A stretch of DNA of 64,000 bases, from NCBI RefSeq assembly GCF_037971845.1, contig NZ_CP150227.1:1426001-1490000 (forward strand). Direction: 5' to 3'. This DNA comes from Paenibacillus sp. FSL R5-0766. GTDB taxonomy: Bacteria > Bacillota > Bacilli > Paenibacillales > Paenibacillaceae. The position numbers and the translations under genes were made by a program. The stretch's first letter is position 1, and every line of letters begins with the position of its first letter. The notes under the pieces are model-generated. The model did no database searches, was not told where the DNA came from, and worked only from the letters and a program-made list of their open reading frames with translations. Shown piece after piece: positions 1-64,000 of the stretch.

Positions 1-1
1 T

Positions 2-523
2 GGCGAGTTTGATTTTGCACAAGGGGAGAAGGTGAAGGAGATCACCTTCTCTTCTTTTTTTCCCAAGAGATTTGATCCGTCCTATTGCATGGATGAAAAA
101 TCTTTTCTAGATCCACGTGTGGCGATGAATGTGTTGAACACCTTTCTGATCTCCAAAAAGCCGCTGCGTTTCATCATTTCAGAGACGGGCGTGAACGTGC
201 CTGTTTTTATTGTTTCGCTTAATTCGAGCTTTCGTGGGGGGGAGACAGGGGATATTTACTTCGACCTTACCCTGCGAACATGGCGGGATTCCAAGGTGGA
301 GAAGGTGGGCTCTGCGGCATCCGGGAGCAAGTCAGGTTCTCGTACCGATTTGAAAAAGAGTAGCAAGACCTACACCGTCAAATCTGGCGACTCCCTGTCC
401 AAAATAGCAAAGCTGGAGCTGGGCAGCAGTTCCAAATGGAACGAGATCTACAAGCTCAACGCAAAGATCATCGGGAGTGATCCGAACCGGATCAAGCCCG
501 GACAAAAGCTGGTGATGCCATGA
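2..523 (+). CDS. xkdP: Tail/baseplate LysM protein, XkdP-like (5' end cut by window edge)
   Basis: The frame is open from the left edge, so the gene starts outside the window; the GTG at 32 is internal. Residues just inside the edge (GEFDFAQGEKVKEITFS) align with the inner part of the complete paralogue at 11430-12125 (LGEINV...KLREVSFSGIF). The last 50 residues are a LysM domain (YTVKSGDSLSKIA ... IKPGQKLVMP), preceded by a Ser/Lys-rich linker. The family (PBSX XkdP) sits at the tail-tube/baseplate junction and is thought to bind peptidoglycan. The stop overlaps the next start as ATGA, which implies translational coupling with the XkdQ-like gene. Confidence 0.85.
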   Translation, partial: GEFDFAQGEKVKEITFSSFFPKRFDPSYCMDEKSFLDPRVAMNVLNTFLISKKPLRFIISETGVNVPVFIVSLNSSFRGGETGDIYFDLTLRTWRDSKVEKVGSAASGSKSGSRTDLKKSSKTYTVKSGDSLSKIAKLELGSSSKWNEIYKLNAKIIGSDPNRIKPGQKLVMP

Positions 524-1506
524 CCTACAAGGTCATTGTCGACGACAAATACGACATCACCAAGCTGGTGGAGACGATTACGCTGAAGGACTCGCTTGAC
601 CAGATTGCCTATCAGGCTAACATCCGGCTGGCGGTGTCTGCATCTTCCGGTCTGCCTTCGATCTCACCGGGTATGGCGGTGCGGATTAGCGGGGTTCCTT
701 TTGGCGAAAAATCCATGGTTCACTTGCTGCATCCTGCGGTCATCTGGGAGGTGGAAAGCTCAAACAGCGGCACCAAGCGGCTATCCCTCACGGTGTACGA
801 CCGGATGATCTATCTGGAAAAATCAGAGGACGAGTTCCTATTGCCGAAGGATCAGACGGCTACGCAACGACTTAAAACCTACGCCAAAGAGTGGAAGATT
901 CCATACGCTACATTGCCAGAAACCAAGACAAAGCTGGGAAAAGCCGTGTATCGGTCACAGACGATTTTTTCGATGATCTTTGCTGATCTGAAGGAAACGG
1001 CGAAGTCAGGCGGGGAGATGTATCATCCACGGATGACACCCGGCGGGCTGCAGCTTTTCCAGGTCGGAAGTAATGCGAAGGTATACGAGCTGGATCGACT
1101 GATTGATCTGACCCAGATGCGTACGCTCGAAGGGGCGGTTACCAAAGTTAAAGTCATGGCAGCGTCGGAGTCTACAAGTGGCAAAGAAGTTCCTTCCAAA
1201 GTGCTCGCGATTGAGCAGGATAATGTGGAAGAACTGGGCACATTGCAAAAGCTGGTCGAGGACGATCAGGTGAAATCGACAACCGCCGCCAAGAAACTGG
1301 CGAAAAGTCATCTGACGGGTATTCAGGAGACCTTTACGATATCCGCACCGGATGTCAATACGATTCGGGCCGGGGACGCGATGTTGTTAAAAGGGCTGAA
1401 GCTAATCGTCATGTCGGTCAGCCGTGATCTATCTGCCGGGCCTGGAACGATGACGTTAGAGCTGGGGACGGCTGAGCTGGTGAAAAGGAGGTATTACCTT
1501 GAATAA
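520..1506 (+). CDS. xkdQ: XkdQ-like baseplate hub protein, module 1
   Basis: This 328-residue protein lies between an XkdP-like LysM protein and a DUF2577 gene, the place XkdQ/YqbQ occupies in PBSX-type contractile tails, where it belongs to the gpD-like hub family at the base of the tube. The N-terminus (VIVDDKYDITKLVETITLKD) is the usual beta-rich hub start, and the C-terminus (IRAGDAMLLKGLKLIVMSVSRDL ... LELGTAELVKRRYYLE) is the typical barrel end. It overlaps the upstream gene by 4 bp and the downstream gene by 8 bp. A divergent paralogue lies at 12139-13149. Role is inferred from family and position. Confidence 0.8.
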   Translation: MTYKVIVDDKYDITKLVETITLKDSLDQIAYQANIRLAVSASSGLPSISPGMAVRISGVPFGEKSMVHLLHPAVIWEVESSNSGTKRLSLTVYDRMIYLEKSEDEFLLPKDQTATQRLKTYAKEWKIPYATLPETKTKLGKAVYRSQTIFSMIFADLKETAKSGGEMYHPRMTPGGLQLFQVGSNAKVYELDRLIDLTQMRTLEGAVTKVKVMAASESTSGKEVPSKVLAIEQDNVEELGTLQKLVEDDQVKSTTAAKKLAKSHLTGIQETFTISAPDVNTIRAGDAMLLKGLKLIVMSVSRDLSAGPGTMTLELGTAELVKRRYYLE

Positions 1507-1909
1507 AGATGATCCGTATGGGCATTTTGCCGACGTCATGCGGGGTGCGATGAGTACACATTCCCGTCAGGCCGTGAGCGGGCTGGGCGCGGTACTTGGC
1601 ACGATGACCTCATCCGGCGTGAAGCTGGATGATTTCAAGCACGAAGTGCAGGATTATCTCGTGGCCGAGTTGCCGGGCACGCTTGGACTGCCGGAGCGCG
1701 AGGCTGCTGGCGCGATTTCCGGTATACCTGACGTGGCAAACGGCGGAACGACGGGCACGGGACGGTTTCTTTTGCAAGAAGAGGAAGTTGAAGAAGCGGT
1801 GTGGTCTCTTGATAAGGGATTAAAAGCGGGAGATCGCGTACTGGCGATGCGGGTGAATGGCGGTAATGACATTGTGGTGCTGTGTAAGGTGGTGAGTGCG
1901 CATGCCTAG
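1499..1909 (+). CDS. xkdR: DUF2577 tail protein, XkdR-like, module 1
   Basis: A 136-residue DUF2577 protein. It starts at a TTG that overlaps the upstream stop; AAAAGGAGG at about 1483-1491 supports it. The C-terminal part (LKAGDRVLAMRVNGGNDIVVLCKVV) matches the ending of its paralogue at 13156-13413 (TVGDHVLLLRVQGGDSFVVLDRLV). The N-terminus is about 50 residues longer than in the paralogue, with a Gly/Thr-rich stretch in the middle. The family always sits between XkdQ and DUF2634 in PBSX-type tails and is a small baseplate component of unsettled function. Confidence 0.8.
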   Translation: MNKDDPYGHFADVMRGAMSTHSRQAVSGLGAVLGTMTSSGVKLDDFKHEVQDYLVAELPGTLGLPEREAAGAISGIPDVANGGTTGTGRFLLQEEEVEEAVWSLDKGLKAGDRVLAMRVNGGNDIVVLCKVVSAHA

Positions 1910-2357
1910 TTTGTTTCCGGAAACGGGAGTGGTATGGGGGGATGAGGAGGATTTGTCGGGGGCGGCTTCGGAAGAGGTACGCTTTGGACGGAGCTGGCGA
2001 TTCGATTACGATGCAGGGGATTTTGTACTGACCCCAAGTGGTAAAGTCGCTGCGGCTGGTGGGCATGAAGCCTGGGTACAGTGGTGCATTAAGGCAGTGA
2101 AAACGCCACGTTACAGACATGTGATCTATTCTCGAAACTATGGTTCGGAGCTGGAGGATCTGGTGGGTCAGGGTGATAGCCGAGGTGTGATGGAAAGTGA
2201 GATTACCCGGATGGTGACGGAAACGTTGCTGGCTGATCCACGCACGGAATCGGTAGACCAGTTCACGTTTGATTGGAATCGGGAGCAGTGCATGTTCTCG
2301 TGTCGGGTGGCGAGTGTGCAGGAAGAGATGTTTATTCTGGAAAGTGAGGTGATCTGA
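1902..2357 (+). CDS. xkdS: DUF2634 tail protein, XkdS-like (gp25-type), module 1
   Basis: A 151-residue DUF2634 protein. ATG 1902 is chosen over GTG 1896 because AAGGTGG at 1887-1893 then has normal spacing. The central part (KAVKTPRYRHVIYSRNYGSELEDL) is the family signature and recurs in the paralogue at 13410-13823 (KALSTRRYEHLIYSSDYGMEW). DUF2634/XkdS corresponds to the gp25-like wedge protein that connects sheath and baseplate in contractile tails. It overlaps the DUF2577 gene by 8 bp and is followed 4 bp later by the baseplate J gene. Confidence 0.82.
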   Translation: MPSLFPETGVVWGDEEDLSGAASEEVRFGRSWRFDYDAGDFVLTPSGKVAAAGGHEAWVQWCIKAVKTPRYRHVIYSRNYGSELEDLVGQGDSRGVMESEITRMVTETLLADPRTESVDQFTFDWNREQCMFSCRVASVQEEMFILESEVI

Positions 2358-2361
2358 CGGG

Positions 2362-3501
2362 ATGGCTGAGATTCCGCGTTATTTGGAGGACCAGACGGAG
2401 GAACAGATTATGCAGCGGTTGCTGGATCGTCTGCCCGCGGATCTGGATAAGTCGGAAGGATCGTTTCTGTGGGATGCGGAGGCTCCGGTTGCGTTTATGC
2501 TGTCTGAGGCGGCGTTGTGGGCGCAGGAATTACTGCGGCGAGGGTTTGCAAGTACGGCTGCGAGCAGTGATCCGAATTTTCGTTCGGAAGAGCTGGATCT
2601 GCGGGCGGGAGAGCACGGCATTACTCGACGGGCTGCGGTGGCGGCACAAGGTGCGGTGAGGTTCGTGGGAACGCCGGGTAAAGTGGTGCCTGCTGGAACG
2701 GTCGTAGCTACGCTCGCGGATGAAGTATCTGCTGAAGCTTCGCTCGAATATGAGACGGTAGGACGTGTGGAACTGGATGCTGAGGGCTCCGGTGTGGTAG
2801 GCGTGCGAGCGCTTGTTGCCGGAAAAGAGAGCAATGTGCCTGCGGGCACGGTAACTGTGTTGTCTACACCTGTAAGTGGCGTGACCTCTGTCACGAACGT
2901 TGATGCGATCAAAGGCGGTGCAGATATTGAGGCAGACACGGCGCTGCTGGAACGTTTTTATGCCAAAGTCCGCAACCAAGGGACAAGCGGCAACAAAGCA
3001 CAATATGTGCAATGGGCCAGTGAAGTACCAGGTGTTGGTGCAACGCGTGTGATTCCATTGTGGCAGGGTCCGGGCACGGTGGGATTGTATCTGCTGGACA
3101 CGGACAAACGTGCTGCGGGTACCGATTTGGTAGCCGCCGTGCAGAAGTACGTTGACCCAACGCAGGATGGACAGGGTGAAGGCGTTGCCCCGGCAGGACC
3201 AGTCGTGTCCGTGATGCCAGCCGAGGAAGTGCTGATGAACATTCAGGTGAAGCTGACGCTGGCAAGTGATGCGACATTGGCCGATGTACGGGCATTGATC
3301 GAACGCGGGGTGACCGCGTATTTGAAACAGTTGGCTTTTGCCGATCCACTCGTGCGTTACACCCGCATTGCCGCGATTCTGTTGGACATTCCGCCCATTA
3401 TCGACTATTCGGAGCTTACCGTGAACGGTGTGAGTGACCAGAATATCGAGATGACCGCAAGTCAGGTGGCCGTGCTGGGGACGGTGGAAGTTCATGAGTA
3501 G
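2362..3501 (+). CDS. xkdT: Baseplate J/gp47 wedge protein, XkdT-like, module 1
   Basis: A 379-residue baseplate J/gp47 protein, the wedge subunit around the hub. The N-terminus (QIMQRLLDRLPADLDKSEGS) is the family start. The C-terminal third (DPTQDGQGEGVAPAGP ... LAFADPLVRYTRI ... LDIPPIIDYSEL) is almost the same as in the paralogue at 13816-14874, while the middle differs much more. In module 2 the next gene overlaps this one by ATGA; here an ATG sits in the same place (3494), but the XkdU-like gene only starts 137 bp later. Confidence 0.88.
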   Translation: MAEIPRYLEDQTEEQIMQRLLDRLPADLDKSEGSFLWDAEAPVAFMLSEAALWAQELLRRGFASTAASSDPNFRSEELDLRAGEHGITRRAAVAAQGAVRFVGTPGKVVPAGTVVATLADEVSAEASLEYETVGRVELDAEGSGVVGVRALVAGKESNVPAGTVTVLSTPVSGVTSVTNVDAIKGGADIEADTALLERFYAKVRNQGTSGNKAQYVQWASEVPGVGATRVIPLWQGPGTVGLYLLDTDKRAAGTDLVAAVQKYVDPTQDGQGEGVAPAGPVVSVMPAEEVLMNIQVKLTLASDATLADVRALIERGVTAYLKQLAFADPLVRYTRIAAILLDIPPIIDYSELTVNGVSDQNIEMTASQVAVLGTVEVHE

Positions 3502-3679
3502 TGTTGGGCAGATGGTGGATGAGGAATTAGTTAGGGAGTGCGGAGAGCAAGGAAGATTGGGAGAAATACGCCAATCTGGGTTGGATCTGGTGAGCGAGAC
3601 GCTCCATGATAATATGCAAGGAAGGGAGGGGACAGGGCATGAGTGCTCCTTCTACTGTAGATGTTGGACTGACGAGTGA
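3494..3679 (+). CDS. Possible small ORF between XkdT and XkdU genes (doubtful)
   Basis: A 61-codon frame starts at the ATG that overlaps the stop of the XkdT-like gene, where the XkdU-like gene starts in module 2. It then overlaps the real XkdU-like start at 3639. The translation (MSSVGQMVDEELVRECGEQG ...) resembles nothing I recognise and ends in a Cys-rich stretch produced by the other gene's frame. It may be a chance frame, or a remnant of a displaced 5' end of the XkdU gene. Confidence 0.15.
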   Translation: MSSVGQMVDEELVRECGEQGRLGEIRQSGLDLVSETLHDNMQGREGTGHECSFYCRCWTDE

Positions 3680-4229
3680 GAAAGGGCGGGAGTTGTTCTC
3701 GTATTTGCCCAGGTATTACGAGACTTCGCGTGTGATGCAGGCCGATATGCAGGCCAAAGGCACCGAGATGGATTTGCTGTATCAGGCGCTGGATGAGACG
3801 TTGGAGCAGTTGTTTGTCCGTACAGCGACGTGGGGGCTGGACTTTTGGGAGCAGGAGCTTGGCATTGAGACAGATCGTCTCAAACCTGTGGAGCAGCGCC
3901 GTGCGGTGGTGGAGTCGAAGCTGCGTGGTGCCGGGAAGTTCTCTGGCAGGCTGGTTGCAAATGTGGCTGAGGCGTATGCCGGGGGCAAGGTGGATGTAAG
4001 GTTTCAGCCGGAAGCGTGGAGTTTTACGGTGAGCTTTGTGGATACAATGGGCATCCCGCCCAATATTGACGATCTCAAACGGGCGATTGAAGAATTGAAA
4101 CCGGCCCATATGGCCGTGGAATATGAGTATCGCTATCTGGTGTGGGATGATCTGGACAAGAAGCAGAAAACATGGGACGAACTCGATGCCGCGTCCTTGA
4201 CGTGGAATGAACTGGAGGTGTGGGCGTAA
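3639..4229 (+). CDS. xkdU: DUF2313 baseplate protein, XkdU/YmfQ-like, module 1
   Basis: A 196-residue DUF2313 (YmfQ/XkdU) protein, the gpI-like part that links wedge and fibre. The start at 3639 (MSAPSTVDVG) follows a GGGAGGGG ribosome binding site; the in-frame ATG at 3606 has none. Family signatures: LPRYYETSRVMQA near the N-terminus, a central EQRRAVVESKLRGAGKFSG, and IPPNIDDLKRAIEELKPAHM near the end. The paralogue at 14871-15416 keeps all three. The C-terminal tail carries short W-D/N-E-L repeats (TWDELD, TWNELE), which the paralogue lacks. The fibre gene overlaps its stop (taATG). Confidence 0.85.
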   Translation: MSAPSTVDVGLTSEKGRELFSYLPRYYETSRVMQADMQAKGTEMDLLYQALDETLEQLFVRTATWGLDFWEQELGIETDRLKPVEQRRAVVESKLRGAGKFSGRLVANVAEAYAGGKVDVRFQPEAWSFTVSFVDTMGIPPNIDDLKRAIEELKPAHMAVEYEYRYLVWDDLDKKQKTWDELDAASLTWNELEVWA

Positions 4230-5677
4230 TGCCAAAAGAAACCGATCGACTGAAATTACCTCTTCCCTTGGGGAACGAGAACGTGACCCGGGAAAGTATT
4301 AACGGGATTTTTGAAAAGATTGATGCTGGTGTTGCAACGCAAGCGGATTTGGATGCGCTCCGTGAAGCGGTGAGTCAGATGGATATTCCTGATGCGTCTT
4401 TGACGCAGAAAGGCAAGGTGCAGCTGTCGAGCAAGACGGACGGCACGTCAGAGACGGTGGCGGCAACGGAGAAGGCGGTTTGGGATGCGAAAAATGCTTG
4501 TTTGCTGCGTACAGGCGGAGTTATGACTGGGAGACTAATTATGAATCAATGGGGAACTTTTTCAGGTTCTTCAAATGGATCGGTCTTATACGGAAGTAAT
4601 TGCTTTCTTGAAGGTTCAACATTCAGGTACGAGAACAATCACACTAACCTAGGAGCACGGGGGATTTACATGCGTTACACAGGTGGTGCCGGACCAGAAG
4701 TCTACATGTTTGAGACAGGTCCAGTGGCAACTACAGCTGGAGGAGCATTTACCCCCTCCTTAACAAGAATTGTTAATACGGCTGACTCATGGCAAAAGCA
4801 TCAACTCACAGATGACAATGGTAAAAATAAGCTTACTTCCGGGATAGACCTCAACTCTCTGATGGTAAATGGACAGTATAATGGCAACAATTTAACCAAT
4901 GCTCCGTTACCAGCCACTGCTGATATGTGGTGGTATATAGAGGTCCAGTGTCACACAAATGGTGAGGGATATGTACTTCAAAGAGCGAGTAGACTAAATG
5001 GTGGGACTCCCACCTTATATCTTAGGACAAGAGAGAACGGTGTATGGTCCCCATGGAGTCTTGACGTTTTTCAATCTGGCGTTGATGCAAAAAATAGCAT
5101 TGTGGGTGCCATTAACGCCAAGGGTGGAAGTGCATCCACATCAGATACATGGACGCAGCTTACGGCTAAGATAAATGCTATACAGCAAGGTCATTACCAA
5201 AGTATGGACTTACCTTCGCGATCAGAATACTTTGAGGTTCCTGGTGGTTATGTAGGATCGTTAGGTAACGCAGTCCTAGCTTTTCCTGCGGGGACAAGGG
5301 TAATAAGTTTGATAGCCCCTGTCTATGGTTCTGCTTTCTTGAATGTGTACAACTCCTATGGAGGGCTAAAGACAGCTTTTGCTTTACGGGACTCACAGGG
5401 AGTTATATGGCCGATAACCATACCCGTTGGCACCATTGGGGCGGCTGGAGGGATAGATTTTAGGGTATATAGCGTACAGGTAGATATAGTCAGTGGCTTA
5501 TGCCGGAGCAACGGTTACTCGGTGTCTCAAAACTCCAACTCCTATTGGAGCACAACAAAACCGTCCAATTTTAACGCAGATGGCCCGATGACACTTGTAT
5601 GTGCCTGCATCGAAAATACAACGGTCACAAGGCAAGTATCCTTCACAACATATAACACTAGAGCATTATCGATGTAA
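4229..5677 (+). CDS. Tail fibre with phage-fibre repeat and pyocin-knob domain, module 1
   Basis: ATG 4229 overlaps the upstream TAA and has GGAGG about 10 bp before it; GTG 4220 is an alternative. The 482 residues begin with a conserved adaptor (TDRLKLPLPLGNENVTRESI), then a phage tail-fibre repeat (LTQKGKVQLSSKTDG, about residues 60-90). A region near 215-290 (NGQYNGNNLTNAPL ... WYIEVQCHTN ... WSPWSLDVF) looks like a pyocin-knob attachment domain. The C-terminal 190 residues are Ser/Thr/Asn/Gly-rich and probably bind the receptor. Base composition becomes more AT-rich from about 4500, as is usual for exchanged fibre tips. Confidence 0.8.
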   Translation: MPKETDRLKLPLPLGNENVTRESINGIFEKIDAGVATQADLDALREAVSQMDIPDASLTQKGKVQLSSKTDGTSETVAATEKAVWDAKNACLLRTGGVMTGRLIMNQWGTFSGSSNGSVLYGSNCFLEGSTFRYENNHTNLGARGIYMRYTGGAGPEVYMFETGPVATTAGGAFTPSLTRIVNTADSWQKHQLTDDNGKNKLTSGIDLNSLMVNGQYNGNNLTNAPLPATADMWWYIEVQCHTNGEGYVLQRASRLNGGTPTLYLRTRENGVWSPWSLDVFQSGVDAKNSIVGAINAKGGSASTSDTWTQLTAKINAIQQGHYQSMDLPSRSEYFEVPGGYVGSLGNAVLAFPAGTRVISLIAPVYGSAFLNVYNSYGGLKTAFALRDSQGVIWPITIPVGTIGAAGGIDFRVYSVQVDIVSGLCRSNGYSVSQNSNSYWSTTKPSNFNADGPMTLVCACIENTTVTRQVSFTTYNTRALSM

Positions 5678-6111
5678 TAGAGAGAGAACGGGTATCATTA
5701 TTGTTTAGTATCACCCGGGATAGACAGTATCCCTTATGACAGGGGGATATTTCACATTAATATGACTTAGGACACTAGCACAACTGGATCGTGTTTTTGT
5801 GCTTGAATTTGGCTGAGAAAACTCCAGAAGATCCACCGATACCATGTAAAAGTAAAGGTCCTACGGAGAATTCTAAAAAGACCAATCTGCGGCAGTATTC
5901 TGGTAGACGGACAATTTTTTCAGGAAAGTGGTCGTCTTATTGTATTAAAAAATCTGTCTTTCGTCGACGTTTAAGATGAAGGGAAATATGTGTATCTTTT
6001 TGTTTTCAGTCTATAAACTCCAAACGAAAGGTTCAATCGATTTGACGAGCACTGATTTTAGAAAAGAGGAATTTAGGGTGTGTTAACTTTACTACTTAAA
6101 GGAGGTGAACC
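5678..6111 (+). other. 434-bp gap between the two tail modules
   Basis: No convincing gene; a 62-codon frame at 5791-5979 has no ribosome binding site and low-complexity Lys/Arg content. GGGATA (5717-5722), TATCCC (5728-5733) and GGGATA (5744-5749) can form either of two 6-bp hairpins. AGCACAA (5777-5783) pairs with TTGTGCT (5797-5803). None has a proper U-run, so a strong terminator is not evident and transcription may continue into module 2. A strong AAAGGAGGTG binding site at about 6100-6109 serves the next gene. I see no confident promoter. Confidence 0.5.
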
Positions 6112-6543
6112 ATGACCACAAACCAACTAACCACAGCTATCACAAACACGCTAACTCAGTACTTTCCCAACATCCTGATCCAACCTGCAACAGGCGGGAC
6201 AAGCTCCACCTTAGAAACCAAAGGCATCACCTACCGCCTGCTGTCCGCGCAACTTACCCGGGAACGCAGCGACCGCTTCGTGCAATCTCATGCCTATGAA
6301 ATCCGCTGGCTTGACGCAGACAATATCCCGGCAACACTGCCGGACGAACTATTCGAAGCTTTGGAAACCATCGACGTGGAAGGCACACCCTATCGCGCAA
6401 CGGAGATGCGTTGGGAGACGGAGAACGATACTCCGCGAATGCTGGTGTATTATACCATGCGAACCACCAAAGTGTCGGAGTCCGCCGCTACCATGCAACA
6501 ACTGGAACAGCGACCTACCGCACTTAAAGCTACAAGAGAATAA
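6112..6543 (+). CDS. Tail terminator family protein (DUF6838-like), module 2
   Basis: A 143-residue protein starting at ATG 6112 with AAAGGAGGTG just upstream. It resembles the phage tail terminator family (DUF6838) found directly before the sheath gene in PBSX-like tails: YFPNILIQPATGGTSST near the start, then ITYRLLSAQLTRERSDRFVQ and EGTPYRATEMRW. These proteins cap the tube and stop its growth. Its presence as the first gene, with no portal, capsid or terminase before it, is typical of a headless particle. Confidence 0.7.
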   Translation: MTTNQLTTAITNTLTQYFPNILIQPATGGTSSTLETKGITYRLLSAQLTRERSDRFVQSHAYEIRWLDADNIPATLPDELFEALETIDVEGTPYRATEMRWETENDTPRMLVYYTMRTTKVSESAATMQQLEQRPTALKATRE

Positions 6544-6664
6544 CGATATGAGTTTACGTAACGATAGTTATCCTGTCCTTGGAGTGGTCAGTATAGCTTT
6601 TTTTATTGAACTTAAATAACCAAATGAGGGGATCAGTATGAAAGGAATAGGAGGCGCATTGGCA

Positions 6665-6874
6665 ATGTTTACGAAAAAAGAACCGGACCCTAAAAATCCG
6701 GAAGCTCAACAGAAAAACAATCCAAAATACAGCAAAGCACAGTTCGCCGAATCCCGGCAACTTAGCCGGATCGAGAAAGATATTTTGTCAGCAGTTCTGC
6801 TGGAACAACAAACATACACATTGGAAGAAGCACAGCAACACATCCAACAATTTATGAATGGGGAGGCACAATAA
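6665..6874 (+). CDS. Small tail-locus protein of unknown function
   Basis: About 69 residues from ATG 6665 (MFTKKEPDPKNPEAQ), which has AGGAGG at the best spacing; ATG 6638 (78 residues) with GAGGGG before it is possible too. It is charged and probably helical, with a C-terminal part (SRIEKDILSAVLLEQQTYTLEEAQQ) that could form a short coiled coil. Small proteins of this type occur between the tail terminator and sheath genes in related tails. I do not recognise a named family. Its stop overlaps the first base of the sheath start. Confidence 0.6.
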   Translation: MFTKKEPDPKNPEAQQKNNPKYSKAQFAESRQLSRIEKDILSAVLLEQQTYTLEEAQQHIQQFMNGEAQ

Positions 6875-8190
6875 TGGCTGGAGGAACATGGACGACACAA
6901 AACAAGGTACGCCCCGGCGTATATATGAATTTTGCATCAGAGGGCTCATTGCCGGGTACGGTAGGGGAACGGGGAACGGTGGCTTTGGCACTTCCATTGT
7001 CATGGGGACAAGCAGGTACAATCCTGACGGTACAAGCAGGTGAAGATGTACAAGCCAAATTGGGCTATGACTGGACAGCACCGCAATTACTGCTGATCCG
7101 CGAGGCATTGAAACGGGCGCAGACATTGCTTCTGTATCGTCTCAATGCAGGGACCAAAGCCAAGGCAACCTTGGACAATCTGATAGTAACAGCCCAACAC
7201 GGCGGCGTGCGCGGTAATGATCTGGCTGTTGTAATCTCCGCGAATATCAATGATCCGGAACAATTGGATGTCTCCACTCTGCTTGCGGGTAAAGAAGTGG
7301 ACAAACAAACCGCGTCTACTATCGAAGCTCTGGAATCCAACGCATACGTCACATTTACTGGTGAAGGTGCACTCACAGCTACAGCGTCACTTCCACTAAC
7401 AGGTGGATTAGATGGTACAGCAACCAACCAAGAGCATGCTGATTTCCTGACCAAGCTGGAAGTACTGGATTTTAACACGGTTGGTCTGATTTCAGACGAT
7501 GCCACACTCAAATCAGTCTACACAGCTTACATCAAGCGTTTGCGTGATACCGAGGGCAAGAAGGTGCAACTGGTGCTTTCCGATTATCCGGCTGCAGACC
7601 ATGAAGGCATTATCAGTGTCAAAAATGGTGTTGTGCTCGCAGACGGTACCGTTCTTACGCCAAAACAAACCGTAGCATGGACAGCCGGCGCAACAGCGGG
7701 AGCTAACCTGAATGAATCCCTGACGTTCCGTGCGTATGACGATGCCGTGGATGTGAGTGGCAGATTGACACATAGCGAGACAGAAGCGGCATTGCGTAAT
7801 GGCGAGTTTGTGTTTACGGCGAGCAGCAACCGCGCAGTGGTAGAGCAGGACGTGAATACATTCCGTTCCGTTACACCGGATAAGGCACGTCATTTTGCCA
7901 AAAACCGTGTTGTCCGTGTACTCGATGGCATCGCTAATGATATGAAACGTATTTTTGAGTCCTATTACATCGGCAAAGTGAACAACAACGAAGATGGGCG
8001 CAGCCTGTTCCGTTCCCAATGTGTCACTTACCTGAAGCAGCTTCAGGATATTGGGGCCATTCAAAATTTTGATTCCAAAACAGATATCACTGTTGCTCCG
8101 GGCAATGAAACCGATAGTATTCTGATCGAGATTCAAGTCCAACCTGTGGATTCCGTTGAAAAAGTATATATGAAAGTGAAGGTGGTTTAA
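6874..8190 (+). CDS. xkdK: Contractile tail sheath protein, XkdK-like
   Basis: A 438-residue tail sheath protein. The N-terminus (TTQNKVRPGVYMNFASEG) is the typical PBSX/Mu sheath start. Other signatures: GERGTVALALPLSWG, LVLSDYPAADHEGI in the middle, and a C-terminal region (KARHFAKNRVVRVLDGIANDM ... FDSKTDITVAPG) matching the handshake end that links sheath subunits. GGGGAGG precedes ATG 6874. The presence of a sheath makes the particle contractile (R-type), not flexible. Only one sheath gene is visible; module 1 may have its own outside the window. Confidence 0.92.
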   Translation: MAGGTWTTQNKVRPGVYMNFASEGSLPGTVGERGTVALALPLSWGQAGTILTVQAGEDVQAKLGYDWTAPQLLLIREALKRAQTLLLYRLNAGTKAKATLDNLIVTAQHGGVRGNDLAVVISANINDPEQLDVSTLLAGKEVDKQTASTIEALESNAYVTFTGEGALTATASLPLTGGLDGTATNQEHADFLTKLEVLDFNTVGLISDDATLKSVYTAYIKRLRDTEGKKVQLVLSDYPAADHEGIISVKNGVVLADGTVLTPKQTVAWTAGATAGANLNESLTFRAYDDAVDVSGRLTHSETEAALRNGEFVFTASSNRAVVEQDVNTFRSVTPDKARHFAKNRVVRVLDGIANDMKRIFESYYIGKVNNNEDGRSLFRSQCVTYLKQLQDIGAIQNFDSKTDITVAPGNETDSILIEIQVQPVDSVEKVYMKVKVV

Positions 8191-8191
8191 G

Positions 8192-8650
8192 ATGGCATTT
8201 TTGAAAGCAAGCGACACAATCTCCGGCCAGGAAGGCCGCGCATACGCAACGATTAACGGACAGACGGAAGAAATGTTCTATGTGAAGACGCTGGAAGCAA
8301 CGGTAGAGAAACAAAAAGCAGAGGTCAAAACTTTGGGGCGCCGCGGCGTACAGCACAAAGCAACCGGTTGGTCCGGTTCAGGCTCCATGACGATCTTTTA
8401 TACCACTTCCCGTTTCCGCGAGCTGATGCTCCAGTACATGCAGAATGGTGTGGACACGTACTTCGACATTGAAGTGACCAACGAAGATCCTTCCTCTACG
8501 ATTGGCAAACAAACCGTGACCCTCAAAGGCGTCAACCTCGACAGTGTGATCATGGCATCCCTTGATACCGAGGCTGAGGCGTTGGAGGAAGAAGTAAGCT
8601 TTACCTTTGAAGATGTCGATATGCCTGTATCGTTCAATTTGCCGAAGTAA
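8192..8650 (+). CDS. xkdM: Tail tube protein, XkdM-like (DUF2001)
   Basis: A 152-residue tail core protein of the XkdM/DUF2001 family. Signatures: MAFLKASDTISGQEGRAYAT start, KTLEATVEKQKAEVKTLGRRG in the middle, and VDMPVSFNLPK at the end. It begins 1 bp after the sheath stop, the usual sheath-tube pair. The tube protein polymerises inside the sheath and forms the channel. It is followed by 172 bp of non-coding DNA with hairpins before the chaperone gene, which could keep tube expression far above that of the chaperone. Confidence 0.9.
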   Translation: MAFLKASDTISGQEGRAYATINGQTEEMFYVKTLEATVEKQKAEVKTLGRRGVQHKATGWSGSGSMTIFYTTSRFRELMLQYMQNGVDTYFDIEVTNEDPSSTIGKQTVTLKGVNLDSVIMASLDTEAEALEEEVSFTFEDVDMPVSFNLPK

Positions 8651-8703
8651 TGTAGCGTGAAAAGCATAATGATTTGAGATTCATAAAGAGTATAAATTAA
8701 CAG

Positions 8704-8792
8704 CAGGTTTGTAAAAGAAAACCTGTTCAACTTGCCTGTGTTACGGGCTATTTGGCGTGTCAAAATACTGTTCTTCGCCGCTTCGTGCGGCG
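8704..8792 (+). promoter_or_regulatory. Two hairpins between tube and chaperone genes
   Basis: CAGGTTT (8704-8710) pairs with AAACCTG (8719-8725), and CGCCGC (8776-8781) pairs with GCGGCG (8787-8792) around a TTCGT loop. Neither is followed by a U-run, so they look like mRNA-stabilising or processing elements and not full terminators. The position fits a step-down in expression after the tube gene. Confidence 0.4.
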
Positions 8793-8822
8793 GGGAGCCT
8801 AACTTTAGAGGAGGAACAATAC

Positions 8823-9245
8823 ATGAGTGGATTGAGTATGTTTTTTGCCCAAAATGCAGCAACAGATACAACGGAGGAGTTTATCGTTTCCCCCCGATTC
8901 AAAGATGAGAAAGGCGAGCCCGTTGCCTGGAAACTGCGCAGCATGACCGAGGACGAAAACCAGGAATGCCGCAAAGCGGCTACCCGCAAAATTAAGGGCA
9001 AGAACGGTGTCTACACACCCGACATTGATGCCAATGATTACATGGCTCGCCTGATGAGTGCAAGTGTCGTTTATCCCGATTTGAAAAACGCAGAACTCCA
9101 GCGGTCATACGGCGTGATGGGGGCGGAATCGCTTTTGCGGAAAATGCTGCTGCCTGGGGAATTTGCTTCGCTCGGTGAACAAGTCCAGAAGCTGAACGGC
9201 TTCAATCAGGATATGAACGAACTGGTGGATGACGTAAAAAACTAA
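8823..9245 (+). CDS. xkdN: Tail assembly chaperone, XkdN-like, short (0-frame) product
   Basis: The start at ATG 8823 (MSGLSMFFAQNAA) has AGAGGAGG upstream; an open frame reaching further back to 8757 lacks a site. The 140 residues match the XkdN/tail-assembly-chaperone family: EEFIVSPRFKDEKGEPVAWKL, then KMLLPGEFASLGEQVQKLNGF near the end. It ends in TAA directly after the slippery heptamer A AAA AAC. In tailed phages this gene pair makes a short protein and a longer frameshifted fusion that together coat the tape measure during assembly. Confidence 0.88.
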   Translation: MSGLSMFFAQNAATDTTEEFIVSPRFKDEKGEPVAWKLRSMTEDENQECRKAATRKIKGKNGVYTPDIDANDYMARLMSASVVYPDLKNAELQRSYGVMGAESLLRKMLLPGEFASLGEQVQKLNGFNQDMNELVDDVKN

Positions 9246-9424
9246 TTAAAGAGGGCGATTCCGAAGCCAATCTGGCTTATTACGCTCTCCATGAATTAAA
9301 CATTTTGCCGCATGAGCTTATGGCCTTCTCCATGCGAGAACGAGCAGCGATCTATGCGATGATCTCCATCCGGGTGGAGGAAGAGAAGAAAGAACGGTCC
9401 AAAAATCGCGCCCGGAAGAAATAA
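8823..9424 (+). CDS. Tail assembly chaperone, long product by -1 frameshift
   Basis: If the ribosome slips back one base at 9236-9242, translation goes on in the -1 frame from CTA 9242 (LIKEGDSEANLAYYALHELN ...) to the stop at 9422-9424. The result is a fusion of about 200 residues, equivalent in logic to lambda gpG-T and to the frameshifted products of contractile tail loci. The extension has no start codon with a ribosome binding site of its own and ends in a basic tail (ERSKNRARKK). It lies directly before the tape measure gene, as expected. Confidence 0.8.
9236..9289 (+). promoter_or_regulatory. Programmed -1 ribosomal frameshift site with downstream stem
   Basis: The heptamer A AAA AAC (9236-9242) is in the correct phase (codons AAA, AAC, then TAA stop at 9243-9245). 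Eight bases later a stem can form: GAGGGCG (9251-9257) with CGCTCTC (9283-9289, one G-U pair), enclosing a second stem AAGCC (9264-9268) and GGCTT (9274-9278) with a 5-base loop. The spacing matches known -1 stimulators. The -1 frame is then open for 60 codons to TAA at 9422-9424. Confidence 0.85.
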
Positions 9425-9446
9425 AAAGGAAAGGAGGGAGAAATGA

Positions 9447-11429
9447 ATGTATGCCATGTTTGCAAGACTGTATATCATGTCAAATAATATGGTTCAGCAA
9501 TTTCAAAACCTGCCTACCGTAATTAATTCGGTATTCAACCCTGGAAATCTGAGCCGAATTCAGTTGGCAGGCAACTTACTCCAAGGTGTATCAGAAGAAC
9601 AGGCTAAGGTAAATGCTGCCTTTACAGAAGGTGCCCAGCGAGTGCGAGCCTGGATCAGCGTGATAAAGTCAGCAGGACAAGCTGTACTCGTACCAGCGGC
9701 GCAGGAAGAGGATTTGAAGCAGCGATATATGGCTGCTACTGGTGATGATGCTCAGGGGGAGACGATCTTTAATCGCTACCGTGCGGAAGCTTTCAAGAGC
9801 GGACAGAATGTTACGGATGCTTTGAAAGGTACACTATCTCTCATTCCGTATGCACAGAATACGGACCAAGTTGATCAACTGAGGGATATGGCTAAACGGT
9901 TGAGCATGCTTTCTCCAGATGGAAAAAGTATGTCAGATGCATCCAGTGCCTTGGTTGCTGCCATGAACGGAGACAATGGAGAACTTGCCAAGTCGTTTAA
10001 CATTCCTGCTGAAGCTCTAAGCGGAGCAGGTCTGCAACAAACCATTGATTCATCCAATCTGGATGGATTTATCACAAAGCTTGATGTCATTTTGCAAAAA
10101 CAAGGCTATACTCAACAGGCTTTTGACACCATGCTGGATTCACCGTTGCAGAAGTGGAATGCATTGGTGAATCAGTTTAATGGGGTTCTGGGACAGATTG
10201 GACAGGCAGCCCTCGTTGCCTTGACGCCTTTACTAGATCGATTAAATGAGGCTTTTGCCAATGGTGAATTCACTGGCATTATTGAATGGCTTAGCAATGC
10301 ATTTACGGTTGCGGCAAACGCGCTGACAATGCTTGTAAATGGCATTCTGTATATAGCAAGTGTGATCCAACAAAACTGGGATATCATTCAGCCTATCCTG
10401 ATGGCATTGGCAATTGTTGTTCTGGCATTGGTTATCACACAAGTCTATAGTCTCGTTGCGGCCTGGTTATTGCTAAATTGGCCAATCCTGCTCGCCATTG
10501 CTGCAATCGCAGCAGTTATTGGAATTTTGAACATGATGGGAATGTCAGGTACAGAGATTTTGGGAGTCATCATAGGTTCATTTATGATGCTTGGAGAAAT
10601 CGTAAGAGTAGTTGTGGCGACGGTATGGAATCTGTTTGCTTCGCTGGGGGAGGCGATTTTTAACTTTTTCAGAGATCCGGTATATGCCATACAGATTTTA
10701 TTTAAAAACATGGGTATTTTCATACTTGATATCTTCTATAACGTGGTAACAATAATTGAAGATGCGATGGAACGAATTAATGGCGGACTTAACAGTCTGA
10801 TAAAACTTGTTAACAAAACCTTTGGTTTCAATATTGGTTTGTTTCAAGATTCTGATATTAGTTTGGGTGGCAAGGAAATAAAGGAATGGAAGAAAGGCCT
10901 GGAATCCTGGGAGCCTACGAGTGACAAAGATGTGAAGTCATTTTTCAAAATGAACGGAGAGTACAACCCTAAAGCTTTTGAAGATGGTCAGAAGGTTGCG
11001 GAGGATTTACTTTCTGGTTTCTCTTCAACCTCGAATGCGGACTCCAAGGATAAAGGTCTACCAGGTAATTTTGGCAAAGACTTCACACCCGAAATACCGA
11101 AAACACCTCCTATGCCATCGATGCCAACTGCACCTGCTCCCACGGTCGTTCCCAACAATATGAGCAACATCAACCAAATCAACAATGTGGGGAAAGTAGA
11201 TCAAATTGGCGGCGTTGAGGGAACGATTGATGTAACCAGCGAGGATCTGAAACTGATGCGTGAGCTTGCAGAGATGCAGGCGATTCAGCGATTTGTCAGT
11301 CTGACGCCAACTGTTCAGGTCACCACAGGGGATATCAACAGCGGACATGATGTGGACAGCATCATCAGCAAAATCACCGATGGACTGAACAGTCAGATCG
11401 TCTCCAGTGCCCAGGGGGTGTATGGATAA
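9447..11429 (+). CDS. xkdO: Tail tape measure protein, XkdO-like, short
   Basis: A 660-residue tape measure protein in the usual place between chaperone and LysM protein. AGGAGGG at 9432-9438 supports ATG 9447. The N-terminal 250 residues are helical, residues about 280-400 hold several long hydrophobic stretches (ILMALAIVVLALVITQVYSL; PILLAIAAIAAVIGILNMMG), and a Pro-rich segment (PEIPKTPPMPSMPTAPAPT) precedes the end. Tape measure length sets tube length at about 0.15 nm per residue, so about 100 nm is predicted, short for a myophage and in the tailocin range. Tape proteins may also enter the target membrane. Confidence 0.85.
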   Translation: MYAMFARLYIMSNNMVQQFQNLPTVINSVFNPGNLSRIQLAGNLLQGVSEEQAKVNAAFTEGAQRVRAWISVIKSAGQAVLVPAAQEEDLKQRYMAATGDDAQGETIFNRYRAEAFKSGQNVTDALKGTLSLIPYAQNTDQVDQLRDMAKRLSMLSPDGKSMSDASSALVAAMNGDNGELAKSFNIPAEALSGAGLQQTIDSSNLDGFITKLDVILQKQGYTQQAFDTMLDSPLQKWNALVNQFNGVLGQIGQAALVALTPLLDRLNEAFANGEFTGIIEWLSNAFTVAANALTMLVNGILYIASVIQQNWDIIQPILMALAIVVLALVITQVYSLVAAWLLLNWPILLAIAAIAAVIGILNMMGMSGTEILGVIIGSFMMLGEIVRVVVATVWNLFASLGEAIFNFFRDPVYAIQILFKNMGIFILDIFYNVVTIIEDAMERINGGLNSLIKLVNKTFGFNIGLFQDSDISLGGKEIKEWKKGLESWEPTSDKDVKSFFKMNGEYNPKAFEDGQKVAEDLLSGFSSTSNADSKDKGLPGNFGKDFTPEIPKTPPMPSMPTAPAPTVVPNNMSNINQINNVGKVDQIGGVEGTIDVTSEDLKLMRELAEMQAIQRFVSLTPTVQVTTGDINSGHDVDSIISKITDGLNSQIVSSAQGVYG

Positions 11430-12125
11430 GTGGAATATTATATTCAACTAAGCTTCAATAATCGCTCTGAATACATGTTTTTCCCGGTGACACCAGAAAG
11501 CATTGAGTTTTCGGATTCGGGAGACGGCAGTACATTTAACGTTAGCGCTTTGGGTGAAATTAACGTGATTAAGTCGCCAAAGCTGCGTGAAGTCAGTTTC
11601 AGCGGGATTTTTCCGGCAGACTACAGCCCGTATCATCTGAACTACGATGCAAGACATCCGGCAATTCAGAAGCAGTTTTACCGTGATCCCTATGAATATG
11701 TGAAAAAAATCATCCGCTGGATGCAGACGGGCAGACCCGTCAGGCTGTTCTTTTCCAGTGCAAGGTACACCATTAATATGGCGGTTTCCATTGAGAGCTT
11801 CGACTGGAAGGAGACAGCGGGTACGGTGGGGGATATCCAGTATGATATCAAGCTGAAGCAATTCATTTTCTATGCCGCCAAAAAAGTAGTGCCACTCAAG
11901 GACAGCAAGGATACGGCTGCTTCGAAAACAAAAACCAAAGCCTCCCGGCCCAATGAAAAAATCCAGCCCAAGACCGTCACACTCAAAGCCGGAGACACCT
12001 TGTGGTCGGTAGCCAAAGCCCATTTGGGAGATGGATCTCGCTGGAAAGAGTTGCAAAAGCTGAATGGCATCAAAGATGCACAACTGAAGAAGCTGCCGAT
12101 TGGACTTGTGATCAAGCTTCCGTGA
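11430..12125 (+). CDS. xkdP: LysM tail/baseplate protein, XkdP-like, module 2
   Basis: A 231-residue protein starting at a GTG that follows the tape measure stop directly. The N-terminal domain (FFPVTPESIEFSDSGDG ... KLREVSFSGIFP) is the XkdP/gp53-like domain; after a Lys/Thr/Ala-rich linker the C-terminus is a LysM domain (VTLKAGDTLWSVAKAHLGDG ... LPIGLVIKLP, about residues 182-231). It connects tube end and baseplate and probably touches peptidoglycan. This complete copy shows how much of the module 1 copy is missing at the left edge (about 55-60 residues). Confidence 0.87.
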   Translation: MEYYIQLSFNNRSEYMFFPVTPESIEFSDSGDGSTFNVSALGEINVIKSPKLREVSFSGIFPADYSPYHLNYDARHPAIQKQFYRDPYEYVKKIIRWMQTGRPVRLFFSSARYTINMAVSIESFDWKETAGTVGDIQYDIKLKQFIFYAAKKVVPLKDSKDTAASKTKTKASRPNEKIQPKTVTLKAGDTLWSVAKAHLGDGSRWKELQKLNGIKDAQLKKLPIGLVIKLP

Positions 12126-12138
12126 AAGGAGAGGGAAT

Positions 12139-13149
12139 ATGCAAGAGCAGATCAGGCTGGATGATAAACTGGCAAACATGAAGGAACGGTTATTGCTGGA
12201 TGACAAGCAGGGGAACATCTGGGACATTAGCGAAATTGCCGGTGACATTACGTACAAAACCTCCCGCATCGGCAAACCTTCCTCTCTGGAATTCACGTTG
12301 ATCAAGGGCAGTCTGTACCAGAATAAGAAATTCACATATGAGAATGGATATGTCGTGAAATATATCAGCAACGAGGTAGGTATATTTTACGGATATATCT
12401 TCTCGGTGGATAGCGGTAAGGACGAAAGTGTCAAAATCAAGGCCTACGACCAGACTCGTTATCTAACCGCGAATCAGACGTACAAGTTCGTTAATGCCAC
12501 TGCTGCGGATGTAATTAAACGAATTGCAAAGGATTTCCTGTTGAAAACGGATGATCTGATTCAGCCGAAATATGTGATTCCACGCATGTTATTTGATAAC
12601 AAAAAGCTAATCGACATGATCTGTGAGGCGCTCGACCGAACGTTGATCTATGGTGGTAAAAACTACATCTTCTACGATGATTTTGGCAAGCTTGTGCTTC
12701 GGGATGTGGAAGAGATGCCTTACGGCTTTGTTATTGGGGATAACAGTCTGCTCACGGATTACAGCTATACGCGGTCGATTGACGACCAGACGTATAACAA
12801 GATCAAGCTGTATCGGGATAACAAGGATACGGGAAAAAGAGAAACGTTTGTTCATCAGGATTCAGGCAGCATCCGTCAATGGGGGCTGCTTTTTTTGTAC
12901 CAAAAAGCGGATGATGGCCTGAACGAAGGTCAGATTGATGACATGCTGAAGACCCTGATGACCCTCCGTAACCGCGAGACGCAGACGTTGAAAGTGGATG
13001 CGCTTGGTGATTTCAAGGTGAGGGCAGGCAGTTTTGTCAACATCCAGATCGATGAACTCAAGATTAATCAATATTTTCTGGTAGACGAATGTACGCATAA
13101 GGTACAAGGCGGCGTGCACACGATGTCACTGGATTTGAAGGTGGTGTAA
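12139..13149 (+). CDS. xkdQ: XkdQ-like baseplate hub protein, module 2
   Basis: A 336-residue XkdQ/YqbQ family protein with AAAGGAGAGGG before ATG 12139. It has the family pattern: an N-terminal beta domain (NIWDISEIAGDITYKTSRIG), a central part (KFVNATAADVIKRIAKDFLL ... IDMICEALDRTLIYGGKNY), and a C-terminal barrel (FKVRAGSFVNIQIDELKINQYFL). Overall it is only distantly similar to the module 1 copy at 520-1506, so the two hubs are old paralogues or came from different sources. Confidence 0.83.
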   Translation: MQEQIRLDDKLANMKERLLLDDKQGNIWDISEIAGDITYKTSRIGKPSSLEFTLIKGSLYQNKKFTYENGYVVKYISNEVGIFYGYIFSVDSGKDESVKIKAYDQTRYLTANQTYKFVNATAADVIKRIAKDFLLKTDDLIQPKYVIPRMLFDNKKLIDMICEALDRTLIYGGKNYIFYDDFGKLVLRDVEEMPYGFVIGDNSLLTDYSYTRSIDDQTYNKIKLYRDNKDTGKRETFVHQDSGSIRQWGLLFLYQKADDGLNEGQIDDMLKTLMTLRNRETQTLKVDALGDFKVRAGSFVNIQIDELKINQYFLVDECTHKVQGGVHTMSLDLKVV

Positions 13150-13155
13150 CGATAA

Positions 13156-13413
13156 ATGATGCTGGACGTGATTAAAAAGGCGGCGGTGGCCGCTGTAGAT
13201 GCCAAGTCTCCCGTTCAGGTAATGTACGGAAGCGTGACAAACACACAGCCTCTGGAGATTACCGTTGAACAACGGTTGGCATTGGCTGAGCCTTTTCTTG
13301 TACTGCCGGAATCCGTAGTGAACAAAGCTTGGACCGTGGGTGACCATGTCTTGTTGTTACGTGTTCAAGGTGGAGACAGCTTTGTTGTACTGGATCGGCT
13401 GGTGAATCCATGA
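13156..13413 (+). CDS. xkdR: DUF2577 tail protein, XkdR-like, module 2
   Basis: An 85-residue DUF2577 protein, the compact form of the family; the module 1 paralogue has 136 residues. Sequence marks are LAEPFLVLPESVV in the middle and TVGDHVLLLRVQGGDSFVVL at the end. ATG 13156 is followed by a second ATG; the ribosome binding site is weak (AAGGTGGTG at about 13138-13146), so coupling with the gene 6 bp upstream is likely. The next gene overlaps the stop by ATGA. Confidence 0.8.
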   Translation: MMLDVIKKAAVAAVDAKSPVQVMYGSVTNTQPLEITVEQRLALAEPFLVLPESVVNKAWTVGDHVLLLRVQGGDSFVVLDRLVNP

Positions 13414-13823
13414 TTCCACAGGGGGCGCAGATTAGCGCAGAAGATCAGGAAGAAGCCGCTGTGCTTCCAAGTCTGACCTATGTGTTTCAAGCTTCGGGAC
13501 AACGAATTGGAAGATTGCAACTGGATGGAAAAGATGCGGTAAAACAGGCGGTGTATAAAGCGTTGTCCACACGCCGCTACGAGCATCTAATCTATTCTTC
13601 GGATTATGGTATGGAATGGTCCTGGGAAGGAATGGCCGGGAGATCCATGGTTGAATCGGAACTGGAACGCTGGATTCGCGAAGCATTGCTTCCGGATGAT
13701 CGCATTTCGGATGTAACCGAGTTCGATTTTGTCCACGAGGCCGATGGAGTGCGTGTGTCTTTTACCGTGGAAACGGATTTTGGCAGCTTTAGGGAAGAGA
13801 CGGAGGTGAACATGGATGTATGA
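13410..13823 (+). CDS. xkdS: DUF2634 tail protein, XkdS-like (gp25-type), module 2
   Basis: A 137-residue DUF2634 protein with the family core KALSTRRYEHLIYSSDYGMEW and an ending (VSFTVETDFGSFREETEV) typical of sheath-contacting wedge proteins. It overlaps the upstream DUF2577 gene by 4 bp and the downstream baseplate J gene by 8 bp, so the whole baseplate set is tightly coupled. About 15 residues shorter at the N-terminus than the module 1 copy. Confidence 0.82.
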   Translation: MIPQGAQISAEDQEEAAVLPSLTYVFQASGQRIGRLQLDGKDAVKQAVYKALSTRRYEHLIYSSDYGMEWSWEGMAGRSMVESELERWIREALLPDDRISDVTEFDFVHEADGVRVSFTVETDFGSFREETEVNMDV

Positions 13824-14874
13824 AGAGCAGACGTTTGAAGTTATTATAAACCGAATGCTGGATAGGGTACCAGATGGTGTGGATAAACGTGAAGGCAGCA
13901 TTATCTATGATGCGCTTGCACCAGCGGCAGTGGAAATGGCTCAGATGTATATCGAGCTGGATGTGAACGCCAATCTGAAGTTTGCGGATACAGCTTCTGG
14001 AGAGTATCTGGATCGCGCAGTGGCTTGGTCTGGCATTAGTCGGAAAGCGGCCACGAAGGCACGTTGGGTTGGCAGTTTTCGGGATAACGAAGGGAAGCCT
14101 GTTGAAGTTCCTTTGGAGAGTCGTTTTTCCACGGGGGATCGGGTGTATGTTGTTGTGGAGCACGTCGAGGTAGGGCGATATGTGTTGGAATGTGAAGTCG
14201 CGGGAGCGGAAGGTAATGAATATACGGGGGCACTGCTACCCATAGATTATATCGCCGGCCTGACGACAGCTGAATTGACACAGTTGCTTGTTCCTGGCGA
14301 AGACGAGGAAACGGATCAGGCCTTATATGATCGTTATCAGGACAAAGTTTCCCGTCCGGTCACGAGTGCGAACAAATATCAATATGAGCTATGGGCACGG
14401 GAAAACTCCGGTGTGGGCAAAGCAAAGGCTTTTCCACTGTGGGACGGTCCGGGTACTGTCAAAGTGGCATTGCTGAATAACGAAATGCAAACACCTGCTG
14501 AGGCGGTCATTGAGGCGGTACAAGAATATATCGATCCAACTCAGGATGGAATGGGCGAAGGTGCTGCTCCAATTGGACCTGTAGTCACAGTAGTGGGAGC
14601 GGAAGAGGTACCTATTGATGTTGAGGTACAGGTCACGCTTGCTTCTGGTTCAACATACGAGGGCGTGAAGACACTGATTGAAACGGGAGTTACGGCGTAT
14701 CTGAAAGAACTGGCTTTTGCCGATCCGTTGGTTCGTTGGACACGTATTGCCAATGTCATTCTGGATATCCCGCCCGTGATCGATTATAGCGATCTGCTGG
14801 TGAATGGTGGTATGTCCAATCTGGAGATCGCCCCCGGCGTAGTAGCCGTTCTTGGGACGGTGAAGGTGACATGA
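13816..14874 (+). CDS. xkdT: Baseplate J/gp47 wedge protein, XkdT-like, module 2
   Basis: A 352-residue baseplate J protein; GGAGGTG at 13802-13808 supports ATG 13816. The N-terminus (VIINRMLDRVPDGVDKREGS) and the C-terminal third (DPTQDGMGEGAAPIGP ... LAFADPLVRWTRI ... LDIPPVIDYSDL) are the family signatures. The middle domain differs clearly from module 1, while the C-terminal third is very close. The stop overlaps the XkdU-like start (ATGA). Confidence 0.9.
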   Translation: MYEEQTFEVIINRMLDRVPDGVDKREGSIIYDALAPAAVEMAQMYIELDVNANLKFADTASGEYLDRAVAWSGISRKAATKARWVGSFRDNEGKPVEVPLESRFSTGDRVYVVVEHVEVGRYVLECEVAGAEGNEYTGALLPIDYIAGLTTAELTQLLVPGEDEETDQALYDRYQDKVSRPVTSANKYQYELWARENSGVGKAKAFPLWDGPGTVKVALLNNEMQTPAEAVIEAVQEYIDPTQDGMGEGAAPIGPVVTVVGAEEVPIDVEVQVTLASGSTYEGVKTLIETGVTAYLKELAFADPLVRWTRIANVILDIPPVIDYSDLLVNGGMSNLEIAPGVVAVLGTVKVT

Positions 14875-15416
14875 ATAAAGCAGAGGTATTAATGACTCTT
14901 TTGCCCCCGTTGTATGAAAATGTGCTGGAGATGCAGCTTCTTACAGAGACCGAAGGTGTAGAACTGGACAAGCTTACGGTGGGTTTGGAAAGTGTGCTGA
15001 ATCAATTCTACCCGGAGTCTGCGACCTGGGCATTAGAACGTTATGAGCAGGATTTGCAGATTCCAACGAACCAAGCCAAGCCAGACGACCAGCGGAGATC
15101 CGTAATCATTTCCAAAATGCGCGGCAGCGGCAAAGTCTCTGGTTCCATGCTCAAAAACGTGGCGCAGGCCTACGAAAGCGGTGGGATTGATGTATCCGTT
15201 GATTCAGGTGAGTACCGCATTATAATCCGCTTCATCGACACATGGGGCTTGCCGCCCAATTTGGACGATCTGAAAGCAGCAATTGAGGATATTAAACCGG
15301 CACATATGACCGTGGACTATCGTCTGCGGTATTTGACGATTGCGGAGGTTGAAAGTATGACGCTGGAGGAGATCGAACAGACCCGACAGGATAAATTTGC
15401 AGGAGGTGGAGCATAG
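14871..15416 (+). CDS. xkdU: DUF2313 baseplate protein, XkdU/YmfQ-like, module 2
   Basis: A 181-residue DUF2313 protein with the same three signatures as module 1: LLPPLYENVLEMQ, DDQRRSVIISKMRGSGKVSG and LPPNLDDLKAAIEDIKPAHM. The start overlaps the baseplate J stop. The C-terminal 30 residues end differently from the module 1 copy, as expected if this end is fitted to its own fibre protein, which begins directly after the stop at 15417. Confidence 0.87.
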   Translation: MNKAEVLMTLLPPLYENVLEMQLLTETEGVELDKLTVGLESVLNQFYPESATWALERYEQDLQIPTNQAKPDDQRRSVIISKMRGSGKVSGSMLKNVAQAYESGGIDVSVDSGEYRIIIRFIDTWGLPPNLDDLKAAIEDIKPAHMTVDYRLRYLTIAEVESMTLEEIEQTRQDKFAGGGA

Positions 15417-17819
15417 ATGAATGAACCAAAAACATCGAATCTTGGTTTGAATAAGATTGACCGTTCTTCACCATCGACAACCTATTTTGATCTGGATAAG
15501 TATTTGGATCAGAACTGGGAGAAGATTGATGAAGGTGTAGGGAAAGTCGTAGAAAAGGCTGAGGAAACCGCGGCACAGGTGAGTAGTATTCAGGAGCGGT
15601 TGGATATAGAGAAGCGGAGATCGGTGACGTTGGAGCCTGGATTGCAAGTTGTTCATGCTGAACGCGCCTCGGCATTTAAGTTGGAAGGGTTGAAGGGACG
15701 TACGCTTGTGAATTTGTTGGGGCGGGATGGTGGGTGTGAATCTATTACGGGATGGACAAAGAGTACTTCAGCAACTATAGAATTGTCCACTGCTAACGTC
15801 AACAGCGGAAGCAACAACTTTAAAGTAACGCAAAGCGAAGCTGCTGGTCAGTCATATGTGAGGACGCCTGCGTCAGCAACTGCAAATGTAAATCCAGCTA
15901 ATTATTATATCGTATTGGCTTGGATTAAAAATGAAACATCTCAATCCTTTTCTGCTCGTCTTGTAACCGCAGATGGAACTTCTGCAATTATCGGTGCAAA
16001 ATCCGGAACAATTTTAGCGGGTGCAACTGGGCTTGTCTGGCACGCGTATAGGCCAACAGAAATGGGCAGCAACACGAAAGCAGATATGGACGTTTACACA
16101 GCCGGATCAGTAGCTGTGGGCGGTGTATATTATGTTGACTCGTTCCGTATTTATGAAATCAGCGCAGCCGAATATGCTGAACTCGACAGCATGACGCCGG
16201 AACAGGTAGCTGCTAAGTTCCCGTACATCGATAGCGTTCAACCCGTGCGAAATCTGTATGTGATCCGTTATGGGAATAATCTACTGCCGCCGTTCTATGA
16301 GTGGGCGTTACCTACAGGAGCAATCATTAATGCACCCTACAACTTTACGTATCATTACGCGTCAGGAACAGTTGCCTATAATACGGTGGATTTAATGACT
16401 ATACCGGGACAAAGGTACACTTTATCAGTGAACAATAGTGTTGCAAATGCTCGAAATGTTATGAATTTCTATGACGCAAACGGAACAAAGATAGATGGAA
16501 CTACCGTAAGTGGAACCACCACTCCGGTAAGTGCTGGAGTTAATACCGTTACGTTTCAAGCTCCCGTAAGGGCAGAAACAATGCGCATGTACTTATACGG
16601 TAATCCGTCTGAAAGCGGGACAGCGTCTTTCTCAAATCCGATGCTTGTCATCGGCAACGTAGCCAAACCGTTCAAAACACGTGAAGACGCCATGCTCGCG
16701 TTGCAAACTGATCTGTTCGCTGATCCAGTAACAGGGACGAATGCTGACGAAGTATTCGAGAAGGATGGGACATACTTCAAACTTGCAAAGTGGAAGAGGG
16801 TGGTATTGGACGAGAATAAAGCTTGGCTACTACAGTCTTCTGTTGCAGGTTATAAAATTCTTGCAATAAAATCATTCCCACCAACAACAAACTGGAACGG
16901 TTTTTTACTGACTAAATTTAATGGAAATGTCCTTTCATCCAAAGAAAGTTTAACAGAAGGAGACAAGGCACACTTTAACACGGCATCAGGATACACAGAC
17001 TTTTATATTTCAATCATTAACACAGACAGTGGATGGGGAGACTCATACACACCGACAGCCGACGAGATTAAGGCGTATTTCATGGGATGGACAATGTTCA
17101 ACGGATCGGCGGGTAATGGTGTGGGCAATAGTCCTGATGCGCCTGCAAATAATGTATACAACAGTATAGGAACAAAATGGTGGGCACGGCGATCCGATGG
17201 AGTAACACGTACTTGGGCAGATGCTACTATTACATTGCCTACGACTCAAGCGCCAAACTGGACACCGTATCAACTGGTCTATCAGCTTGCAATGCCGACT
17301 GTCGAACCTGTCACGTCAGAGGGACAATTGACGTTAATCGAGGGTGATAACCAGGTAGAGGTAGGAACGGGTATTGTGTTGCGTGAGGGTGTTAAGCCTG
17401 CACAAGGAAGTAACGGAGACTGGGGTATCAATATTGTAAGCAGTTCAGTTAATGCTCCATTAAAAAACAAAGTTGCTCAAATGATGAGAATTTATAGAAA
17501 CTCGTTGGCTGACAACGATTGGAGCATTGTAACACGTACGGACGGGTCGGCTTACGGCAATCAACGCGCTTCAACGAGCAACGCAACTTATGGTCTTTCT
17601 GCATCCTACAGTGTCACATACCTGATGCTGGACTCGTCTCCGACAGTTCCATTCATTGGATCAGTAGCGGACAACGAAAAGGCGTTGCTTACGGATCTGA
17701 CGGAAGTCGTACAACAAAGTGCAGCGCGTGTATCCGTGACGGAGACGTCGTTAAACGATGCTATACGTGAGCTGCTGCAACAAAAAAATAAACGAAATGT
17801 TTGGGGGCCGATTGAATAA
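15417..17819 (+). CDS. Large tail fibre / receptor-binding protein, module 2
   Basis: An 800-residue protein starting 1 bp after the XkdU stop, with AGGAGGTGG upstream. The N-terminus (NEPKTSNLGLNKIDRSSPST) is an adaptor seen in Bacillales fibres, followed by a coiled coil (about residues 35-70). Residues about 100-240 form a carbohydrate-binding-like beta sandwich (GRDGGCESITGWTKS ... YVDSFRIYEISAAEYAE); a second similar unit follows near 300-420. The end (VTETSLNDAIRELLQQKNKR) is a short helix. It is not related to the module 1 fibre, so the two modules probably bind different surfaces. Confidence 0.75.
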   Translation: MNEPKTSNLGLNKIDRSSPSTTYFDLDKYLDQNWEKIDEGVGKVVEKAEETAAQVSSIQERLDIEKRRSVTLEPGLQVVHAERASAFKLEGLKGRTLVNLLGRDGGCESITGWTKSTSATIELSTANVNSGSNNFKVTQSEAAGQSYVRTPASATANVNPANYYIVLAWIKNETSQSFSARLVTADGTSAIIGAKSGTILAGATGLVWHAYRPTEMGSNTKADMDVYTAGSVAVGGVYYVDSFRIYEISAAEYAELDSMTPEQVAAKFPYIDSVQPVRNLYVIRYGNNLLPPFYEWALPTGAIINAPYNFTYHYASGTVAYNTVDLMTIPGQRYTLSVNNSVANARNVMNFYDANGTKIDGTTVSGTTTPVSAGVNTVTFQAPVRAETMRMYLYGNPSESGTASFSNPMLVIGNVAKPFKTREDAMLALQTDLFADPVTGTNADEVFEKDGTYFKLAKWKRVVLDENKAWLLQSSVAGYKILAIKSFPPTTNWNGFLLTKFNGNVLSSKESLTEGDKAHFNTASGYTDFYISIINTDSGWGDSYTPTADEIKAYFMGWTMFNGSAGNGVGNSPDAPANNVYNSIGTKWWARRSDGVTRTWADATITLPTTQAPNWTPYQLVYQLAMPTVEPVTSEGQLTLIEGDNQVEVGTGIVLREGVKPAQGSNGDWGINIVSSSVNAPLKNKVAQMMRIYRNSLADNDWSIVTRTDGSAYGNQRASTSNATYGLSASYSVTYLMLDSSPTVPFIGSVADNEKALLTDLTEVVQQSAARVSVTETSLNDAIRELLQQKNKRNVWGPIE

Positions 17820-18427
17820 TGGCAAATGCAATCAAGCGATTAATTCATCCTATAGTACCGACAACTGGGAGTATTGCTTATACCGTCCCTCAAGGAAAAT
17901 ACACTGTCGTAAAGTCCATAGTTATTACTAACTCAAACAGCCCTGACTTGACGTATTACCTTAAAATTGGTGGGACATTCATTGCAGTTAATCGCACATT
18001 AAAAGGAAAAAATACATTGATTATAGATGATTTATTTATTCCATTATTGCCTTCAGAGACAATTACGGTACAAGCCAGTAATAGTGGATGCGTAATGTAT
18101 ATTTCCGGAGTAGAAAAAGATTACATTGAAAGCGAATATCCTTACACGACAATAAATGCGGTAACAAGTACTTCTCCAGTTAATCTTCCAAGTCGAACTA
18201 CGGATGTGATGATAAAGTCTATCATCATTCACAATTTAAGTACCAATGTTGTTCCCGAAGTGACTGTATATATTCCTTGGTCTTTTATAAATCAAATGAA
18301 ATTAAATACTAAAGATACGCTAATAATTCCAAATCTTAATGTTCTTCTTCCGTCTAATCACAATTTGACTTATTACGCGACCAATAACGTTTACTTTACC
18401 GTAATCTTAGAAAGGGTGGTGCAGTAG
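17819..18427 (+). CDS. Fibre-associated protein with two similar beta domains
   Basis: A 202-residue protein; its ATG overlaps the fibre stop (taATG). It appears to be two related halves: PQGKYTVVKSIVITNSNSPD ... LIIDDLFIPLLPSETITV and TTDVMIKSIIIHNLSTN ... LIIPNLNVLLPSNHNLTY. Each half looks like an all-beta sandwich. Base composition is clearly more AT-rich than in the baseplate genes. It is probably a fibre tip or accessory receptor-binding part; I do not recognise the family. Confidence 0.6.
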   Translation: MANAIKRLIHPIVPTTGSIAYTVPQGKYTVVKSIVITNSNSPDLTYYLKIGGTFIAVNRTLKGKNTLIIDDLFIPLLPSETITVQASNSGCVMYISGVEKDYIESEYPYTTINAVTSTSPVNLPSRTTDVMIKSIIIHNLSTNVVPEVTVYIPWSFINQMKLNTKDTLIIPNLNVLLPSNHNLTYYATNNVYFTVILERVVQ

Positions 18428-19042
18428 ATGCCGTTAATTGACAATTACTTGCTGGATAATTACTTGATTGATGGGCCGAACATGAATTCTAATACTCGAA
18501 CCGTGATCGGCGCTAATAGAACTCTTTATCCCGGAGTTGCTGAAAGCACGACCAGCTTGTACATGGTGGCTGAATTCGACATACCATTAATAAACAAGTT
18601 TTCGGATATTTATTCTCCTTCACCTGCTACGAATATCAACGTTCCAGGGAATTATTTGTATTTCGTTCACTTTAAGGCAGCATCGACTATGTTTTTTTCG
18701 ACTTCTGAATACATCGAAGTCTCTTTCATGCTCCGTGATGAACAAAATGTCAACTTTGTTTTTTTATCATCCAAGGTTTACGGTGGTAATTATTCTGACG
18801 TAACTCCGGATACAACAACAAGGCTTTACTCGTTATATGTAGATAAAGAAAACAGGAAGTTACATTGCTCAGGCACTCGTTCTTCCGGAGGAGGGGACGT
18901 TGTATTAGCAATAGACATTCCGTCTAATTTTAACCTTAACGGAAAATTGTCATTCCGGGTGGGAGCACAAAAAAATTATGCTAAGGGCGGACTTCATACG
19001 TTGACAATCGAAAGACGTGCCTTGAATGTATTGACATCTTAA
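18428..19042 (+). CDS. Fibre-associated protein of unknown family
   Basis: A 204-residue protein that starts right after the previous stop (AAAGGGTGGTG upstream). It begins with a short repeat (DNYLLDNYLIDGPN) and continues as an apparently all-beta, Ser/Thr/Asn-rich protein. No signal peptide or membrane segment. AT-rich like its neighbour. Its position between the fibre and the holin suggests a structural or receptor-binding role; it could also be a lectin-like tip or a fibre-folding factor. Confidence 0.55.
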   Translation: MPLIDNYLLDNYLIDGPNMNSNTRTVIGANRTLYPGVAESTTSLYMVAEFDIPLINKFSDIYSPSPATNINVPGNYLYFVHFKAASTMFFSTSEYIEVSFMLRDEQNVNFVFLSSKVYGGNYSDVTPDTTTRLYSLYVDKENRKLHCSGTRSSGGGDVVLAIDIPSNFNLNGKLSFRVGAQKNYAKGGLHTLTIERRALNVLTS

Positions 19043-19098
19043 AAAATACGAAGGGTAGTGGAAGAATGAACGAATAATCACCGAAAAATAAAATCGGT

Positions 19099-19506
19099 AT
19101 GAAGGTTTACTACGACTTGCAAACAGGTAACGTAATAGTTATTACGCCGGAAAGCGCCGGGGTTGTTGTTGAAACCACGAAAGAGCAGGATTTCAAGTTG
19201 TATAAAGCATTGGACGACAAGGTGCCCGATAGCGTCGGTATGATCCAGTTGCAACACGGCGCACACATGTTGGATCGTGCTGAAGGCGGTATGATTGCAC
19301 GCGTTGATCTGGAAACATTGGAACCACTCTTTGACTACCCGCCAAAACCCGATGAAGAACCACAACCGCCTGCCATTTCATTTACGTCTCAAATTGCCGA
19401 ATTGGCGGCAGAAAATCAGCGATTGCGGGAAGAAAACAACACGAATCAGTTGGCACTCATGGAATTGCACATGATGCTGCTTAACTTGATGCCTGATGCG
19501 GGATAA
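19099..19506 (+). CDS. Tail-locus protein with C-terminal coiled coil (XkdW-like position)
   Basis: A 135-residue protein with an N-terminal beta part (MKVYYDLQTGNVIVITPES), a Pro-rich linker (DYPPKPDEEPQPPAISF) and a C-terminal coiled coil with a leucine pattern (SQIAELAAENQRLREENN). Genes of this build usually come just before the XkdX/CD1375 small gene in Bacillales and Clostridia tails; their function is unknown. The ribosome binding site before ATG 19099 is weak. Confidence 0.6.
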   Translation: MKVYYDLQTGNVIVITPESAGVVVETTKEQDFKLYKALDDKVPDSVGMIQLQHGAHMLDRAEGGMIARVDLETLEPLFDYPPKPDEEPQPPAISFTSQIAELAAENQRLREENNTNQLALMELHMMLLNLMPDAG

Positions 19507-19560
19507 ACTTGCAAGATTGTTAATCCGTTGGGCTGTAACACTCACGAAAGGGGTGAGAAT

Positions 19561-19698
19561 ATGTTGGCTGTATATGTAATGATGATTCATAAAGGATTGA
19601 TCGGTATTGACGATGTTCCGACTGCAAACGGTAATCGTGATAAAGTTAAGGCTGCTCTGGAAACAGCAGGGATGGACCAAAACGGAAGTATTGTGTAA
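19561..19698 (+). CDS. CD1375-like small phage protein (45 residues)
   Basis: A short frame missed by a 60-codon cut-off: ATG 19561, TAA 19696-19698, with AAAGGGGTGAG directly upstream. The translation (MLAVYVMMIHKGLIGIDDVP ... VKAALETAGMDQNGSIV) matches the pattern of CD1375-family small proteins (VYVALIxKGxKxIDDVPxxxRxxVKAAL) encoded between fibre and holin genes. Function is unknown; such genes are good markers for the fibre-lysis boundary. Confidence 0.7.
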   Translation: MLAVYVMMIHKGLIGIDDVPTANGNRDKVKAALETAGMDQNGSIV

Positions 19699-19773
19699 CA
19701 AGCGTTCCGAATACGGAGCGCTATTTTAATACTTTTTGGGGCAGTTATCACAAAAATTAAAGGAGGTGAAACT

Positions 19774-20274
19774 ATGGAAAGATGGGACACCCTATGGAAA
19801 TGGGGAATTGCACTCATGAGCAGCTCAGTAACCTACTTCTTCGGAGGATGGTCAGGCGTACTCGGCGTACTTCTCGTGTTCGTCATCCTCGATTACCTAA
19901 CCGGCATCGCGGCGGCGGGTATGAGTGGCAAGTTAGAAAGTAATGTTGGCATGTTCGGCATCGCAAGAAAGGTATTTATTTTTGCAATGGTATCGGTGGC
20001 TCATCTGGTGGATGGTGTTCTGGGAGACGGACATTTGTTCAGGGATGCGGTCGCCTTTTTTTATATCGCAAATGAGTTGTTGTCCATTATCGAGAATGGA
20101 GGCAAGTTGGGCGCTCCCATTCCTCCAGTGATCCGGCAAGCGATTGAAGTGCTCAAGGGCAAAGGGGGAACCGGGGAACTCCCCGGTAACTTCTCCCCAA
20201 GTGCCAAAAATTCTTTTTCACAGGCAGATCCGGATGACATAGATTCACCGACAACAGAAGATAACGTTAAGTAG
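19774..20274 (+). CDS. Phage holin (TcdE/phi-Cp-type, holin 4 family)
   Basis: A 166-residue membrane protein with AAAGGAGGTG before ATG 19774. Family signature GVLLVFVILDYLTGIAAAGM and a further segment (GIARKVFIFAMVSVAHLVDGV ... FFYIANELLSIIENGGKLG) place it in phage holin family 4 (TcdE, BhlA-related). Three to four membrane segments lie in residues 10-110; the last 45 residues are polar. It should form lesions in the membrane so the endolysin two genes on can reach the wall. There is no endolysin gene directly behind it; a repeat element lies between. Confidence 0.88.
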   Translation: MERWDTLWKWGIALMSSSVTYFFGGWSGVLGVLLVFVILDYLTGIAAAGMSGKLESNVGMFGIARKVFIFAMVSVAHLVDGVLGDGHLFRDAVAFFYIANELLSIIENGGKLGAPIPPVIRQAIEVLKGKGGTGELPGNFSPSAKNSFSQADPDDIDSPTTEDNVK

Positions 20275-20658
20275 CGTTTAATATTGCGAGTATATAGTTA
20301 TATTGAACGTTTGTTGATTAGTACGAATGTCAGATTAAACAGAACTAATCTAAATAAGCAAAGCTATATAAGGCCGCTATACAGATTGAACTTAACATTT
20401 TCACACAATAACGGAGAGGACAGAAAAAACCTGAAAAAGCGAAGCGGTCGCCTTTATCCCCGGATTTTCCCCTTTAGAAAAGGAAATAAAAAAATCTGGG
20501 GATAACAGCGATTGGAAGGTTATTCTGTCATCGGAGTCTCCGTGTGAACAAGCCTCAGTTCATTTCCCAACATCAGGGACACGCACACAAGCAACCCCTA
20601 ATCCAACCGCATTAACTATATACAAACGGCAATTTGCCGCATAAAGGGTGTGAGAAAC
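20275..20658 (+). other. 384-bp gap between holin and endolysin genes
   Basis: The gap holds one copy of the dispersed repeat (20386-20548). The rest is AT-rich. A 73-codon frame at 20284-20505 is just the translation of the repeat (its basic Lys/Arg stretch recurs in other copies). AAAGGGTG at 20643-20650 is the ribosome binding site of the endolysin. I see no confident promoter. Confidence 0.5.
20386..20548 (+). repeat. Dispersed intergenic repeat, copy A
   Basis: Shares with copies B-D the order: GAAGCG(A/G)-type GC motif, TCGCCTTTAT, a hairpin with CCCCGGATTTTCC on one side and AAAAAATCTGGGG on the other, then GATAACAGCGAT. Copies A and D also share 5' (GAACTTAAC-like, GAGGACAGAA) and 3' (GGAAGGTTATTCTGTCATCG) flanks, forming one subtype. 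Confidence 0.8.
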
Positions 20659-21606
20659 ATGCAAACGAGAAGTTCGGGCAACACACAGGGCATTGACGTC
20701 TCACGATACCAGGGCAATATTGACTGGGCCAAGGTGAAGGCAAGTGGCATGACATTTGTATTCATCAAGGCAACTGAGGGACAGACATACACCGATCCAA
20801 ATTACCAGAAAAATGTAACCGGCGCACTGGCGGCGGGCTTGCTGGTGGGAACGTATCACTTCTTCCGCGCGACATCTACCGATGGTGCCAAGGCAGAAGC
20901 GGTGCATTATGCCAACACACTTAACAAAGTTGGGGGCGCCAAGGCGTTACAACTGCCACCCGTCATGGACTACGAGAACAACCCCGGCAACCTGAGCAAA
21001 GCGCAGATGAATACAGTTGCCAAAGCTTTTTTAACCGAATTACAACGTCTGACAGGTGTGAAACCGATCATATACACGGGCAATTCATTTGCCGGGAATT
21101 TTGACACATCACTCAGCTCATACGATCTGTGGATCGCGCGCTACAGCAACACCCGTGTACCGGACGACCAGCCGGCATGGAAGCGTTGGACGTTCTGGCA
21201 GTATACGGATTCAGGCAAGGTGAATGGCATTAGTGGCAACGTGGATATGAATGAATTCGAGGGAACAGCGGCACAGCTTAGAGCAAGATACGCAGCAGCC
21301 ACTCCGAAACCACCGGAGCCATCCAATCCAACGAATCCAAGTCATCCGAATCCACCAACTGAACCACCCAAAGGGGGCGAACCGATGACAGCCGAAGAGA
21401 AAGCAGCGTTTGATGCGCTCAAATCCCAGGTCGACAAACTACAGGCGCGTCAGCAAATGGAAGTTCCAGTATGGGCAAAGGCAGCTGTGGATGCAGCACT
21501 GGCATATGACACCAAAAATCCATTGTTCAGCATCGATAATGGGGCGAGTTATGATTTTTACCGTTTTATTACCGTGATGCATCGCAGAGGTTTGTTTAAA
21601 AAGTGA
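20659..21606 (+). CDS. Endolysin: GH25 lysozyme with C-terminal domain
   Basis: A 315-residue GH25 muramidase; ATG 20659 is preferred to GTG 20650 for its spacing to AAAGGGTG. The catalytic residues of the family are present: D13 in GIDVSRYQG, and D104/E106 in PVMDYENNPG; the domain ends near 215. A Pro/Asn-rich linker (SNPTNPSHPNPPTEPPKGG) leads to a C-terminal domain with a short helix (DALKSQVDKLQARQQ) and VWAKAAVDAALAYDTKNPLF, which probably binds the wall. There is no signal peptide, so release through the holin is expected. Last gene of the tail locus; a terminator follows. Confidence 0.93.
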   Translation: MQTRSSGNTQGIDVSRYQGNIDWAKVKASGMTFVFIKATEGQTYTDPNYQKNVTGALAAGLLVGTYHFFRATSTDGAKAEAVHYANTLNKVGGAKALQLPPVMDYENNPGNLSKAQMNTVAKAFLTELQRLTGVKPIIYTGNSFAGNFDTSLSSYDLWIARYSNTRVPDDQPAWKRWTFWQYTDSGKVNGISGNVDMNEFEGTAAQLRARYAAATPKPPEPSNPTNPSHPNPPTEPPKGGEPMTAEEKAAFDALKSQVDKLQARQQMEVPVWAKAAVDAALAYDTKNPLFSIDNGASYDFYRFITVMHRRGLFKK

Positions 21607-21661
21607 GCTGATTCTTAGCAAATTTAAATGTGGATTTTATCTGAATGTGGATTGAGTGGAG

Positions 21662-21710
21662 AAGGAACACGAGACGCTTTTTGTCGAACTGTGTTCCTTT
21701 TTTGTGTTTT
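21662..21710 (+). terminator. Terminator after the tail locus
   Basis: AAGGAACAC (21662-21670) pairs with GTGTTCCTT (21691-21699), followed by a T-rich run. It closes the tail and lysis operon. Confidence 0.85.
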
Positions 21711-22522
21711 ATGTAAGTAATATTAACGCATATAATAAAGTTAAAGACTTATGTCTGTAAATCTCTTGTCTAATTGATTAATGTGATGTAAAGTAAGTTA
21801 CACGAAATTGTTTTTCACCACAGTTTATTTACACAATCCTCCTCATCATGACAAAACCATAACACATGAAGTTATTGTAATGTCTCCCTGTTGTACAATC
21901 CAACATCTCAAGATGACTCGTTCATACATTTTACACATCCAATCTGCAAGAGAAAGCCACCGATTTAACAACTTACACGATTCATCAAACAACCTAGCCT
22001 ATGTTGAGTTTCTTTCATCCGTATTGCTAACGAACGATAACGATACCTAATCCGGTCTCCACACTCCATGCTCAACACGACACGCTCAAGGAACAGACTT
22101 TATTGCGTAGCCAGCAGCGTAGTATCCATATGCCCATCAGTATTTTTAATCTACCAACTTAAACCAGCTCTTACCAGTCCATAACCGTTCACTGTTGCTT
22201 ATTGACCTTAGTTCAAATAAAACGCAACAATTTCATAGATTCAACTCACAAGATCCGTTGTTGAACCTTTTTCATTTTCTATAAAAGTAATCAAACGACG
22301 TCCTCAATCCATGTGCACGATCTGAAATTTACCTGTATTCCATACGTGTCCCATGCTGTTTTTACATTTCATCCATGCCGTACTTTTCCCAGAACATTAA
22401 TTCAGGTATCGCAGGCATCTAAAGCCTTTTATATGATACATAGCACCAAACCGATTGCCAACATTGGAGATCTTTCATGCCAGCATCACACACATTATGA
22501 GCCAGGGAAGGGTGTTGTACGT
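21711..22522 (+). other. 812-bp AT-rich gap before the peptide transporter
   Basis: No gene can be supported. An 80-codon frame at 21808-22050 has no ribosome binding site and an unlikely composition (many His/Thr/Ser). Frames upstream of 22523 that run into the binding-protein gene lack a start with a binding site. A candidate promoter is described separately at 22258-22285. No integrase, attachment-site repeat or tRNA was seen at this end of the tail locus. Confidence 0.5.
22258..22285 (+). promoter_or_regulatory. Candidate sigma-A promoter of the peptide transporter
   Basis: TTGTTG (22258-22263), 16 bases, TATAAA (22280-22285). It would give a leader of about 230 bases before the lipoprotein gene. 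The match is moderate and the region is AT-rich, so chance is possible. Confidence 0.35.
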
Positions 22523-24175
22523 ATGCGAATGAGAAAGAAATGGATGTCCGGTTTTTTGACTCTGGCTTTGAGCACCGTCTTGGTGTTGTCAGGCTGTTCA
22601 AGCAATGAGGGAGCTGGGAATTCGCCTGCTCCGGCAGAAGGAACCGACCCTCCAGCCGAAACGGTAGCGCAGGATACGATGATTATGGGGCGTGGTGGGG
22701 ATTCCGTAGCACTCGACCCGGCGATTGTGACCGATGGAGAGTCGCTGAAGATTGGGCATCAGGTGTTTGATTCATTGCTGGACTACAAGGAAGGCGGAAC
22801 AGAGGTCATTCCTGGACTAGCAGAGAGCTGGGAGATTTCGGCGGATGGGCTCAAGTATGTGTTTAAGCTGAAGTCGGGTGTGAAATTCCATGATGGAACT
22901 GACTTCAACGCAGAGGCTGTTGTGTTCAACTTCAACCGCTGGGGTGATCCGGCGAGTGAATATAAATTCGAGGGAGATTCCTTCGATTATTACGATTCCA
23001 TGTTTGGTCCAGAGGACGGACGTGTGATCAAGGAAGTGAAGGCGACGGACGAGACTACGGTGGAGTTCACATTGAACCAGCCACAAGCGCCTTTCCTGCA
23101 AAATATTGCGATGACGCCATTTGGCATTGCCAGCCCAACCGCGATTCAGGAGAAAAAGGAAAACTTTAAGAGCGAGCCTGTGGGCACCGGCCCATTTGTA
23201 TTCAAAGAGTGGAAGCGTAACGACTCCATCACCCTGGAGAAAAACGCGGATTACTGGAAAGAAGGACTGCCAAAGCTGAACAAAGTGATCGTGCGTTCCA
23301 TTCCGGATAATACCGCTCGCTTCAATGCCCTGCAAAACGGCGAGATTGATGTCATGGAAGACCTGAACCCGGACGATCTGTCCATTCTTGAAGGCAACAG
23401 CGAGCTACAGAAGATCGAGCGTCCACCGTTCAACGTGGCGTATATCGGCTTTAACTTCAAGAAGAAACCATTTGATAATGTCAAAGTCAGACAAGCCCTC
23501 AACCATGCGGTGAACAAACAGGCCCTCATTGATGCGTTTTTTGCTGGACAAGCAGAGCCTGCTGTGAACCCGATGCCTCCAACGCTGTGGGGATACAACG
23601 ATACCATTGAGGATTACCCATATGATTTGGAAAAAGCAAAAGCTTTACTAGCCGAAGCTGGTTTCCCTGACGGTTTGCCTGATCCGGTAACCTTCTATGC
23701 GATGCCAGTATCCCGTCCGTATATGCCTGATGGCAAGAAGGTAGCGGAAGCAATCCAGGCCGATTTTGAGAAAATCGGAGTGACCGTCACCATCGAATCA
23801 CCGGAGTGGGCAACGTATCTCGAAGATACAAAGGCCGGTGAGAAGGACGACATTTACATGCTCGGCTGGACAGGTGACAATGGTGACCCAGATAACTTCC
23901 TGTATACACTTCTGGATAAAGATGCCATTCCAAGCAACAACCGCAGTTATTATGTAAACGAAGAATTACACACATTGCTGACGGGTGCACAGACAGAAAC
24001 CGATCAAGACAAACGTGCGGAACTTTACAAACAGGCACAGGTCATTATCAAGGAAGACGCACCGTGGATTCCTCTGGTACACACGACGCCAATTCTGGCG
24101 GGTAAAGCCAATCTGAAAGGTTTCGTCCCTTCTCCACTGGGCACCGAATCCTATGCCGGTGCTTATTTCGAGTAA
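22523..24175 (+). CDS. Peptide ABC transporter substrate-binding lipoprotein (DppE/OppA family)
   Basis: A 550-residue family 5 extracellular solute-binding protein. ATG 22523 is chosen: GGAAGGGTG lies just upstream and the protein then begins with a lipoprotein signal (MRMRKKWMSGFLTLALS ... LSGC), with the lipidated cysteine at residue 25. After a Pro/Ala/Glu linker come family marks: ALDPAIVTDGES, FDSLLDYKEGGTEVIPGLAESW, YVFKLKSGVKFHDGTDFNAEAVV and RQALNHAVNKQALID. The closeness to DppE/DppA-type sequences suggests dipeptide or short peptide binding; glutathione or nickel chelates cannot be excluded. Two permease genes follow. Confidence 0.92.
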   Translation: MRMRKKWMSGFLTLALSTVLVLSGCSSNEGAGNSPAPAEGTDPPAETVAQDTMIMGRGGDSVALDPAIVTDGESLKIGHQVFDSLLDYKEGGTEVIPGLAESWEISADGLKYVFKLKSGVKFHDGTDFNAEAVVFNFNRWGDPASEYKFEGDSFDYYDSMFGPEDGRVIKEVKATDETTVEFTLNQPQAPFLQNIAMTPFGIASPTAIQEKKENFKSEPVGTGPFVFKEWKRNDSITLEKNADYWKEGLPKLNKVIVRSIPDNTARFNALQNGEIDVMEDLNPDDLSILEGNSELQKIERPPFNVAYIGFNFKKKPFDNVKVRQALNHAVNKQALIDAFFAGQAEPAVNPMPPTLWGYNDTIEDYPYDLEKAKALLAEAGFPDGLPDPVTFYAMPVSRPYMPDGKKVAEAIQADFEKIGVTVTIESPEWATYLEDTKAGEKDDIYMLGWTGDNGDPDNFLYTLLDKDAIPSNNRSYYVNEELHTLLTGAQTETDQDKRAELYKQAQVIIKEDAPWIPLVHTTPILAGKANLKGFVPSPLGTESYAGAYFE

Positions 24176-24264
24176 GCTGTAAGCTGAACTTATCTATTTC
24201 AGGATAACTGCGATCTAAAGATGGCACTACAGTTCGGAGTGATTACGTTTTAATTCTTTCTCTC

Positions 24265-24347
24265 AAAGCGCTGGTGAGACGCAATGCTTGGCAGAACCCA
24301 CATCCGGACGTAACTATCCAAAGCATGCGTTTCTGCCGGCGCTTTTT
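24265..24347 (+). promoter_or_regulatory. Large hairpin with U-run between binding-protein and permease genes
   Basis: AAAGCGCTGG (24265-24274) pairs with CCGGCGCTTT (24336-24345, one G-U). Inside, GAGACGC (24276-24282) pairs with GCGTTTC (24327-24333) and ATGCTT (24284-24289) with AAGCAT (24321-24326). TTTTTATTTT follows. GGCAGAA (24291-24297) can instead pair with TTCTGCC (24331-24337), which would break the main stem. It may be a partial terminator keeping the binding protein in excess of the permeases. Confidence 0.7.
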
Positions 24348-24382
24348 ATTTTGCACGATATGTCGAAGGCAGGTGAACAGGA

Positions 24383-25387
24383 TTGAACAGCTATATTGTC
24401 AAACGTGTGCTTGTGTTGCTGCCCGTACTGCTGGGCATGACCCTGATTGTCTTTTCCATCATCCACGCCATTCCGGGTGACCCGGCTGAGACCATACTTG
24501 GGCAAAAGGCAACCGAACAATCCAAGCAGGCCTTACGTGATCAGCTTGGACTGGATAAACCTTGGTTCCAGCAATATTTCGCCTACTTGGGTGATTTACT
24601 CAAAGGAGACCTCGGAACATCCATCCGCACCAAGGTGCCTATTGCCCAGGAAATTGTGCCTTATCTGACAGCAACCCTTGAATTAACGATGGCAAGTATG
24701 TTGTTTGCTGTCATTATTGGGGTGAATGCCGGGATTGTCAGTGCATGGAAGCACAACTCCTGGTTTGATTATTGCTGTATGGTCATTGCTTTGGTGGGGG
24801 TATCGATGCCGATCTTCTGGCTAGGTCTGATGGAACAATGGCTGTTTGCGAACAAGTTGCAGTGGCTGCCATCCATTGGGCGCATGAATGCACGAGATCC
24901 GGTGGAAGCCATTACGGGTTTATATGTGCTGGATACGATGATCGCTGGACAATGGAATCAGTTGTGGACAGTAACAAAACATTTGTTGCTCCCAAGTATT
25001 GCACTGGGCACGATTCCAATGGCCGTTATTGCCCGGATGACCCGTTCCAGCATGCTGGAAGTGATGAGTTCGGATTACATTCGTACAGCGAAGGCGAAGG
25101 GACTGGGTCCGTTTTTTGTCGTATATGGACACGCGCTTAAAAATGCATTTATTCCCGTGCTCACCGTCATTGGTATCCAGACCGGATCGTTGCTCGGGGG
25201 TGCGGTGTTGACCGAAACGATCTTTGCTTGGCCGGGTGTGGGACGGTATATATATGAAGCGATTAGTTCGCGGGACTATCCGGTGATCCAGAGTGGCATT
25301 CTGATCGTGGCATTCTTTTTCGTGGTCATCAACCTGATTGTGGACTTGCTCTACGCGGTGTTCGACCCTCGTATCAGTTATAAATAG
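24383..25387 (+). CDS. dppB: Peptide ABC transporter permease, DppB family
   Basis: A 334-residue permease starting at TTG 24383 with AGGTGA upstream. The N-terminus (YIVKRVLVLLPVLLGMTLIVF) and IHAIPGDPAETILGQKATEQ are classical DppB/OppB features. About six membrane segments; the EAA loop that contacts the ATPase is at SSDYIRTAKAKGLGPFFVVYGHALKN-type positions (about residues 231-256). It works with the DppC-like partner 40 bp downstream to form the membrane channel. Confidence 0.92.
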   Translation: MNSYIVKRVLVLLPVLLGMTLIVFSIIHAIPGDPAETILGQKATEQSKQALRDQLGLDKPWFQQYFAYLGDLLKGDLGTSIRTKVPIAQEIVPYLTATLELTMASMLFAVIIGVNAGIVSAWKHNSWFDYCCMVIALVGVSMPIFWLGLMEQWLFANKLQWLPSIGRMNARDPVEAITGLYVLDTMIAGQWNQLWTVTKHLLLPSIALGTIPMAVIARMTRSSMLEVMSSDYIRTAKAKGLGPFFVVYGHALKNAFIPVLTVIGIQTGSLLGGAVLTETIFAWPGVGRYIYEAISSRDYPVIQSGILIVAFFFVVINLIVDLLYAVFDPRISYK

Positions 25388-25427
25388 CGAATTCATCATT
25401 ATTCATACCCAAGAAAGGAGACGCCGC

Positions 25428-26327
25428 ATGGCCAAATTATCTACCAATACCGGACCATCCATTGACGCTGCGTCGGCGAGCACATCCGGTCCATGGCGGG
25501 AAGCGTGGAGAACGTTTCGTAAAAATAGGCTTGCGCTTGCGGGCTTGATTATTATCGTATTTTTTATCCTGTTGGCCTTCCTCGCGCCATACATCGCACC
25601 TTACGATTACAAGGAACAGGTGCTGGTGGATCGGCTTCAGGCCCCTTCGGCAGAGCATTGGTTTGGTACCGATGATCTGGGGCGTGACGTGTTTTCCAGA
25701 GTGATGCATGGGGCGCGTATTTCATTATGGGTAGGCTTCTTCTCTGTTATTGGTTCCATTATCGCGGGTACGCTGCTTGGTTTAATTGCAGGATTTTATG
25801 GAAAATGGGCGGACATGCTTATCTCGCGTTTATTTGATATTTTGCTCGCATTTCCGGGAATCCTGCTGGCTATTGCCATTGTGGCGATATTGGGCCCGTC
25901 TTTGCAAAATGCACTGCTCGCCATCGCCATCGTGAACATCCCGACCTACGGAAGATTGGTGCGTTCACGGGTACTCAGCTTGAGACAGGAGGAATTCATT
26001 ACGTCGGCACGGACACTTGGAGCGGGCAATGGGCGAATCTTGTTTCGCCACATCTTACCCAACAGCCTTACTCCTCTAATCGTGCAAGGTACACTCGGAA
26101 TTGGGACGGCGATCATCGAAGCTGCTGCTCTCGGATTTCTAGGCATGGGCGCACAACCACCCGACCCGGAATGGGGAAAAATGCTGTCAGACTCCCGTCA
26201 GTTTATACAAAAAGCACCGTGGACACTGATCTTCCCCGGCGTTTCCATCATGTTGACCGTTCTCGGCTTCAACCTAATGGGCGACGGCCTGCGCGATACC
26301 CTTGATCCAAAAATGGTGAAAAAGTAA
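25428..26327 (+). CDS. dppC: Peptide ABC transporter permease, DppC family
   Basis: A 299-residue permease. ATG 25428 has AAAGGAG at 25414-25420; the longer frame from 25338 would overlap the upstream gene. Features: a polar N-terminus, first membrane segment (LAGLIIIVFFILLAFLAPYI), WFGTDDLGRDVFSRVMHGARI, the EAA loop (EEFITSARTLGAGNGRILFRHILP) and the typical end (GDGLRDTLDPKMVKK). The two ATPase subunits (DppD/DppF) are not in this operon and must be encoded elsewhere or shared. Confidence 0.93.
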   Translation: MAKLSTNTGPSIDAASASTSGPWREAWRTFRKNRLALAGLIIIVFFILLAFLAPYIAPYDYKEQVLVDRLQAPSAEHWFGTDDLGRDVFSRVMHGARISLWVGFFSVIGSIIAGTLLGLIAGFYGKWADMLISRLFDILLAFPGILLAIAIVAILGPSLQNALLAIAIVNIPTYGRLVRSRVLSLRQEEFITSARTLGAGNGRILFRHILPNSLTPLIVQGTLGIGTAIIEAAALGFLGMGAQPPDPEWGKMLSDSRQFIQKAPWTLIFPGVSIMLTVLGFNLMGDGLRDTLDPKMVKK

Positions 26328-26455
26328 AATTATCAAACTCAAACCGTAACGTCAGTCTCAATACCCGTAAGACCGAGGATATTCGAATGTACATTAGACG
26401 GGAATGTTTTGATACTAGCCGATATATCAACAGACACATCACAATCTTTCACCAT

Positions 26456-26497
26456 GCCGGTTCGAACTTTGGTTCGAGGCGGCTTTTGTTTTACCCG
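26456..26497 (+). terminator. Terminator after the peptide-transporter operon
   Basis: GCCGGTTCGAAC pairs imperfectly with GGTTCGAGGCGGC across a short T loop, followed by TTTTGTTTT. It resembles a tRNA T-arm by chance (GGTTCGA), but there is no cloverleaf around it. Confidence 0.65.
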
Positions 26498-26577
26498 CGG
26501 GATTACGGTAAAATGATTGGTGATGTGAAAAAGTTGAAGGGTTATTCGATCTTTTAGTTAAAATAACCGCCTACGTA

Positions 26578-26607
26578 TTGACACCCAATTTTCCCATATG
26601 TTATATA
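26578..26607 (+). promoter_or_regulatory. Sigma-A promoter of htpG
   Basis: TTGACA (26578-26583), 17 bases, TTATAT (26601-26606; or TATATA one base later). The transcription start would fall within or next to the CIRCE element that begins at 26619. Confidence 0.75.
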
Positions 26608-26618
26608 AAAGGAAGGGT

Positions 26619-26645
26619 TTAGCACTCCGATCATCAGAGTGCTAA
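26619..26645 (+). promoter_or_regulatory. CIRCE element (HrcA operator)
   Basis: TTAGCACTC (26619-26627), nine bases, GAGTGCTAA (26637-26645): a perfect match to the CIRCE consensus bound by the HrcA repressor. It lies just after a good promoter and 506 bases before htpG, with no other gene between. Heat-shock control of htpG by HrcA follows as an inference. Confidence 0.92.
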
Positions 26646-26830
26646 CAGATGATGTTTTTACTATACGCCTACATATGGAATGATTCTGTTTTTGAAAATA
26701 GATATTGAACTTGAGTAGAACATGCGAAGCCAAGGTGCGCAACAGAATCTGAAGAAGCGAAATGTTTGCTTAATCAACAGAATCCATTTAAGTAGAAGGC
26801 TCTAATCCTCAAACAAGTTCCTGATCAGAT

Positions 26831-26977
26831 GCAAAAGTAGTGCAGGGGACGAAATCGATTTGGAGGAAGTGAAGCGTTCGCCTTTATCACCGGAGTTCTC
26901 CCTTTTAAAAAGGGAATCAAAGAAATCTGGGGATAACAGCGATCCGAAAAACGATTCGTAACCGGAACGGCTACATT
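26831..26977 (+). repeat. Dispersed intergenic repeat, copy B (in the htpG leader)
   Basis: Same core as copy A: GAAGCGTTCGCCTTTATC, an inverted repeat around CCCTTTTAAAAAGGGAA, AATCTGGGGATAACAGCGAT. Its flanks (GCAAAAGTAGTG... before, GTAACCGGAACGGCTAC after) match copy C on the other side of htpG. Confidence 0.8.
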
Positions 26978-27151
26978 GCAGAACGTCGTGCACTTATTTT
27001 TAACAATGAGCCAGTTAGAAGTGAAGCACAATATCTGTGGACTAGAGCGATCGAGTTTTTAAGTCTACTAATGGCCGCAGGATTATCTCAGTTACTTTCT
27101 ATTTTCAATCAAATCATTCGATATCCCAATTTGAAAGGAGTCCAACCACTC

Positions 27152-29032
27152 ATGGCTAAAAAAGAATTCCAGGCAGAATCCAAACGTTTGCTGGATATGA
27201 TGATCAACTCCATTTACACCCAAAGAGAAATCTTTTTGAGAGAATTGATCTCCAACTCCAGTGACGCCATTGATAAAATTTACTACAGAGCACTTACCGA
27301 CGATTCGCTCGTTTTCAACAAAGAGGACTACTTCATCAAGCTCACGATTGACAAAGAAAACCGCACGCTCACACTGACGGATACCGGAATCGGGATGACG
27401 CAGGAAGAGCTGGAGAACAACCTGGGGGTTATCGCGAAGAGTGGTTCCTTGGCGTTCAAGAAGGAAAATGAAGCTAAAGATGGCCACAACATCATCGGAC
27501 AATTCGGGGTTGGTTTCTACTCGGCATTTATGGTGGCGGACAAGCTCACCGTAACAAGTAAAACGCTGGGCAGCGACGAGGCTTGGAAATGGGAATCCGA
27601 AGGCGCGGATGGTTACACGATCACACCAGCTGAGAAAGATTCCGTAGGTACAGAGATCGTCCTGACGATCAAAGAAAATACCGAAGAAGATTCGTATGAC
27701 GAATTTTTGGAAGAGTACCGCCTGAGATCCATCATCAAGAAATACTCCGACTTCATTCGCTACCCGATCAAGATGGATGTAACGGGTCAACGTCCAAAAG
27801 AGGGCACGGAGAACGAGTTCGAGGAATACCAAGAAGAACAAACCGTGAACAGCATGGTGCCGATCTGGCGTAAAAATAAAAGCGAATTGACCGAAGAAGA
27901 TTACAATAACTTCTATATGGAAAAACGCTACGGTTTTGACAAACCGCTCAAACACTTGCATATCAGTGCAGATGGCGCAGTGGTATACAATGCGATCCTG
28001 TTCATTCCGGAGAACACGCCGTTTGATTACTATACCAAAGAGTATGAAAAAGGCCTTGAGCTATACTCCAACGGTGTATTGATCATGGATAAATGCGGGG
28101 ATCTGTTGCCAGATTACTTCGGATTTGTCAAAGGTATGGTGGATTCAGAAGACCTGTCCCTGAACATCTCCCGTGAGATGTTGCAACATGACCGTCAGCT
28201 TAGCCTGATCGCGAAGAACATCAAGAACAAAATCAAGAGCCAACTGCAAAGCCTGCTGAAGGACGAGCGTGAGAACTACGAGAAGTTCTACCAAGCGTTT
28301 GGTCGTCAATTGAAATATGGTGTATACAGCGACTATGGTGTGAACAAGGATACTTTGCAGGATCTGCTGTTGTTCACGTCTTCCAAAGAGAGCAAGCTGG
28401 TGAGCCTGGACGAATACGTCTCCAGAATGCCGGAAGATCAGAAGTACATCTACTATGCATCCGGTGAATCGATTAGCCGTATTGAGAAGCTGCCACAGAT
28501 CGAGGGTGTTCTTGAGAAAGGGTACGAAGTATTGTACTTTACCGATGACATCGACGAGTTTGCAATCAAGATGATCACGAACTACAAGGAGAAAGAATTC
28601 AAATCCATCTCCAGTGGTGACCTGGGTATCGAAGACAGCGCGGATAAAGAAGAAACGGACGCTCAGGACAACGACAACAAAGAGTTGTTTGAAGCGATGC
28701 AAGCTCAATTGGCAGGTAAAGTCAAAGCCGTTAAAGCTTCCAAACGCCTCAGAAGTCACCCGGTATGTTTGTCCACCGAAGGTGAGCTGACGATTGAAAT
28801 GGAGAAAATCCTGAAAGCTATGCCGAACAGCGAAAACGTACAAGCCGACAAAGTGCTGGAAATCAACGTAAATCACGATGTTTTCAAATCGTTGAAAGAC
28901 GCTTTCGCGCAGGATCAGGAGAAGCTGAACCTCTACACTAGCCTCCTGTACCACCAAGCATTGTTAATCGAAGGATTGCCAATTCAAGATCCAGTAGAGT
29001 TCACCAACGATATCTGTAAGGTGATGGTGTGA
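27152..29032 (+). CDS. htpG: Molecular chaperone HtpG (Hsp90)
   Basis: A 626-residue Hsp90. ATG 27152 follows GAAAGGAG at 27133-27140; the frame extends 27 codons further back without a binding site. The GHKL ATPase domain is intact: E31 and N35 in [33 protein letters not shown], and [17 protein letters not shown]. The middle domain has the catalytic arginine region ([16 protein letters not shown]), and the C-terminal dimerisation part ends with [14 protein letters not shown]. Cytosolic ATP-dependent folding chaperone. Monocistronic with its own promoter, CIRCE and terminator; repeats lie on both sides. Confidence 0.97.
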
Positions 29033-29153
29033 AAATCCTTCGTACAAGGGTGCGATAATATCCTTGATGCAAAAGTTCATGTAGCTTCAAGAGTAGACTG
29101 CGTGAACATTAAGTTTAGTAGCTAAATCGCAACGCTGCATCCACCATATTCAT

Positions 29154-29190
29154 CCGACAGGGCATTTCCGTCCTGTCGGTTTTTGTTTTT
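29154..29190 (+). terminator. Terminator after htpG
   Basis: CCGACAGG (29154-29161) pairs with CCTGTCGG (29172-29179), followed by TTTTTGTTTTTT. Confidence 0.9.
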
Positions 29191-29322
29191 TACCCATAAC
29201 GGGGAGGGTGCAGGGGAGGCATACTATCATTGAAACAAATGATGACATTTTCTAAATTGAACTTGATTTTCACTCGATTTTAGCGAGATAACTGGTGAAT
29301 ACCATTTTTGTATTTAAAGGAC

Positions 29323-29470
29323 AGCAAAAGTAGTGAAGGGGACGGAATCGATTCTGAAGAAGCGAAGCGCTCGCCTTTGTCTCCGGGTTTTTCCCTTAAT
29401 AAAGGGAATTCAGAAAACCTGGAGACAACAGCGATCAGAAGAACGATCCGTAACCGAAACGGCTACCTGG
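29323..29470 (+). repeat. Dispersed intergenic repeat, copy C (after htpG)
   Basis: Core as in the other copies (GAAGAAGCGAAGCGCTCGCC, then an inverted repeat with CCCTTAATAAAGGGAA in the middle, then GACAACAGCGATCAGAAG). Flanks match copy B (GCAAAAGTAGTGAAGGGGAC; GTAACCGAAACGGCTAC), so B and C form a subtype. Confidence 0.8.
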
Positions 29471-29716
29471 TGTCACAGTGAGTACTTATGGTTGTTCTGC
29501 TATGGGAGCGAGCATATGTGAATAATGAGTTCAATATGAATCATTGTCATTTAGATGCACGGATGATAGTCTGGCAGGGTATAATAAGAGAAGATGACTG
29601 TTCATCACAAGTTGATGTAAGAAGAGATGACAATCGCAGACAGGTTTTACTTTTCGAAACCACAGATGTTGTGTATAATCACTCAAAATAGAGACAGTCG
29701 GCTAGGAGTGATCCCC

Positions 29717-31132
29717 ATGCAGTGGAACGATCTGAGAGAACATAGACAATATCCTGAATTAACCAAATTGGATGGATCTCGTGCAGCGTATGAACGGGAC
29801 TATTCGAGACTGATTCATTCACCGACCTTCCGTCGGTTACAGGGCAAATCGCAGGTGTTTGGCGCAGGGACGGGTGATTATTATCGTACTCGCTTGACCC
29901 ATTCCCTGGAGGTGGCACAGATTGCACGAGAGGCTGCCCGAAGTCTGATTCGCCGTTTTCCTGAGGTAGACTGGGACCGCGCGGACAACCCCGGCCTTAT
30001 TATTGATTCAGAAGTGGTGGAGTGCGCTGCAATCGCACATGATTTTGGTCACCCGCCGTTTGGACATAAAGGTGAAGAAGTATTGGATGGCATTCTGGAT
30101 GACCTCATCAACACCGAGGCTAAGAAAATCATGAAAAAAAGCCGCAGCGCCAAAGTTCCCAAGGTGGAGTCTGAAGTCCGTGCCGAGCTAAAACGGAAAT
30201 ACGAGCATTTTGAAGGCAATGCGCACAACTTCCGTCTCATTATGCACTTGGAGAAACGTGAAGATATCGACGGACTGAACCTGTCTGATGCGGTATTACT
30301 AGGAATCAACAAGTATCCGTACCCTGGGACAGAGAGCAAAAAAGGCATGTATCATCATGAGTGGCAATATATTCGGGAGATCCGTGATCGCTGGAACGTG
30401 CCGGCAGGCAAGAAGACGCTGGAAGCACAGTTGATGGACCTCTGCGACGATATTGCGTACTCCTCGCATGACCTGGAGGATGGCATCAAAGCAGGCAAAA
30501 TTGAAGTACATGAGCATTTCCTGCAAGATCCGCATGTGAATCGACTGATTGTGGATAAGATTACAACGCTGGAGGATCTGTTCTGGAACGGATGGACCCG
30601 AGAAGCGATTGGGCAAAAGGTAGAAGAGGTCCTCGCTTCATTCCTGCGCATCTGGAATGAGAAGATGCCATTCTGCGAGCATGATTACTCGCGTACCCGC
30701 CGTGAGGTGAAAGCCTACTGGGTGAGCTTTTTTGTAGGCAGTCTGGGCGTTATTGACGACGGCGACTGGAAGAAGGTAACTTTTGTCCGTGAAGGGGCTG
30801 AAGACCTTGATATGCTGCGTACGGTGAGTGTGCTCAAGAGTTTTGCCTGGGTGACCATGATTCGTGACCTGCGTGTGCAGCGGCTACAGAAGCGCAGTGA
30901 GTGGATGATTAAGCGATTATGGGATGCATTCCTCGATCCGGAAACGTCCAAATCCATTATTCCATCTGACTGGCTGCAGCGGTATGAGAAGGATCAAGCC
31001 AAAGCCCAGCCAATCTGGACTTGGGAACACATGGTGATCGATTATATCGCAGGTATGACGGATGCATTTGCCGAGAAAATATATAATGAACTCTACGGTC
31101 TGAAGGTGGGTTCGATCTACGATCTGGATTAA
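29717..31132 (+). CDS. dgt: Deoxyguanosinetriphosphate triphosphohydrolase-like protein (HD family)
   Basis: A 471-residue dNTPase. ATG 29717 has AGGAG at 29704-29708. The HD-domain metal ligands are present: H62 (THSLEVAQ), H108-D109 and H112/H117 (IAHDFGHPPFGHKGE). The N-terminal FRRLQGKSQVFG motif and the ELKRKYEHFEGNAHNFRL region are typical of Dgt. It splits dNTPs to nucleoside and triphosphate, which controls dNTP pools and can limit phage. It stands alone, with the oxidoreductase gene 30 bp downstream possibly on the same transcript. Confidence 0.9.
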   Translation: MQWNDLREHRQYPELTKLDGSRAAYERDYSRLIHSPTFRRLQGKSQVFGAGTGDYYRTRLTHSLEVAQIAREAARSLIRRFPEVDWDRADNPGLIIDSEVVECAAIAHDFGHPPFGHKGEEVLDGILDDLINTEAKKIMKKSRSAKVPKVESEVRAELKRKYEHFEGNAHNFRLIMHLEKREDIDGLNLSDAVLLGINKYPYPGTESKKGMYHHEWQYIREIRDRWNVPAGKKTLEAQLMDLCDDIAYSSHDLEDGIKAGKIEVHEHFLQDPHVNRLIVDKITTLEDLFWNGWTREAIGQKVEEVLASFLRIWNEKMPFCEHDYSRTRREVKAYWVSFFVGSLGVIDDGDWKKVTFVREGAEDLDMLRTVSVLKSFAWVTMIRDLRVQRLQKRSEWMIKRLWDAFLDPETSKSIIPSDWLQRYEKDQAKAQPIWTWEHMVIDYIAGMTDAFAEKIYNELYGLKVGSIYDLD

Positions 31133-31162
31133 AATTAACCGATATAAAGGGAGATGAGACGC

Positions 31163-32179
31163 TTGGCTAAGCGAATGAGTGAGACGTTCAGTCTGGGCGT
31201 TCTTGACCTTGTTCCAAGGTTGAACGATGCCACAGCGGAGCAGGCGCTTCAACAATCGGTGATACTTGCGCAACATGCCGAGGCTTGGGGATACGCCCGA
31301 TACTGGACGTCAGAGCATCATGATATGGCTGAACTGGCATCGGCCTCTCCCGAAGTACTGTTATCGCACATCGGAGCAAGGACAACAACGATCCAACTTG
31401 GCTCTGGTGCGGTCTTGTTGCCGCATTACAGCCCACTCAAGGTTGCGGAGTCATTCCGCCTGCTGGCTGCGCTCTATCCGGGGCGCATTGAGCTTGGGCT
31501 CGGACGTGCTCCTGGCGGTGGACCTCATGCCACGATGGCACTCAGTGGCAATTACTTGCAGCATGTGTCCAAGCTGCCTGAATCGCTCGCAGCACTCACA
31601 GAACTGCTCGAAGACCGCTACATGTACGAGGATCATCCCGTGACAGCTCGTCCGATTCCCAAGCTTCCGTTATCACTCTGGATGCTGGGAACTAACGTGA
31701 AGAGTGCAGAATTTGCGGCACGGTTTGGCATGGGATATGTATTCGGTCAATTCATGAGTGATGCCGATGGTACAGAGGCTGTAAGGCGATACCGAGAAGG
31801 GTTTACTCCTAGTGCAACGATGAAGGAGCCTGAGGTTATGGTGGCAGTCAGCGTATTGTGTGCCGAGTCAGAGACGGATGCGATGGCCTGGAGTCGTGAC
31901 ATGGCGGAGAGACGCGAGCCGAATGGGAAAGAACGTTCAACCGAGCCGAATCCAAGTGGTATCGCGGGCTCTGACACGAATGATGAGGCCGTTAGTGATC
32001 AAAATGAATCGGTTCGGCACTATGCAGGTACACCTGAGCAGGTATGGGCTCGATTGCTACAGGTGAGTAGTAGGCTGGATACGGAAAGGTTGCTTCTGGT
32101 TACGGCAGGACCAGATTATGAGCGCAGATTGGATTCATATCGATTGCTGGCTGAGCATAAGACAGCAATCCTGAACTAG
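31163..32179 (+). CDS. Luciferase-like monooxygenase family oxidoreductase (MsnO8-like)
   Basis: A 338-residue protein of the flavin-dependent luciferase-like family (group 1, MsnO8 type). TTG 31163 is 9 bases after AAAGGGAG; ATG 31154 is too close to it and ATG 31175 is also possible. Family marks: SLGVLDLVPRLNDATAEQAL, YWTSEHHDMAELASASPEVL, LPHYSPLKVAESFRLLAALYP and ELGLGRAPGG. The substrate is unknown. Near residues 250-285 there is a polar linker (EPNGKERSTEPNPSGIAGS ...) that looks like an insertion in the barrel. Very near downstream of dgt; a strong terminator follows. Confidence 0.85.
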   Translation: MAKRMSETFSLGVLDLVPRLNDATAEQALQQSVILAQHAEAWGYARYWTSEHHDMAELASASPEVLLSHIGARTTTIQLGSGAVLLPHYSPLKVAESFRLLAALYPGRIELGLGRAPGGGPHATMALSGNYLQHVSKLPESLAALTELLEDRYMYEDHPVTARPIPKLPLSLWMLGTNVKSAEFAARFGMGYVFGQFMSDADGTEAVRRYREGFTPSATMKEPEVMVAVSVLCAESETDAMAWSRDMAERREPNGKERSTEPNPSGIAGSDTNDEAVSDQNESVRHYAGTPEQVWARLLQVSSRLDTERLLLVTAGPDYERRLDSYRLLAEHKTAILN

Positions 32180-32218
32180 GCTGATCGCTTTATGATGTTA
32201 GCCGTTGAAATCCGAACA

Positions 32219-32272
32219 AACCGAAGAGCTGCAGATCGGGACTTTACCGTATGCTGCAGCTCTTCGGTTTGG
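32219..32272 (+). terminator. Terminator after the luciferase-like gene
   Basis: CCGAAGAGCTGCAG (32221-32234) pairs perfectly with CTGCAGCTCTTCGG (32254-32267), flanked by A and T residues and followed by TTTGGATTTTG. Confidence 0.88.
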
Positions 32273-32411
32273 ATTTTGTCAAGATTCGACAATCTTTTAC
32301 AAAATCAAGCATCTTAATGACAAAATAATGTTATAATACTTTACGTCTATTTTCCTATCGATATAATATAGATAAGTTCTTTTGACAAGAGGTCAAAAGA
32401 AGGGGAAAACA

Positions 32412-32528
32412 ATGACAAACGCACCTGAATTCGGGATGACCGAAGAGGTCAAGGGGGAAATCATATGTTCAGCAGATTTAAGATCAAGAGTATCGGTCTG
32501 CGTATCAGCATCGCGTTCTACTTATTAA
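32412..32528 (+). CDS. Possible 38-codon leader ORF overlapping the chemoreceptor start
   Basis: ATG 32412 follows AGAAGGGGAAAACA and the frame ([17 protein letters not shown] ...) runs to TAA at 32526-32528, through the start of the chemoreceptor gene in another frame. The ribosome binding site is good and the first 18 codons look reasonable, but the rest only mirrors the overlapping gene. It may couple translation to the receptor gene or be chance. Confidence 0.25.
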
Positions 32529-34177
32529 TCCTCTGTTTAATTGTTTTGAGTGTCACGATTGTCACCCGGATGAATTCAATTGAAACCAATACCAATGAAA
32601 TTACGAAAAATTGGATGCCATCAATCCAGCAAATTAACCGGTTAAATTATACCACAGAGCATGTCCTGTCACTAAGTTATCGTCACTTTGACGCGGAAGA
32701 AACAGACAAGGCATTTTTGTCAGAAGAGCGTACAAAGTATATTCGTGAAACGACGCAGGCAATTAAAATCTATGATCAGCAGGAGAAGTCTGCGGATGAG
32801 CTCGAACATTGGACAGCGTTCAAGAACAAATGGGAGGCATATCTCAAGATTAATACGCAAGCGATCAAGTTGAGTGATGAGGGTCAGACACAGCTGGCGA
32901 AGGAAGTAGCTGATAAAGGAGCTGATTCCTTTGACACCATGCAAGTCGATCTTGATTATCTCGTGGAATACAATCAGGAACAATCCAATCTTGGGGCAGC
33001 CCAAACGATCAGATCGGTACAGGATGGTAGATTAATCATCATTATCGGTGTTCTTGTCATGATTGTCATTACAGCGATCAGCATTCCGATTATTCGTTCA
33101 CAGGTCGTGAAACCACTGCTACGTGTCATTAGTGCGGTGAAACTGATTGCAGAAGGCCAATTGAATGTTCAGGACATACATACCAAACATGAGGATGAAG
33201 TCGGTGTTCTGGCCAAAGCGGTGAATGACATGAAAGGTAACCTGACTTCCATGGTTCTGAGCGTCAGACGAATTGCGGAAGCTGTGAATCTGCAAAGCGG
33301 GGAACTGGCAATATCCTCAGAAGAGGTTAAGATTGGTAGTCGCCAGATTGCTGTGACCATGGAAGAGTCAGCCAAGGCCGCAGAGAGCCAGGCAGAGACA
33401 GCCGTGGAATCAGCCCGTACGGTTGAAGTGTTGAATGATCACATTCAGAATCATACGGAACAAGGCAGCCAGTTGCGCGTCATGTCGGATCTTGTACTGG
33501 AGCAAGGGTTGAATGGTCGCAAGGCGATGGAACAATCAGTGCAGCAGATGCAACAGATTTCCGGTTCGGTCTCTGCTTCCATGAACAAGATGGAACGGTT
33601 GAATCGTAAAAATGAAGATATTTCCAAGCTGGTTCAGGTCATTCATGACATTGCACGCCAAACCAATCTGCTGGCATTAAATGCCTCCATTGAGGCAGCG
33701 CGTGCGGGAGAGAGTGGACGCGGATTCGCCGTAGTGGCATCAGAAGTGAGGAAGTTATCTGAGGCTGTGCAGACTTCGGTTGAAGAGATCACGGCGATTA
33801 CCGAGGATATTCAGCAGGAGTCACAAGGGGTGGTTGCGGAATTACGTACGAACGTTCAGGAGACCGAACTGGGTCAGGAACATGTGCTTACTTCAGGTCA
33901 ACTCTTCCGTACAATTAATGAATCGGTGGAAGGCATGGTTGGTGTCATCAGCACTATGACAGATGGACTGGCAGGCATGCAGGAAGCAAGCGGACGAATG
34001 AATGATTTTAGTCAGCAGATTTCCGCTGTTTCGGAACAATCGGCAGCGAGTGTGGAAGAAGTTTCTGCATCGGCGGAAGAGCAGGTAAGTTCCATGGAAA
34101 CGATTAGCGGCAACATTCAAAGTCTGAAAGAATTATCAGAAGATTTGCTTACATCCATTGAAAAATTAAAAATATAA
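32465..34177 (+). CDS. Methyl-accepting chemotaxis protein
   Basis: A 570-residue chemoreceptor with CAAGGGGGAAATC before ATG 32465. First membrane segment at about residues 13-35 ([20 protein letters not shown]), an extracellular four-helix-bundle sensor (about 36-180), second segment about 182-206 ([20 protein letters not shown]), HAMP (about 207-260), then the signalling domain with the hairpin tip [20 protein letters not shown] and [20 protein letters not shown]. The tip contacts CheA/CheW at the cell pole. The ligand is unknown. It stands alone with a terminator after it. Confidence 0.95.
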
Positions 34178-34240
34178 CCTTGTTCTTATAATAGAAGAAG
34201 CTGGAATCACGCAGGCGGCTAATGGTGAGAGTCTCAAAAT

Positions 34241-34285
34241 AAAGTAAGGCGTTCCTCAACAATGGGAACACCTTACTTTTTTTCT
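34241..34285 (+). terminator. Terminator after the chemoreceptor gene
   Basis: AAAGTAAGGcGTTCC (34241-34255) pairs with GGAACaCCTTACTTT (34265-34279), followed by further T residues. Confidence 0.88.
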
Positions 34286-34448
34286 TTCCAAATAGATACG
34301 TGCAAGGAAATGGATAGTTGTCTAGGGGCCTAACATTGTATACAATGACTACCTGAAAGCAAACGTATGAGTCGTATTTGATATGTCTTCAATGAGCTTA
34401 CTATTTATATAGAAGAAACATGATTAATGAAGGAAGGAGAGGGGAATT

Positions 34449-35426
34449 TTGCCTGATGAAACGCTTGGTATGTACGCTACTTCTGGGAAACACCTCTACA
34501 CCTTTGCTTGCCACGAGAACGAGCAAGAATTATGCATGCTGGAGCTGACTACGCTGCTTGAACCGAGTTCGGAGATCCGTATGGATATGGGGTCGTATGT
34601 GTGGTCCGAACGATGTATTCCACCTGGACGCAGTCCTTTTATCCATGGCAGACTAGACGTGATCGGCGAAGGGGAGACTGTGATGGATCTGCTTCCTCTT
34701 GCCAAAAATATTCACCTGTTGCCAAATGAGACATTCAAGGTAGTTTGTCTAAAAGAAGGGGATCAAGCCCCTGATTATGCACAGTCTCGTCAACTGGAAA
34801 AAGAAGTTGGCATGTGCATTAAAGGCAAGGCACAGATGAAACAACCTAAGGTGACTTTCGGCCTAATCCGAACAGGAGAAAAATGGATCTTGGGCCAGTG
34901 GACAGAAGCGGATCGATTATGGCAGATTCATCGGCAGAAGCCGCAAAATTACTCAACTGGATTTGGCATCACGCTTGCGAGAGCGCTGGTTAATATTGCT
35001 GTCCCGAGAGTAGAAAATCATCGATTGCTTGATCCATGCTGCGGTATGGGAACGGTTGTGATTGAAGCTTTATCCATGGGAATTGACGCAAAAGGTAACG
35101 ATCTCAATCCGCTAGCTGTCCGAGGTGCACGTATCAATCTGCCGCATTATGGATATGATTCGGATCGAATCACACTGGGAGATATGAATGAACTGCAAGA
35201 TTTGTATGATGCGGCAATTCTGGACATGCCCTATAATCTCTGCTCTGTACTTCCGGATGCTGAGCAACGAGCCATGCTGGAGAGTTTGCGCAGATTGGCA
35301 AAACGGGCAGTGATAGTTTCCACAGAGTGGGTAGAAGAGCACTTGCTGGAAGCAGAATGGACTGTAAAAGAGTACCGAACAGTACATAAAGGCACGTTTA
35401 TACGTCATATTTGGCTGTGTGTGTAA
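34449..35426 (+). CDS. TRM11/UPF0020-like RNA (guanine-N2) methyltransferase
   Basis: A 325-residue protein starting at TTG 34449 behind GGAGAGGGG. The C-terminal half is a Rossmann methyltransferase: SAM motif LDPCCGMGT at 194-202, acidic loop GNDLNPLAVRGARIN, and the catalytic LDMPYN at 259-263, a variant of the (D/N)PPY motif of N-methylating enzymes. The N-terminal half resembles a THUMP/NFLD region of Trm11-like proteins. It probably methylates a guanosine in tRNA, but Paenibacillus members are not characterised. Asp-Met in place of the usual Pro in the catalytic motif is notable. The gene is alone, with a terminator after it. Confidence 0.75.
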   Translation: MPDETLGMYATSGKHLYTFACHENEQELCMLELTTLLEPSSEIRMDMGSYVWSERCIPPGRSPFIHGRLDVIGEGETVMDLLPLAKNIHLLPNETFKVVCLKEGDQAPDYAQSRQLEKEVGMCIKGKAQMKQPKVTFGLIRTGEKWILGQWTEADRLWQIHRQKPQNYSTGFGITLARALVNIAVPRVENHRLLDPCCGMGTVVIEALSMGIDAKGNDLNPLAVRGARINLPHYGYDSDRITLGDMNELQDLYDAAILDMPYNLCSVLPDAEQRAMLESLRRLAKRAVIVSTEWVEEHLLEAEWTVKEYRTVHKGTFIRHIWLCV

Positions 35427-35437
35427 GCGTGAAAAAC

Positions 35438-35481
35438 AAAAGCTCTACCTCTAGGGAAACTTTCCAGAGGTAGAGCTTTTT
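35438..35481. terminator. Bidirectional terminator
   Basis: AAAAGCTCTACCTCT (to 35452) pairs with AGAGGTAGAGCTTTT (35466-35480), with A residues before and T residues after, so it can work for the methyltransferase gene and for transcripts arriving from the minus-strand dehydrogenase. Confidence 0.85.
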
Positions 35482-35497
35482 ACTGTGTACATTTCAA

Positions 35498-35697
35498 TTG
35501 AACTAACCGTTTACACGAGAACGTAGAGGACAGAAATAACCTGAAGAAGTGGAGCTAAAAGCTTTCTGTAAGAAAGCTGCATCGGAAGCATACTCTTCGC
35601 CTTTATTCACAGATTTTAACCTTTCTAAAAGTGAATTAAAAAAATCTGGGAATAACAGTGATCGGAAGGTTGTTCTGTCATCGAAGTTGCAAGTGTA
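35498..35697 (+). repeat. Dispersed intergenic repeat, copy D (longest)
   Basis: Flanks match copy A (GAACTAACC..., GAGGACAGAA at the 5' side; GGAAGGTTGTTCTGTCATCG at the 3' side). Between GAAG and TCGCCTTTATTC it carries about 45 extra bases containing a small hairpin (AGCTTTCTGTAAGAAAGCT). The CAGATTTTAACC/AAAAAAATCTG arms of the core are kept. The region fills most of the 339 bp between 35427 and 35765. Confidence 0.78.
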
Positions 35698-35765
35698 AGT
35701 TTCTTTAGTTCTATTGATATCGTTGATCTGATTTGCACAATATTGCATGGGAACGGGTGTTTGTG

Positions 35766-36722
35766 TTAATATTTATGACTATAATCCACAAGGTTCACCG
35801 GCAGGGTATCGCCAGCAACGTAAGCTTCCAGATTTTTGACGAAAATATCGACTGCTCGATTCGTGTATTGCTCTGTACTTCCTGCGATATGAGGCGTAAT
35901 TAACACATTATCCATGCCCCATAGCGGGTGGTCTGCAGGAAGTGGTTCTTCTTCGAACACGTCCAGTGCGGCGAAGGCAACTTGGCCGTTTTGGAGCGCA
36001 TTCAGCAAGGCTTCCGTTTTCACACTGGGGCCACGGCCCACATTGACGAAGCATGCACCAGATCGGAACTGCTCAAATGCAGTTTGATCATATATATGTT
36101 TGGTTTCATCGGTTAGCGGTAAAATGTTAATTACATAATCGCCCTGGCTCAAGGCTTCATGCAGCCCGGTCATGTCGTACATTTTGTCCACATTGGGGAC
36201 ATCCTTACCTGAGCGGCGAACTCCGATCGTGTGCATGCCGAGTGCTTTGAGAATACGGGCTGTTTCCGTACCGATCTCACCTACACCAACGATGACCGCT
36301 GTTTTGCCATGCAGTTCCGGCAGTGGTTTGGCAGGAGCTTTCCATTCGGCCTGCTGTTGATGCAGCATAGCTTGTCTTAGCCAGCGACTGTGGGACAACA
36401 TCATGCCCAGAATAATTTCGGTGATTGGAATCGCGTGAACTCCATTTGCACTGGTGACCTGAACGTTCTTTTGTTGCAAATCTGCGAAGGGGAGATTGTC
36501 CACACCAGCAGACCAGACCTGAACCCACTTCAACAGGCTGTCCTGTTTCAACGCATGTTCTGTGACGAGTGGGGACCAGCCGAGAATAATCTCAGCTTCT
36601 TTCAACTCAGCGGGGTCCAATTCCTTGGCTTTTCCGAATTTCAGGGTGTATCCCGGTGCAGCATTCTGAATGCGTTGTTGCTGTTCTTCTGATAGAGATG
36701 GAAAACATACAATTTTACCCAT
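35766..36722 (-). CDS. D-isomer specific 2-hydroxyacid dehydrogenase family protein
   Basis: A 318-residue NAD(P)-dependent dehydrogenase. The nucleotide-binding motif is GKTAVIVGVGEIGTETARIL (about residues 138-157). Catalytic residues of the family are present: Arg in ACFVNVGRGPSV, Glu in LDVFEEEPLP, and His in ITPHIAGSTEQY. It should reduce 2-oxoacids or oxidise D-2-hydroxyacids; the substrate is not predictable. The family close to glyoxylate/hydroxypyruvate reductases fits. Convergent with the methyltransferase gene and divergent from the cyclic phosphodiesterase gene. Confidence 0.9.
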   Translation of the reverse strand: MGKIVCFPSLSEEQQQRIQNAAPGYTLKFGKAKELDPAELKEAEIILGWSPLVTEHALKQDSLLKWVQVWSAGVDNLPFADLQQKNVQVTSANGVHAIPITEIILGMMLSHSRWLRQAMLHQQQAEWKAPAKPLPELHGKTAVIVGVGEIGTETARILKALGMHTIGVRRSGKDVPNVDKMYDMTGLHEALSQGDYVINILPLTDETKHIYDQTAFEQFRSGACFVNVGRGPSVKTEALLNALQNGQVAFAALDVFEEEPLPADHPLWGMDNVLITPHIAGSTEQYTNRAVDIFVKNLEAYVAGDTLPVNLVDYSHKY

Positions 36723-36929
36723 AATGTGTGGTCCTCCTGAGATAAATAGTTTGATGAGTTTGATGATTAAAGTGTATCAGATTTGGTGTTGGATGTGCAT
36801 TAAGGTGGGAAATGCAGGAATCTAGCCTTATTTGCAAATGGTTATATTTGTGTCACTCTATACTTACCCAACTTGAAACGATATGTATAGTTATGAAATA
36901 ATAGAGCGAACTTTAGAGAGGTGTATGCA

Positions 36930-37532
36930 ATGAATAACCAATCACATCAGGATCATTCATCCCGACGGGAAAGATTGTTTGTAGCAATTCGTCTTCCTGT
37001 TGCTGTTCAGCAGTCTCTTCAGATGGATGCGAGGCTTGTACAGAACAAGCTGGATTTTCGTAAATGGACAGATCATAGAGATTATCATATAACCTTGCAA
37101 TTTCTGGGGGATACGTTAGTTAGTGACATCGGGCACCTGCGAAAAGCATTGCGCTCAGCAGCAAGCGGATTTCAGCCGTTTGAACTTCAGCTTTCCGACT
37201 GGGGCACATTTGGACTTGAAGAAGCACCTAAGGTGCTTTGGAAAGGTGTTAGCGGAGAGAGAGAGCACTTGTTTTCATTGCAAAAACAAATCGTGCAGGC
37301 GACTTCGCCCCTTGGGTATGAAGCAGAATTAAGACCGTATGCTCCCCACATTACCATTGCCAGAAAATATCTGGGACAGATTCCAGGTAATGAGAATAAA
37401 GGGGTATCTGGCGTGCTTCCGGAACATGCCACAGGTGCTAATTCATGGATGGTGGAGGACATTGTACTTTATGCGACAAGGCTGGGACAATCGCCAATGT
37501 ATGAGGTCGTGGATACGTTCACTTTTTCCTGA
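36930..37532 (+). CDS. thpR: RNA 2',3'-cyclic phosphodiesterase (LigT/ThpR)
   Basis: A 200-residue 2H phosphoesterase. ATG 36930 has AGAGAGGTG at 36914-36922; GTG 36921 is less likely. Both catalytic HxTx motifs are present: H53-I-T55 in DYHITLQFLG and H140-I-T142 in APHITIARKYLG, with the conserved start ERLFVAIRLPVAVQQSL. The family opens 2',3'-cyclic phosphates at RNA ends in vitro; the role in vivo is uncertain. Single gene with its own short upstream region. Confidence 0.92.
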   Translation: MNNQSHQDHSSRRERLFVAIRLPVAVQQSLQMDARLVQNKLDFRKWTDHRDYHITLQFLGDTLVSDIGHLRKALRSAASGFQPFELQLSDWGTFGLEEAPKVLWKGVSGEREHLFSLQKQIVQATSPLGYEAELRPYAPHITIARKYLGQIPGNENKGVSGVLPEHATGANSWMVEDIVLYATRLGQSPMYEVVDTFTFS

Positions 37533-37662
37533 TAATCATTTTTATGCCATAAAATCACATTGACATAACGTTTATCCCTATGTAATATTAGCCATCGTTA
37601 TTCAAATTCTTTTTTTTGGGTTACTTAGTTAAGGGAATTGTTTCGACAGGAGGAATCTTCGA

Positions 37663-38520
37663 ATGAACATTATAAGCAAAAATCGTTGGGTAGCACCGAT
37701 GTTATCAGTGCTGCTTGTATGTATAGTGGGGGTAAATGTCGTTCAGGCGACGGGGAAGTGGAATGAAGCTAGTGATAGTAAACAGATGACCGAACTTGCG
37801 GCTTCTGTGCAAAATAACCAAACATCTACGCAAGAAGAGAGGCGCATGATGGAAGATGGGACAAGTCTGTCCTCTAATCTGTCTGTCCAAACCGTAGCGT
37901 GGACTGAATCTCTGCCAGCGAAGAACTGGCTTACGACTGCTCAAGAAGAGCAGGAACTGCAAGAAGCCAAGGCCAAGAACAAAGCTAGAGCGGTAGCTGC
38001 GGCCAAAGCCAAAAAAGAAGCTGCACTGAAATTGGCCAAAGTGAAACGTGCCAAAGAAGTCGCTGCTGTAACAACTCCCCCCCAAAAACTATACTTTACA
38101 CGGACCAAACTTCTGAACCAGGAAGACTCGAAACTCGCAACCTGGTCATACAGTGTGTCCGATAAAGAACTGCATCTGCTGCAAAAAATCGTCATGGCAG
38201 AAGCGGAAGGTGAACCGTACGAAGGCAAAGTGGCAGTTGCCAATGTTGTCTTAAACCGGCTGCGGTCAGCCAATTTTCCCGATACCATTTACAAGGTCAT
38301 CTATCAGAAATCCCAGTTTAGTCCTGTAGCGAACGGACGTATGAAACGTGTGGTTCCCAACGAGGACAGCATCAAAGCAGTGAATGCTGCGTTGAACGGG
38401 AAGAAGGAAGTTGCCGATGATACGTATTATTTCTTATCATTGACGCTTGCCGACGATCTGACAGTTGCCCGCTCGCAGAAAAAAGTAAAAACGATCGGTC
38501 ATCATACTTTTTACAAGTAA
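37663..38520 (+). CDS. Cell wall hydrolase, SleB/CwlJ-like
   Basis: A 285-residue secreted protein; ACAGGAGG precedes ATG 37663. A signal peptide or anchor covers about residues 1-30 (WVAPMLSVLLVCIVGVNVVQA). A Gln/Glu/Lys/Ala-rich helical linker follows (about 95-140). The C-terminal Hydrolase_2 domain (about 165-285) has the family marks KIVMAEAEGEPYEGKVAVAN, VLNRLRSANFPDTIYKVIY and QFSPVANGRM; the first glutamates are the likely catalytic region. SleB/CwlJ proteins are spore-cortex lytic transglycosylases, but members without a PG-binding domain can act in vegetative cells. Convergent with the next gene. Confidence 0.88.
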   Translation: MNIISKNRWVAPMLSVLLVCIVGVNVVQATGKWNEASDSKQMTELAASVQNNQTSTQEERRMMEDGTSLSSNLSVQTVAWTESLPAKNWLTTAQEEQELQEAKAKNKARAVAAAKAKKEAALKLAKVKRAKEVAAVTTPPQKLYFTRTKLLNQEDSKLATWSYSVSDKELHLLQKIVMAEAEGEPYEGKVAVANVVLNRLRSANFPDTIYKVIYQKSQFSPVANGRMKRVVPNEDSIKAVNAALNGKKEVADDTYYFLSLTLADDLTVARSQKKVKTIGHHTFYK

Positions 38521-38684
38521 TCGACCCGTAAATTCTGCAAACAGGCAGGGTAGTTAACTGTGTGTGCATCACACGGCCCTTGAAAAAGCCTGAATCGTAG
38601 TTTTATTTCGTTATTTTAAAATATCGTTATACTCTAAATTACCCTTTTTTCTACCAAATCATACGGTGGAATTAGTGAAAAGAA

Positions 38685-38727
38685 AAGAAGGTTCCCTTCC
38701 AAAAATTCGGAAGGGAACCTTCTTTGT
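38685..38727. terminator. Bidirectional terminator between convergent genes
   Basis: AAGAAGGTTCCCTTCC (38685-38700) pairs with GGAAGGGAACCTTCTT (38709-38724), with A residues before and T residues after. It serves the SleB-like gene on the plus strand and the glycosyltransferase on the minus strand. Confidence 0.9.
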
Positions 38728-38795
38728 ATATCGCGAGCAATTGTCTTGTCCCCCATAACACCTCGTGAGAGCTGTTCTATAGGACCCTAGAGGCG

Positions 38796-40010
38796 TCAGA
38801 ATGGTATTCTGGTACCTGACAAGGACGTGGCAGCAATTCCGGCTGTGAAGCGCTCCACGGAGGTTTTTGTGACTTCGGCTGTAGTCGGGAACAATAAGTT
38901 ATGAACAGCTTGAGCACAGCACTTCGGATCATAGGCCGACTGGTTACCTGAAATATGTGCTACGTTCAGCGGGCTTTCAGTTTGAGTAGATGCCTGCTCA
39001 ACTAGTTGTCTGAAACGATTGGTGATCACGTCGGCAGAATGAATGACCTGGCCGTATCCGGCTTGTACAAAGTATTCACAGTTCTCTTCCTCTTGACCTG
39101 CAATCGGAGGAATAAACAACATCGGTAGACCCTTGGCCAGCGCTTCAGTGCATGTCATGCCACCTGGCTTCGTAATCAGCACATCGGATACATCCATCAG
39201 TTTGCTTACTTCCCGTGTATATCCCAGAATACGAATATTCGGATGCTGGAAGCAAGGCATTTCCTTCATTTTTGCGATCATTTTTTCATTGCTTCCTAGA
39301 CAGAAGACCAATTGAACACGATCTGCCCAGGACGTGAGAGCTTTCATATGGTCCTCATCAAACGAAAGTCCCCATCCACCACCCATTAGCAGCGCCGTAG
39401 GCATGTTCTGAAGCCCCATCTCTTCCCGTAGCTTCACCTTATCTCCTGCTTCCCAGAAGTCTGGATGCACAGGGATTCCCGTGATCTGAATATGGGAGGG
39501 ATCGACACCCCGAATCTCAAGCAATGCTTTGACCTGAGGGGTAGAGACCAGATATTTGTTCACTTCCGGATTAATCCATGTTCCGTGCACGTCATAATCC
39601 GTCACGACCGTATAGAGCGGGATATTCAGACCCTGGCGTTTGAGCCGGGAGATGACCGCATTCGGAAAAGGATGGGTACAGATGACCGCATCGGGTTTCA
39701 GTTGGGATACGACCTGTGCCGTTTGTGTATAGAAAATTCGGTGCAACGCCAGCTTGGTAAAACCATTTAATGATTTATTGTACTGTGTGCGGTACAACAG
39801 GCTGACCAGTTTGGGTTGAACCGATAGTGTCTTTCGATATGCAGAGAAAATTAGTGGAGCTACCGTTGGGTTCAAAAATTTGCCTAGTTCAATGACACGA
39901 CTGTGAACATGTGGACTGACTTTTTTGATGCCATGTGCCAGCGCATGAGCGGCCTGAGTGTGACCGGTACCGAAACCTTCCGATAATAAGAGCACTCTTG
40001 GTTTTCGCAT
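38796..40010 (-). CDS. Diacylglycerol glycosyltransferase, UgtP/MGD-synthase family
   Basis: A 404-residue GT28/MGDG-synthase protein. The start at 40010 has AAAGGTG 5 bases upstream (minus strand); longer frames reach to 40100 without a site. Marks: RVLLLSEGFGTGHTQAAHAL at the N-terminus, ICTHPFPNAVISRL, TDYDVHGTW, GGGWGLSFDE, and the sugar-nucleotide site DVLITKPGGMTCTEALAKGLPML. The family transfers glucose or galactose to diacylglycerol at the inner membrane, forming glycolipids that anchor lipoteichoic acid. Substrate is inferred. Divergent from the tetR gene. Confidence 0.88.
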   Translation of the reverse strand: MRKPRVLLLSEGFGTGHTQAAHALAHGIKKVSPHVHSRVIELGKFLNPTVAPLIFSAYRKTLSVQPKLVSLLYRTQYNKSLNGFTKLALHRIFYTQTAQVVSQLKPDAVICTHPFPNAVISRLKRQGLNIPLYTVVTDYDVHGTWINPEVNKYLVSTPQVKALLEIRGVDPSHIQITGIPVHPDFWEAGDKVKLREEMGLQNMPTALLMGGGWGLSFDEDHMKALTSWADRVQLVFCLGSNEKMIAKMKEMPCFQHPNIRILGYTREVSKLMDVSDVLITKPGGMTCTEALAKGLPMLFIPPIAGQEEENCEYFVQAGYGQVIHSADVITNRFRQLVEQASTQTESPLNVAHISGNQSAYDPKCCAQAVHNLLFPTTAEVTKTSVERFTAGIAATSLSGTRIPF

Positions 40011-40392
40011 GAGTTCACCTTTATTCATAAGTTTTAATTCAAAATGAAGATATACATTGTTTATTCTAGCTAGGGAATGCGTTACTACATGAATATACAT
40101 TGAAGCGTAAAATCATGTTTCTTCTATGAATATTTACACCATATATCTTACAATGAGACAACCTAAACTTCATTATATATACGTATTAATTGAGTCATCT
40201 TACACTATAGACGACGACAGAAGGAGTTTCCACTGCATTTAGGTTAAAAAATATTAACACAATTTTTAAAATGTTAGGGTTGCAATCTGTTTTCGAAGGT
40301 GGTATTGTAGTTTTTGACCGAATGACCGAATTGTATTTTTGGTCATTTATGTAGAGCGATTGAACCATGAATGTGATTAAAGGAGGGATACG
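40011..40392. other. 382-bp divergent intergenic region before tetR
   Basis: Very AT-rich. It contains the tetR promoter candidate TTGCAA (40280-40285), 17 bases, TATTGT (40303-40308), and the operator at 40314-40347. Promoters for the minus-strand glycosyltransferase probably also lie here, but I cannot pick one. No gene is supported; the minus-strand frame at 40195-40611 is antisense to tetR. Confidence 0.5.
40314..40347. promoter_or_regulatory. Candidate TetR operator before tetR
   Basis: TGACC (40323-40327), 13 bases, GGTCA (40341-40345), extended to AATGACC/GGTCATT. A further TGACC (40315-40319) sits 8 bp upstream as a direct repeat. It lies just after the candidate -10 box (40303-40308), suited to autorepression. 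Confidence 0.65.
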
Positions 40393-40974
40393 ATGGCTCC
40401 GATTGACAGGAGACAGCAGGTTATTCATGCAGCAGCCCAGTCGTTTGCCATGTTTGGATACAAAGCAACGACGATGGATCAGGTCGCCAAGATTGCGAAC
40501 GTTGGCAAAGGAACGATCTATACGTTTTTCACCAATAAGGAACAATTGTTTGATCAGATCCTGGTAGAAGTGATTCAGGAAATGAAGAACATCGCGCATC
40601 GTGAAGTACATCAGGAAAGTGCATTTTTTGATAATCTGTTTCGGGTACTGGATGCCTTGTTAGAGTTTCGTCGTGATCACGACCTGCTCGTTAAGTTATC
40701 TCAGGAGCTTAAGGACTTTGGAACGCTGCAGGCCAAGGAAGGTTTGGACAAGGTGGAGAAAGTAATCTCCGACTTTCTGGCTAAGGAGCTTGAGAAAGCA
40801 AAAGACAATGGAGAGATTCGAGATTGTGATCCGCAAGTCGTCGCATTTATGATGATTCGCCTGTACATTGCACTCACCTCAGACTGGAGCAAACAACATC
40901 AACCGCTGAGCAAAGAGGAAATCAAGACTTATTTTCGCCTTTTCTTAATGGAAGGAATTGCTGCTATAACGTAA
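40393..40974 (+). CDS. TetR family transcriptional regulator
   Basis: A 193-residue TetR-type repressor with AGGAGGG before ATG 40393. The N-terminal helix-turn-helix is clear (QVIHAAAQSFAMFGYKATTM, DQVAKIANVGKGTIYTFFTN, residues about 9-50); the C-terminal ligand domain is helical. It precedes yhgE, and both genes carry the same TGACC-N13-GGTCA site, so it likely represses itself and yhgE. The ligand is unknown; similar pairs in Bacillales respond to membrane-active compounds. Confidence 0.93.
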   Translation: MAPIDRRQQVIHAAAQSFAMFGYKATTMDQVAKIANVGKGTIYTFFTNKEQLFDQILVEVIQEMKNIAHREVHQESAFFDNLFRVLDALLEFRRDHDLLVKLSQELKDFGTLQAKEGLDKVEKVISDFLAKELEKAKDNGEIRDCDPQVVAFMMIRLYIALTSDWSKQHQPLSKEEIKTYFRLFLMEGIAAIT

Positions 40975-41027
40975 TCCGAATTTAATCTACTATAATATAT
41001 GGATTTTCACGCGTATCAAGCAGGGAG

Positions 41028-41052
41028 GCTTGTCGGAAGACAAGTTGTTTTT
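41028..41052 (+). terminator. Terminator after tetR
   Basis: CTTGTC (41029-41034) pairs with GACAAG (41039-41044) around GGAA, followed by a T-run (TTGTTTTTTT). It separates tetR from yhgE, so yhgE needs its own promoter. Confidence 0.7.
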
Positions 41053-41086
41053 TTGTCCTAAAGTGACCGTTTGAGGAAAATGGTCA
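41053..41086. promoter_or_regulatory. Candidate promoter and TetR operator before yhgE
   Basis: TGACC (41064-41068), 13 bases, GGTCA (41082-41086): the same half-sites and the same spacing as before tetR. It lies across the possible promoter TTGTCC (about 41055-41060), 17 bases, GAAAAT. Binding would block the promoter. Confidence 0.6.
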
Positions 41087-41180
41087 GTTCGTGTTTCAGT
41101 ATATTTTCTGGAATGAAGCATTGTATTTCATTATGGTTATTCCTGCTCATGGAGCAGAGAGATTAAGGGGAGAAAATGAC

Positions 41181-43463
41181 ATGAAATCTTTATCCGTGTT
41201 TTTCAAGGATGTGGGATCGGCCGTGAGAAACCCGAAGGTGTTGATCCCTGTTATTGCAATTATGTTTATACCGATCCTGTATAGTGGCATCTATCTGGCA
41301 GCCTATTGGGACCCGTATGGTCATGTGGATGAGATGCCGGTTGCCGTTGTCAATCTGGACAAAGGTGCTGAGCTGGAGGGAAAATCCCTCCATGTAGGTA
41401 GTGATCTGGTGGATGAGCTGAAGAAAAATGCCGATTTCAAATGGGATTTTGTCAGTGCGAGTCAAGCCAAAGAAGGCATGAGTAATGACAAATATTATAT
41501 GCAAATTACGATTCCGGAGAACTTCTCATCCCAGGCAACAACATTGCTCGATGACAAGCCGGAGCCGGCTGATCTGATCTATGAACCGAATGGCAATTAC
41601 AGCTTTGTCGGTGCGCAGATCGGTAAGACTGCTATTAAGGACCTGAAAGCAAAAGTTTCCGCCAAAGTAACGGAGTCCTATGCAGAGACTTTGCTCGACA
41701 AGTTCTCCGAAGTATCGGATGGCTTGGCTGAGGCTGGCGATGGGGCGGGTGAACTGAATACCGGCGCAGGCAAACTGGATGATGGTGCGGTTAAGCTCAA
41801 GGATAATCTGGCGAAGCTTGCATCCGGAACGCTTGAACTTCAGGAAGGACTTTCTCCATTAAGTGATGGTGTTAACGCGCTGCACACAGGGGCAACCAAG
41901 CTTGAAAGTGGAACATCGAATCTTGTATCCGGTCTGCAACAGCTTCAGGCAGCTGCTTCGAGCCAGCTTCAGAGCGGAGCAGATCAGTTGAAGGATGGCA
42001 GCGCCAAGTTGGAAACCGGACTTCAGTCTTCACTGGATGGCACAAGTAAGTTGCAGGCTGGCCTGAAATCGTCAGAACAGGGCAGTGCGAAGCTGTCGGA
42101 TGGTCTGCAAAGTGCCGTTCAGGGCAGCGGTACACTGGCAACAGGCCTGCAATCGGCTGTTGATGGCAGTTCCAAGGTTGCTGATGGTGCACAGGGTGTA
42201 GCCGTCGGATTGAAGCAGCTTGCTGCATCAAACCCGGAACTGGCCGAAAATGCGGATGTCCAGAAACTGCTTGCGGCAAGTGAAGCTGTTGCTGATGGCA
42301 GTGCACAACTGCATGAGAGTGAGCAGAAGCTGGCGCAGGGTGCAGATCAGCTGCATCAGGGTAACCAGCAACTGGCTGCGGGTGCAGCCGAGCTTCATGG
42401 AGGTCAGGAGCAACTTCTGGCTGGTGCGAACCAGTTAGTGGATGGTCAGCAACAATTGCTGGCTGGTGCCGGGCAGCTTAGTCAAGGAGGAGCACAGCTC
42501 TCCGATGGCCTGAAGCAGTTCAGCGGCAAGTTGGGTGATGCTGCAAGTGGCGGTACATTGCTTGCAGATGGTGCCAAGCAGCTGGGCTCAGGGACAACAG
42601 CTTTGCAAACGGGTGTAGGTAAACTAAGTGGTGGCGTTAATTCACTAACCGATGGTTCGAAGCAACTGGGTGATGGCGCGGGCAAACTGGCTGACGGTCT
42701 TACCGAGCTAAAAGATGGCTCAAGTGAACTGGCAACCAAGCTGAATGACGCCGCACAGAAAACATCCGAAGTTAAAAAAACGGATGATGTAGTGAACATG
42801 TTCGCTGAACCTGTAAACTCCTCGGAGAACACAGCAGAGAACGTGAGCAATTATGGTACAGGATTGACACCGTTCTTCCTGTCGATCGGTCTGTTTGTGG
42901 GTTCGTTGATTTCCACGATTGTATTGAAAATGCGGGAAACGTCCGTACCTGGTGCAACAGGCTGGAATCGTTTTGTCAGCCGGACACTGGTATTTGGGTC
43001 CGTGAGCATTTTCCAATCGGTTATTGTGGCAAGTTTCATGTTATATGGTCTTGGACTGGAGACACACAGCGTAGGGCTGTTCTATCTGTTTACCATTATT
43101 ACGGGGCTGACCTTCATGTTGATCGTTCAGGCACTTGTAACCTGGCTGGATCTGCCTGGACGTTATGTTGTCATTCTGCTGCTGGTCTTCCAGCTTGCGG
43201 CTAGTGCAGGAACCTTCCCGGTAGAACTGATTCCATCGTGGCTTCAGGTGTTTAGTCCTTGGTTACCAATGACGCACAGCATTATGGGCTTCAAAGCCGT
43301 GGTATCGAGTGGTAATCTGGATGTGATGTGGCATCAGGCAGGTATTCTTAGCATCTATGCAGGGGTATCCATTCTGCTGACGCTTGCTTACTTCCTCTGG
43401 AATGGCAGACGTCCAAAAAAAGAAGTCGAACAGGCTGATTCTGGTCAAGTTGTGACGGCATAA
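41181..43463 (+). CDS. yhgE: YhgE/Pip-family membrane protein
   Basis: A 760-residue YhgE/Pip protein. ATG 41181 has AAGGGGAG at 41165-41172. One N-terminal membrane segment (VLIPVIAIMFIPILYSGIYL), a domain with AVVNLDKGAELEGKSLHVG, then a long helical region of 7-residue repeats (pattern hxxGxxx; e.g. LSDGVNALHTGATKLESG) from about residue 215 to 560, and five to six C-terminal membrane segments like ABC-2 permeases. Pip of Lactococcus is a phage receptor; YhgE relatives act in ESX-type secretion or membrane stress. Likely controlled by the upstream TetR protein. Confidence 0.9.
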   Translation: MKSLSVFFKDVGSAVRNPKVLIPVIAIMFIPILYSGIYLAAYWDPYGHVDEMPVAVVNLDKGAELEGKSLHVGSDLVDELKKNADFKWDFVSASQAKEGMSNDKYYMQITIPENFSSQATTLLDDKPEPADLIYEPNGNYSFVGAQIGKTAIKDLKAKVSAKVTESYAETLLDKFSEVSDGLAEAGDGAGELNTGAGKLDDGAVKLKDNLAKLASGTLELQEGLSPLSDGVNALHTGATKLESGTSNLVSGLQQLQAAASSQLQSGADQLKDGSAKLETGLQSSLDGTSKLQAGLKSSEQGSAKLSDGLQSAVQGSGTLATGLQSAVDGSSKVADGAQGVAVGLKQLAASNPELAENADVQKLLAASEAVADGSAQLHESEQKLAQGADQLHQGNQQLAAGAAELHGGQEQLLAGANQLVDGQQQLLAGAGQLSQGGAQLSDGLKQFSGKLGDAASGGTLLADGAKQLGSGTTALQTGVGKLSGGVNSLTDGSKQLGDGAGKLADGLTELKDGSSELATKLNDAAQKTSEVKKTDDVVNMFAEPVNSSENTAENVSNYGTGLTPFFLSIGLFVGSLISTIVLKMRETSVPGATGWNRFVSRTLVFGSVSIFQSVIVASFMLYGLGLETHSVGLFYLFTIITGLTFMLIVQALVTWLDLPGRYVVILLLVFQLAASAGTFPVELIPSWLQVFSPWLPMTHSIMGFKAVVSSGNLDVMWHQAGILSIYAGVSILLTLAYFLWNGRRPKKEVEQADSGQVVTA

Positions 43464-43552
43464 GTCGAACCTGATCTTCAGCAGGGTCATATTTTTGAAA
43501 AAAACTTTATTTTCTTGTAGTGAAATTATGCAATATAGTAGTCAAATAGTGC

Positions 43553-43596
43553 AAATAGCCTGTGGCCCCAAAAAGGGGTTGCAGGCTATTTTGTAT
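43553..43596 (+). terminator. Terminator after yhgE
   Basis: AAATAGCCTG (43553-43562) pairs with CAGGCTATTTT (43582-43592) and CCCC with GGGG inside; T-rich sequence follows. Confidence 0.88.
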
Positions 43597-43711
43597 ACAA
43601 ATGCATAGAGAAGTGAAGTTTCGCTGGCTTAAGCAGTGAAAATTTGGTGGAATTATAGATAAACGTAGGCTGCACATGGAACGATTTTCTTCTGTCAGCA
43701 ATTTAATTCAG

Positions 43712-43739
43712 TTGTACTCTGGCATAAAAAGTGTATAAT
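43712..43739 (+). promoter_or_regulatory. Candidate gltB promoter
   Basis: TTGTAC (43712-43717), 16 bases, perfect -10 TATAAT (43734-43739). A leader of about 390 bases would result. Confidence 0.5.
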
Positions 43740-44135
43740 TATTCGAAAAAGAGATGAATTTAAACGTCACTACTGTAAAGCTGTACTGCAAAACATTTCT
43801 TATCAGAGGTATTAAAAAGTTTAAATTGCGCTGATGTTAGGTCGGTGTTAAAATAATAGAACTATATCAAAAAAACGTCGCTCCATTTCAGTAGCCGTGC
43901 CAGCGGCTGCGTGTTGATTTATACAGGCTGTTTGCCGGATCGTCCGGATCAGCTCATCTCATTACAATGGCTTCTGCCCAATAGCAGGCATTATTTTTGA
44001 CAGTCTCATGCTGTCACCTCTTCTATCTAGCAGGCTCTATCGCAAGCGAAAGGCCAGCTCCTCCCGTTTCATTGTTGCCTGTTGCCTATGTTCTTGATCT
44101 TTCCGAAATACTTCATTATAGAAAGGTTGCGTTCC

Positions 44136-47100
44136 ATGAGACACATCGGATTACCTCCAAAACAGGGTCTGTATGACCCGCAGTTCGAAAAAGACGCATG
44201 CGGAATGGGTTTTGTTGCCAACATCAAAGGAGTACCTTCACACGATATCGTTAGTCAGGCACTGACCATGCTTAGTAACATGGAGCACCGTGGAGGACAG
44301 GGAAGTGAGCCGAATTCCGGTGACGGAGCAGGTATCCTGATTCAGATTCCACATCGCTATTTTGCACAGGAAGCAGAACGTCTTGGTTTTGCATTGCCTG
44401 AACAGGGCTTCTATGGTGTAGGGATGTTGTTCCTTTCCCAAGACCCTGCCATTCGTAGTGCGCATGAAGAGAGCCTTAAGAAGATTATTGAAGAAGAAGG
44501 ACAGACGTTCCTGGGTTTCCGGGATGTTCCTACTTTTGATGAAATGCTTGGCCGTTCTGCACTTGCAGCGAAACCTTATGTACGTCAGGTGTTCATTGGA
44601 AGATCCGCAGATGTGAAGGATGAGCTTGGATTCGAGCGTAAGCTGTATGTTATTCGCAGACGTGCTGAGCTGGCTATTCGTTATTCGGCAGATGAAGCAG
44701 AAGGTGGTTCATTCTACCTTCCAAGCTTGTCTTGTCGCAAAATTGTATATAAAGGCATGCTGACAACGGAACAGGTAGGAGAGTTCTATCTGGATCTGCA
44801 GCAAGACCTTGTTGAATCGGCTATTGCACTCGTGCATTCCCGTTTCAGTACGAACACCTTCCCAAGCTGGGAACGTGCCCACCCGTATCGCTTCATGATC
44901 CACAACGGTGAGATCAACACGATGCGTGGTAACGTGAACTGGATGCATGCTAGACAGTCCTTGTTCGAGAGTGAGTTGTTCGGTAACGACATCGCGAAAG
45001 TAAAACCGGTCATCAATCCCGACGGTTCGGATACAGCCATGTTTGATAATACGCTGGAGTTCCTGTATCTGAGCGGCCGTTCTCTGCCACACGTGGCCAT
45101 GATGATGGTTCCTGAACCATGGAGCACAGATGAGGGCATGGACCCTGCCAAAAAAGCATTTTATGAATATCACAGCACAATGATGGAGCCTTGGGATGGA
45201 CCAGCAGCAATGGCCTTCACAGATGGTTTGCAAATTGGTGCAACACTTGACCGTAACGGTTTGCGTCCAGCTCGTTATTATGTAACCAAAGATGACCGTA
45301 TTATCCTGTCCTCCGAAGTTGGGGTACTTGATATCGCGCCGGAAGAGATCCTGTACAAAGATCGTCTGCGTCCAGGTCGGATGTTGCTTGTGGATACACA
45401 AGAAGGCCGCATCATCGCGGATGAGGAAGTAAAAGCAATCATTGCAGCCGAGAATCCGTATCAGGATTGGCTTGATGAGCATTTGATGGATCTGAGCGAG
45501 TTGCCGGAAGCACCGGAACTTCCTGATCCAAAACATGATAACGTGACCCAGCTTCAGCTGGCATATGGTTATACATTTGAAGAACTTCGTAAAATCCTGG
45601 AGCCGATGGCAACAACAGGTATGGAAGCTACGGGTTCGATGGGTTATGATGCACCACTGGCTGTGCTGTCGGATCGTCCGCAGCGTCTGTACAACTACTT
45701 TAAACAGATGTTCGCCCAGGTAACCAACCCGCCAATCGATGCAATCCGTGAAGAGATTGTAACATCTACGGCAACAACCATTGGTCCTGAGCGCAACTTG
45801 CTGAACCCTGAACCGGAGAGTTGTCGCCAGATCCGTCTGGATACACCGGTATTGTCTAATGAAGACTTTGCGAAGATTCGCCATGTGCGTCGCCCAGGCT
45901 TCCGCTCCATGACGATTCCAATCTTCTTCACCGCTGCGGAAGGAGCAGAAGGGCTTCGCAAAGCGATGGATTTGCTCTTCGAAGCTGCGGATCGTGTCAT
46001 TGACAAGGGTCATAACATTCTGATCCTGTCTGACCGCGGTGTGGACGCAGAGAATGCTGCCATTCCTGCATTGCTTGCTGTAGCAGGTCTGCATCACCAT
46101 CTGATTCGCCAGGGAACCCGAACAAAAGTCAGCATTATGCTCGAATCGGCAGAACCGCGTGATATTCACCACTACGCGTTGCTGCTGGGTTACGGTGTAA
46201 GTGCGGTGAACCCTTATCTGGCTTTTGAAACGCTGGATGACATGATTCAGCAAGGGTTGCTGCGTGGCATCTCGCATGAGAAAGCAGTGAAAAACTACAT
46301 TAAAGCAGCTACCAAAGGCGTTACTAAAGTGTTGTCCAAAATGGGGATTTCTACGATTCAATCATATCGTGGAGCTCAAATATTCGAAGCGGTAGGTCTG
46401 AAATCAGACTTCGTTGACCGTTACTTTACCTGGACACCTTCCCGTATCGGCGGAATTGGGTTGGAAGAAGTGGCAGCCGAAGCGCTGACACATCATAACC
46501 GTGCCTTTACGGAAAAAGACGGTAACGATAAAGTATTGGATTCCGGTGGGGATTATCAATGGCGTAACGACGGAGAAGAGCATCTGTTCAATCCGCAAAC
46601 CATTCATACCCTGCAACATGCAGTACGCACTGGGGATTACAAGCTGTATAAAAAATATTCCAAACTTGTACAAGGTGAGAATGATCAATTGTTGACCATT
46701 CGCTCCATGCTGAAGCTGAAACCGGTGGGAGCTTCCATTCCACTCGAAGAAGTTGAATCCGTAGAAGATATCATGCGTCGTTTCAAAACAGGTGCAATGT
46801 CCTTCGGTTCGATCAGTAAAGAGGCGCATGAAGATCTTGCCATCGCTATGAACCGTGTTGGAGGTAAATCCAATACCGGTGAAGGTGGAGAAGACCCGGC
46901 TCGCTTCATTAAAGATAGCAACGGGGATTCCCGTCGCAGTGCGATTAAACAGGTAGCATCCGGACGTTTTGGTGTTACATCCAACTACTTGGTTAATGCC
47001 GACGAGATTCAGATTAAAATGGCTCAGGGAGCTAAACCAGGTGAAGGCGGACAGCTGCCAGGACGTAAAGTGTATCCTTGGGTTGCTGAAGTTCGTGGAT

Positions 47101-48734
47101 CTACACCGGGTGTAGGTCTGATCTCGCCACCACCGCATCACGATATCTACTCAATCGAAGATCTGGCAGAGTTGATCTATGACTTGAAAAATGCCAATCC
47201 GCGTGCTGAGATTAACGTGAAGCTGGTATCGGAAGTGGGCGTGGGTACCATCGCAGCTGGTGTAGCCAAAGGCCGTGCCGATATTATCCTTGTCAGCGGT
47301 TATGACGGAGGTACAGGTGCATCACCGCAAGGTTCGATTCGCCACGCAGGTATGCCTTGGGAACTAGGTCTTGCAGAGACACATCAAACGTTGATGTTGA
47401 ACAATCTGCGTGACCGTGTTGTCCTCGAAACAGATGGCAAAATGCTTAACGGCCGTGACCTGGCGATTGCTGCCTTGCTAGGAGCAGAAGAGTATGGATT
47501 CTCTACGGCACCGCTCGTTGCACTTGGCTGTATCATGATGCGTGTCTGTCAGATGGATACCTGTCCGGTTGGTGTAGCGACACAGAATCCGGAATTGCGT
47601 AAAAATTATATGGGTGATCCAGCTCATGTGGTTAACTTCATGCGATTTGTTGCTGAAGATGTGCGTGAGATCATGGCTGATCTTGGTTTCCGTACTATAC
47701 AGGAGATGGTCGGACGTACAGATTGCCTCGAAACGGTAGAAGCCGTAGATCACTGGAAGAAAAAAGGTGTGGATCTGTCTGTATTGCTGCACGTGCCTGA
47801 AATGCCGGAAGGCTCTGCACGTTACCGCACACAGCATCAGAATCACCAATTGGAAGAAACGCTGGATATGCAACAATTGCTGCCACTGGCACAGTCTGCT
47901 ATTGAATCCGGTCAACCGGTTGAAGCGGTGCTTCCAATTACAAACGTTAACCGTGCAGTAGGTACCATTTTGGGTAGTGAGATCACACGCAAATATGGTC
48001 TCGCAGGATTGCCTGAAGATACGGTTAAATTCAAATTTGTCGGTTCTGCCGGACAAAGCTTTGGGGCCTTTGTACCTAAAGGTATGACCTTGACCGTTGA
48101 AGGGGATTCCAATGACTACGTAGGTAAAGGATTGTCCGGAGGTAAACTGATCGTGATGCCTTCTCCGAAAGCAACATTCGAGGCGGAAGATAACATCATT
48201 ATCGGTAACACAGCCCTCTACGGAGCAACAAGCGGTGAAGCGTACATCCGTGGTATTGCGGGTGAGCGGTTTGCTGTACGTAACTCGGGCGCCAAAGTCG
48301 TCGTTGAAGGTGTAGGCGACCATGGTTGTGAGTATATGACAGGTGGACGTGTCGTTGTACTGGGCGATACAGGTCGTAACTTTGCAGCAGGGATGTCCGG
48401 AGGTATTGCCTATGTGTATGATCCGGAAGGCACATTCCTGAAACGTTGTAATCTGGAAATGGTTCTTTTGGAGCGTATCGAAGATGTGGCCGAAAGTGCA
48501 GATCTGCGAGGCATGATTCAACGTCATGTTGCCAATACAGGAAGTGCTGTTGGTCAGCGCGTTCTGGATAACTGGCAAGATGCGCTGAATCAGTTCGTTC
48601 GGGTTATTCCGAAGGACTTCAAGCGGATGACAGAACAGATCGAACGGATTCAGGCAACAGGTCTGACTGGAGAAGCGGCGCTGCTTGCAGCGTTTGAAGC
48701 GAATATGCGTGAACTTGCACGTGCTGGAGGTTAA
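44136..48734 (+). CDS. gltB: Glutamate synthase large subunit (GOGAT)
   Basis: A 1532-residue GOGAT large subunit. ATG 44136 has GAAAGG upstream; the frame extends 18 codons further without a site. The Ntn amidotransferase nucleophile is C22 ([15 protein letters not shown]) after a short propeptide. Other marks: [47 protein letters not shown] region, the FMN domain with [21 protein letters not shown] and [12 protein letters not shown], the iron-sulfur cysteines near [15 protein letters not shown], and the C-terminal beta-helix ([16 protein letters not shown]). It converts 2-oxoglutarate and glutamine to two glutamates. The small subunit gene gltD is not adjacent. Confidence 0.97.
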
Positions 48735-48784
48735 TAACTTCCTTGTTCCAAGGTGTAAGTGCATGAACAGGTTGTATTAAGAAT

Positions 48785-48835
48785 AATAGGAGCAATATGG
48801 TTGCCATTCCGGCACCATATTGCTCCTATTTTGCT
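48785..48835 (+). terminator. Terminator after gltB
   Basis: AATAGGAGCAATATGG (48785-48800) pairs with CCATATTGCTCCTATT (48815-48830), followed by TTTG. Confidence 0.9.
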
Positions 48836-48964
48836 TTCGACAAAATTAGAACCCCATCAAAAAACGTTATCGCCATGAGACGACAACATTGAGGAACTTT
48901 CTCAAGTATAATAAGGCTAGTTTTGGAGGGCAGGGAAAGTATAAAGATAAGAGAGGTTAGCGGA

Positions 48965-49120
48965 ATGAATATGAAGCATCCAAACAGGGACGATCGTAGG
49001 CCGACAGGTAAACAAGTCGAAGCAACCCAGATGGACATCATGAAGGTTTTACTGCAATGCGGAATCGACCCGGAGCGTTGGAACCATTTCGTATCCTCCG
49101 TCAACAACAAGCGTCCTTGA
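48965..49120 (+). CDS. Small hypothetical protein (51 residues)
   Basis: ATG 48965 has GAGAGG 8 bases upstream; TTG 48923 would give 65 residues but lacks a good site. The protein is basic at the start (MNMKHPNRDDRRPTGKQ) and has one predicted helix (QMDIMKVLLQCGIDPERW). It has its own short upstream region and ends before a terminator shared with the minus-strand regulator. I do not recognise the family; it could be a small regulatory or stress protein. Confidence 0.5.
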   Translation: MNMKHPNRDDRRPTGKQVEATQMDIMKVLLQCGIDPERWNHFVSSVNNKRP

Positions 49121-49160
49121 CACAATAGACAAGCATGGAATGGAAGGGAATTAAAACACA

Positions 49161-49206
49161 AAAAAAGCCCAGAAGCCAGAGAGGTTATCTCTCGGGAACT
49201 GGGTCC
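49161..49206. terminator. Terminator between the small gene and the XRE regulator
   Basis: AAAAAAGCCCAG at the left and CTGGGTCC at the right pair, with an inner stem GAGAGGTTATCTCTC. On the minus strand the stem is followed by a T-run (GGGCTTTTTTTG), so it mainly ends the regulator transcript. Confidence 0.75.
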
Positions 49207-49217
49207 TCTTTTCGGGT

Positions 49218-49586
49218 TTAGTCCATGCTGCGTTCCATTCGGACAAATGCAATAAAACGACGTGCCTCTTCTTCTGTTAAGGACTTCCCATCAATCATCA
49301 GATCGAAGCGTTCCAACACTTCCTTATCCGATAACTCCAAGGTATCAACGAATTCGCGTACGTCCTCATCCATCACGACATCGCTTTGCTTTGTACGTCC
49401 TATAAGATAATCAATAGACACCTCAAAGATGTCAGCAAGTCTCGTTAACACTTCGAAATCCGGTTTGCGACGGTTCTTCTCGTAGTGGGAGAGAGCAGCT
49501 CTGGTAATATGAATGGAGCTCGCAAGTTCTTCTTGAGTAAGTCCCCGCTGTTCCCGTAATTCAGCAATGCGATTTCCGTAGCTCAT
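49218..49586 (-). CDS. XRE-family transcriptional regulator (SinR-like)
   Basis: A 122-residue protein. The N-terminal HTH_3 domain (MSYGNRIAELREQRGLTQEE ... ITRAALSHYEKNRRKPDFEV) fills about residues 4-60; the C-terminus (VREFVDTLELSDKEVLERFD ... ARRFIAFVRMERSMD) is helical and could dimerise. It is divergent from the exopolysaccharide locus, and a GATAC-N5-GTATC palindrome lies inside the promoter facing that locus, so it is a candidate local repressor, comparable to SinR control of eps in Bacillus. Control is inferred. Confidence 0.85.
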   Translation of the reverse strand: MSYGNRIAELREQRGLTQEELASSIHITRAALSHYEKNRRKPDFEVLTRLADIFEVSIDYLIGRTKQSDVVMDEDVREFVDTLELSDKEVLERFDLMIDGKSLTEEEARRFIAFVRMERSMD

Positions 49587-49934
49587 AAGCTATTTCCCCC
49601 TGAACGACATCAAATATATATTGAAACAATCCTGAGCCAAGTGTTTGATCAGGGCAGCTTTCCTGCAAAAGAGTAACTCCTCATGTGTTTCCTTTAACCC
49701 ATTCCCATTTGTAAATAGGTCTGTCTAAGGACATCTCAAATTGTCGTAAATCAAAAGAACCATGTCCAAATACCGCTTGACATGATACGTATTGTATCGT
49801 AAATTGGACGTATGGAGTTACAAAATGTATCATTTGGAATAATTTAAGTATCTCCTTGTTGCCTGGACCATATACCTGTGAGAAGGAAGTGGAGGCAGTC
49901 CATGTAGGCTAATCCATTCTAAAGGAATGAAACC
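49587..49934. other. 348-bp divergent region between regulator and polysaccharide locus
   Basis: It contains the promoter/palindrome at 49777-49805. The remainder, AT-rich, holds no gene; AAAGGAATG before 49935 is a weak ribosome binding site (TTCTAAAGGAATGAAACC). Confidence 0.5.
49777..49805 (+). promoter_or_regulatory. Promoter with palindromic operator facing the polysaccharide locus
   Basis: TTGACA (49777-49782), 17 bases, TAAATT (49800-49805). The spacer contains GATAC (49784-49788), GTATT, GTATC (49794-49798), a palindrome with 5-base arms. A further GTATC occurs about 35 bases on. A repressor bound there would block RNA polymerase; the divergent XRE gene is the obvious candidate. Confidence 0.6.
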
Positions 49935-50369
49935 ATGTATTCAATAATTCAGGAATGGGCTGATATGAAATTAAATGTCCATATGTACATTCAGGAGTTT
50001 CATGGGAAAATGGTAGACCGCAAAAGACGCCCTGTTCTGTTACTTGGAATGGACACTCAAGCAATCACCTTCCTGAGCGACCTGAACTTGCCGGTATCAT
50101 CAGAAATGCTCATTGGTTTGGATGTTGAAGATCAACATGTATGTGTACGACTTCACGCAAGGTTGCAATGGAAACAGCCCTTCGGTGAGCTCACAATGTA
50201 TCATTCGAACTTGCATATTCAGCACGAACAGAAACTATATATAACTGGACAGTTAAACACAATGCTTACTGAAGTTCAGTTTCCCGCGGTTTCCCGTTTT
50301 CAGTATGAAAAGGCAACAGAACAAAAGGCTCTGCAGGAACCCTATCATTACATTGATTTCACCATATAA
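49935..50369 (+). CDS. Hypothetical protein, possible degenerate PilZ-like fold
   Basis: A 144-residue protein, first gene after the regulated promoter. The pattern RKRRPVLLLGMD ... LSDLNLPVSSEMLIGLDV ... VCVRLHARLQWKQ resembles a PilZ barrel, which binds c-di-GMP through RxxxR and (D/N)xSxxG; here RKRRP could stand for the first motif, but the second is missing. It could therefore be a PilZ-like protein without nucleotide binding, or unrelated. No signal peptide or membrane segment. Confidence 0.5.
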   Translation: MYSIIQEWADMKLNVHMYIQEFHGKMVDRKRRPVLLLGMDTQAITFLSDLNLPVSSEMLIGLDVEDQHVCVRLHARLQWKQPFGELTMYHSNLHIQHEQKLYITGQLNTMLTEVQFPAVSRFQYEKATEQKALQEPYHYIDFTI

Positions 50370-50524
50370 TTCCAAGTCGATTCTTAACATTTTCTGAACA
50401 AAACATGTACTTAACGCCATTTTACTATATTTCATAGCGTTATGCATTAGTTCTTTAACACCAAAAGCATTTGCGCAATGAATAAAGGGGCGAGGGGGCT
50501 CATACTATTTCAGGAAGTTTGGAT

Positions 50525-51283
50525 ATGGTTGAAATGCACTGCCACATATTATCCGGCCTAGATGATGGTCCTGTTCGAATGGAGCAGTCCGTTGCAATGG
50601 CTGAGAAGGCGGCAGCCTCAGGAATTACCTCCATTATTGCTACTCCGCATCACCTGAACGGGCAATACAACAATGAACCGATGGTGGTCAATCAGGCCGT
50701 GAACCTGCTTCACGCAGAACTTCGCAATCGCAACATTCGCCTGGAGATCCGTCCCGGACAGGAGATCAGGGTGCATGACAACCTGATTGGAGACTTATAT
50801 GCAGGAAAGTGCTGCACACTCGCCGGAAGTCGTTACATGTTGTTGGAACTTCCCTTTGGTCATATTCCCTCACAGTTCCCCAGGATACTGCATGAATTAC
50901 GAATAGCGGGAATTACCCCTATTATTGCTCATCCGGAACGCAATCGTGTCATTTTGAAGAAGCCAAAGTTGTTGGCTGATTACTTGAGTCAAGGCGGACT
51001 ATGTCAGCTCACAGCTCAATCTTTCACTGGGCTTTTCGGACGGAAAGTTCGGCAGTGGTGTTTTCATTTTTGCAAAGAAAACGGGTTTCATTTCATTTCA
51101 TCAGATGCACATGATACGTGCACAAGGACATTTGCCATAAGTGAAGGAGAGCGGGTCATCGAGCGTCGATTTGGAGCTGAAGCCGTTAAGAGGCTGGCAG
51201 AGAATGCGTCGCACATTCTATCGAATTCGTGTCTGGTTACAGAACGCTGGAAACCTCGCAAATGGCTACTGTCCATCTGGTAG
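50525..51283 (+). CDS. cpsB: Tyrosine-protein phosphatase, CpsB/CapC (PHP family)
   Basis: A 252-residue PHP-type manganese-dependent phosphotyrosine phosphatase. ATG 50525 fits CAGGAAG at 50510-50516; TTG 50519 is too close. Metal-site motifs: H5xH7 in MHCHILSGLDDGP, IIATPHHLNGQYNN, PIIAHPERNRVI and FISSDAHDT. It dephosphorylates the BY-kinase encoded two genes downstream and so tunes polysaccharide export length. Cytoplasmic. Confidence 0.92.
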   Translation: MVEMHCHILSGLDDGPVRMEQSVAMAEKAAASGITSIIATPHHLNGQYNNEPMVVNQAVNLLHAELRNRNIRLEIRPGQEIRVHDNLIGDLYAGKCCTLAGSRYMLLELPFGHIPSQFPRILHELRIAGITPIIAHPERNRVILKKPKLLADYLSQGGLCQLTAQSFTGLFGRKVRQWCFHFCKENGFHFISSDAHDTCTRTFAISEGERVIERRFGAEAVKRLAENASHILSNSCLVTERWKPRKWLLSIW

Positions 51284-51321
51284 TTACATAGGATAGATCA
51301 CAACGTATAGGAGGAATGAAA

Positions 51322-52071
51322 GTGGAACTGAAAGGATATTTTCGACTCTTACAAAAGAAACTGTGGTTGATTGTTGCAATTGCTTTGATAGCCGGTGTGG
51401 GTGCAGGGGTCAAAAGCATTTTCTTCACCCAGCCCATCTATGAGGCAAGTTCCAAATTGATCGTGAACCAGACCTCTAACGTTCAAGGCCAAGCGATGAT
51501 GGACTTCAGCATGATTCAAACCAATATCAAACTCATTAACTCTTACAGAGAAATTATTAAATCTTCCGCCATTATGGATAAAGTCGCTACCACGTATCCA
51601 GACCTGGGCTTAACCTCTGCTCAGCTCATGAATAGCACCTCCGTCTCTACAGCCAGCGAATCCCAAGTGATGAGCATAACTGTACAAGGGACTACCTACG
51701 AAAAAGCCGCAAAAACGGTCAATGCCATCTCCAACGTGTTCCAATCTCAAATCCCCCTGATCATGAAAATCGATAATGTGGCTATCCTCAGTGAAGCAAA
51801 AGTGGATAGTAACGCATCTCCAATCAATATGAAAACCACATTAAGCATCATTGTCAGTCTGTTCGCAGGTCTTGTGCTCGCGATTGCACTCGTATTCCTG
51901 ATGGATTATCTGGATGACACATTCAAATCCGAAACTGAACTTGAAAAAGAGCTGGGCCTGCCTGTGCTTACAGTGATATCCAAAATGAAAAAAGATGATC
52001 TGAAAAATACGAAAAATTACGTATCTCAACAGAAAGTGGGGGATGGCAAATATGTCGCGGCTAACCAATGA
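51322..52071 (+). CDS. Wzz/CapA-type polysaccharide chain-length / kinase-activator protein
   Basis: A 249-residue polysaccharide co-polymerase. AGGAGG ends at 51314, so GTG 51322 (spacing 7) is a better start than ATG 51316 (spacing 1). Two membrane segments, at about 15-34 (KKLWLIVAIALIAGVGAGV) and 175-195 (TLSIIVSLFAGLVLAIALVFLMDYL), enclose an external Wzz domain. The C-terminal tail (about 30-50 residues) should touch and activate the kinase encoded next. The kinase gene begins 20 bases before its stop. Confidence 0.9.
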   Translation: MELKGYFRLLQKKLWLIVAIALIAGVGAGVKSIFFTQPIYEASSKLIVNQTSNVQGQAMMDFSMIQTNIKLINSYREIIKSSAIMDKVATTYPDLGLTSAQLMNSTSVSTASESQVMSITVQGTTYEKAAKTVNAISNVFQSQIPLIMKIDNVAILSEAKVDSNASPINMKTTLSIIVSLFAGLVLAIALVFLMDYLDDTFKSETELEKELGLPVLTVISKMKKDDLKNTKNYVSQQKVGDGKYVAANQ

Positions 52072-52729
52072 AAATAACAGTCTGGTGACCTATTTCAACT
52101 CCAAATCTCAAATCTCGGAGGGATACCGTAAATTACGGACGAACATCCAGTTCTCCTCAATCGACAGTCATATCAAAAAAATCATGGTAGCTTCCGCTGA
52201 ATCCGGCGAAGGCAAGACCACAACCATTAGCAACCTGGCGGTAACCTATGCCCAGGAAGGCAAAAAAGTTCTGCTGATCGATGCGGATCTGCGTAATCCT
52301 TCCTTGCATCAGGTGTTTTCCGTACCGAATCATATCGGTCTTAGTAGTGTGCTGTCTAATCAGTACAGTGTGGAAGAAGTGCTTAGAGAGAGCTACATCG
52401 ACAATCTCCAATTATTCACTTCTGGCCCAATTCCACCGAACCCTTCCGAGATGATCGGTTCCAACCGGATGAAAAGGCTGATTGAGAAGTTAGAGGATCA
52501 ATATGATGTCATCATGTTTGATACACCTCCGGTGCTTGCGGTAACGGATGCACTCATTGTGAGTTCGCTGTGTGATGGTGTGTTGCTGGTCGTGAACTCG
52601 GGCAAGGTCAAGAAGGAACTGGTGAAGAAGACCAAGGCTGCTCTGGAACATGTGAATGCACGGATCTTGGGCGCAATTCTGAACAATATCAAAAACGTTG
52701 CGGTTCCGGTGGGCTACGGAGAGAAGTAA
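52052..52729 (+). CDS. Bacterial tyrosine kinase, CpsD/CapB family
   Basis: A 225-residue BY-kinase. ATG 52052 is at good distance from GGGGG at 52037-52041; ATG 52043 is too close. Walker A at about 48-57 (ASAESGEGKTT), Walker A' at 75-81 (LIDADLR), Walker B at 152-160 (DVIMFDTPP). The usual C-terminal tyrosine cluster is reduced to one Tyr (Y222 in VGYGEK). It phosphorylates itself in trans and forms ring-like complexes with the Wzz protein to control polymerisation and export. Coupled to the upstream gene by overlap. Confidence 0.9.
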   Translation: MSRLTNENNSLVTYFNSKSQISEGYRKLRTNIQFSSIDSHIKKIMVASAESGEGKTTTISNLAVTYAQEGKKVLLIDADLRNPSLHQVFSVPNHIGLSSVLSNQYSVEEVLRESYIDNLQLFTSGPIPPNPSEMIGSNRMKRLIEKLEDQYDVIMFDTPPVLAVTDALIVSSLCDGVLLVVNSGKVKKELVKKTKAALEHVNARILGAILNNIKNVAVPVGYGEK

Positions 52730-52789
52730 ACCTTCCATCCAATGTTCCCAAGTAAACAGGTAATGTCTACTGCACCTTTATCACTGTAG

Positions 52790-52860
52790 GCACTCGGTCA
52801 TGCTGTGGGTTCAATGAACCTTAGACGTTAATCGTCGAAGGTATGACGTGAGGACGGGTT
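52790..52860 (+). ncRNA. Candidate branched RNA element between kinase and galU genes (EAR-like position)
   Basis: GTCAT (52797-52801) pairs with ATGAC (52843-52847) and encloses two hairpins: GGTTC (52808-52812) with GAACC (52816-52820), and GACG (52824-52827) with CGTC (52833-52836), extendable by CCTT/AAGG. In Bacillus subtilis an eps-associated RNA (EAR) for antitermination lies at the matching place, after the kinase gene. I cannot test the EAR consensus here; the fold is read by eye. Confidence 0.4.
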
Positions 52861-52916
52861 AGATGCCCTGGTTCAACTTTTATCAAACTAAAAAAAAAGA
52901 GGATAGGGTGGTATTT

Positions 52917-53819
52917 ATGAAAAAAGTGAGAAAAGCAATCATTCCTGCAGCTGGACTAGGTACACGATTTTTGCCAGCCACAAAAGCGATGCCCAAAGAA
53001 ATGCTCCCTATTGTGGACAAACCAACTATACAGTATATCGTTGAGGAAGCCATTGCCTCTGGAATCGAAGACATCATCATCGTAACCGGTAAAGGGAAGC
53101 GGGCAATTGAAGATCATTTCGACAACGCTTTTGAATTGGAACATAACTTGCTGGAAAAAGGGAAGCTGGGCCTGCTTGAAGAGGTTCGCAAATCCTCTAA
53201 CGTGGATATCCACTACATAAGACAAAAAGAGGCCAAAGGACTTGGTCATGCTGTCTGGTGTGCACGTAACTTTATCGGTGACGAACCTTTTGCCGTGTTG
53301 CTCGGAGATGACATCGTCGTATCGGAAGTTCCATGCACCAAACAATTGATTGATCAATATGATCAGGTTCAACATTCCATTGTTGGCGTACAAACCGTAC
53401 TTGCTGAACAAACAGACAGATACGGCATTGTAGACCCGCTTCAATCGGATGGCCGTTTGACAGAGGTTCTCAGGTTCGTAGAGAAACCTGCCCAAGGCAC
53501 AGCGCCTTCCAACCTGGCGATTATGGGGAGATACGTACTGAGTCCAGAGATTTTCGAACATCTGGAGCAACAAGAGATTGGTCAAGGGGGAGAGATTCAA
53601 TTAACAGATGCGATTCAGCGTTTAAATGAGACACAAGGAGTGTATGCTTACGATTTCGAGGGAGTACGTTATGACGTGGGTGAGAAACTGGGATTCATTT
53701 TGACAACCATCGACTTCGCTCTGCAAAAACAGGAACTTAGAATTCCAATGCTGCAAGCTCTGCAACAGATTCTGGAAAAAGAGTCGGTAGAACATGTAGC
53801 CGGGGGGGAGTTTGAATGA
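52917..53819 (+). CDS. galU: UTP-glucose-1-phosphate uridylyltransferase
   Basis: A 300-residue GalU/GtaB family enzyme; ATG 52917 ([20 protein letters not shown]) has GGGTGG upstream, and longer frames have no site. Nucleotide-binding start [57 protein letters not shown] catalytic region and [10 protein letters not shown] are all present. It makes UDP-glucose from glucose-1-phosphate, the donor for the polysaccharide and for glycolipids. Its stop overlaps the sugar transferase start (ATGA). Confidence 0.95.
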
Positions 53820-54514
53820 GTCCATCTCCCCAAACGAAGGAAGCGGAGATTGTTATGGACCCAAGTCTGGGGTACAATGCATCAACGATGTCAGGACAAA
53901 ATGCGGATAAAGTGTATCTATTTATGAAAAGAATGCTCGATTTGCTGGGTTCTTTCATAGGTTTGATCATTTTGTGCCCCTTGTTTGCGGTCATCGGAGT
54001 ACTGATCAAAATCGAGGCCCCACAGGGGTCTGTTTTTTTTCGTCAGGTACGGGTAGGACAGAATGGAAAAGAGTTCCACATGTACAAATTCAGGTCCATG
54101 GTTGCGAATGCAGAAGATCTGCTGGAACAACTGATTGATCAGAATGAAGTGAACGGGAATATGTTCAAAATGAAAAATGATCCCCGCATTACCCGGATTG
54201 GCAAGTTCATTCGGAAAACCAGTCTGGATGAGTTGCCACAGTTGTGGAACGTGTTCAGAGGAGAGATGAGTCTCGTTGGACCCAGACCGGCTCTGCCCAG
54301 AGAAGTGAAGAACTACACTTCCTATGACAGACAACGTCTTCAGATGATTCCGGGATGTACGGGATTATGGCAAGTCAGCGGTCGAAATAGTGTTGGTTTT
54401 GAGGAAATGGTGGAGCTGGATCTGACGTATGCCCGTGAGCGCAGCATGATGGTGGATATCAAAATTATCTTCAGAACGTTCAAGGTGCTGGTAGGTTCGA
54501 AGGATGCGTTTTGA
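53816..54514 (+). CDS. Undecaprenyl-phosphate sugar phosphotransferase (initiating)
   Basis: A 232-residue bacterial sugar transferase. After a polar N-terminal 40 residues comes one membrane segment ([23 protein letters not shown]) and the catalytic domain: [57 protein letters not shown] and [13 protein letters not shown]. It transfers a sugar-1-phosphate (glucose or galactose likely) to undecaprenyl phosphate and starts the repeat unit. No N-terminal four-helix membrane domain, so it is the short (WbaP-C/EpsL) type. Confidence 0.92.
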
Positions 54515-54548
54515 AACACGATTCTGGCTTTAAGGTGGCATAGCAGAT

Positions 54549-55925
54549 ATGCAAAAGACCGGTATACTTGCTGCATTAAATATGAAGTCGTTTAATATCA
54601 TTCTTTTTTCGCTGGTAATTGTCTTCGCAGCAATCTATCTTCCACTAGTCTCGGTTGTTGCACTCATAGCTGTGATTCTGCTGGGCGTTTATATTAAACA
54701 GCCCAGCTGGATTTTTATGATTCTCATCGTCAGTTTTTCATTGTCCATTGATAAGATATTTAGCATTCATCTGGCAGGACTGGATTCGCTGTCCTTCTAC
54801 AAGCTGGCAATTCTGGGTTTTGTCGTCTCTCTTTTTTTACGCTTTGGTATTCGCAAAGAGTTGATCTATCCTGCACTGGCGATTGGTTTTTTATTTGTGG
54901 AGAGTTATTTTCTATCGGATCTGCCCAATAAGGTTAGTCCGCTCGATCCATTCAAGGCCTTTCTGGGAGTCATTGTTCCTTTTTTGTTGCTGATGCCTCA
55001 TTTTTCAAGAGAGATCAGTCAACGAATTATACGTGTACTCGCATGGTTGCCGCTGTTCAGTCTTGCTGGTGGTTATATTCTGCAACTCGCCGGCATATTG
55101 TCCATTACTAACCTGGAGATGTCGGGAGTAACCCGGTTACAGGGTGCCAACATCGCTGCGCATCTGGCCATGTTGTGTTTTATCTCCATCTGCGTCTGTC
55201 TGATTCAGATCAAGCAAGGCCATCAGGTTGTTCTGTATTACATGCTTACCTTGACACATCTGGTCATTCTGGTCCAGACGGGAACAAGGGGGCCGCTTAT
55301 TGCGCTTATTCCGATTATTTTGGTCTATCTTTTTGATCAACTGAAAGCCTTCATCAAAGGCAGAGTCAGTGCCATTATTCCTCTCATTCTGTTTGTTGTC
55401 GCTGTGGCCTATATGGTGATTGCGCAGTGGGACAATTATGAGATGAGGTCAGAGAGCAAAGGGTTGTCGGGAAGGGATGTAGCCTGGAATTATTTTATTG
55501 GCAAAGCAAATGAGTATCCGATATTTGGACGTGGGCTCGGCTCAACTCTCGTAGCGAATGATGGAAGTATTTTTTCTGGATTCGTTGTTCCGCATAATGA
55601 ATACATTCGTTTTTATTACGATGGCGGTTTAGTTGGAGCCATCCTGTTGTTTCTATCGCTGCTGCTGGTGTTTCGGGCTGTGTACTTCCGATTGGGCGGC
55701 ATGATCCGGTTGTATTTTGCCGGTATGATTATCGGTTTTCTGACCTATTCCTTTTTTGACAATACCCTGTCCACGGTTCATCTGATTGCTCCATTCTGTA
55801 TCTTCCTGAACGCGTTATATGCTACGGGAAATGGAGTTCATTCCAAGTTAGGGGCTGAAGCAGAAGTGGATATACAGATACAGCGAGCCAAGGACGTATC
55901 CTTTTCAAAGGAGATTAGAACATGA
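54549..55925 (+). CDS. O-antigen ligase/polymerase family protein (Wzy)
   Basis: A 458-residue polytopic membrane protein with about ten segments. AAGGTGG at 54532-54538 precedes ATG 54549. The large external loop and the pattern LVQTGTRGPLIALIPIILVY, then NEYPIFGRGLGSTL and VPHNEYIRFYYDGGLVGAIL, are typical of Wzy/WaaL (O-antigen ligase family). In this context it should polymerise repeat units on the outer side of the membrane. Its stop overlaps the next start by ATGA. Confidence 0.85.
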   Translation: MQKTGILAALNMKSFNIILFSLVIVFAAIYLPLVSVVALIAVILLGVYIKQPSWIFMILIVSFSLSIDKIFSIHLAGLDSLSFYKLAILGFVVSLFLRFGIRKELIYPALAIGFLFVESYFLSDLPNKVSPLDPFKAFLGVIVPFLLLMPHFSREISQRIIRVLAWLPLFSLAGGYILQLAGILSITNLEMSGVTRLQGANIAAHLAMLCFISICVCLIQIKQGHQVVLYYMLTLTHLVILVQTGTRGPLIALIPIILVYLFDQLKAFIKGRVSAIIPLILFVVAVAYMVIAQWDNYEMRSESKGLSGRDVAWNYFIGKANEYPIFGRGLGSTLVANDGSIFSGFVVPHNEYIRFYYDGGLVGAILLFLSLLLVFRAVYFRLGGMIRLYFAGMIIGFLTYSFFDNTLSTVHLIAPFCIFLNALYATGNGVHSKLGAEAEVDIQIQRAKDVSFSKEIRT

Positions 55926-56380
55926 AGGTCTGTTTGATCAGTTCTACAGGCGGTCATTTTGATGAATTAACCAAAATTATTCCTGCGGTTGAAGAACATG
56001 ATTATTTCCTGATTACCGAGAAGAATAAAAGCAGAAAAGTAGAATCGTCTCAGGGCAAAGTATACTTCTTAATGCAGCAAGAGCGGAAAAATGCGATGTT
56101 CTTGCTAATCTTTGTGGCTAATATTATCAAGTCGTTCTTTCTATATCTGCGTGAGCGTCCAAAGGTGATCATTACAACAGGGGCAGGAGCTACCTATCCT
56201 TTTTGCCTCATCGGTAAAATCTTTGGTGCCAAACTGATTTATATCGAAAGTTATGCCAAAATCTATTCCTCCAGCGCAACCGGGAGATTGATGTACAAAA
56301 TCTCGGATGAGTTCTTCATTCAATGGGAAACGTTGCAGGATAGCTATCCCAATGCAAAATACAGGGGGGCTTTATTTTGA
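55922..56380 (+). CDS. PssD-like glycosyltransferase subunit (Alg14-type)
   Basis: A 152-residue protein of the Alg14/PssD family: MKVCLISSTGGHFDELTKII start, ITEKNKSRKV, and RPKVIITTGAGATYPFCLIGKIFG. Alg14-type proteins anchor the catalytic partner at the membrane; a hydrophobic stretch (FLLIFVANIIKSFFLYL) fits. The next gene encodes the PssE/Alg13-type partner and overlaps by 4 bp, so the two form one split GT28 enzyme. Confidence 0.88.
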   Translation: MKVCLISSTGGHFDELTKIIPAVEEHDYFLITEKNKSRKVESSQGKVYFLMQQERKNAMFLLIFVANIIKSFFLYLRERPKVIITTGAGATYPFCLIGKIFGAKLIYIESYAKIYSSSATGRLMYKISDEFFIQWETLQDSYPNAKYRGALF

Positions 56381-56856
56381 TATTTGCTATCGTTGGAACC
56401 CAGCGTTTTCCCTTCAATCGGATGTTTGAGCTTATTGATGAGGCGATTGAGGCAGGAATTATTGAAGAAGAGGTTATTGCCCAATCCGGATATACCGAGG
56501 TTCAGCCCCGAAATTTTACTGTGATTCCTTTCCTTACCCAGGAAGAGATGAATGAATATGTGGAGCGCAGCAGATGCATTATTTCTCATGCGGGTGTGGG
56601 TTCCATTACAAATTGTCTTGAACGTGGCAAGCCGGTTATTGTCATTCCACGCCGGAAAGAATGGGGCGAGCATGTGGATGACCATCAGCTTGAAATCTCC
56701 AAGGTTTTTCAGGATAACGGCTATGTGGCCGTCGCGGAGAGTCGGGCTGAATTACAAAAGTTGATTCCTTGCATAGAGGATCTGACGTTCCAGCCTTATG
56801 TGAGAAAACAGTCTGATCTGATCTCATCCATTAAAAATTACGTGAACAGTCTGTAA
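56377..56856 (+). CDS. PssE-like glycosyltransferase subunit (Alg13-type)
   Basis: A 159-residue GT28 C-terminal-domain protein, starting at TTG 56377 that overlaps the PssD stop. Marks: FAIVGTQRFPFNRMFELID, CIISHAGVGSITNCLERGKP and VIVIPRRKEWGEHVDDHQLE, the sugar-nucleotide site of Alg13/PssE. Together with the upstream subunit it adds one sugar (in Rhizobium PssDE, glucuronic acid) to the lipid-linked chain. The sugar here is not known. Confidence 0.88.
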   Translation: MIFAIVGTQRFPFNRMFELIDEAIEAGIIEEEVIAQSGYTEVQPRNFTVIPFLTQEEMNEYVERSRCIISHAGVGSITNCLERGKPVIVIPRRKEWGEHVDDHQLEISKVFQDNGYVAVAESRAELQKLIPCIEDLTFQPYVRKQSDLISSIKNYVNSL

Positions 56857-56894
56857 GAGGTATGAAGATTAACCATGAAAAAAAGGAGTCTATC

Positions 56895-57962
56895 ATGAAA
56901 CCAAAAGTATTGGTTGTTGGATCATCCTTGAAGGATATGGGCGGAATTGTGAGTGTCATCAAAAACATTGAGGATTCTTCGATCTCGGAAATGTATGCCA
57001 TGCAGCGAGTCGAAACGTACATCACGGGCAGCGTGTTATCACGGCTGCTTATTTTTATACGGGGATTCATGCAATTCTGGATGAAGCTGTACACTTTCAA
57101 GCCGGATATCGTGCATATTCATATGGCAAACAACGGGAGCTTTTATCGGAAGTCTCTATTTCTGCTAACCGCACGAAAGTTGTTTCGAAAGTCAGTCATT
57201 CTGCATATTCATGCGGCCAGCTTTGATGATTTCTACAATCAATTTGCTCTGCAGCGCAAGTATTGTCACTACATTCTGAATCAGGCAGACAAGTTGATTG
57301 TCTTGTCCCAGACGTGGAAAGAATACTTTGCTACGATTGTGCCAGAGACAGCGATTGAGGTTCTTTATAACGGGGTCTTTGTCAAAGAACCATTTGTGAG
57401 AGAACAACAAACAGCCGTTAATGCTCTCTTCATGGGTAGACTCGGTGAGCGTAAAGGAGTCTACGATCTGCTTCAGTCCATTCAGCAATTGAAGGCGCTA
57501 GGCGTTACAGCGACCTTTAATCTGGCAGGGGATGGCGAAGTCGAAGAAGTCAAAGCAATCGTGCAGCAGTATGGAATAGAGGATCGTGTCAATGTACTCG
57601 GCTGGATTAACGGAGAGCAAAAGGAAAAGCTGATGCGGGAAGCGGATCTACTGGTCCTGCCTTCTTATCATGAGGGATTACCTATGGCCATACTTGAAGC
57701 AATGAATTGTGGCTTGCCCATTATATCGACCACCGTCGGAGGCATCCCCGAAGTGATTACATCCGGTCATAATGGGCTGTTAATCGAGCCGGGAGATGTG
57801 CACGGGCTGACATCAGCGCTGGAATATCTCATCACGGATGAAGAGGTTAGAGCAAGAATGGGTTCACATAACAGAGAGATTATATCGGATAAGTTCGATA
57901 TGAATCTTCTCGTGGGCAGATTATCAGGAATATATGATGCACTTCAAGTGAAGGTATCCTAG
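56895..57962 (+). CDS. Glycosyltransferase family 4
   Basis: A 355-residue GT-B glycosyltransferase. ATG 56895 has AAAAGGAG; ATG 56862 has none. N-terminal domain: KVLVVGSSLKDMGGIVSVIK, VHIHMANNGSFYRKS. C-terminal donor domain: NALFMGRLGERKGVYDLLQ, LLVLPSYHEGLPMAILEAM, GLPIISTTVGGIPEV, with the EX7E pattern. It adds a sugar from a nucleotide donor to the growing repeat unit at the inner membrane face. Confidence 0.9.
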   Translation: MKPKVLVVGSSLKDMGGIVSVIKNIEDSSISEMYAMQRVETYITGSVLSRLLIFIRGFMQFWMKLYTFKPDIVHIHMANNGSFYRKSLFLLTARKLFRKSVILHIHAASFDDFYNQFALQRKYCHYILNQADKLIVLSQTWKEYFATIVPETAIEVLYNGVFVKEPFVREQQTAVNALFMGRLGERKGVYDLLQSIQQLKALGVTATFNLAGDGEVEEVKAIVQQYGIEDRVNVLGWINGEQKEKLMREADLLVLPSYHEGLPMAILEAMNCGLPIISTTVGGIPEVITSGHNGLLIEPGDVHGLTSALEYLITDEEVRARMGSHNREIISDKFDMNLLVGRLSGIYDALQVKVS

Positions 57963-57983
57963 TGAACAGGAAAAGGTGATGAA

Positions 57984-58928
57984 ATGAACCCCTTGGTATC
58001 TTGCATCATTACGACCCATAACCGGGCCGATTTATTGAAAAATGCGTTGAGAAGTGTACGTGAGCAAACACATCCGTATCTGGAGATTTTCATTGTGGAT
58101 GATGGTTCAGAAGATCAGACGCCAGAGATCTGTCAGGCTTGGACCCGGGAAGATTCACGGATTCGGTACATCCGGGTTCCATATCCCAAAGGAGCCAACC
58201 ATGCACGGAATGTAGGGATATCCCAAGCCAATGGCAAGTACATTGCCTTCCTGGATGATGATGATGAATGGCTACCTGACAAAATAAAAACCCAGGCGGA
58301 AGTGCTGGAACGAACAAAGGAATCATTCACCTTTTGCAGCAAGTATCTCGCATACACGAATGAGCAGCATCAGGTGGTCAAACGGAAATTGTCGGTGGAA
58401 CCTCGCGATGTTATTCGGTATGAGGATCTGCTTACATTCAACTGGATTGGGGAAACGTCCAAAATCATGGTACTTACCTCACTGGCCCGTGAAGTTCGAT
58501 TCGATGAAAATCTGACATCCGCTCAGGATTACGACTTTTATCTTCGTATATTGAAACGAGGCTACATCGCCGTGAATGTGAAAGAACCGCTGGTGGATAT
58601 CAACATCCATAGTGGTCCACGAATTTCAACCTCTACAACGGCCAAGTACAAGGGCCAACGTAAGATTATTTTGAAATACTACAATGACATGTCCAAGGAA
58701 CAGAAGCGCCGTCAGTTACACCACTATCGAATGCTCGAATGGTCGAGAAATACACTTCGCAATAACGTTTATTTGAAAAAAGCACTGTCGCTGTACCCTT
58801 GGTGGAAAGATTGGGTGCTGCTCAAGCGTAATACCAAAATTATGATGCAAGGATTTCTAATGAGATTTCATGCAAGGCGCGCAGTTGGAACGTATACAGA
58901 GGAACCTGTGCGAATGAAACTAAAGTAA
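57984..58928 (+). CDS. Glycosyltransferase family 2
   Basis: A 314-residue GT-A enzyme starting with PLVSCIITTHNRADLLKNAL; AAAAGGTG precedes ATG 57984. Donor-site motif IFIVDDGSEDQTPEI and the metal-binding region FLDDDDEWLPDKI (about residues 88-100) are intact. The C-terminal third (KRRQLHHYRMLEWSRNTLRN) is basic and may lie on the membrane. It adds one sugar of the repeat unit; the donor is unknown. Confidence 0.9.
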   Translation: MNPLVSCIITTHNRADLLKNALRSVREQTHPYLEIFIVDDGSEDQTPEICQAWTREDSRIRYIRVPYPKGANHARNVGISQANGKYIAFLDDDDEWLPDKIKTQAEVLERTKESFTFCSKYLAYTNEQHQVVKRKLSVEPRDVIRYEDLLTFNWIGETSKIMVLTSLAREVRFDENLTSAQDYDFYLRILKRGYIAVNVKEPLVDINIHSGPRISTSTTAKYKGQRKIILKYYNDMSKEQKRRQLHHYRMLEWSRNTLRNNVYLKKALSLYPWWKDWVLLKRNTKIMMQGFLMRFHARRAVGTYTEEPVRMKLK

Positions 58929-58939
58929 GAGGTGTCTGG

Positions 58940-59962
58940 ATGGAAAATCCGACGGTGTATATGCTGCCCAAGATGATTGAGAACAATAAATTCAATGAGC
59001 TGTTATCCGATTCCATTGAGAACAAGGGATGGGAAGTGAAACAGTTTACCAAAAGAGATCTAATCAAACTGAAAAAAAATGATGTGCTGCATTTTCATTG
59101 GCCTAGCTTCTATTACAGGGGTTCTTCCGTGCTGACAACAGTGATCAAGTCCATTCTGTATGTATTGATGATTTGTTTTGCACGCTTGCGCGGGGCTAAA
59201 TTGTTCTGGACAGTGCATAACATCTGGCCTCACAACAGCGGTAAGACGCGGTTCGATTATTGGATGAGAAAAATACTGGTCCAAAATTGCTCCAAGCTGA
59301 TTGTCATGGGTAAACCCTTGATCTCTGAGATCTGTTCGACATTCGGGATTGATTCCAGCCGGATCGAGGTTATTCCGCATGGACATTACAAGGGAGTGTA
59401 TCAGGGAAAAGGCGTGAATATCCGCTCCCGGTTTGGCATCCCGGAGGATAGTTATGTGTATGCTTTCTTCGGTCAGGTGTCGCCTTACAAAGGCGTGGAT
59501 GATTTGCTGGAGGCATTCAAGGATCTGGATTCCGAACAAGCCCATCTGTTGATTGCCGGCAAAAAGGTAAAGGATTATGACCTTGGAGATGAATTTCTCA
59601 AGAGCGGACATATTCATACCCATTTTCATTTCATCGAAGATGATGAATATTCGGACTATTTTGATGCAGTCGATTCGATCATTCTTCCATACAAGCAAAT
59701 TGCAACTTCAGGCAGTGCAATTCTGGCATTGACCTTCTGTAAACCGGTGGTGGCACCACGGATTGGCTTGTTGGAGGAATACCTGCCCGAAGATTGTGCC
59801 GTGCTCTACGAACCTTCCGATCCGGATGGATTGCTCAAGGCAATGAATATGATCCGGTTAAAACAATCGGAGTTTCAGGAAGGCAGTGGTTTTGTCAAAG
59901 CGTTGGAGCGGCTGGATTGGCCAGTGATTGCCCAAAGGACACTTACCCTGTACTCCAGTTAG
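58940..59962 (+). CDS. Glycosyltransferase (GT-B, GumH/mannosyltransferase-like)
   Basis: A 340-residue GT-B protein; AAGAGGTG precedes ATG 58940. The start (PTVYMLPKMIENNKFNELL), LHFHWPSFYYRGSS and WTVHNIWPHNSG resemble the GumH/AceC mannosyltransferase branch. Donor domain: AFFGQVSPYKGVDDLLEAF, DSIILPYKQIATSGSAILAL, KPVVAPRIGLLEEYLPED. Mannose from GDP-mannose would fit the downstream ManC gene; this is inference. Confidence 0.85.
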   Translation: MENPTVYMLPKMIENNKFNELLSDSIENKGWEVKQFTKRDLIKLKKNDVLHFHWPSFYYRGSSVLTTVIKSILYVLMICFARLRGAKLFWTVHNIWPHNSGKTRFDYWMRKILVQNCSKLIVMGKPLISEICSTFGIDSSRIEVIPHGHYKGVYQGKGVNIRSRFGIPEDSYVYAFFGQVSPYKGVDDLLEAFKDLDSEQAHLLIAGKKVKDYDLGDEFLKSGHIHTHFHFIEDDEYSDYFDAVDSIILPYKQIATSGSAILALTFCKPVVAPRIGLLEEYLPEDCAVLYEPSDPDGLLKAMNMIRLKQSEFQEGSGFVKALERLDWPVIAQRTLTLYSS

Positions 59963-60005
59963 TGCAGATGAACGGGTGGACCTAATTGAAAAATATGGGG
60001 ATGAA

Positions 60006-60911
60006 ATGATGAAGGTAACCGTCGCGATCTGTACGTATAACCGTGCACAGGATGCGGTAGAGGCCATACGAAGTGCGATACAACAGAATTACGCAAGCAG
60101 TGACTATGAGATCATACTCATTGATAACAATTCGAAAGACAACACCCGGGAAATCGTGCTCCAAACCATCTTGCAGCATGAGAACCATTCGATCCGTTAT
60201 GTGTTGGAAGAAAAGCAAGGCTTGTCTGTAGCTCGTAACCGGGCCATTCACGAGGCGCGCGGCGAGTATATCCTGTTCCTTGACGATGATGCCTTTGCTT
60301 GCAGGGATTGGATTCGCCAGATCGTTAGCGTGTTTGAGATGAATGAAAATATCGGTTGTGTCGGTGGCAAGATTGACCCGATCTGGGAAGTGCCTGAGCC
60401 AATGTGGATTCCACCGGAGAACAGGTCGCTGTTCACCATTCTGGATTTTGCAGATGAAGTCACTGAGATGAAAAGTCCTTATATTCCATTTGGCGCCAAT
60501 GTGGCTTTTCGTTTATCCGTCTTTGATCAACTGGCTCCCTTCCGTGAAGATCTTGGAAGAGTGGGTAACAATCTCCTCTCCAGTGAAGAGAGTGAGTTGA
60601 TTGCAAGAATACGGACAAAGTTCAAGGTATATTACACGCCGTATGGCGCGGTACAACATAAAGTAGCCAAAGAGCGAACGACAAAGAACTGGTTTCTGCG
60701 CCGAATCTATTGGCAGGGTGTGAGTGATGCCATTCGTGATCAGGATCGTGGTGTTGTGCGTACGGCCAAACATGGGATCAAGCTTGCACAGGGGATCACA
60801 ACCTCACTGATCTACATTTATAATGCAGATCGGTTCACACGTCAGCTTGCCAAAGTATGTTACCGAAACGGCATGATTGTTGGGTCGCTTCGTCAAAACA
60901 GTAAGGGATGA
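60006..60911 (+). CDS. Glycosyltransferase family 2
   Basis: A 301-residue GT-A enzyme. ATG 60006 or 60009 (MMKVTVAICTYNRAQDAVEA) lies after GGGGATGAA; the frame runs back to 59928 without a site. Motifs: EIILIDNNSKDNTREIV, GLSVARNRAIHEARGEYILF and LDDDAFACRDWI, then CVGGKIDPIWEVPEPMW, typical of GT2 enzymes of exopolysaccharide loci. The next gene overlaps the stop by ATGA. Confidence 0.9.
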   Translation: MMKVTVAICTYNRAQDAVEAIRSAIQQNYASSDYEIILIDNNSKDNTREIVLQTILQHENHSIRYVLEEKQGLSVARNRAIHEARGEYILFLDDDAFACRDWIRQIVSVFEMNENIGCVGGKIDPIWEVPEPMWIPPENRSLFTILDFADEVTEMKSPYIPFGANVAFRLSVFDQLAPFREDLGRVGNNLLSSEESELIARIRTKFKVYYTPYGAVQHKVAKERTTKNWFLRRIYWQGVSDAIRDQDRGVVRTAKHGIKLAQGITTSLIYIYNADRFTRQLAKVCYRNGMIVGSLRQNSKG

Positions 60912-62296
60912 GGATCGCTATGGCGCAAGTTGCACTTCGCAAAGTATTCAGAGGAAACGGCTTAATGAGTGCCATATTTCAGACAAGTGGAACCAATCTG
61001 CTGGTCATGACACTGACGATGCTGTCTTCCATTTTGACGTCACGCATGTTCGGTGTAGAGGGAAAGGGCGCATTCTCGGCCATCTTGTTCTGGCCGGCGC
61101 TACTAACCGGATTGGTCGGTTTCGGATTACCGACATCCATCATTTATAACATCAAACAGAGCGCAACCGAGAAGAGTGCACAGTATGTTCGGTTAAGTTT
61201 TCTTTTTCAAGTTCCGGTGTGCATCATTATTGGTATTGTGGCCTGGTTTGGATTACCATTCTGGCTCTCCAGCTTTCCGCCGGAGGTCGTGCAGATATCC
61301 AGATGGTATACGATTGCAACCGTTCCTGTACTTATTGTCATCAATCTCATATCAGCGCTCTCGCAGAGTCGGGAGAAATTCGCTGTATATAATGGTATCC
61401 GGTTAATGATCCCCCTGTTTAATGTAGGCGGGCTTTTTGTGTTATGGGGCCTGGGGATGCTGAGCATTCAGCTCGCGGCTGCGATCTATTTTGTAACCAG
61501 CTTCTCCGTAGTGGCGTGGGCTATCTATGCGAACCGTGATGAATTGAGACTGAGATGGTTCAAGGATCGGGTGGACCAGAGTTCGGCCAAGAAACTTTTT
61601 GGTTATGGCAGCAGGGTGTATGGTGTTGAATTGTTAGGAACATTGTATACCCAGTTTGATAAAATCATTATTTTGGCTTTGCTCACGCCGCGTGATTTTG
61701 GACTATATTCGGTCGTATTTGCGTTATCCCGAATCTACAATGCGGTTCAAACGGCGATCAGTAACGTTGTTTTCCCAAAAGTGACCGGATTACCCCAAGA
61801 GCAGATTATTCGAACGGTCGGCAGAGCCTTCCGCATCTCGCTCATGGTCATGATGATCATTGTAATACCCACCATGTTTGTGGGGAACTACCTGATGGGT
61901 CTTCTGTTTGGCTCCGAATTTTTGGAAGCGAGCGTTGCGTTTTATATTTTGGCTGTGGAATGCATCATTGGTGGTGGCTCCTGGATTCTGGCATCTGCAT
62001 TTAATGCACTTGGTCGGCCTGGACTTGTGATGATCAGACAGCTCATTGCACTCTCGGTGACGGTGGCTTTGTTCTTTGTATTCACCCCGCTGTGGGGGCT
62101 CAACGGAATTGCGATTGCCTTATTGATCGGGTCCATTGTACGAATGGTGGTTACTGTGGCCGCGATGAAGATTGTATTTAAGGTGAAGTTTGCCGCCATG
62201 TTCTATGACAAGGAAGATCTGCCGTTTCTCTATGAACGGTTAAATAAAAAAAGAAGAAGAGTCACCCAAGGAGGAGATGGAGATGCTGGGCACTAA
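60908..62296 (+). CDS. Polysaccharide flippase (Wzx)
   Basis: A 462-residue polytopic protein of the Wzx/polysaccharide-biosynthesis (MOP) superfamily with 12-14 segments. ATG 60908 overlaps the previous stop; ATG 60920 is possible with GAGG just before it. Marks: SGTNLLVMTLTMLSSILTSR, LFGYGSRVYGVELLGTLYTQ, FDKIIILALLTPRDFGLYSV. It moves the lipid-linked repeat unit to the outer side of the membrane. The last 40 residues are charged and cytoplasmic. Confidence 0.92.
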   Translation: MRIAMAQVALRKVFRGNGLMSAIFQTSGTNLLVMTLTMLSSILTSRMFGVEGKGAFSAILFWPALLTGLVGFGLPTSIIYNIKQSATEKSAQYVRLSFLFQVPVCIIIGIVAWFGLPFWLSSFPPEVVQISRWYTIATVPVLIVINLISALSQSREKFAVYNGIRLMIPLFNVGGLFVLWGLGMLSIQLAAAIYFVTSFSVVAWAIYANRDELRLRWFKDRVDQSSAKKLFGYGSRVYGVELLGTLYTQFDKIIILALLTPRDFGLYSVVFALSRIYNAVQTAISNVVFPKVTGLPQEQIIRTVGRAFRISLMVMMIIVIPTMFVGNYLMGLLFGSEFLEASVAFYILAVECIIGGGSWILASAFNALGRPGLVMIRQLIALSVTVALFFVFTPLWGLNGIAIALLIGSIVRMVVTVAAMKIVFKVKFAAMFYDKEDLPFLYERLNKKRRRVTQGGDGDAGH

Positions 62297-63311
62297 CAAT
62301 ATTCATCCAATGGAAGAGTTGAAGGGACATTTACGTCAGATTTTGAAGGTCATTCCACCGCGTACCGAAATCTATTATTTGGATTACCCGGTGCATAGTA
62401 ACGGTGGCGACTTGTTGATTATGAAAGGTACTGAGGCTTTCTTCCGGGACAATGATATTCATGTACGTGCCAGATACAGCATTCTGGATTGCCCTTTGTC
62501 TCTCAAGGTACCGGAAGGTATCACGATTGTGTTGCATGGGGGAGGTAACTTTGGTGATCTGTACCCTGCCCATCAGAAATTGAGAGAGCGAATGATTGCC
62601 CAGCATCCGAATCACCGGATTGTCATTCTGCCTCAGACGATGTTTTACAAGAGTGATATTGAATTGAAAAAGACAGCCCAAGTATTCAATCGTCATAAGG
62701 ATGTACACTTTTTTGTCCGGGATACCTTATCTTATGAGATAGCCAGTAAAGAATTTCAACAAACCAATGTGTATCTATCCCCGGATATGGCGCATCAGTT
62801 GTGGCCTCTTAAGTCGAAGAGCAAGCCTACCGCAGAGATGTTGTATTTCTTTCGTAAAGACATTGAGAAAACTCAGAATCAGGTGCATTACGAATCCGTC
62901 AGTGGACCCAAGGCCACGTTTAAAGACTGGGAGACATTGTACAACCGGGTAGACCGGAAGATCATTCGCATGATTACGTCCCGGTTAAAGTCAGGGAAAG
63001 GCAGCTCTTTCGCCCGCTGGTTGTGGTACAAATACTCTGATCGGATGGTACATACGGCCATTAAGGAATTCAATCAATACCGAACCATCACGACATCCCG
63101 TCTGCATGGACATATTCTGGCCTGTCTCCTGGATCAACCGAACATCCTGCTGGATAATTCATACGGCAAGAACTCGAATTATTATGCAGCTTGGACCAAG
63201 AGCAATCCGGCAGGCAGACTGGAGTCCAATCAGACCAGCACATATAACAAGCCAACCGAGACTGGCAAGGGAGCAAGTACGGTTGTGCTGTCGGATGGTG
63301 CAGCCCTATGA
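62283..63311 (+). CDS. Polysaccharide pyruvyl transferase family protein
   Basis: A 342-residue pyruvyl transferase (EpsI/EpsO-like). AAGGAGG at 62268-62274 favours ATG 62283 over 62277. Marks: PVHSNGGDLLIMKGTEAFF, ITIVLHGGGNFGDLYPAHQ, IVILPQTMFYKSD, TNVYLSPDMAHQL and TTSRLHGHILACLL. It adds ketal-linked pyruvate from phosphoenolpyruvate to a sugar, which gives the polymer negative charge. The last 40 residues are polar and probably disordered. The next gene overlaps by ATGA. Confidence 0.9.
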   Translation: MLGTNNIHPMEELKGHLRQILKVIPPRTEIYYLDYPVHSNGGDLLIMKGTEAFFRDNDIHVRARYSILDCPLSLKVPEGITIVLHGGGNFGDLYPAHQKLRERMIAQHPNHRIVILPQTMFYKSDIELKKTAQVFNRHKDVHFFVRDTLSYEIASKEFQQTNVYLSPDMAHQLWPLKSKSKPTAEMLYFFRKDIEKTQNQVHYESVSGPKATFKDWETLYNRVDRKIIRMITSRLKSGKGSSFARWLWYKYSDRMVHTAIKEFNQYRTITTSRLHGHILACLLDQPNILLDNSYGKNSNYYAAWTKSNPAGRLESNQTSTYNKPTETGKGASTVVLSDGAAL

Positions 63312-64000
63312 GAAGTATTCTGTTATCTGGTGGTTCTGGCAAGCGTTTGTGGCCGTTATCCAACGATTCCAGATCCAAGCAATTTCTTAAAGTTCTTCAT
63401 GGGCCAGAGGGAAGTCCGGAATCCATGGTACAGCGGGTATGGCGACAGCTGAATCATGCCGGACTTGCATCAGAAGCGCTTATCGCGACCAGTTTGCCAC
63501 AGGTGGAGATTCTGACTTCTCAGCTGGGAGACGATGTCAGACTGGTTGTGGAGCCTGAGCGCAGAGATACGTTTCCTGCGATTGCACTCGCTGCCTCCTA
63601 TCTGTATTCCGTAGAGAGTGTGAGTCTGAATGAGACGATTGCAGTGTTGCCTGTAGATCCCTTTGTTGAAAAAGAATTCTTCGAAGTGCTGGCAACCTTA
63701 CCGGAGATGCTTGATAAGTCTGGTGCTGATCTGGCCTTGATGGGAGTTGTGCCGACGTACCCGTCAGAGAAGTACGGATACATCATTCCGCAATCCCTAT
63801 CTTCCAGTGAAAATAACAATGAATACGTGAATGTAGCGAAGTTCCAGGAGAAACCCTGCGAATCCGATGCGGTCCTCATGATTGAGCAGGCCGCATTATG
63901 GAATTGCGGGGTTTTTGCTTTTAAGCTGGGTTATTTGATTAATCTGCTCATTGAGATGGAACTGCCAATCCAGTATGAAGAAATGCTGAAGCAATACGGA
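63308..64000 (+). CDS. manC: Mannose-1-phosphate guanylyltransferase (3' end cut by window edge)
   Basis: The open frame from ATG 63308 reaches the right edge (231 codons). The N-terminus (MRSILLSGGSGKRLWPLSND) with SRSKQFLKVL is the pyrophosphorylase signature of ManC; EPERRDTFPAIALAA, VLPVDPFVEKEFF, PSEKYGYIIP and NCGVFAFKL follow in the family order. It makes GDP-mannose from mannose-1-phosphate and GTP. The gene overlaps the pyruvyl transferase stop, so mannose donor supply belongs to the same transcript. Confidence 0.93.
   Translation, partial: MRSILLSGGSGKRLWPLSNDSRSKQFLKVLHGPEGSPESMVQRVWRQLNHAGLASEALIATSLPQVEILTSQLGDDVRLVVEPERRDTFPAIALAASYLYSVESVSLNETIAVLPVDPFVEKEFFEVLATLPEMLDKSGADLALMGVVPTYPSEKYGYIIPQSLSSSENNNEYVNVAKFQEKPCESDAVLMIEQAALWNCGVFAFKLGYLINLLIEMELPIQYEEMLKQYG

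Follow-up and report, generated by a model that had tools for sequence, protein, structure and literature searches.

Organization of the locus

One fixed place on the chromosome of Paenibacillus sp. FSL R5-0766 holds two complete headless contractile tails with different predicted lengths. The slot is flanked by genes for a 5'-nucleotidase and an OppA-type binding protein, and its order in the 34 clusters read is ImmA/XRE/ArpU control genes, one or two tails, holin, GH25 lysin and OppA. Both tails share one control region and one lysis cassette. The window, the whole 64,000-nucleotide stretch that was analysed, truncates the first tail (module 1) at its left edge. Coordinates marked L003 and L004 belong to two further stretches; L003 holds the left part of module 1 and L004 the whole of the gene cut by the edge. 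The control genes ImmA (L003:2039-2455, minus strand), XRE (L003:2498-3007, minus strand) and ArpU (L003:3866-4348, plus strand) are followed by a late promoter (L003:13401-13422) and a structured leader RNA (L003:13420-13523), both placed before tail 1.

Module 1 begins with a terminator-position protein (L003:13585-14553), a small protein (L003:14950-15156), a sheath of 487 amino acids (L003:15156-16619), a tube (L003:16842-17249), a chaperone (L003:17544-17978) and a tape-measure-position protein of 557 amino acids (L003:18161-19834). The second sheath, tube and tape measure set that the first-pass annotation suggested seeking left of the window is therefore present (L003:13585-19834). Since module 1 continues to the left into a full tail set, the locus encodes two complete tails and not one tail with spare baseplates. 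The remainder of module 1 is read from the plus strand of the window. It comprises an XkdP-like LysM protein cut by the edge (2..523; whole gene L004:1855-2523), a YqbQ/XkdQ hub (520..1506, PF24032), an XkdR-position protein (1499..1909) that matches phrog_2403/579 only and has no Pfam match, a sheath initiator, XkdS (1896..2357, PF10934), a baseplate J protein, XkdT (2362..3501, PF04865), a Gp48-like protein, XkdU (3606..4229, PF10076), and a tail fibre (4220..5677, PF03406) that is hypervariable past its first part.

Module 2 follows on the same strand. Its tail terminator (6112..6543, PF20765) and a small protein preceding the sheath (6638..6874, phrog_966) lead to a tail sheath of 438 residues (6874..8190, PF04984/PF17481/PF17482/PF22671), a DUF2001 tail tube (8192..8650, PF09393), an XkdN-like assembly chaperone (8757..9245, PF08890) and a tape measure of 660 amino acids (9447..11429, phrog_1068). 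The baseplate genes encode an XkdP-like LysM protein (11430..12125, PF01476), a YqbQ/XkdQ hub (12139..13149, PF24032), XkdR (DUF2577; 13156..13413, PF10844), the sheath initiator XkdS (13410..13823, PF10934), the baseplate J protein XkdT (13816..14874, PF04865) and the Gp48-like XkdU (14871..15416, PF10076). The main fibre of 800 amino acids (15417..17819, phrog_13022/6613/2929) is followed by three fibre-linked variable genes, also on the plus strand (17819-18427, 18428-19042 and 19099-19506), to which Pfam and NCBIfam assign no function and which have no counterparts in half or more of the 13 tandem relatives used for comparison. The shared lysis cassette consists of a holin (19774..20274, plus strand, PF05105, TIGR01593) and a GH25 endolysin (20650..21606, plus strand, PF01183). 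The lysin also weakly matches a PHROG named ATPase, which was taken as a naming accident.

The gene assignments of the first-pass annotation hold throughout, for XkdP to XkdU and the fibre of module 1 (window 2-5677, XkdR by PHROG only), for module 2 from the terminator to XkdU and the fibres (6112-19506), and for the holin and the GH25 lysin. Its proposal of a single lysis cassette common to two headless contractile tails is also supported.

Control region

The late promoter ahead of the first tail is of phage type. It was found within 6 mismatches upstream of tail 1 in all 31 tail 1 clusters, in a scan that also gives five stray matches at 4 to 6 mismatches. No copy precedes tail 2 in 13 of the 14 tandem clusters; G010 alone has one, with 6 mismatches and with flanks like the leader region. 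A shared-word search of both tail sets found nothing in common beyond ribosome-binding-site and low-frequency words. After this search and the single G010 copy, a second promoter before tail 2 in this clade was dropped. Elsewhere, in 8 of 91 stretches the exact promoter stands immediately upstream of a gene set of the tail 2 type, and 61 stretches of a viral contig collection carry the same promoter, the next recognised gene being nearly always a tail gene. Because there is no second promoter copy and a weak consensus scan found no plus-strand terminator-like site between the tails, tail 2 is probably transcribed by read-through from tail 1; an ordinary promoter of its own may serve tail 2 instead.

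In the control region (L003, where XRE and ArpU lie), no LexA box matching at least 9 of 10 positions was found, which makes LexA control unlikely, and SOS control is therefore assumed to act via XRE/ImmA. When 16 sequences were scanned with a strict LexA consensus, the 9/10 matches were scattered, one of them in the window within the module 1 baseplate J gene. A literature search found no paper that treats ArpU, late promoters and antitermination together. The regulator in L252, considered as ArpU-like, was assigned to the RinA family by NCBIfam.

Leader RNA

The leader RNA of ~105 nt, located behind the late promoter and before tail 1, includes a terminator hairpin. Its covariation is strong, both partners having changed in 26 of 31 pairs. 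This count (alignment A5) omitted the L089, L135 (two), L137:8639 and antisense L080 matches and kept the weak g5 matches L173 and L174, whose 3-kb loci contain no recognised tail gene. Aligned by sequence alone (A1, 24 rows), the leaders yielded a poor consensus fold with 6 pairs. The pairing was next assessed by a covariance model and by the energies of own and foreign strands in 15 chosen leaders, which averaged -20.1 vs. -13.4 kcal/mol. The own strand ranked first in 6 of the 15 leaders and among the best five in 14; in the tail 1 leader of this genome it ranked ninth. No Rfam family matched the leader at or near the gathering score. The Rfam searches otherwise returned two matches at chance level (E up to 1) in other parts of the stretch and, in five further loci, one PreQ1 riboswitch at gathering, far from the leader. 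Seven of eight tail-2-first loci have no such terminator. The full model matches only one of these eight, which speaks against a leader that is alike before either tail.

Tentatively, the leader may be an RNA dedicated to the control of an interchangeable tailocin operon, jointly providing a core, a terminator gate, a protective helix and a docking repeat, a reading that we consider possible but doubtful. The constant core would be an outer helix and a small hairpin, present ahead of tails of both types, and before type 1 tails the outer helix would also enclose the intrinsic terminator. Polymerase from the late promoter would halt after ~70 nt unless licensed to continue through 28 kb. The outer helix, which could close only once polymerase has read through, would shield the message or the elongation complex. 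As a docking repeat, the promoter-leader unit may have let neighbours such as DUF4127 (here) and a DUF3238 gene (in G043) join tailocin control. If true, this would make it the first described case of an RNA element in tailocin control. The structured leader also puts within direct experimental reach the question of how a lethal 28-kb operon stays silent and is then wholly transcribed.

Distribution in the genus

Among 74 genomes of the genus, 37 have tail 1 only, 27 have both tails, one has tail 2 only and nine have neither. In each of the 27 two-tail genomes both tails share a single contig, and 10.6-13.3 kb separate the starts of their sheath genes. In all 14 tandem clusters, tail 2 has the longer tape measure. 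An ArpU orthologue (at least 67% identity) occurs in 65 genomes, exactly those with a tail, and in none of the nine tailless genomes, two of which (G014 and G044) have more distant ArpU matches. The same chromosomal slot was found across three genera; its control and lysis genes are constant, and it is filled by type 1, type 2 or both tails. Most genomes of this Gram-positive genus appear to maintain a tailocin slot. Type 1 tails were also seen in the head-gene-bearing relatives G180 and G089.

Comparisons of tail 1 across 23 genomes showed that the median share of the residues of this genome that is kept is 0.98 for the tube, 0.46 for the tape measure and 0.23 for the fibre. At the level of these sequences, the structural proteins are conserved and the fibres and tape measures are variable.

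A probable tailocin slot with two tails

No portal, capsid, terminase or integrase family was found among the scanned proteins of the locus (G000:1406001-1450000; some short ORFs lay outside the scan), that is, between, after or left of the modules, in agreement with the headless arrangement first proposed. Head genes with an integrase just left of the window, which would have marked an ordinary prophage, were looked for and not found. The genome-wide head search used four packaging families (TerL_ATPase, Phage_portal, Terminase_3 and SPP1_portal), capsid families being scanned at the locus only. None of the four matches anywhere in the 7-Mb genome, and the same searches match in 2 to 4 of 14 control genomes. 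The missing head and integrase families at the locus and the missing packaging families genome-wide rule out an ordinary prophage; the capsid and terminase of a PBSX-like defective phage are likewise not found at the locus. Each module has the complete contractile tail gene set of an R-type tailocin (sheath, tube, tape measure, baseplate and fibre), and the slot has its own lysis cassette, no head or packaging genes or integrase family among the scanned proteins, and a fixed host locus kept by selection.

Judged from these sequences, the locus is very probably a domesticated R-type tailocin slot that is fixed on the chromosome and filled with two distinct contractile tails. Stress would inactivate the XRE repressor via the ImmA protease, and the ArpU-type regulator would then drive the late promoter. 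Polymerase would pass the leader terminator and read ~28 kb through both tails and on through the holin and lysin genes. The cell would burst, freeing two tails of different length, each of which would target other strains through its own fibre and kill by puncture. The two tails are most likely weapons against related bacteria, to judge from their genes.

It is very unlikely that the modules are two side-by-side, decaying and functionless remnants of defective prophages. The tails are phage-derived and tail 1 has head-bearing relatives; a tail 2 remnant sits between two holins in G021, and the sheath frame is split in G070 (tail 1) and G053 (tail 2). However, the tail 1 sheath has orthologues in 64 of the 74 genomes, in one open frame in 63, and the tail 2 sheath in 28, in one open frame in 27. 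The median dN/dS is 0.044 for tail 1 (30 of the 64 sheaths) and 0.046 for tail 2 (27 intact sheaths), and all sheath pairs used are below 0.10. Both sheaths are under strong purifying selection by this measure. The single slot across three genera and the conserved control genes and leader also argue against decay.

Equally improbable is an extracellular contractile injection system that delivers effectors instead of puncturing its target. It would share the contractile tail set and could accommodate the genes after fibre 2 that have no Pfam or NCBIfam function. However, AAA ATPase, spike, PAAR and effector families have no Pfam match among the scanned cluster proteins, which do not include every small ORF. 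The AAA ATPase and effector genes of the Afp/PVC type and a recognisable toxin cargo are thus missing there, and both the lysis cassette and the phage-type control are characteristic of tailocins.

Less probable still is a single type of particle whose baseplate and fibre come in two exchangeable sets. The first-pass annotation left this choice open; its two-particle option stands. BLASTP comparisons of the modules showed 28-46% identity where the proteins align, which rules out duplication of one tail into two. In favour of exchangeable sets, the most alike proteins are baseplate T (43%) and U (46%), and one tail of G062 bears a second XkdU-fibre set. However, sheath, tube, chaperone, tape measure and terminator are all encoded separately in each module, and the exchangeable-baseplate particle is therefore not supported. 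Moreover, BLASTP matches neither the terminator nor hub Q nor the tape measure of one module to its counterpart in the other, although both Q proteins match PF24032, and either module occurs alone in relatives. Least probable is a helper role as tail donor for the heads of another phage, which the intact phage-like terminator and chaperone genes would allow but for which none of the four terminase/portal families tested matches in the genome.

As a tailocin slot, the locus would offer a natural experiment on the growth of tailocin arsenals, with a second tail apparently gained or lost as a unit and fast-changing fibres. The tails are candidates for narrow-spectrum killing of relatives.

Comparison with known systems

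In phage lambda, late transcription from P-R' meets an early terminator, and Q antitermination opens a very long late operon. The Paenibacillus slot similarly has a regulated late promoter, a terminator at once and then a very long late operon. Unlike that of lambda, its terminator lies within a covariation-preserved outer helix closed by downstream sequence.

The PBSX-like particles of Bacillus and Brevibacillus have the same, homologous XkdK-XkdU tail gene order. In B. pumilus, however, a capsid is part of the particle, which packages host DNA, according to the available parts of the reports (PMC8347963, PMC9406221), and head genes were not found in the Paenibacillus locus. As far as the literature search reached, Gram-negative hosts dominate the described tailocins. 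Among Gram-positive cases, several Clostridium beijerinckii genomes also have two R-type tailocins, but the accessible text describes two separate resolvase/integrase-headed elements with a head gene module and no shared control/lysis slot (PMC10538166). The diffocin of Clostridioides difficile is likewise a Gram-positive R-type headless contractile tail. Its sheath core domain is common to the Paenibacillus sheath (8v3t/6gkw matches), only part of which aligns. In the portion of the source consulted, diffocin is a single tail from a 25-gene cluster with sheath chains of 354-356 residues, compared with 438 and 487 in Paenibacillus (PMC6088184).

Within the literature searched, no well-described Paenibacillus system of this kind was found, as the first-pass annotation held, but the layout of two tailocins with shared lysis is already known in Pseudomonas. 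Pseudomonas protegens CHA0 carries a double R-tailocin cluster in the mutS to cinA hotspot under PrtR control, and in such loci one tail is conserved in all genomes selected and others are limited to subgroups, as given in the excerpted source (PMC7815802). By the same partial account (PMC7815802), both systems have a fixed hotspot, two distinct R-type tails that appear to have arisen independently, unequal tape measures, one lysis set and fibres that vary between strains. The Paenibacillus leader RNA with its terminator has no mention for CHA0 in the available text (PMC7815802). Unlike CHA0 as portrayed there, Paenibacillus is a Gram-positive host with PBSX/XkdK-type tails and a GH25 lysin, and its slot runs from ImmA/XRE/ArpU to OppA and not from mutS to cinA with PrtR (PMC7815802). 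The slot is therefore CHA0-like in working, not homologous in place.

Two different contractile tails in one locus

The locus is a predicted tailocin slot, present in most genomes of the genus, in which one or two different contractile tails share one control and lysis set. The 7.0-Mb genome is a single contig (window, G000:C1:1426001-1490000), and the genes named by the first-pass annotation are all present where it had placed them. A second sheath, tube and tape-measure set left of the window, which the annotation had set as a check, was looked for and found, and module 1 (tail 1) is complete. In that search, the second sheath begins 4.8 kb left of the window edge and has 37% identity to the sheath of module 2 (tail 2, window 6112..19506). 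The left-hand genes of module 1 encode, in order, a 322-aa protein at the terminator position, a 68-aa protein, the sheath, the tube, the chaperone and a 557-aa protein named a tape measure from its position, its PHROG matches being mixed; the XkdP-to-fibre run follows inside the window. Neither module is a copy of the other: their identity is 28-46% where BLASTP aligns them. Terminator, hub Q and tape measure gave no useful BLASTP match between the modules; hub Q of both matches PF24032. All 14 tandem clusters have a longer tape measure in tail 2 than in tail 1, and two particle lengths are therefore expected. In one relative (G062, L075:7070-9378), the first fibre set is followed on the same tail by another XkdU-like gene, accompanied by a small protein and a fibre of its own; with G026 and G013, a second XkdU copy occurs in three of the five clusters read of that group.

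The annotation had also described the locus as headless, and the scan agrees: no portal, capsid, terminase or integrase family was found among the locus proteins scanned (1406001-1450000). Four families, TerL_ATPase, Phage_portal, Terminase_3 and SPP1_portal, had no match in the whole genome; in 14 control genomes they matched in three, four, three and two, respectively.

Layout and contents of the slot

The slot is flanked on the left by a 5'-nucleotidase. The control genes follow: an ImmA-like protease and an XRE repressor, both encoded on the minus strand, and a late regulator of the ArpU family, which scores 76 bits (cut-off 43.1). Between them and tail 1, the clade of this genome has another eight or nine genes, whose last large member encodes a DUF4127 protein. 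The control genes directly adjoin tail 1 in five clusters read of a more distant genus group (sheath ~70% identical) and in two other genera (G115 and G239), and they are thus assigned to the locus. Downstream of the tails, the order is holin, GH25 lysin, OppA-type binding protein. A terminator-like hairpin just ahead of the holin (window:19701-19722, plus strand) might delay lysis relative to tail synthesis.

Thirty-four clusters were read, all hand-picked: 30 come from the 65 genus genomes that have a tail, and four from two other genera. Tail 1 stands alone in 17 and together with tail 2 in 14; tail 2 stands alone in three, G043 from the genus and G160 and G210 from the other genera. Holin and lysin stand behind tail 1 in 16 of the 17 tail-1-only clusters, G239 having only a partial lysin match. 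Twelve tandem clusters were covered to their end, and 11 of them have holin and lysin behind tail 2. One of these 11 (G041) has holins behind both tails, G010 has a holin between the two tails, and in G021 remnants of tail 2 lie between two holins. Tail 2 has probably been gained or lost as one unit, perhaps through recombination between holin copies.

Distribution, selection and origin of the tails

Among 74 genomes of the genus, the tail 1 sheath has an orthologue (at least 69% identity) in 64 (63 in one frame, one split) and the tail 2 sheath (at least 84% identity) in 28 (27 in one frame, one split). Both tails occur in 27 genomes, tail 1 only in 37, tail 2 only in one and neither in nine. 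In the 27 two-tail genomes, both sheaths always lie on one contig, with starts 10.6-13.3 kb apart. An ArpU orthologue (at least 67% identity) is present in exactly the 65 tail-bearing genomes; two of the nine tail-less genomes (G044 and G014) have more distant matches.

The sheaths of both tails are under strongly purifying selection, with a median dN/dS of 0.044 for tail 1 (range 0.019-0.085; the 30 best-scoring of 64 orthologues, 434 of 435 pairs used) and 0.046 for tail 2 (range 0.018-0.095; 27 intact orthologues, 300 of 351 pairs used, 50 being saturated). Measured against 23 clade members for tail 1 and 13 for tail 2, the fraction of this genome's residues that is conserved has a median of 0.98 and 1.00 in the tube, 0.92 and 0.97 in the sheath, 0.46 and 0.57 in the tape measure, and 0.23 and 0.45 in the fibre, respectively.

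In the phage collection, the closest sheath to that of tail 1 is from BalMu-1 (34% identity), and the closest to that of tail 2 are from Brevibacillus phages such as Jimmer1 (~52%). A scan of 196 family genomes showed tail 1-type sheaths of at least 54% identity in six other genera. Eight such other-genus loci were read around the sheath. Head genes lie upstream in two, a terminase and a portal above the cut-off with a capsid match just below it in G180, and a portal in G089. Four (G154, G157, G196 and G219) have instead an ArpU-like or sigma-region-4 protein directly upstream of the sheath, and in G115 and G239 the slot is present. Both tails thus derive from phages. In some genomes, tails of the tail 2 type are present at other places as well. 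The two head-bearing examples of tail 1-type tails, both with a portal and one also with a terminase, lie at L086:1-10500 and L093:6800-17889, and are possibly relatives of the ancestor.

A putative late promoter

In all 31 tail-1 clusters, a 22-bp element containing a TATTAT hexamer precedes the first tail-1 gene by ~165-350 nt (scan with up to six mismatches; five stray matches elsewhere at 4 to 6 mismatches). The same scan found it ahead of tail 2 in G043 and G160 and not in G210; among the 14 tandem clusters, a degenerate copy precedes tail 2 in G010 only. A second copy stands ahead of DUF4127 in 24 of 25 clusters of this genome's clade. Across the 7-Mb genome, the 18-bp core matches perfectly at two places only, tail 1 and DUF4127, and with two mismatches at one more; a backwards control pattern has one match.

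Among GTDB genomes, 30 stretches contain the exact element, every one with a Paenibacillus title, and 61 IMG/VR stretches contain the core. The next recognised gene in these 91 stretches is a tail-1 start in 74 (10 also with the DUF4127 copy), a tail-2 start in eight, DUF4127 alone in two and DUF4127 before the stretch is cut in three. Four have none: two end within ~180 nt, one has the element inside a reading frame, and one is L252, a viral contig without genes of the tail cluster, in which the core lies directly behind a RinA-family phage regulator gene (L252:11172-11644). The last case suggests a phage late promoter, and the element is read as a putative phage-type late promoter. Many viral contigs (IMG/VR, L209-L269) carry the element, nearly always with a tail gene next, and many are ~13-17 kb or 25-29 kb long.

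A structured leader RNA

The first ~105 nt of the presumed tail 1 transcript form an outer helix around two hairpins, a small one and a GC-rich one with a U run behind it; by shape, the GC-rich hairpin and its U run would be an intrinsic terminator. A covariance model built from 11 clade sequences detects the leader in the loci examined. In 60 matches (56 distinct rows, including the 11 model sequences), 88.7% of 1681 cells pair, compared with 80.0% in shuffled and 25-39% in slid alignments, and 26 of 31 pairs show both-side changes, a number reached by none of 500 shuffles. The model was run on 33 of the 91 promoter stretches, with 17 matches and 16 without. The 17 new matches (13 distinct rows, none used in model building) have 85.5% of their cells paired and both-side changes in 23 of 31 pairs, and no row breaks any of the seven outermost pairs. 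These alignments are model-fitted and thus biased towards the model, and two inner helices are only 66-76% paired.

Among eight tail-2-first stretches, the model matched L262 alone, with the same result for seven with filters off. Folded singly, the remaining seven retain the outer helix and first hairpin, but the terminator hairpin and its U run are missing, as in the G160 leader. These seven count against a uniform leader element. The tail 1 leader of this genome is among the weaker ones (its own partner ranks ninth of 15; z-score -2.1; six of 200 shuffles fold as well); its DUF4127 copy has a z-score of -4.6. Under strict filters, at least 26 of 196 family genomes have matches (21 in this genus, three in genus g7, two weak in genus g5). 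An Rfam search returned no family that fits.

Since its 3' strand lies behind the terminator, the outer helix would form only in read-through transcripts, a geometry consistent with attenuation, antitermination or protection of the 5' end. That type 2 tails have lost the terminator in front of them speaks for an importance of the outer helix independent of it.

The second promoter and leader copy (L003:10855-10957) precedes the DUF4127 gene (10996-12846), whose protein is widespread in Paenibacillus; leader copies thus lie on both sides of DUF4127. G043 belongs to the genus and lacks tail 1; upstream of its tail 2, two copies of promoter and leader enclose genes for a DUF3238 protein and, on the other strand, a 158-aa protein (L072:14300-15940).

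Comparison with known systems

A literature search, with most subscription journals outside its reach, found no description of the Paenibacillus locus. The nearest Gram-positive kin found are diffocin (PMC6088184), the Clostridium beijerinckii tailocins (PMC10538166) and PBSX-type particles (PMC8347963, PMC9406221). Tailocin loci themselves are already known, and the most novel part of the predicted slot is the structured leader RNA. The layout resembles that of the locus with two R-tailocins in P. protegens CHA0 (PMC7815802): the predicted function is the same, and the Paenibacillus locus differs in place, control genes and tail family.
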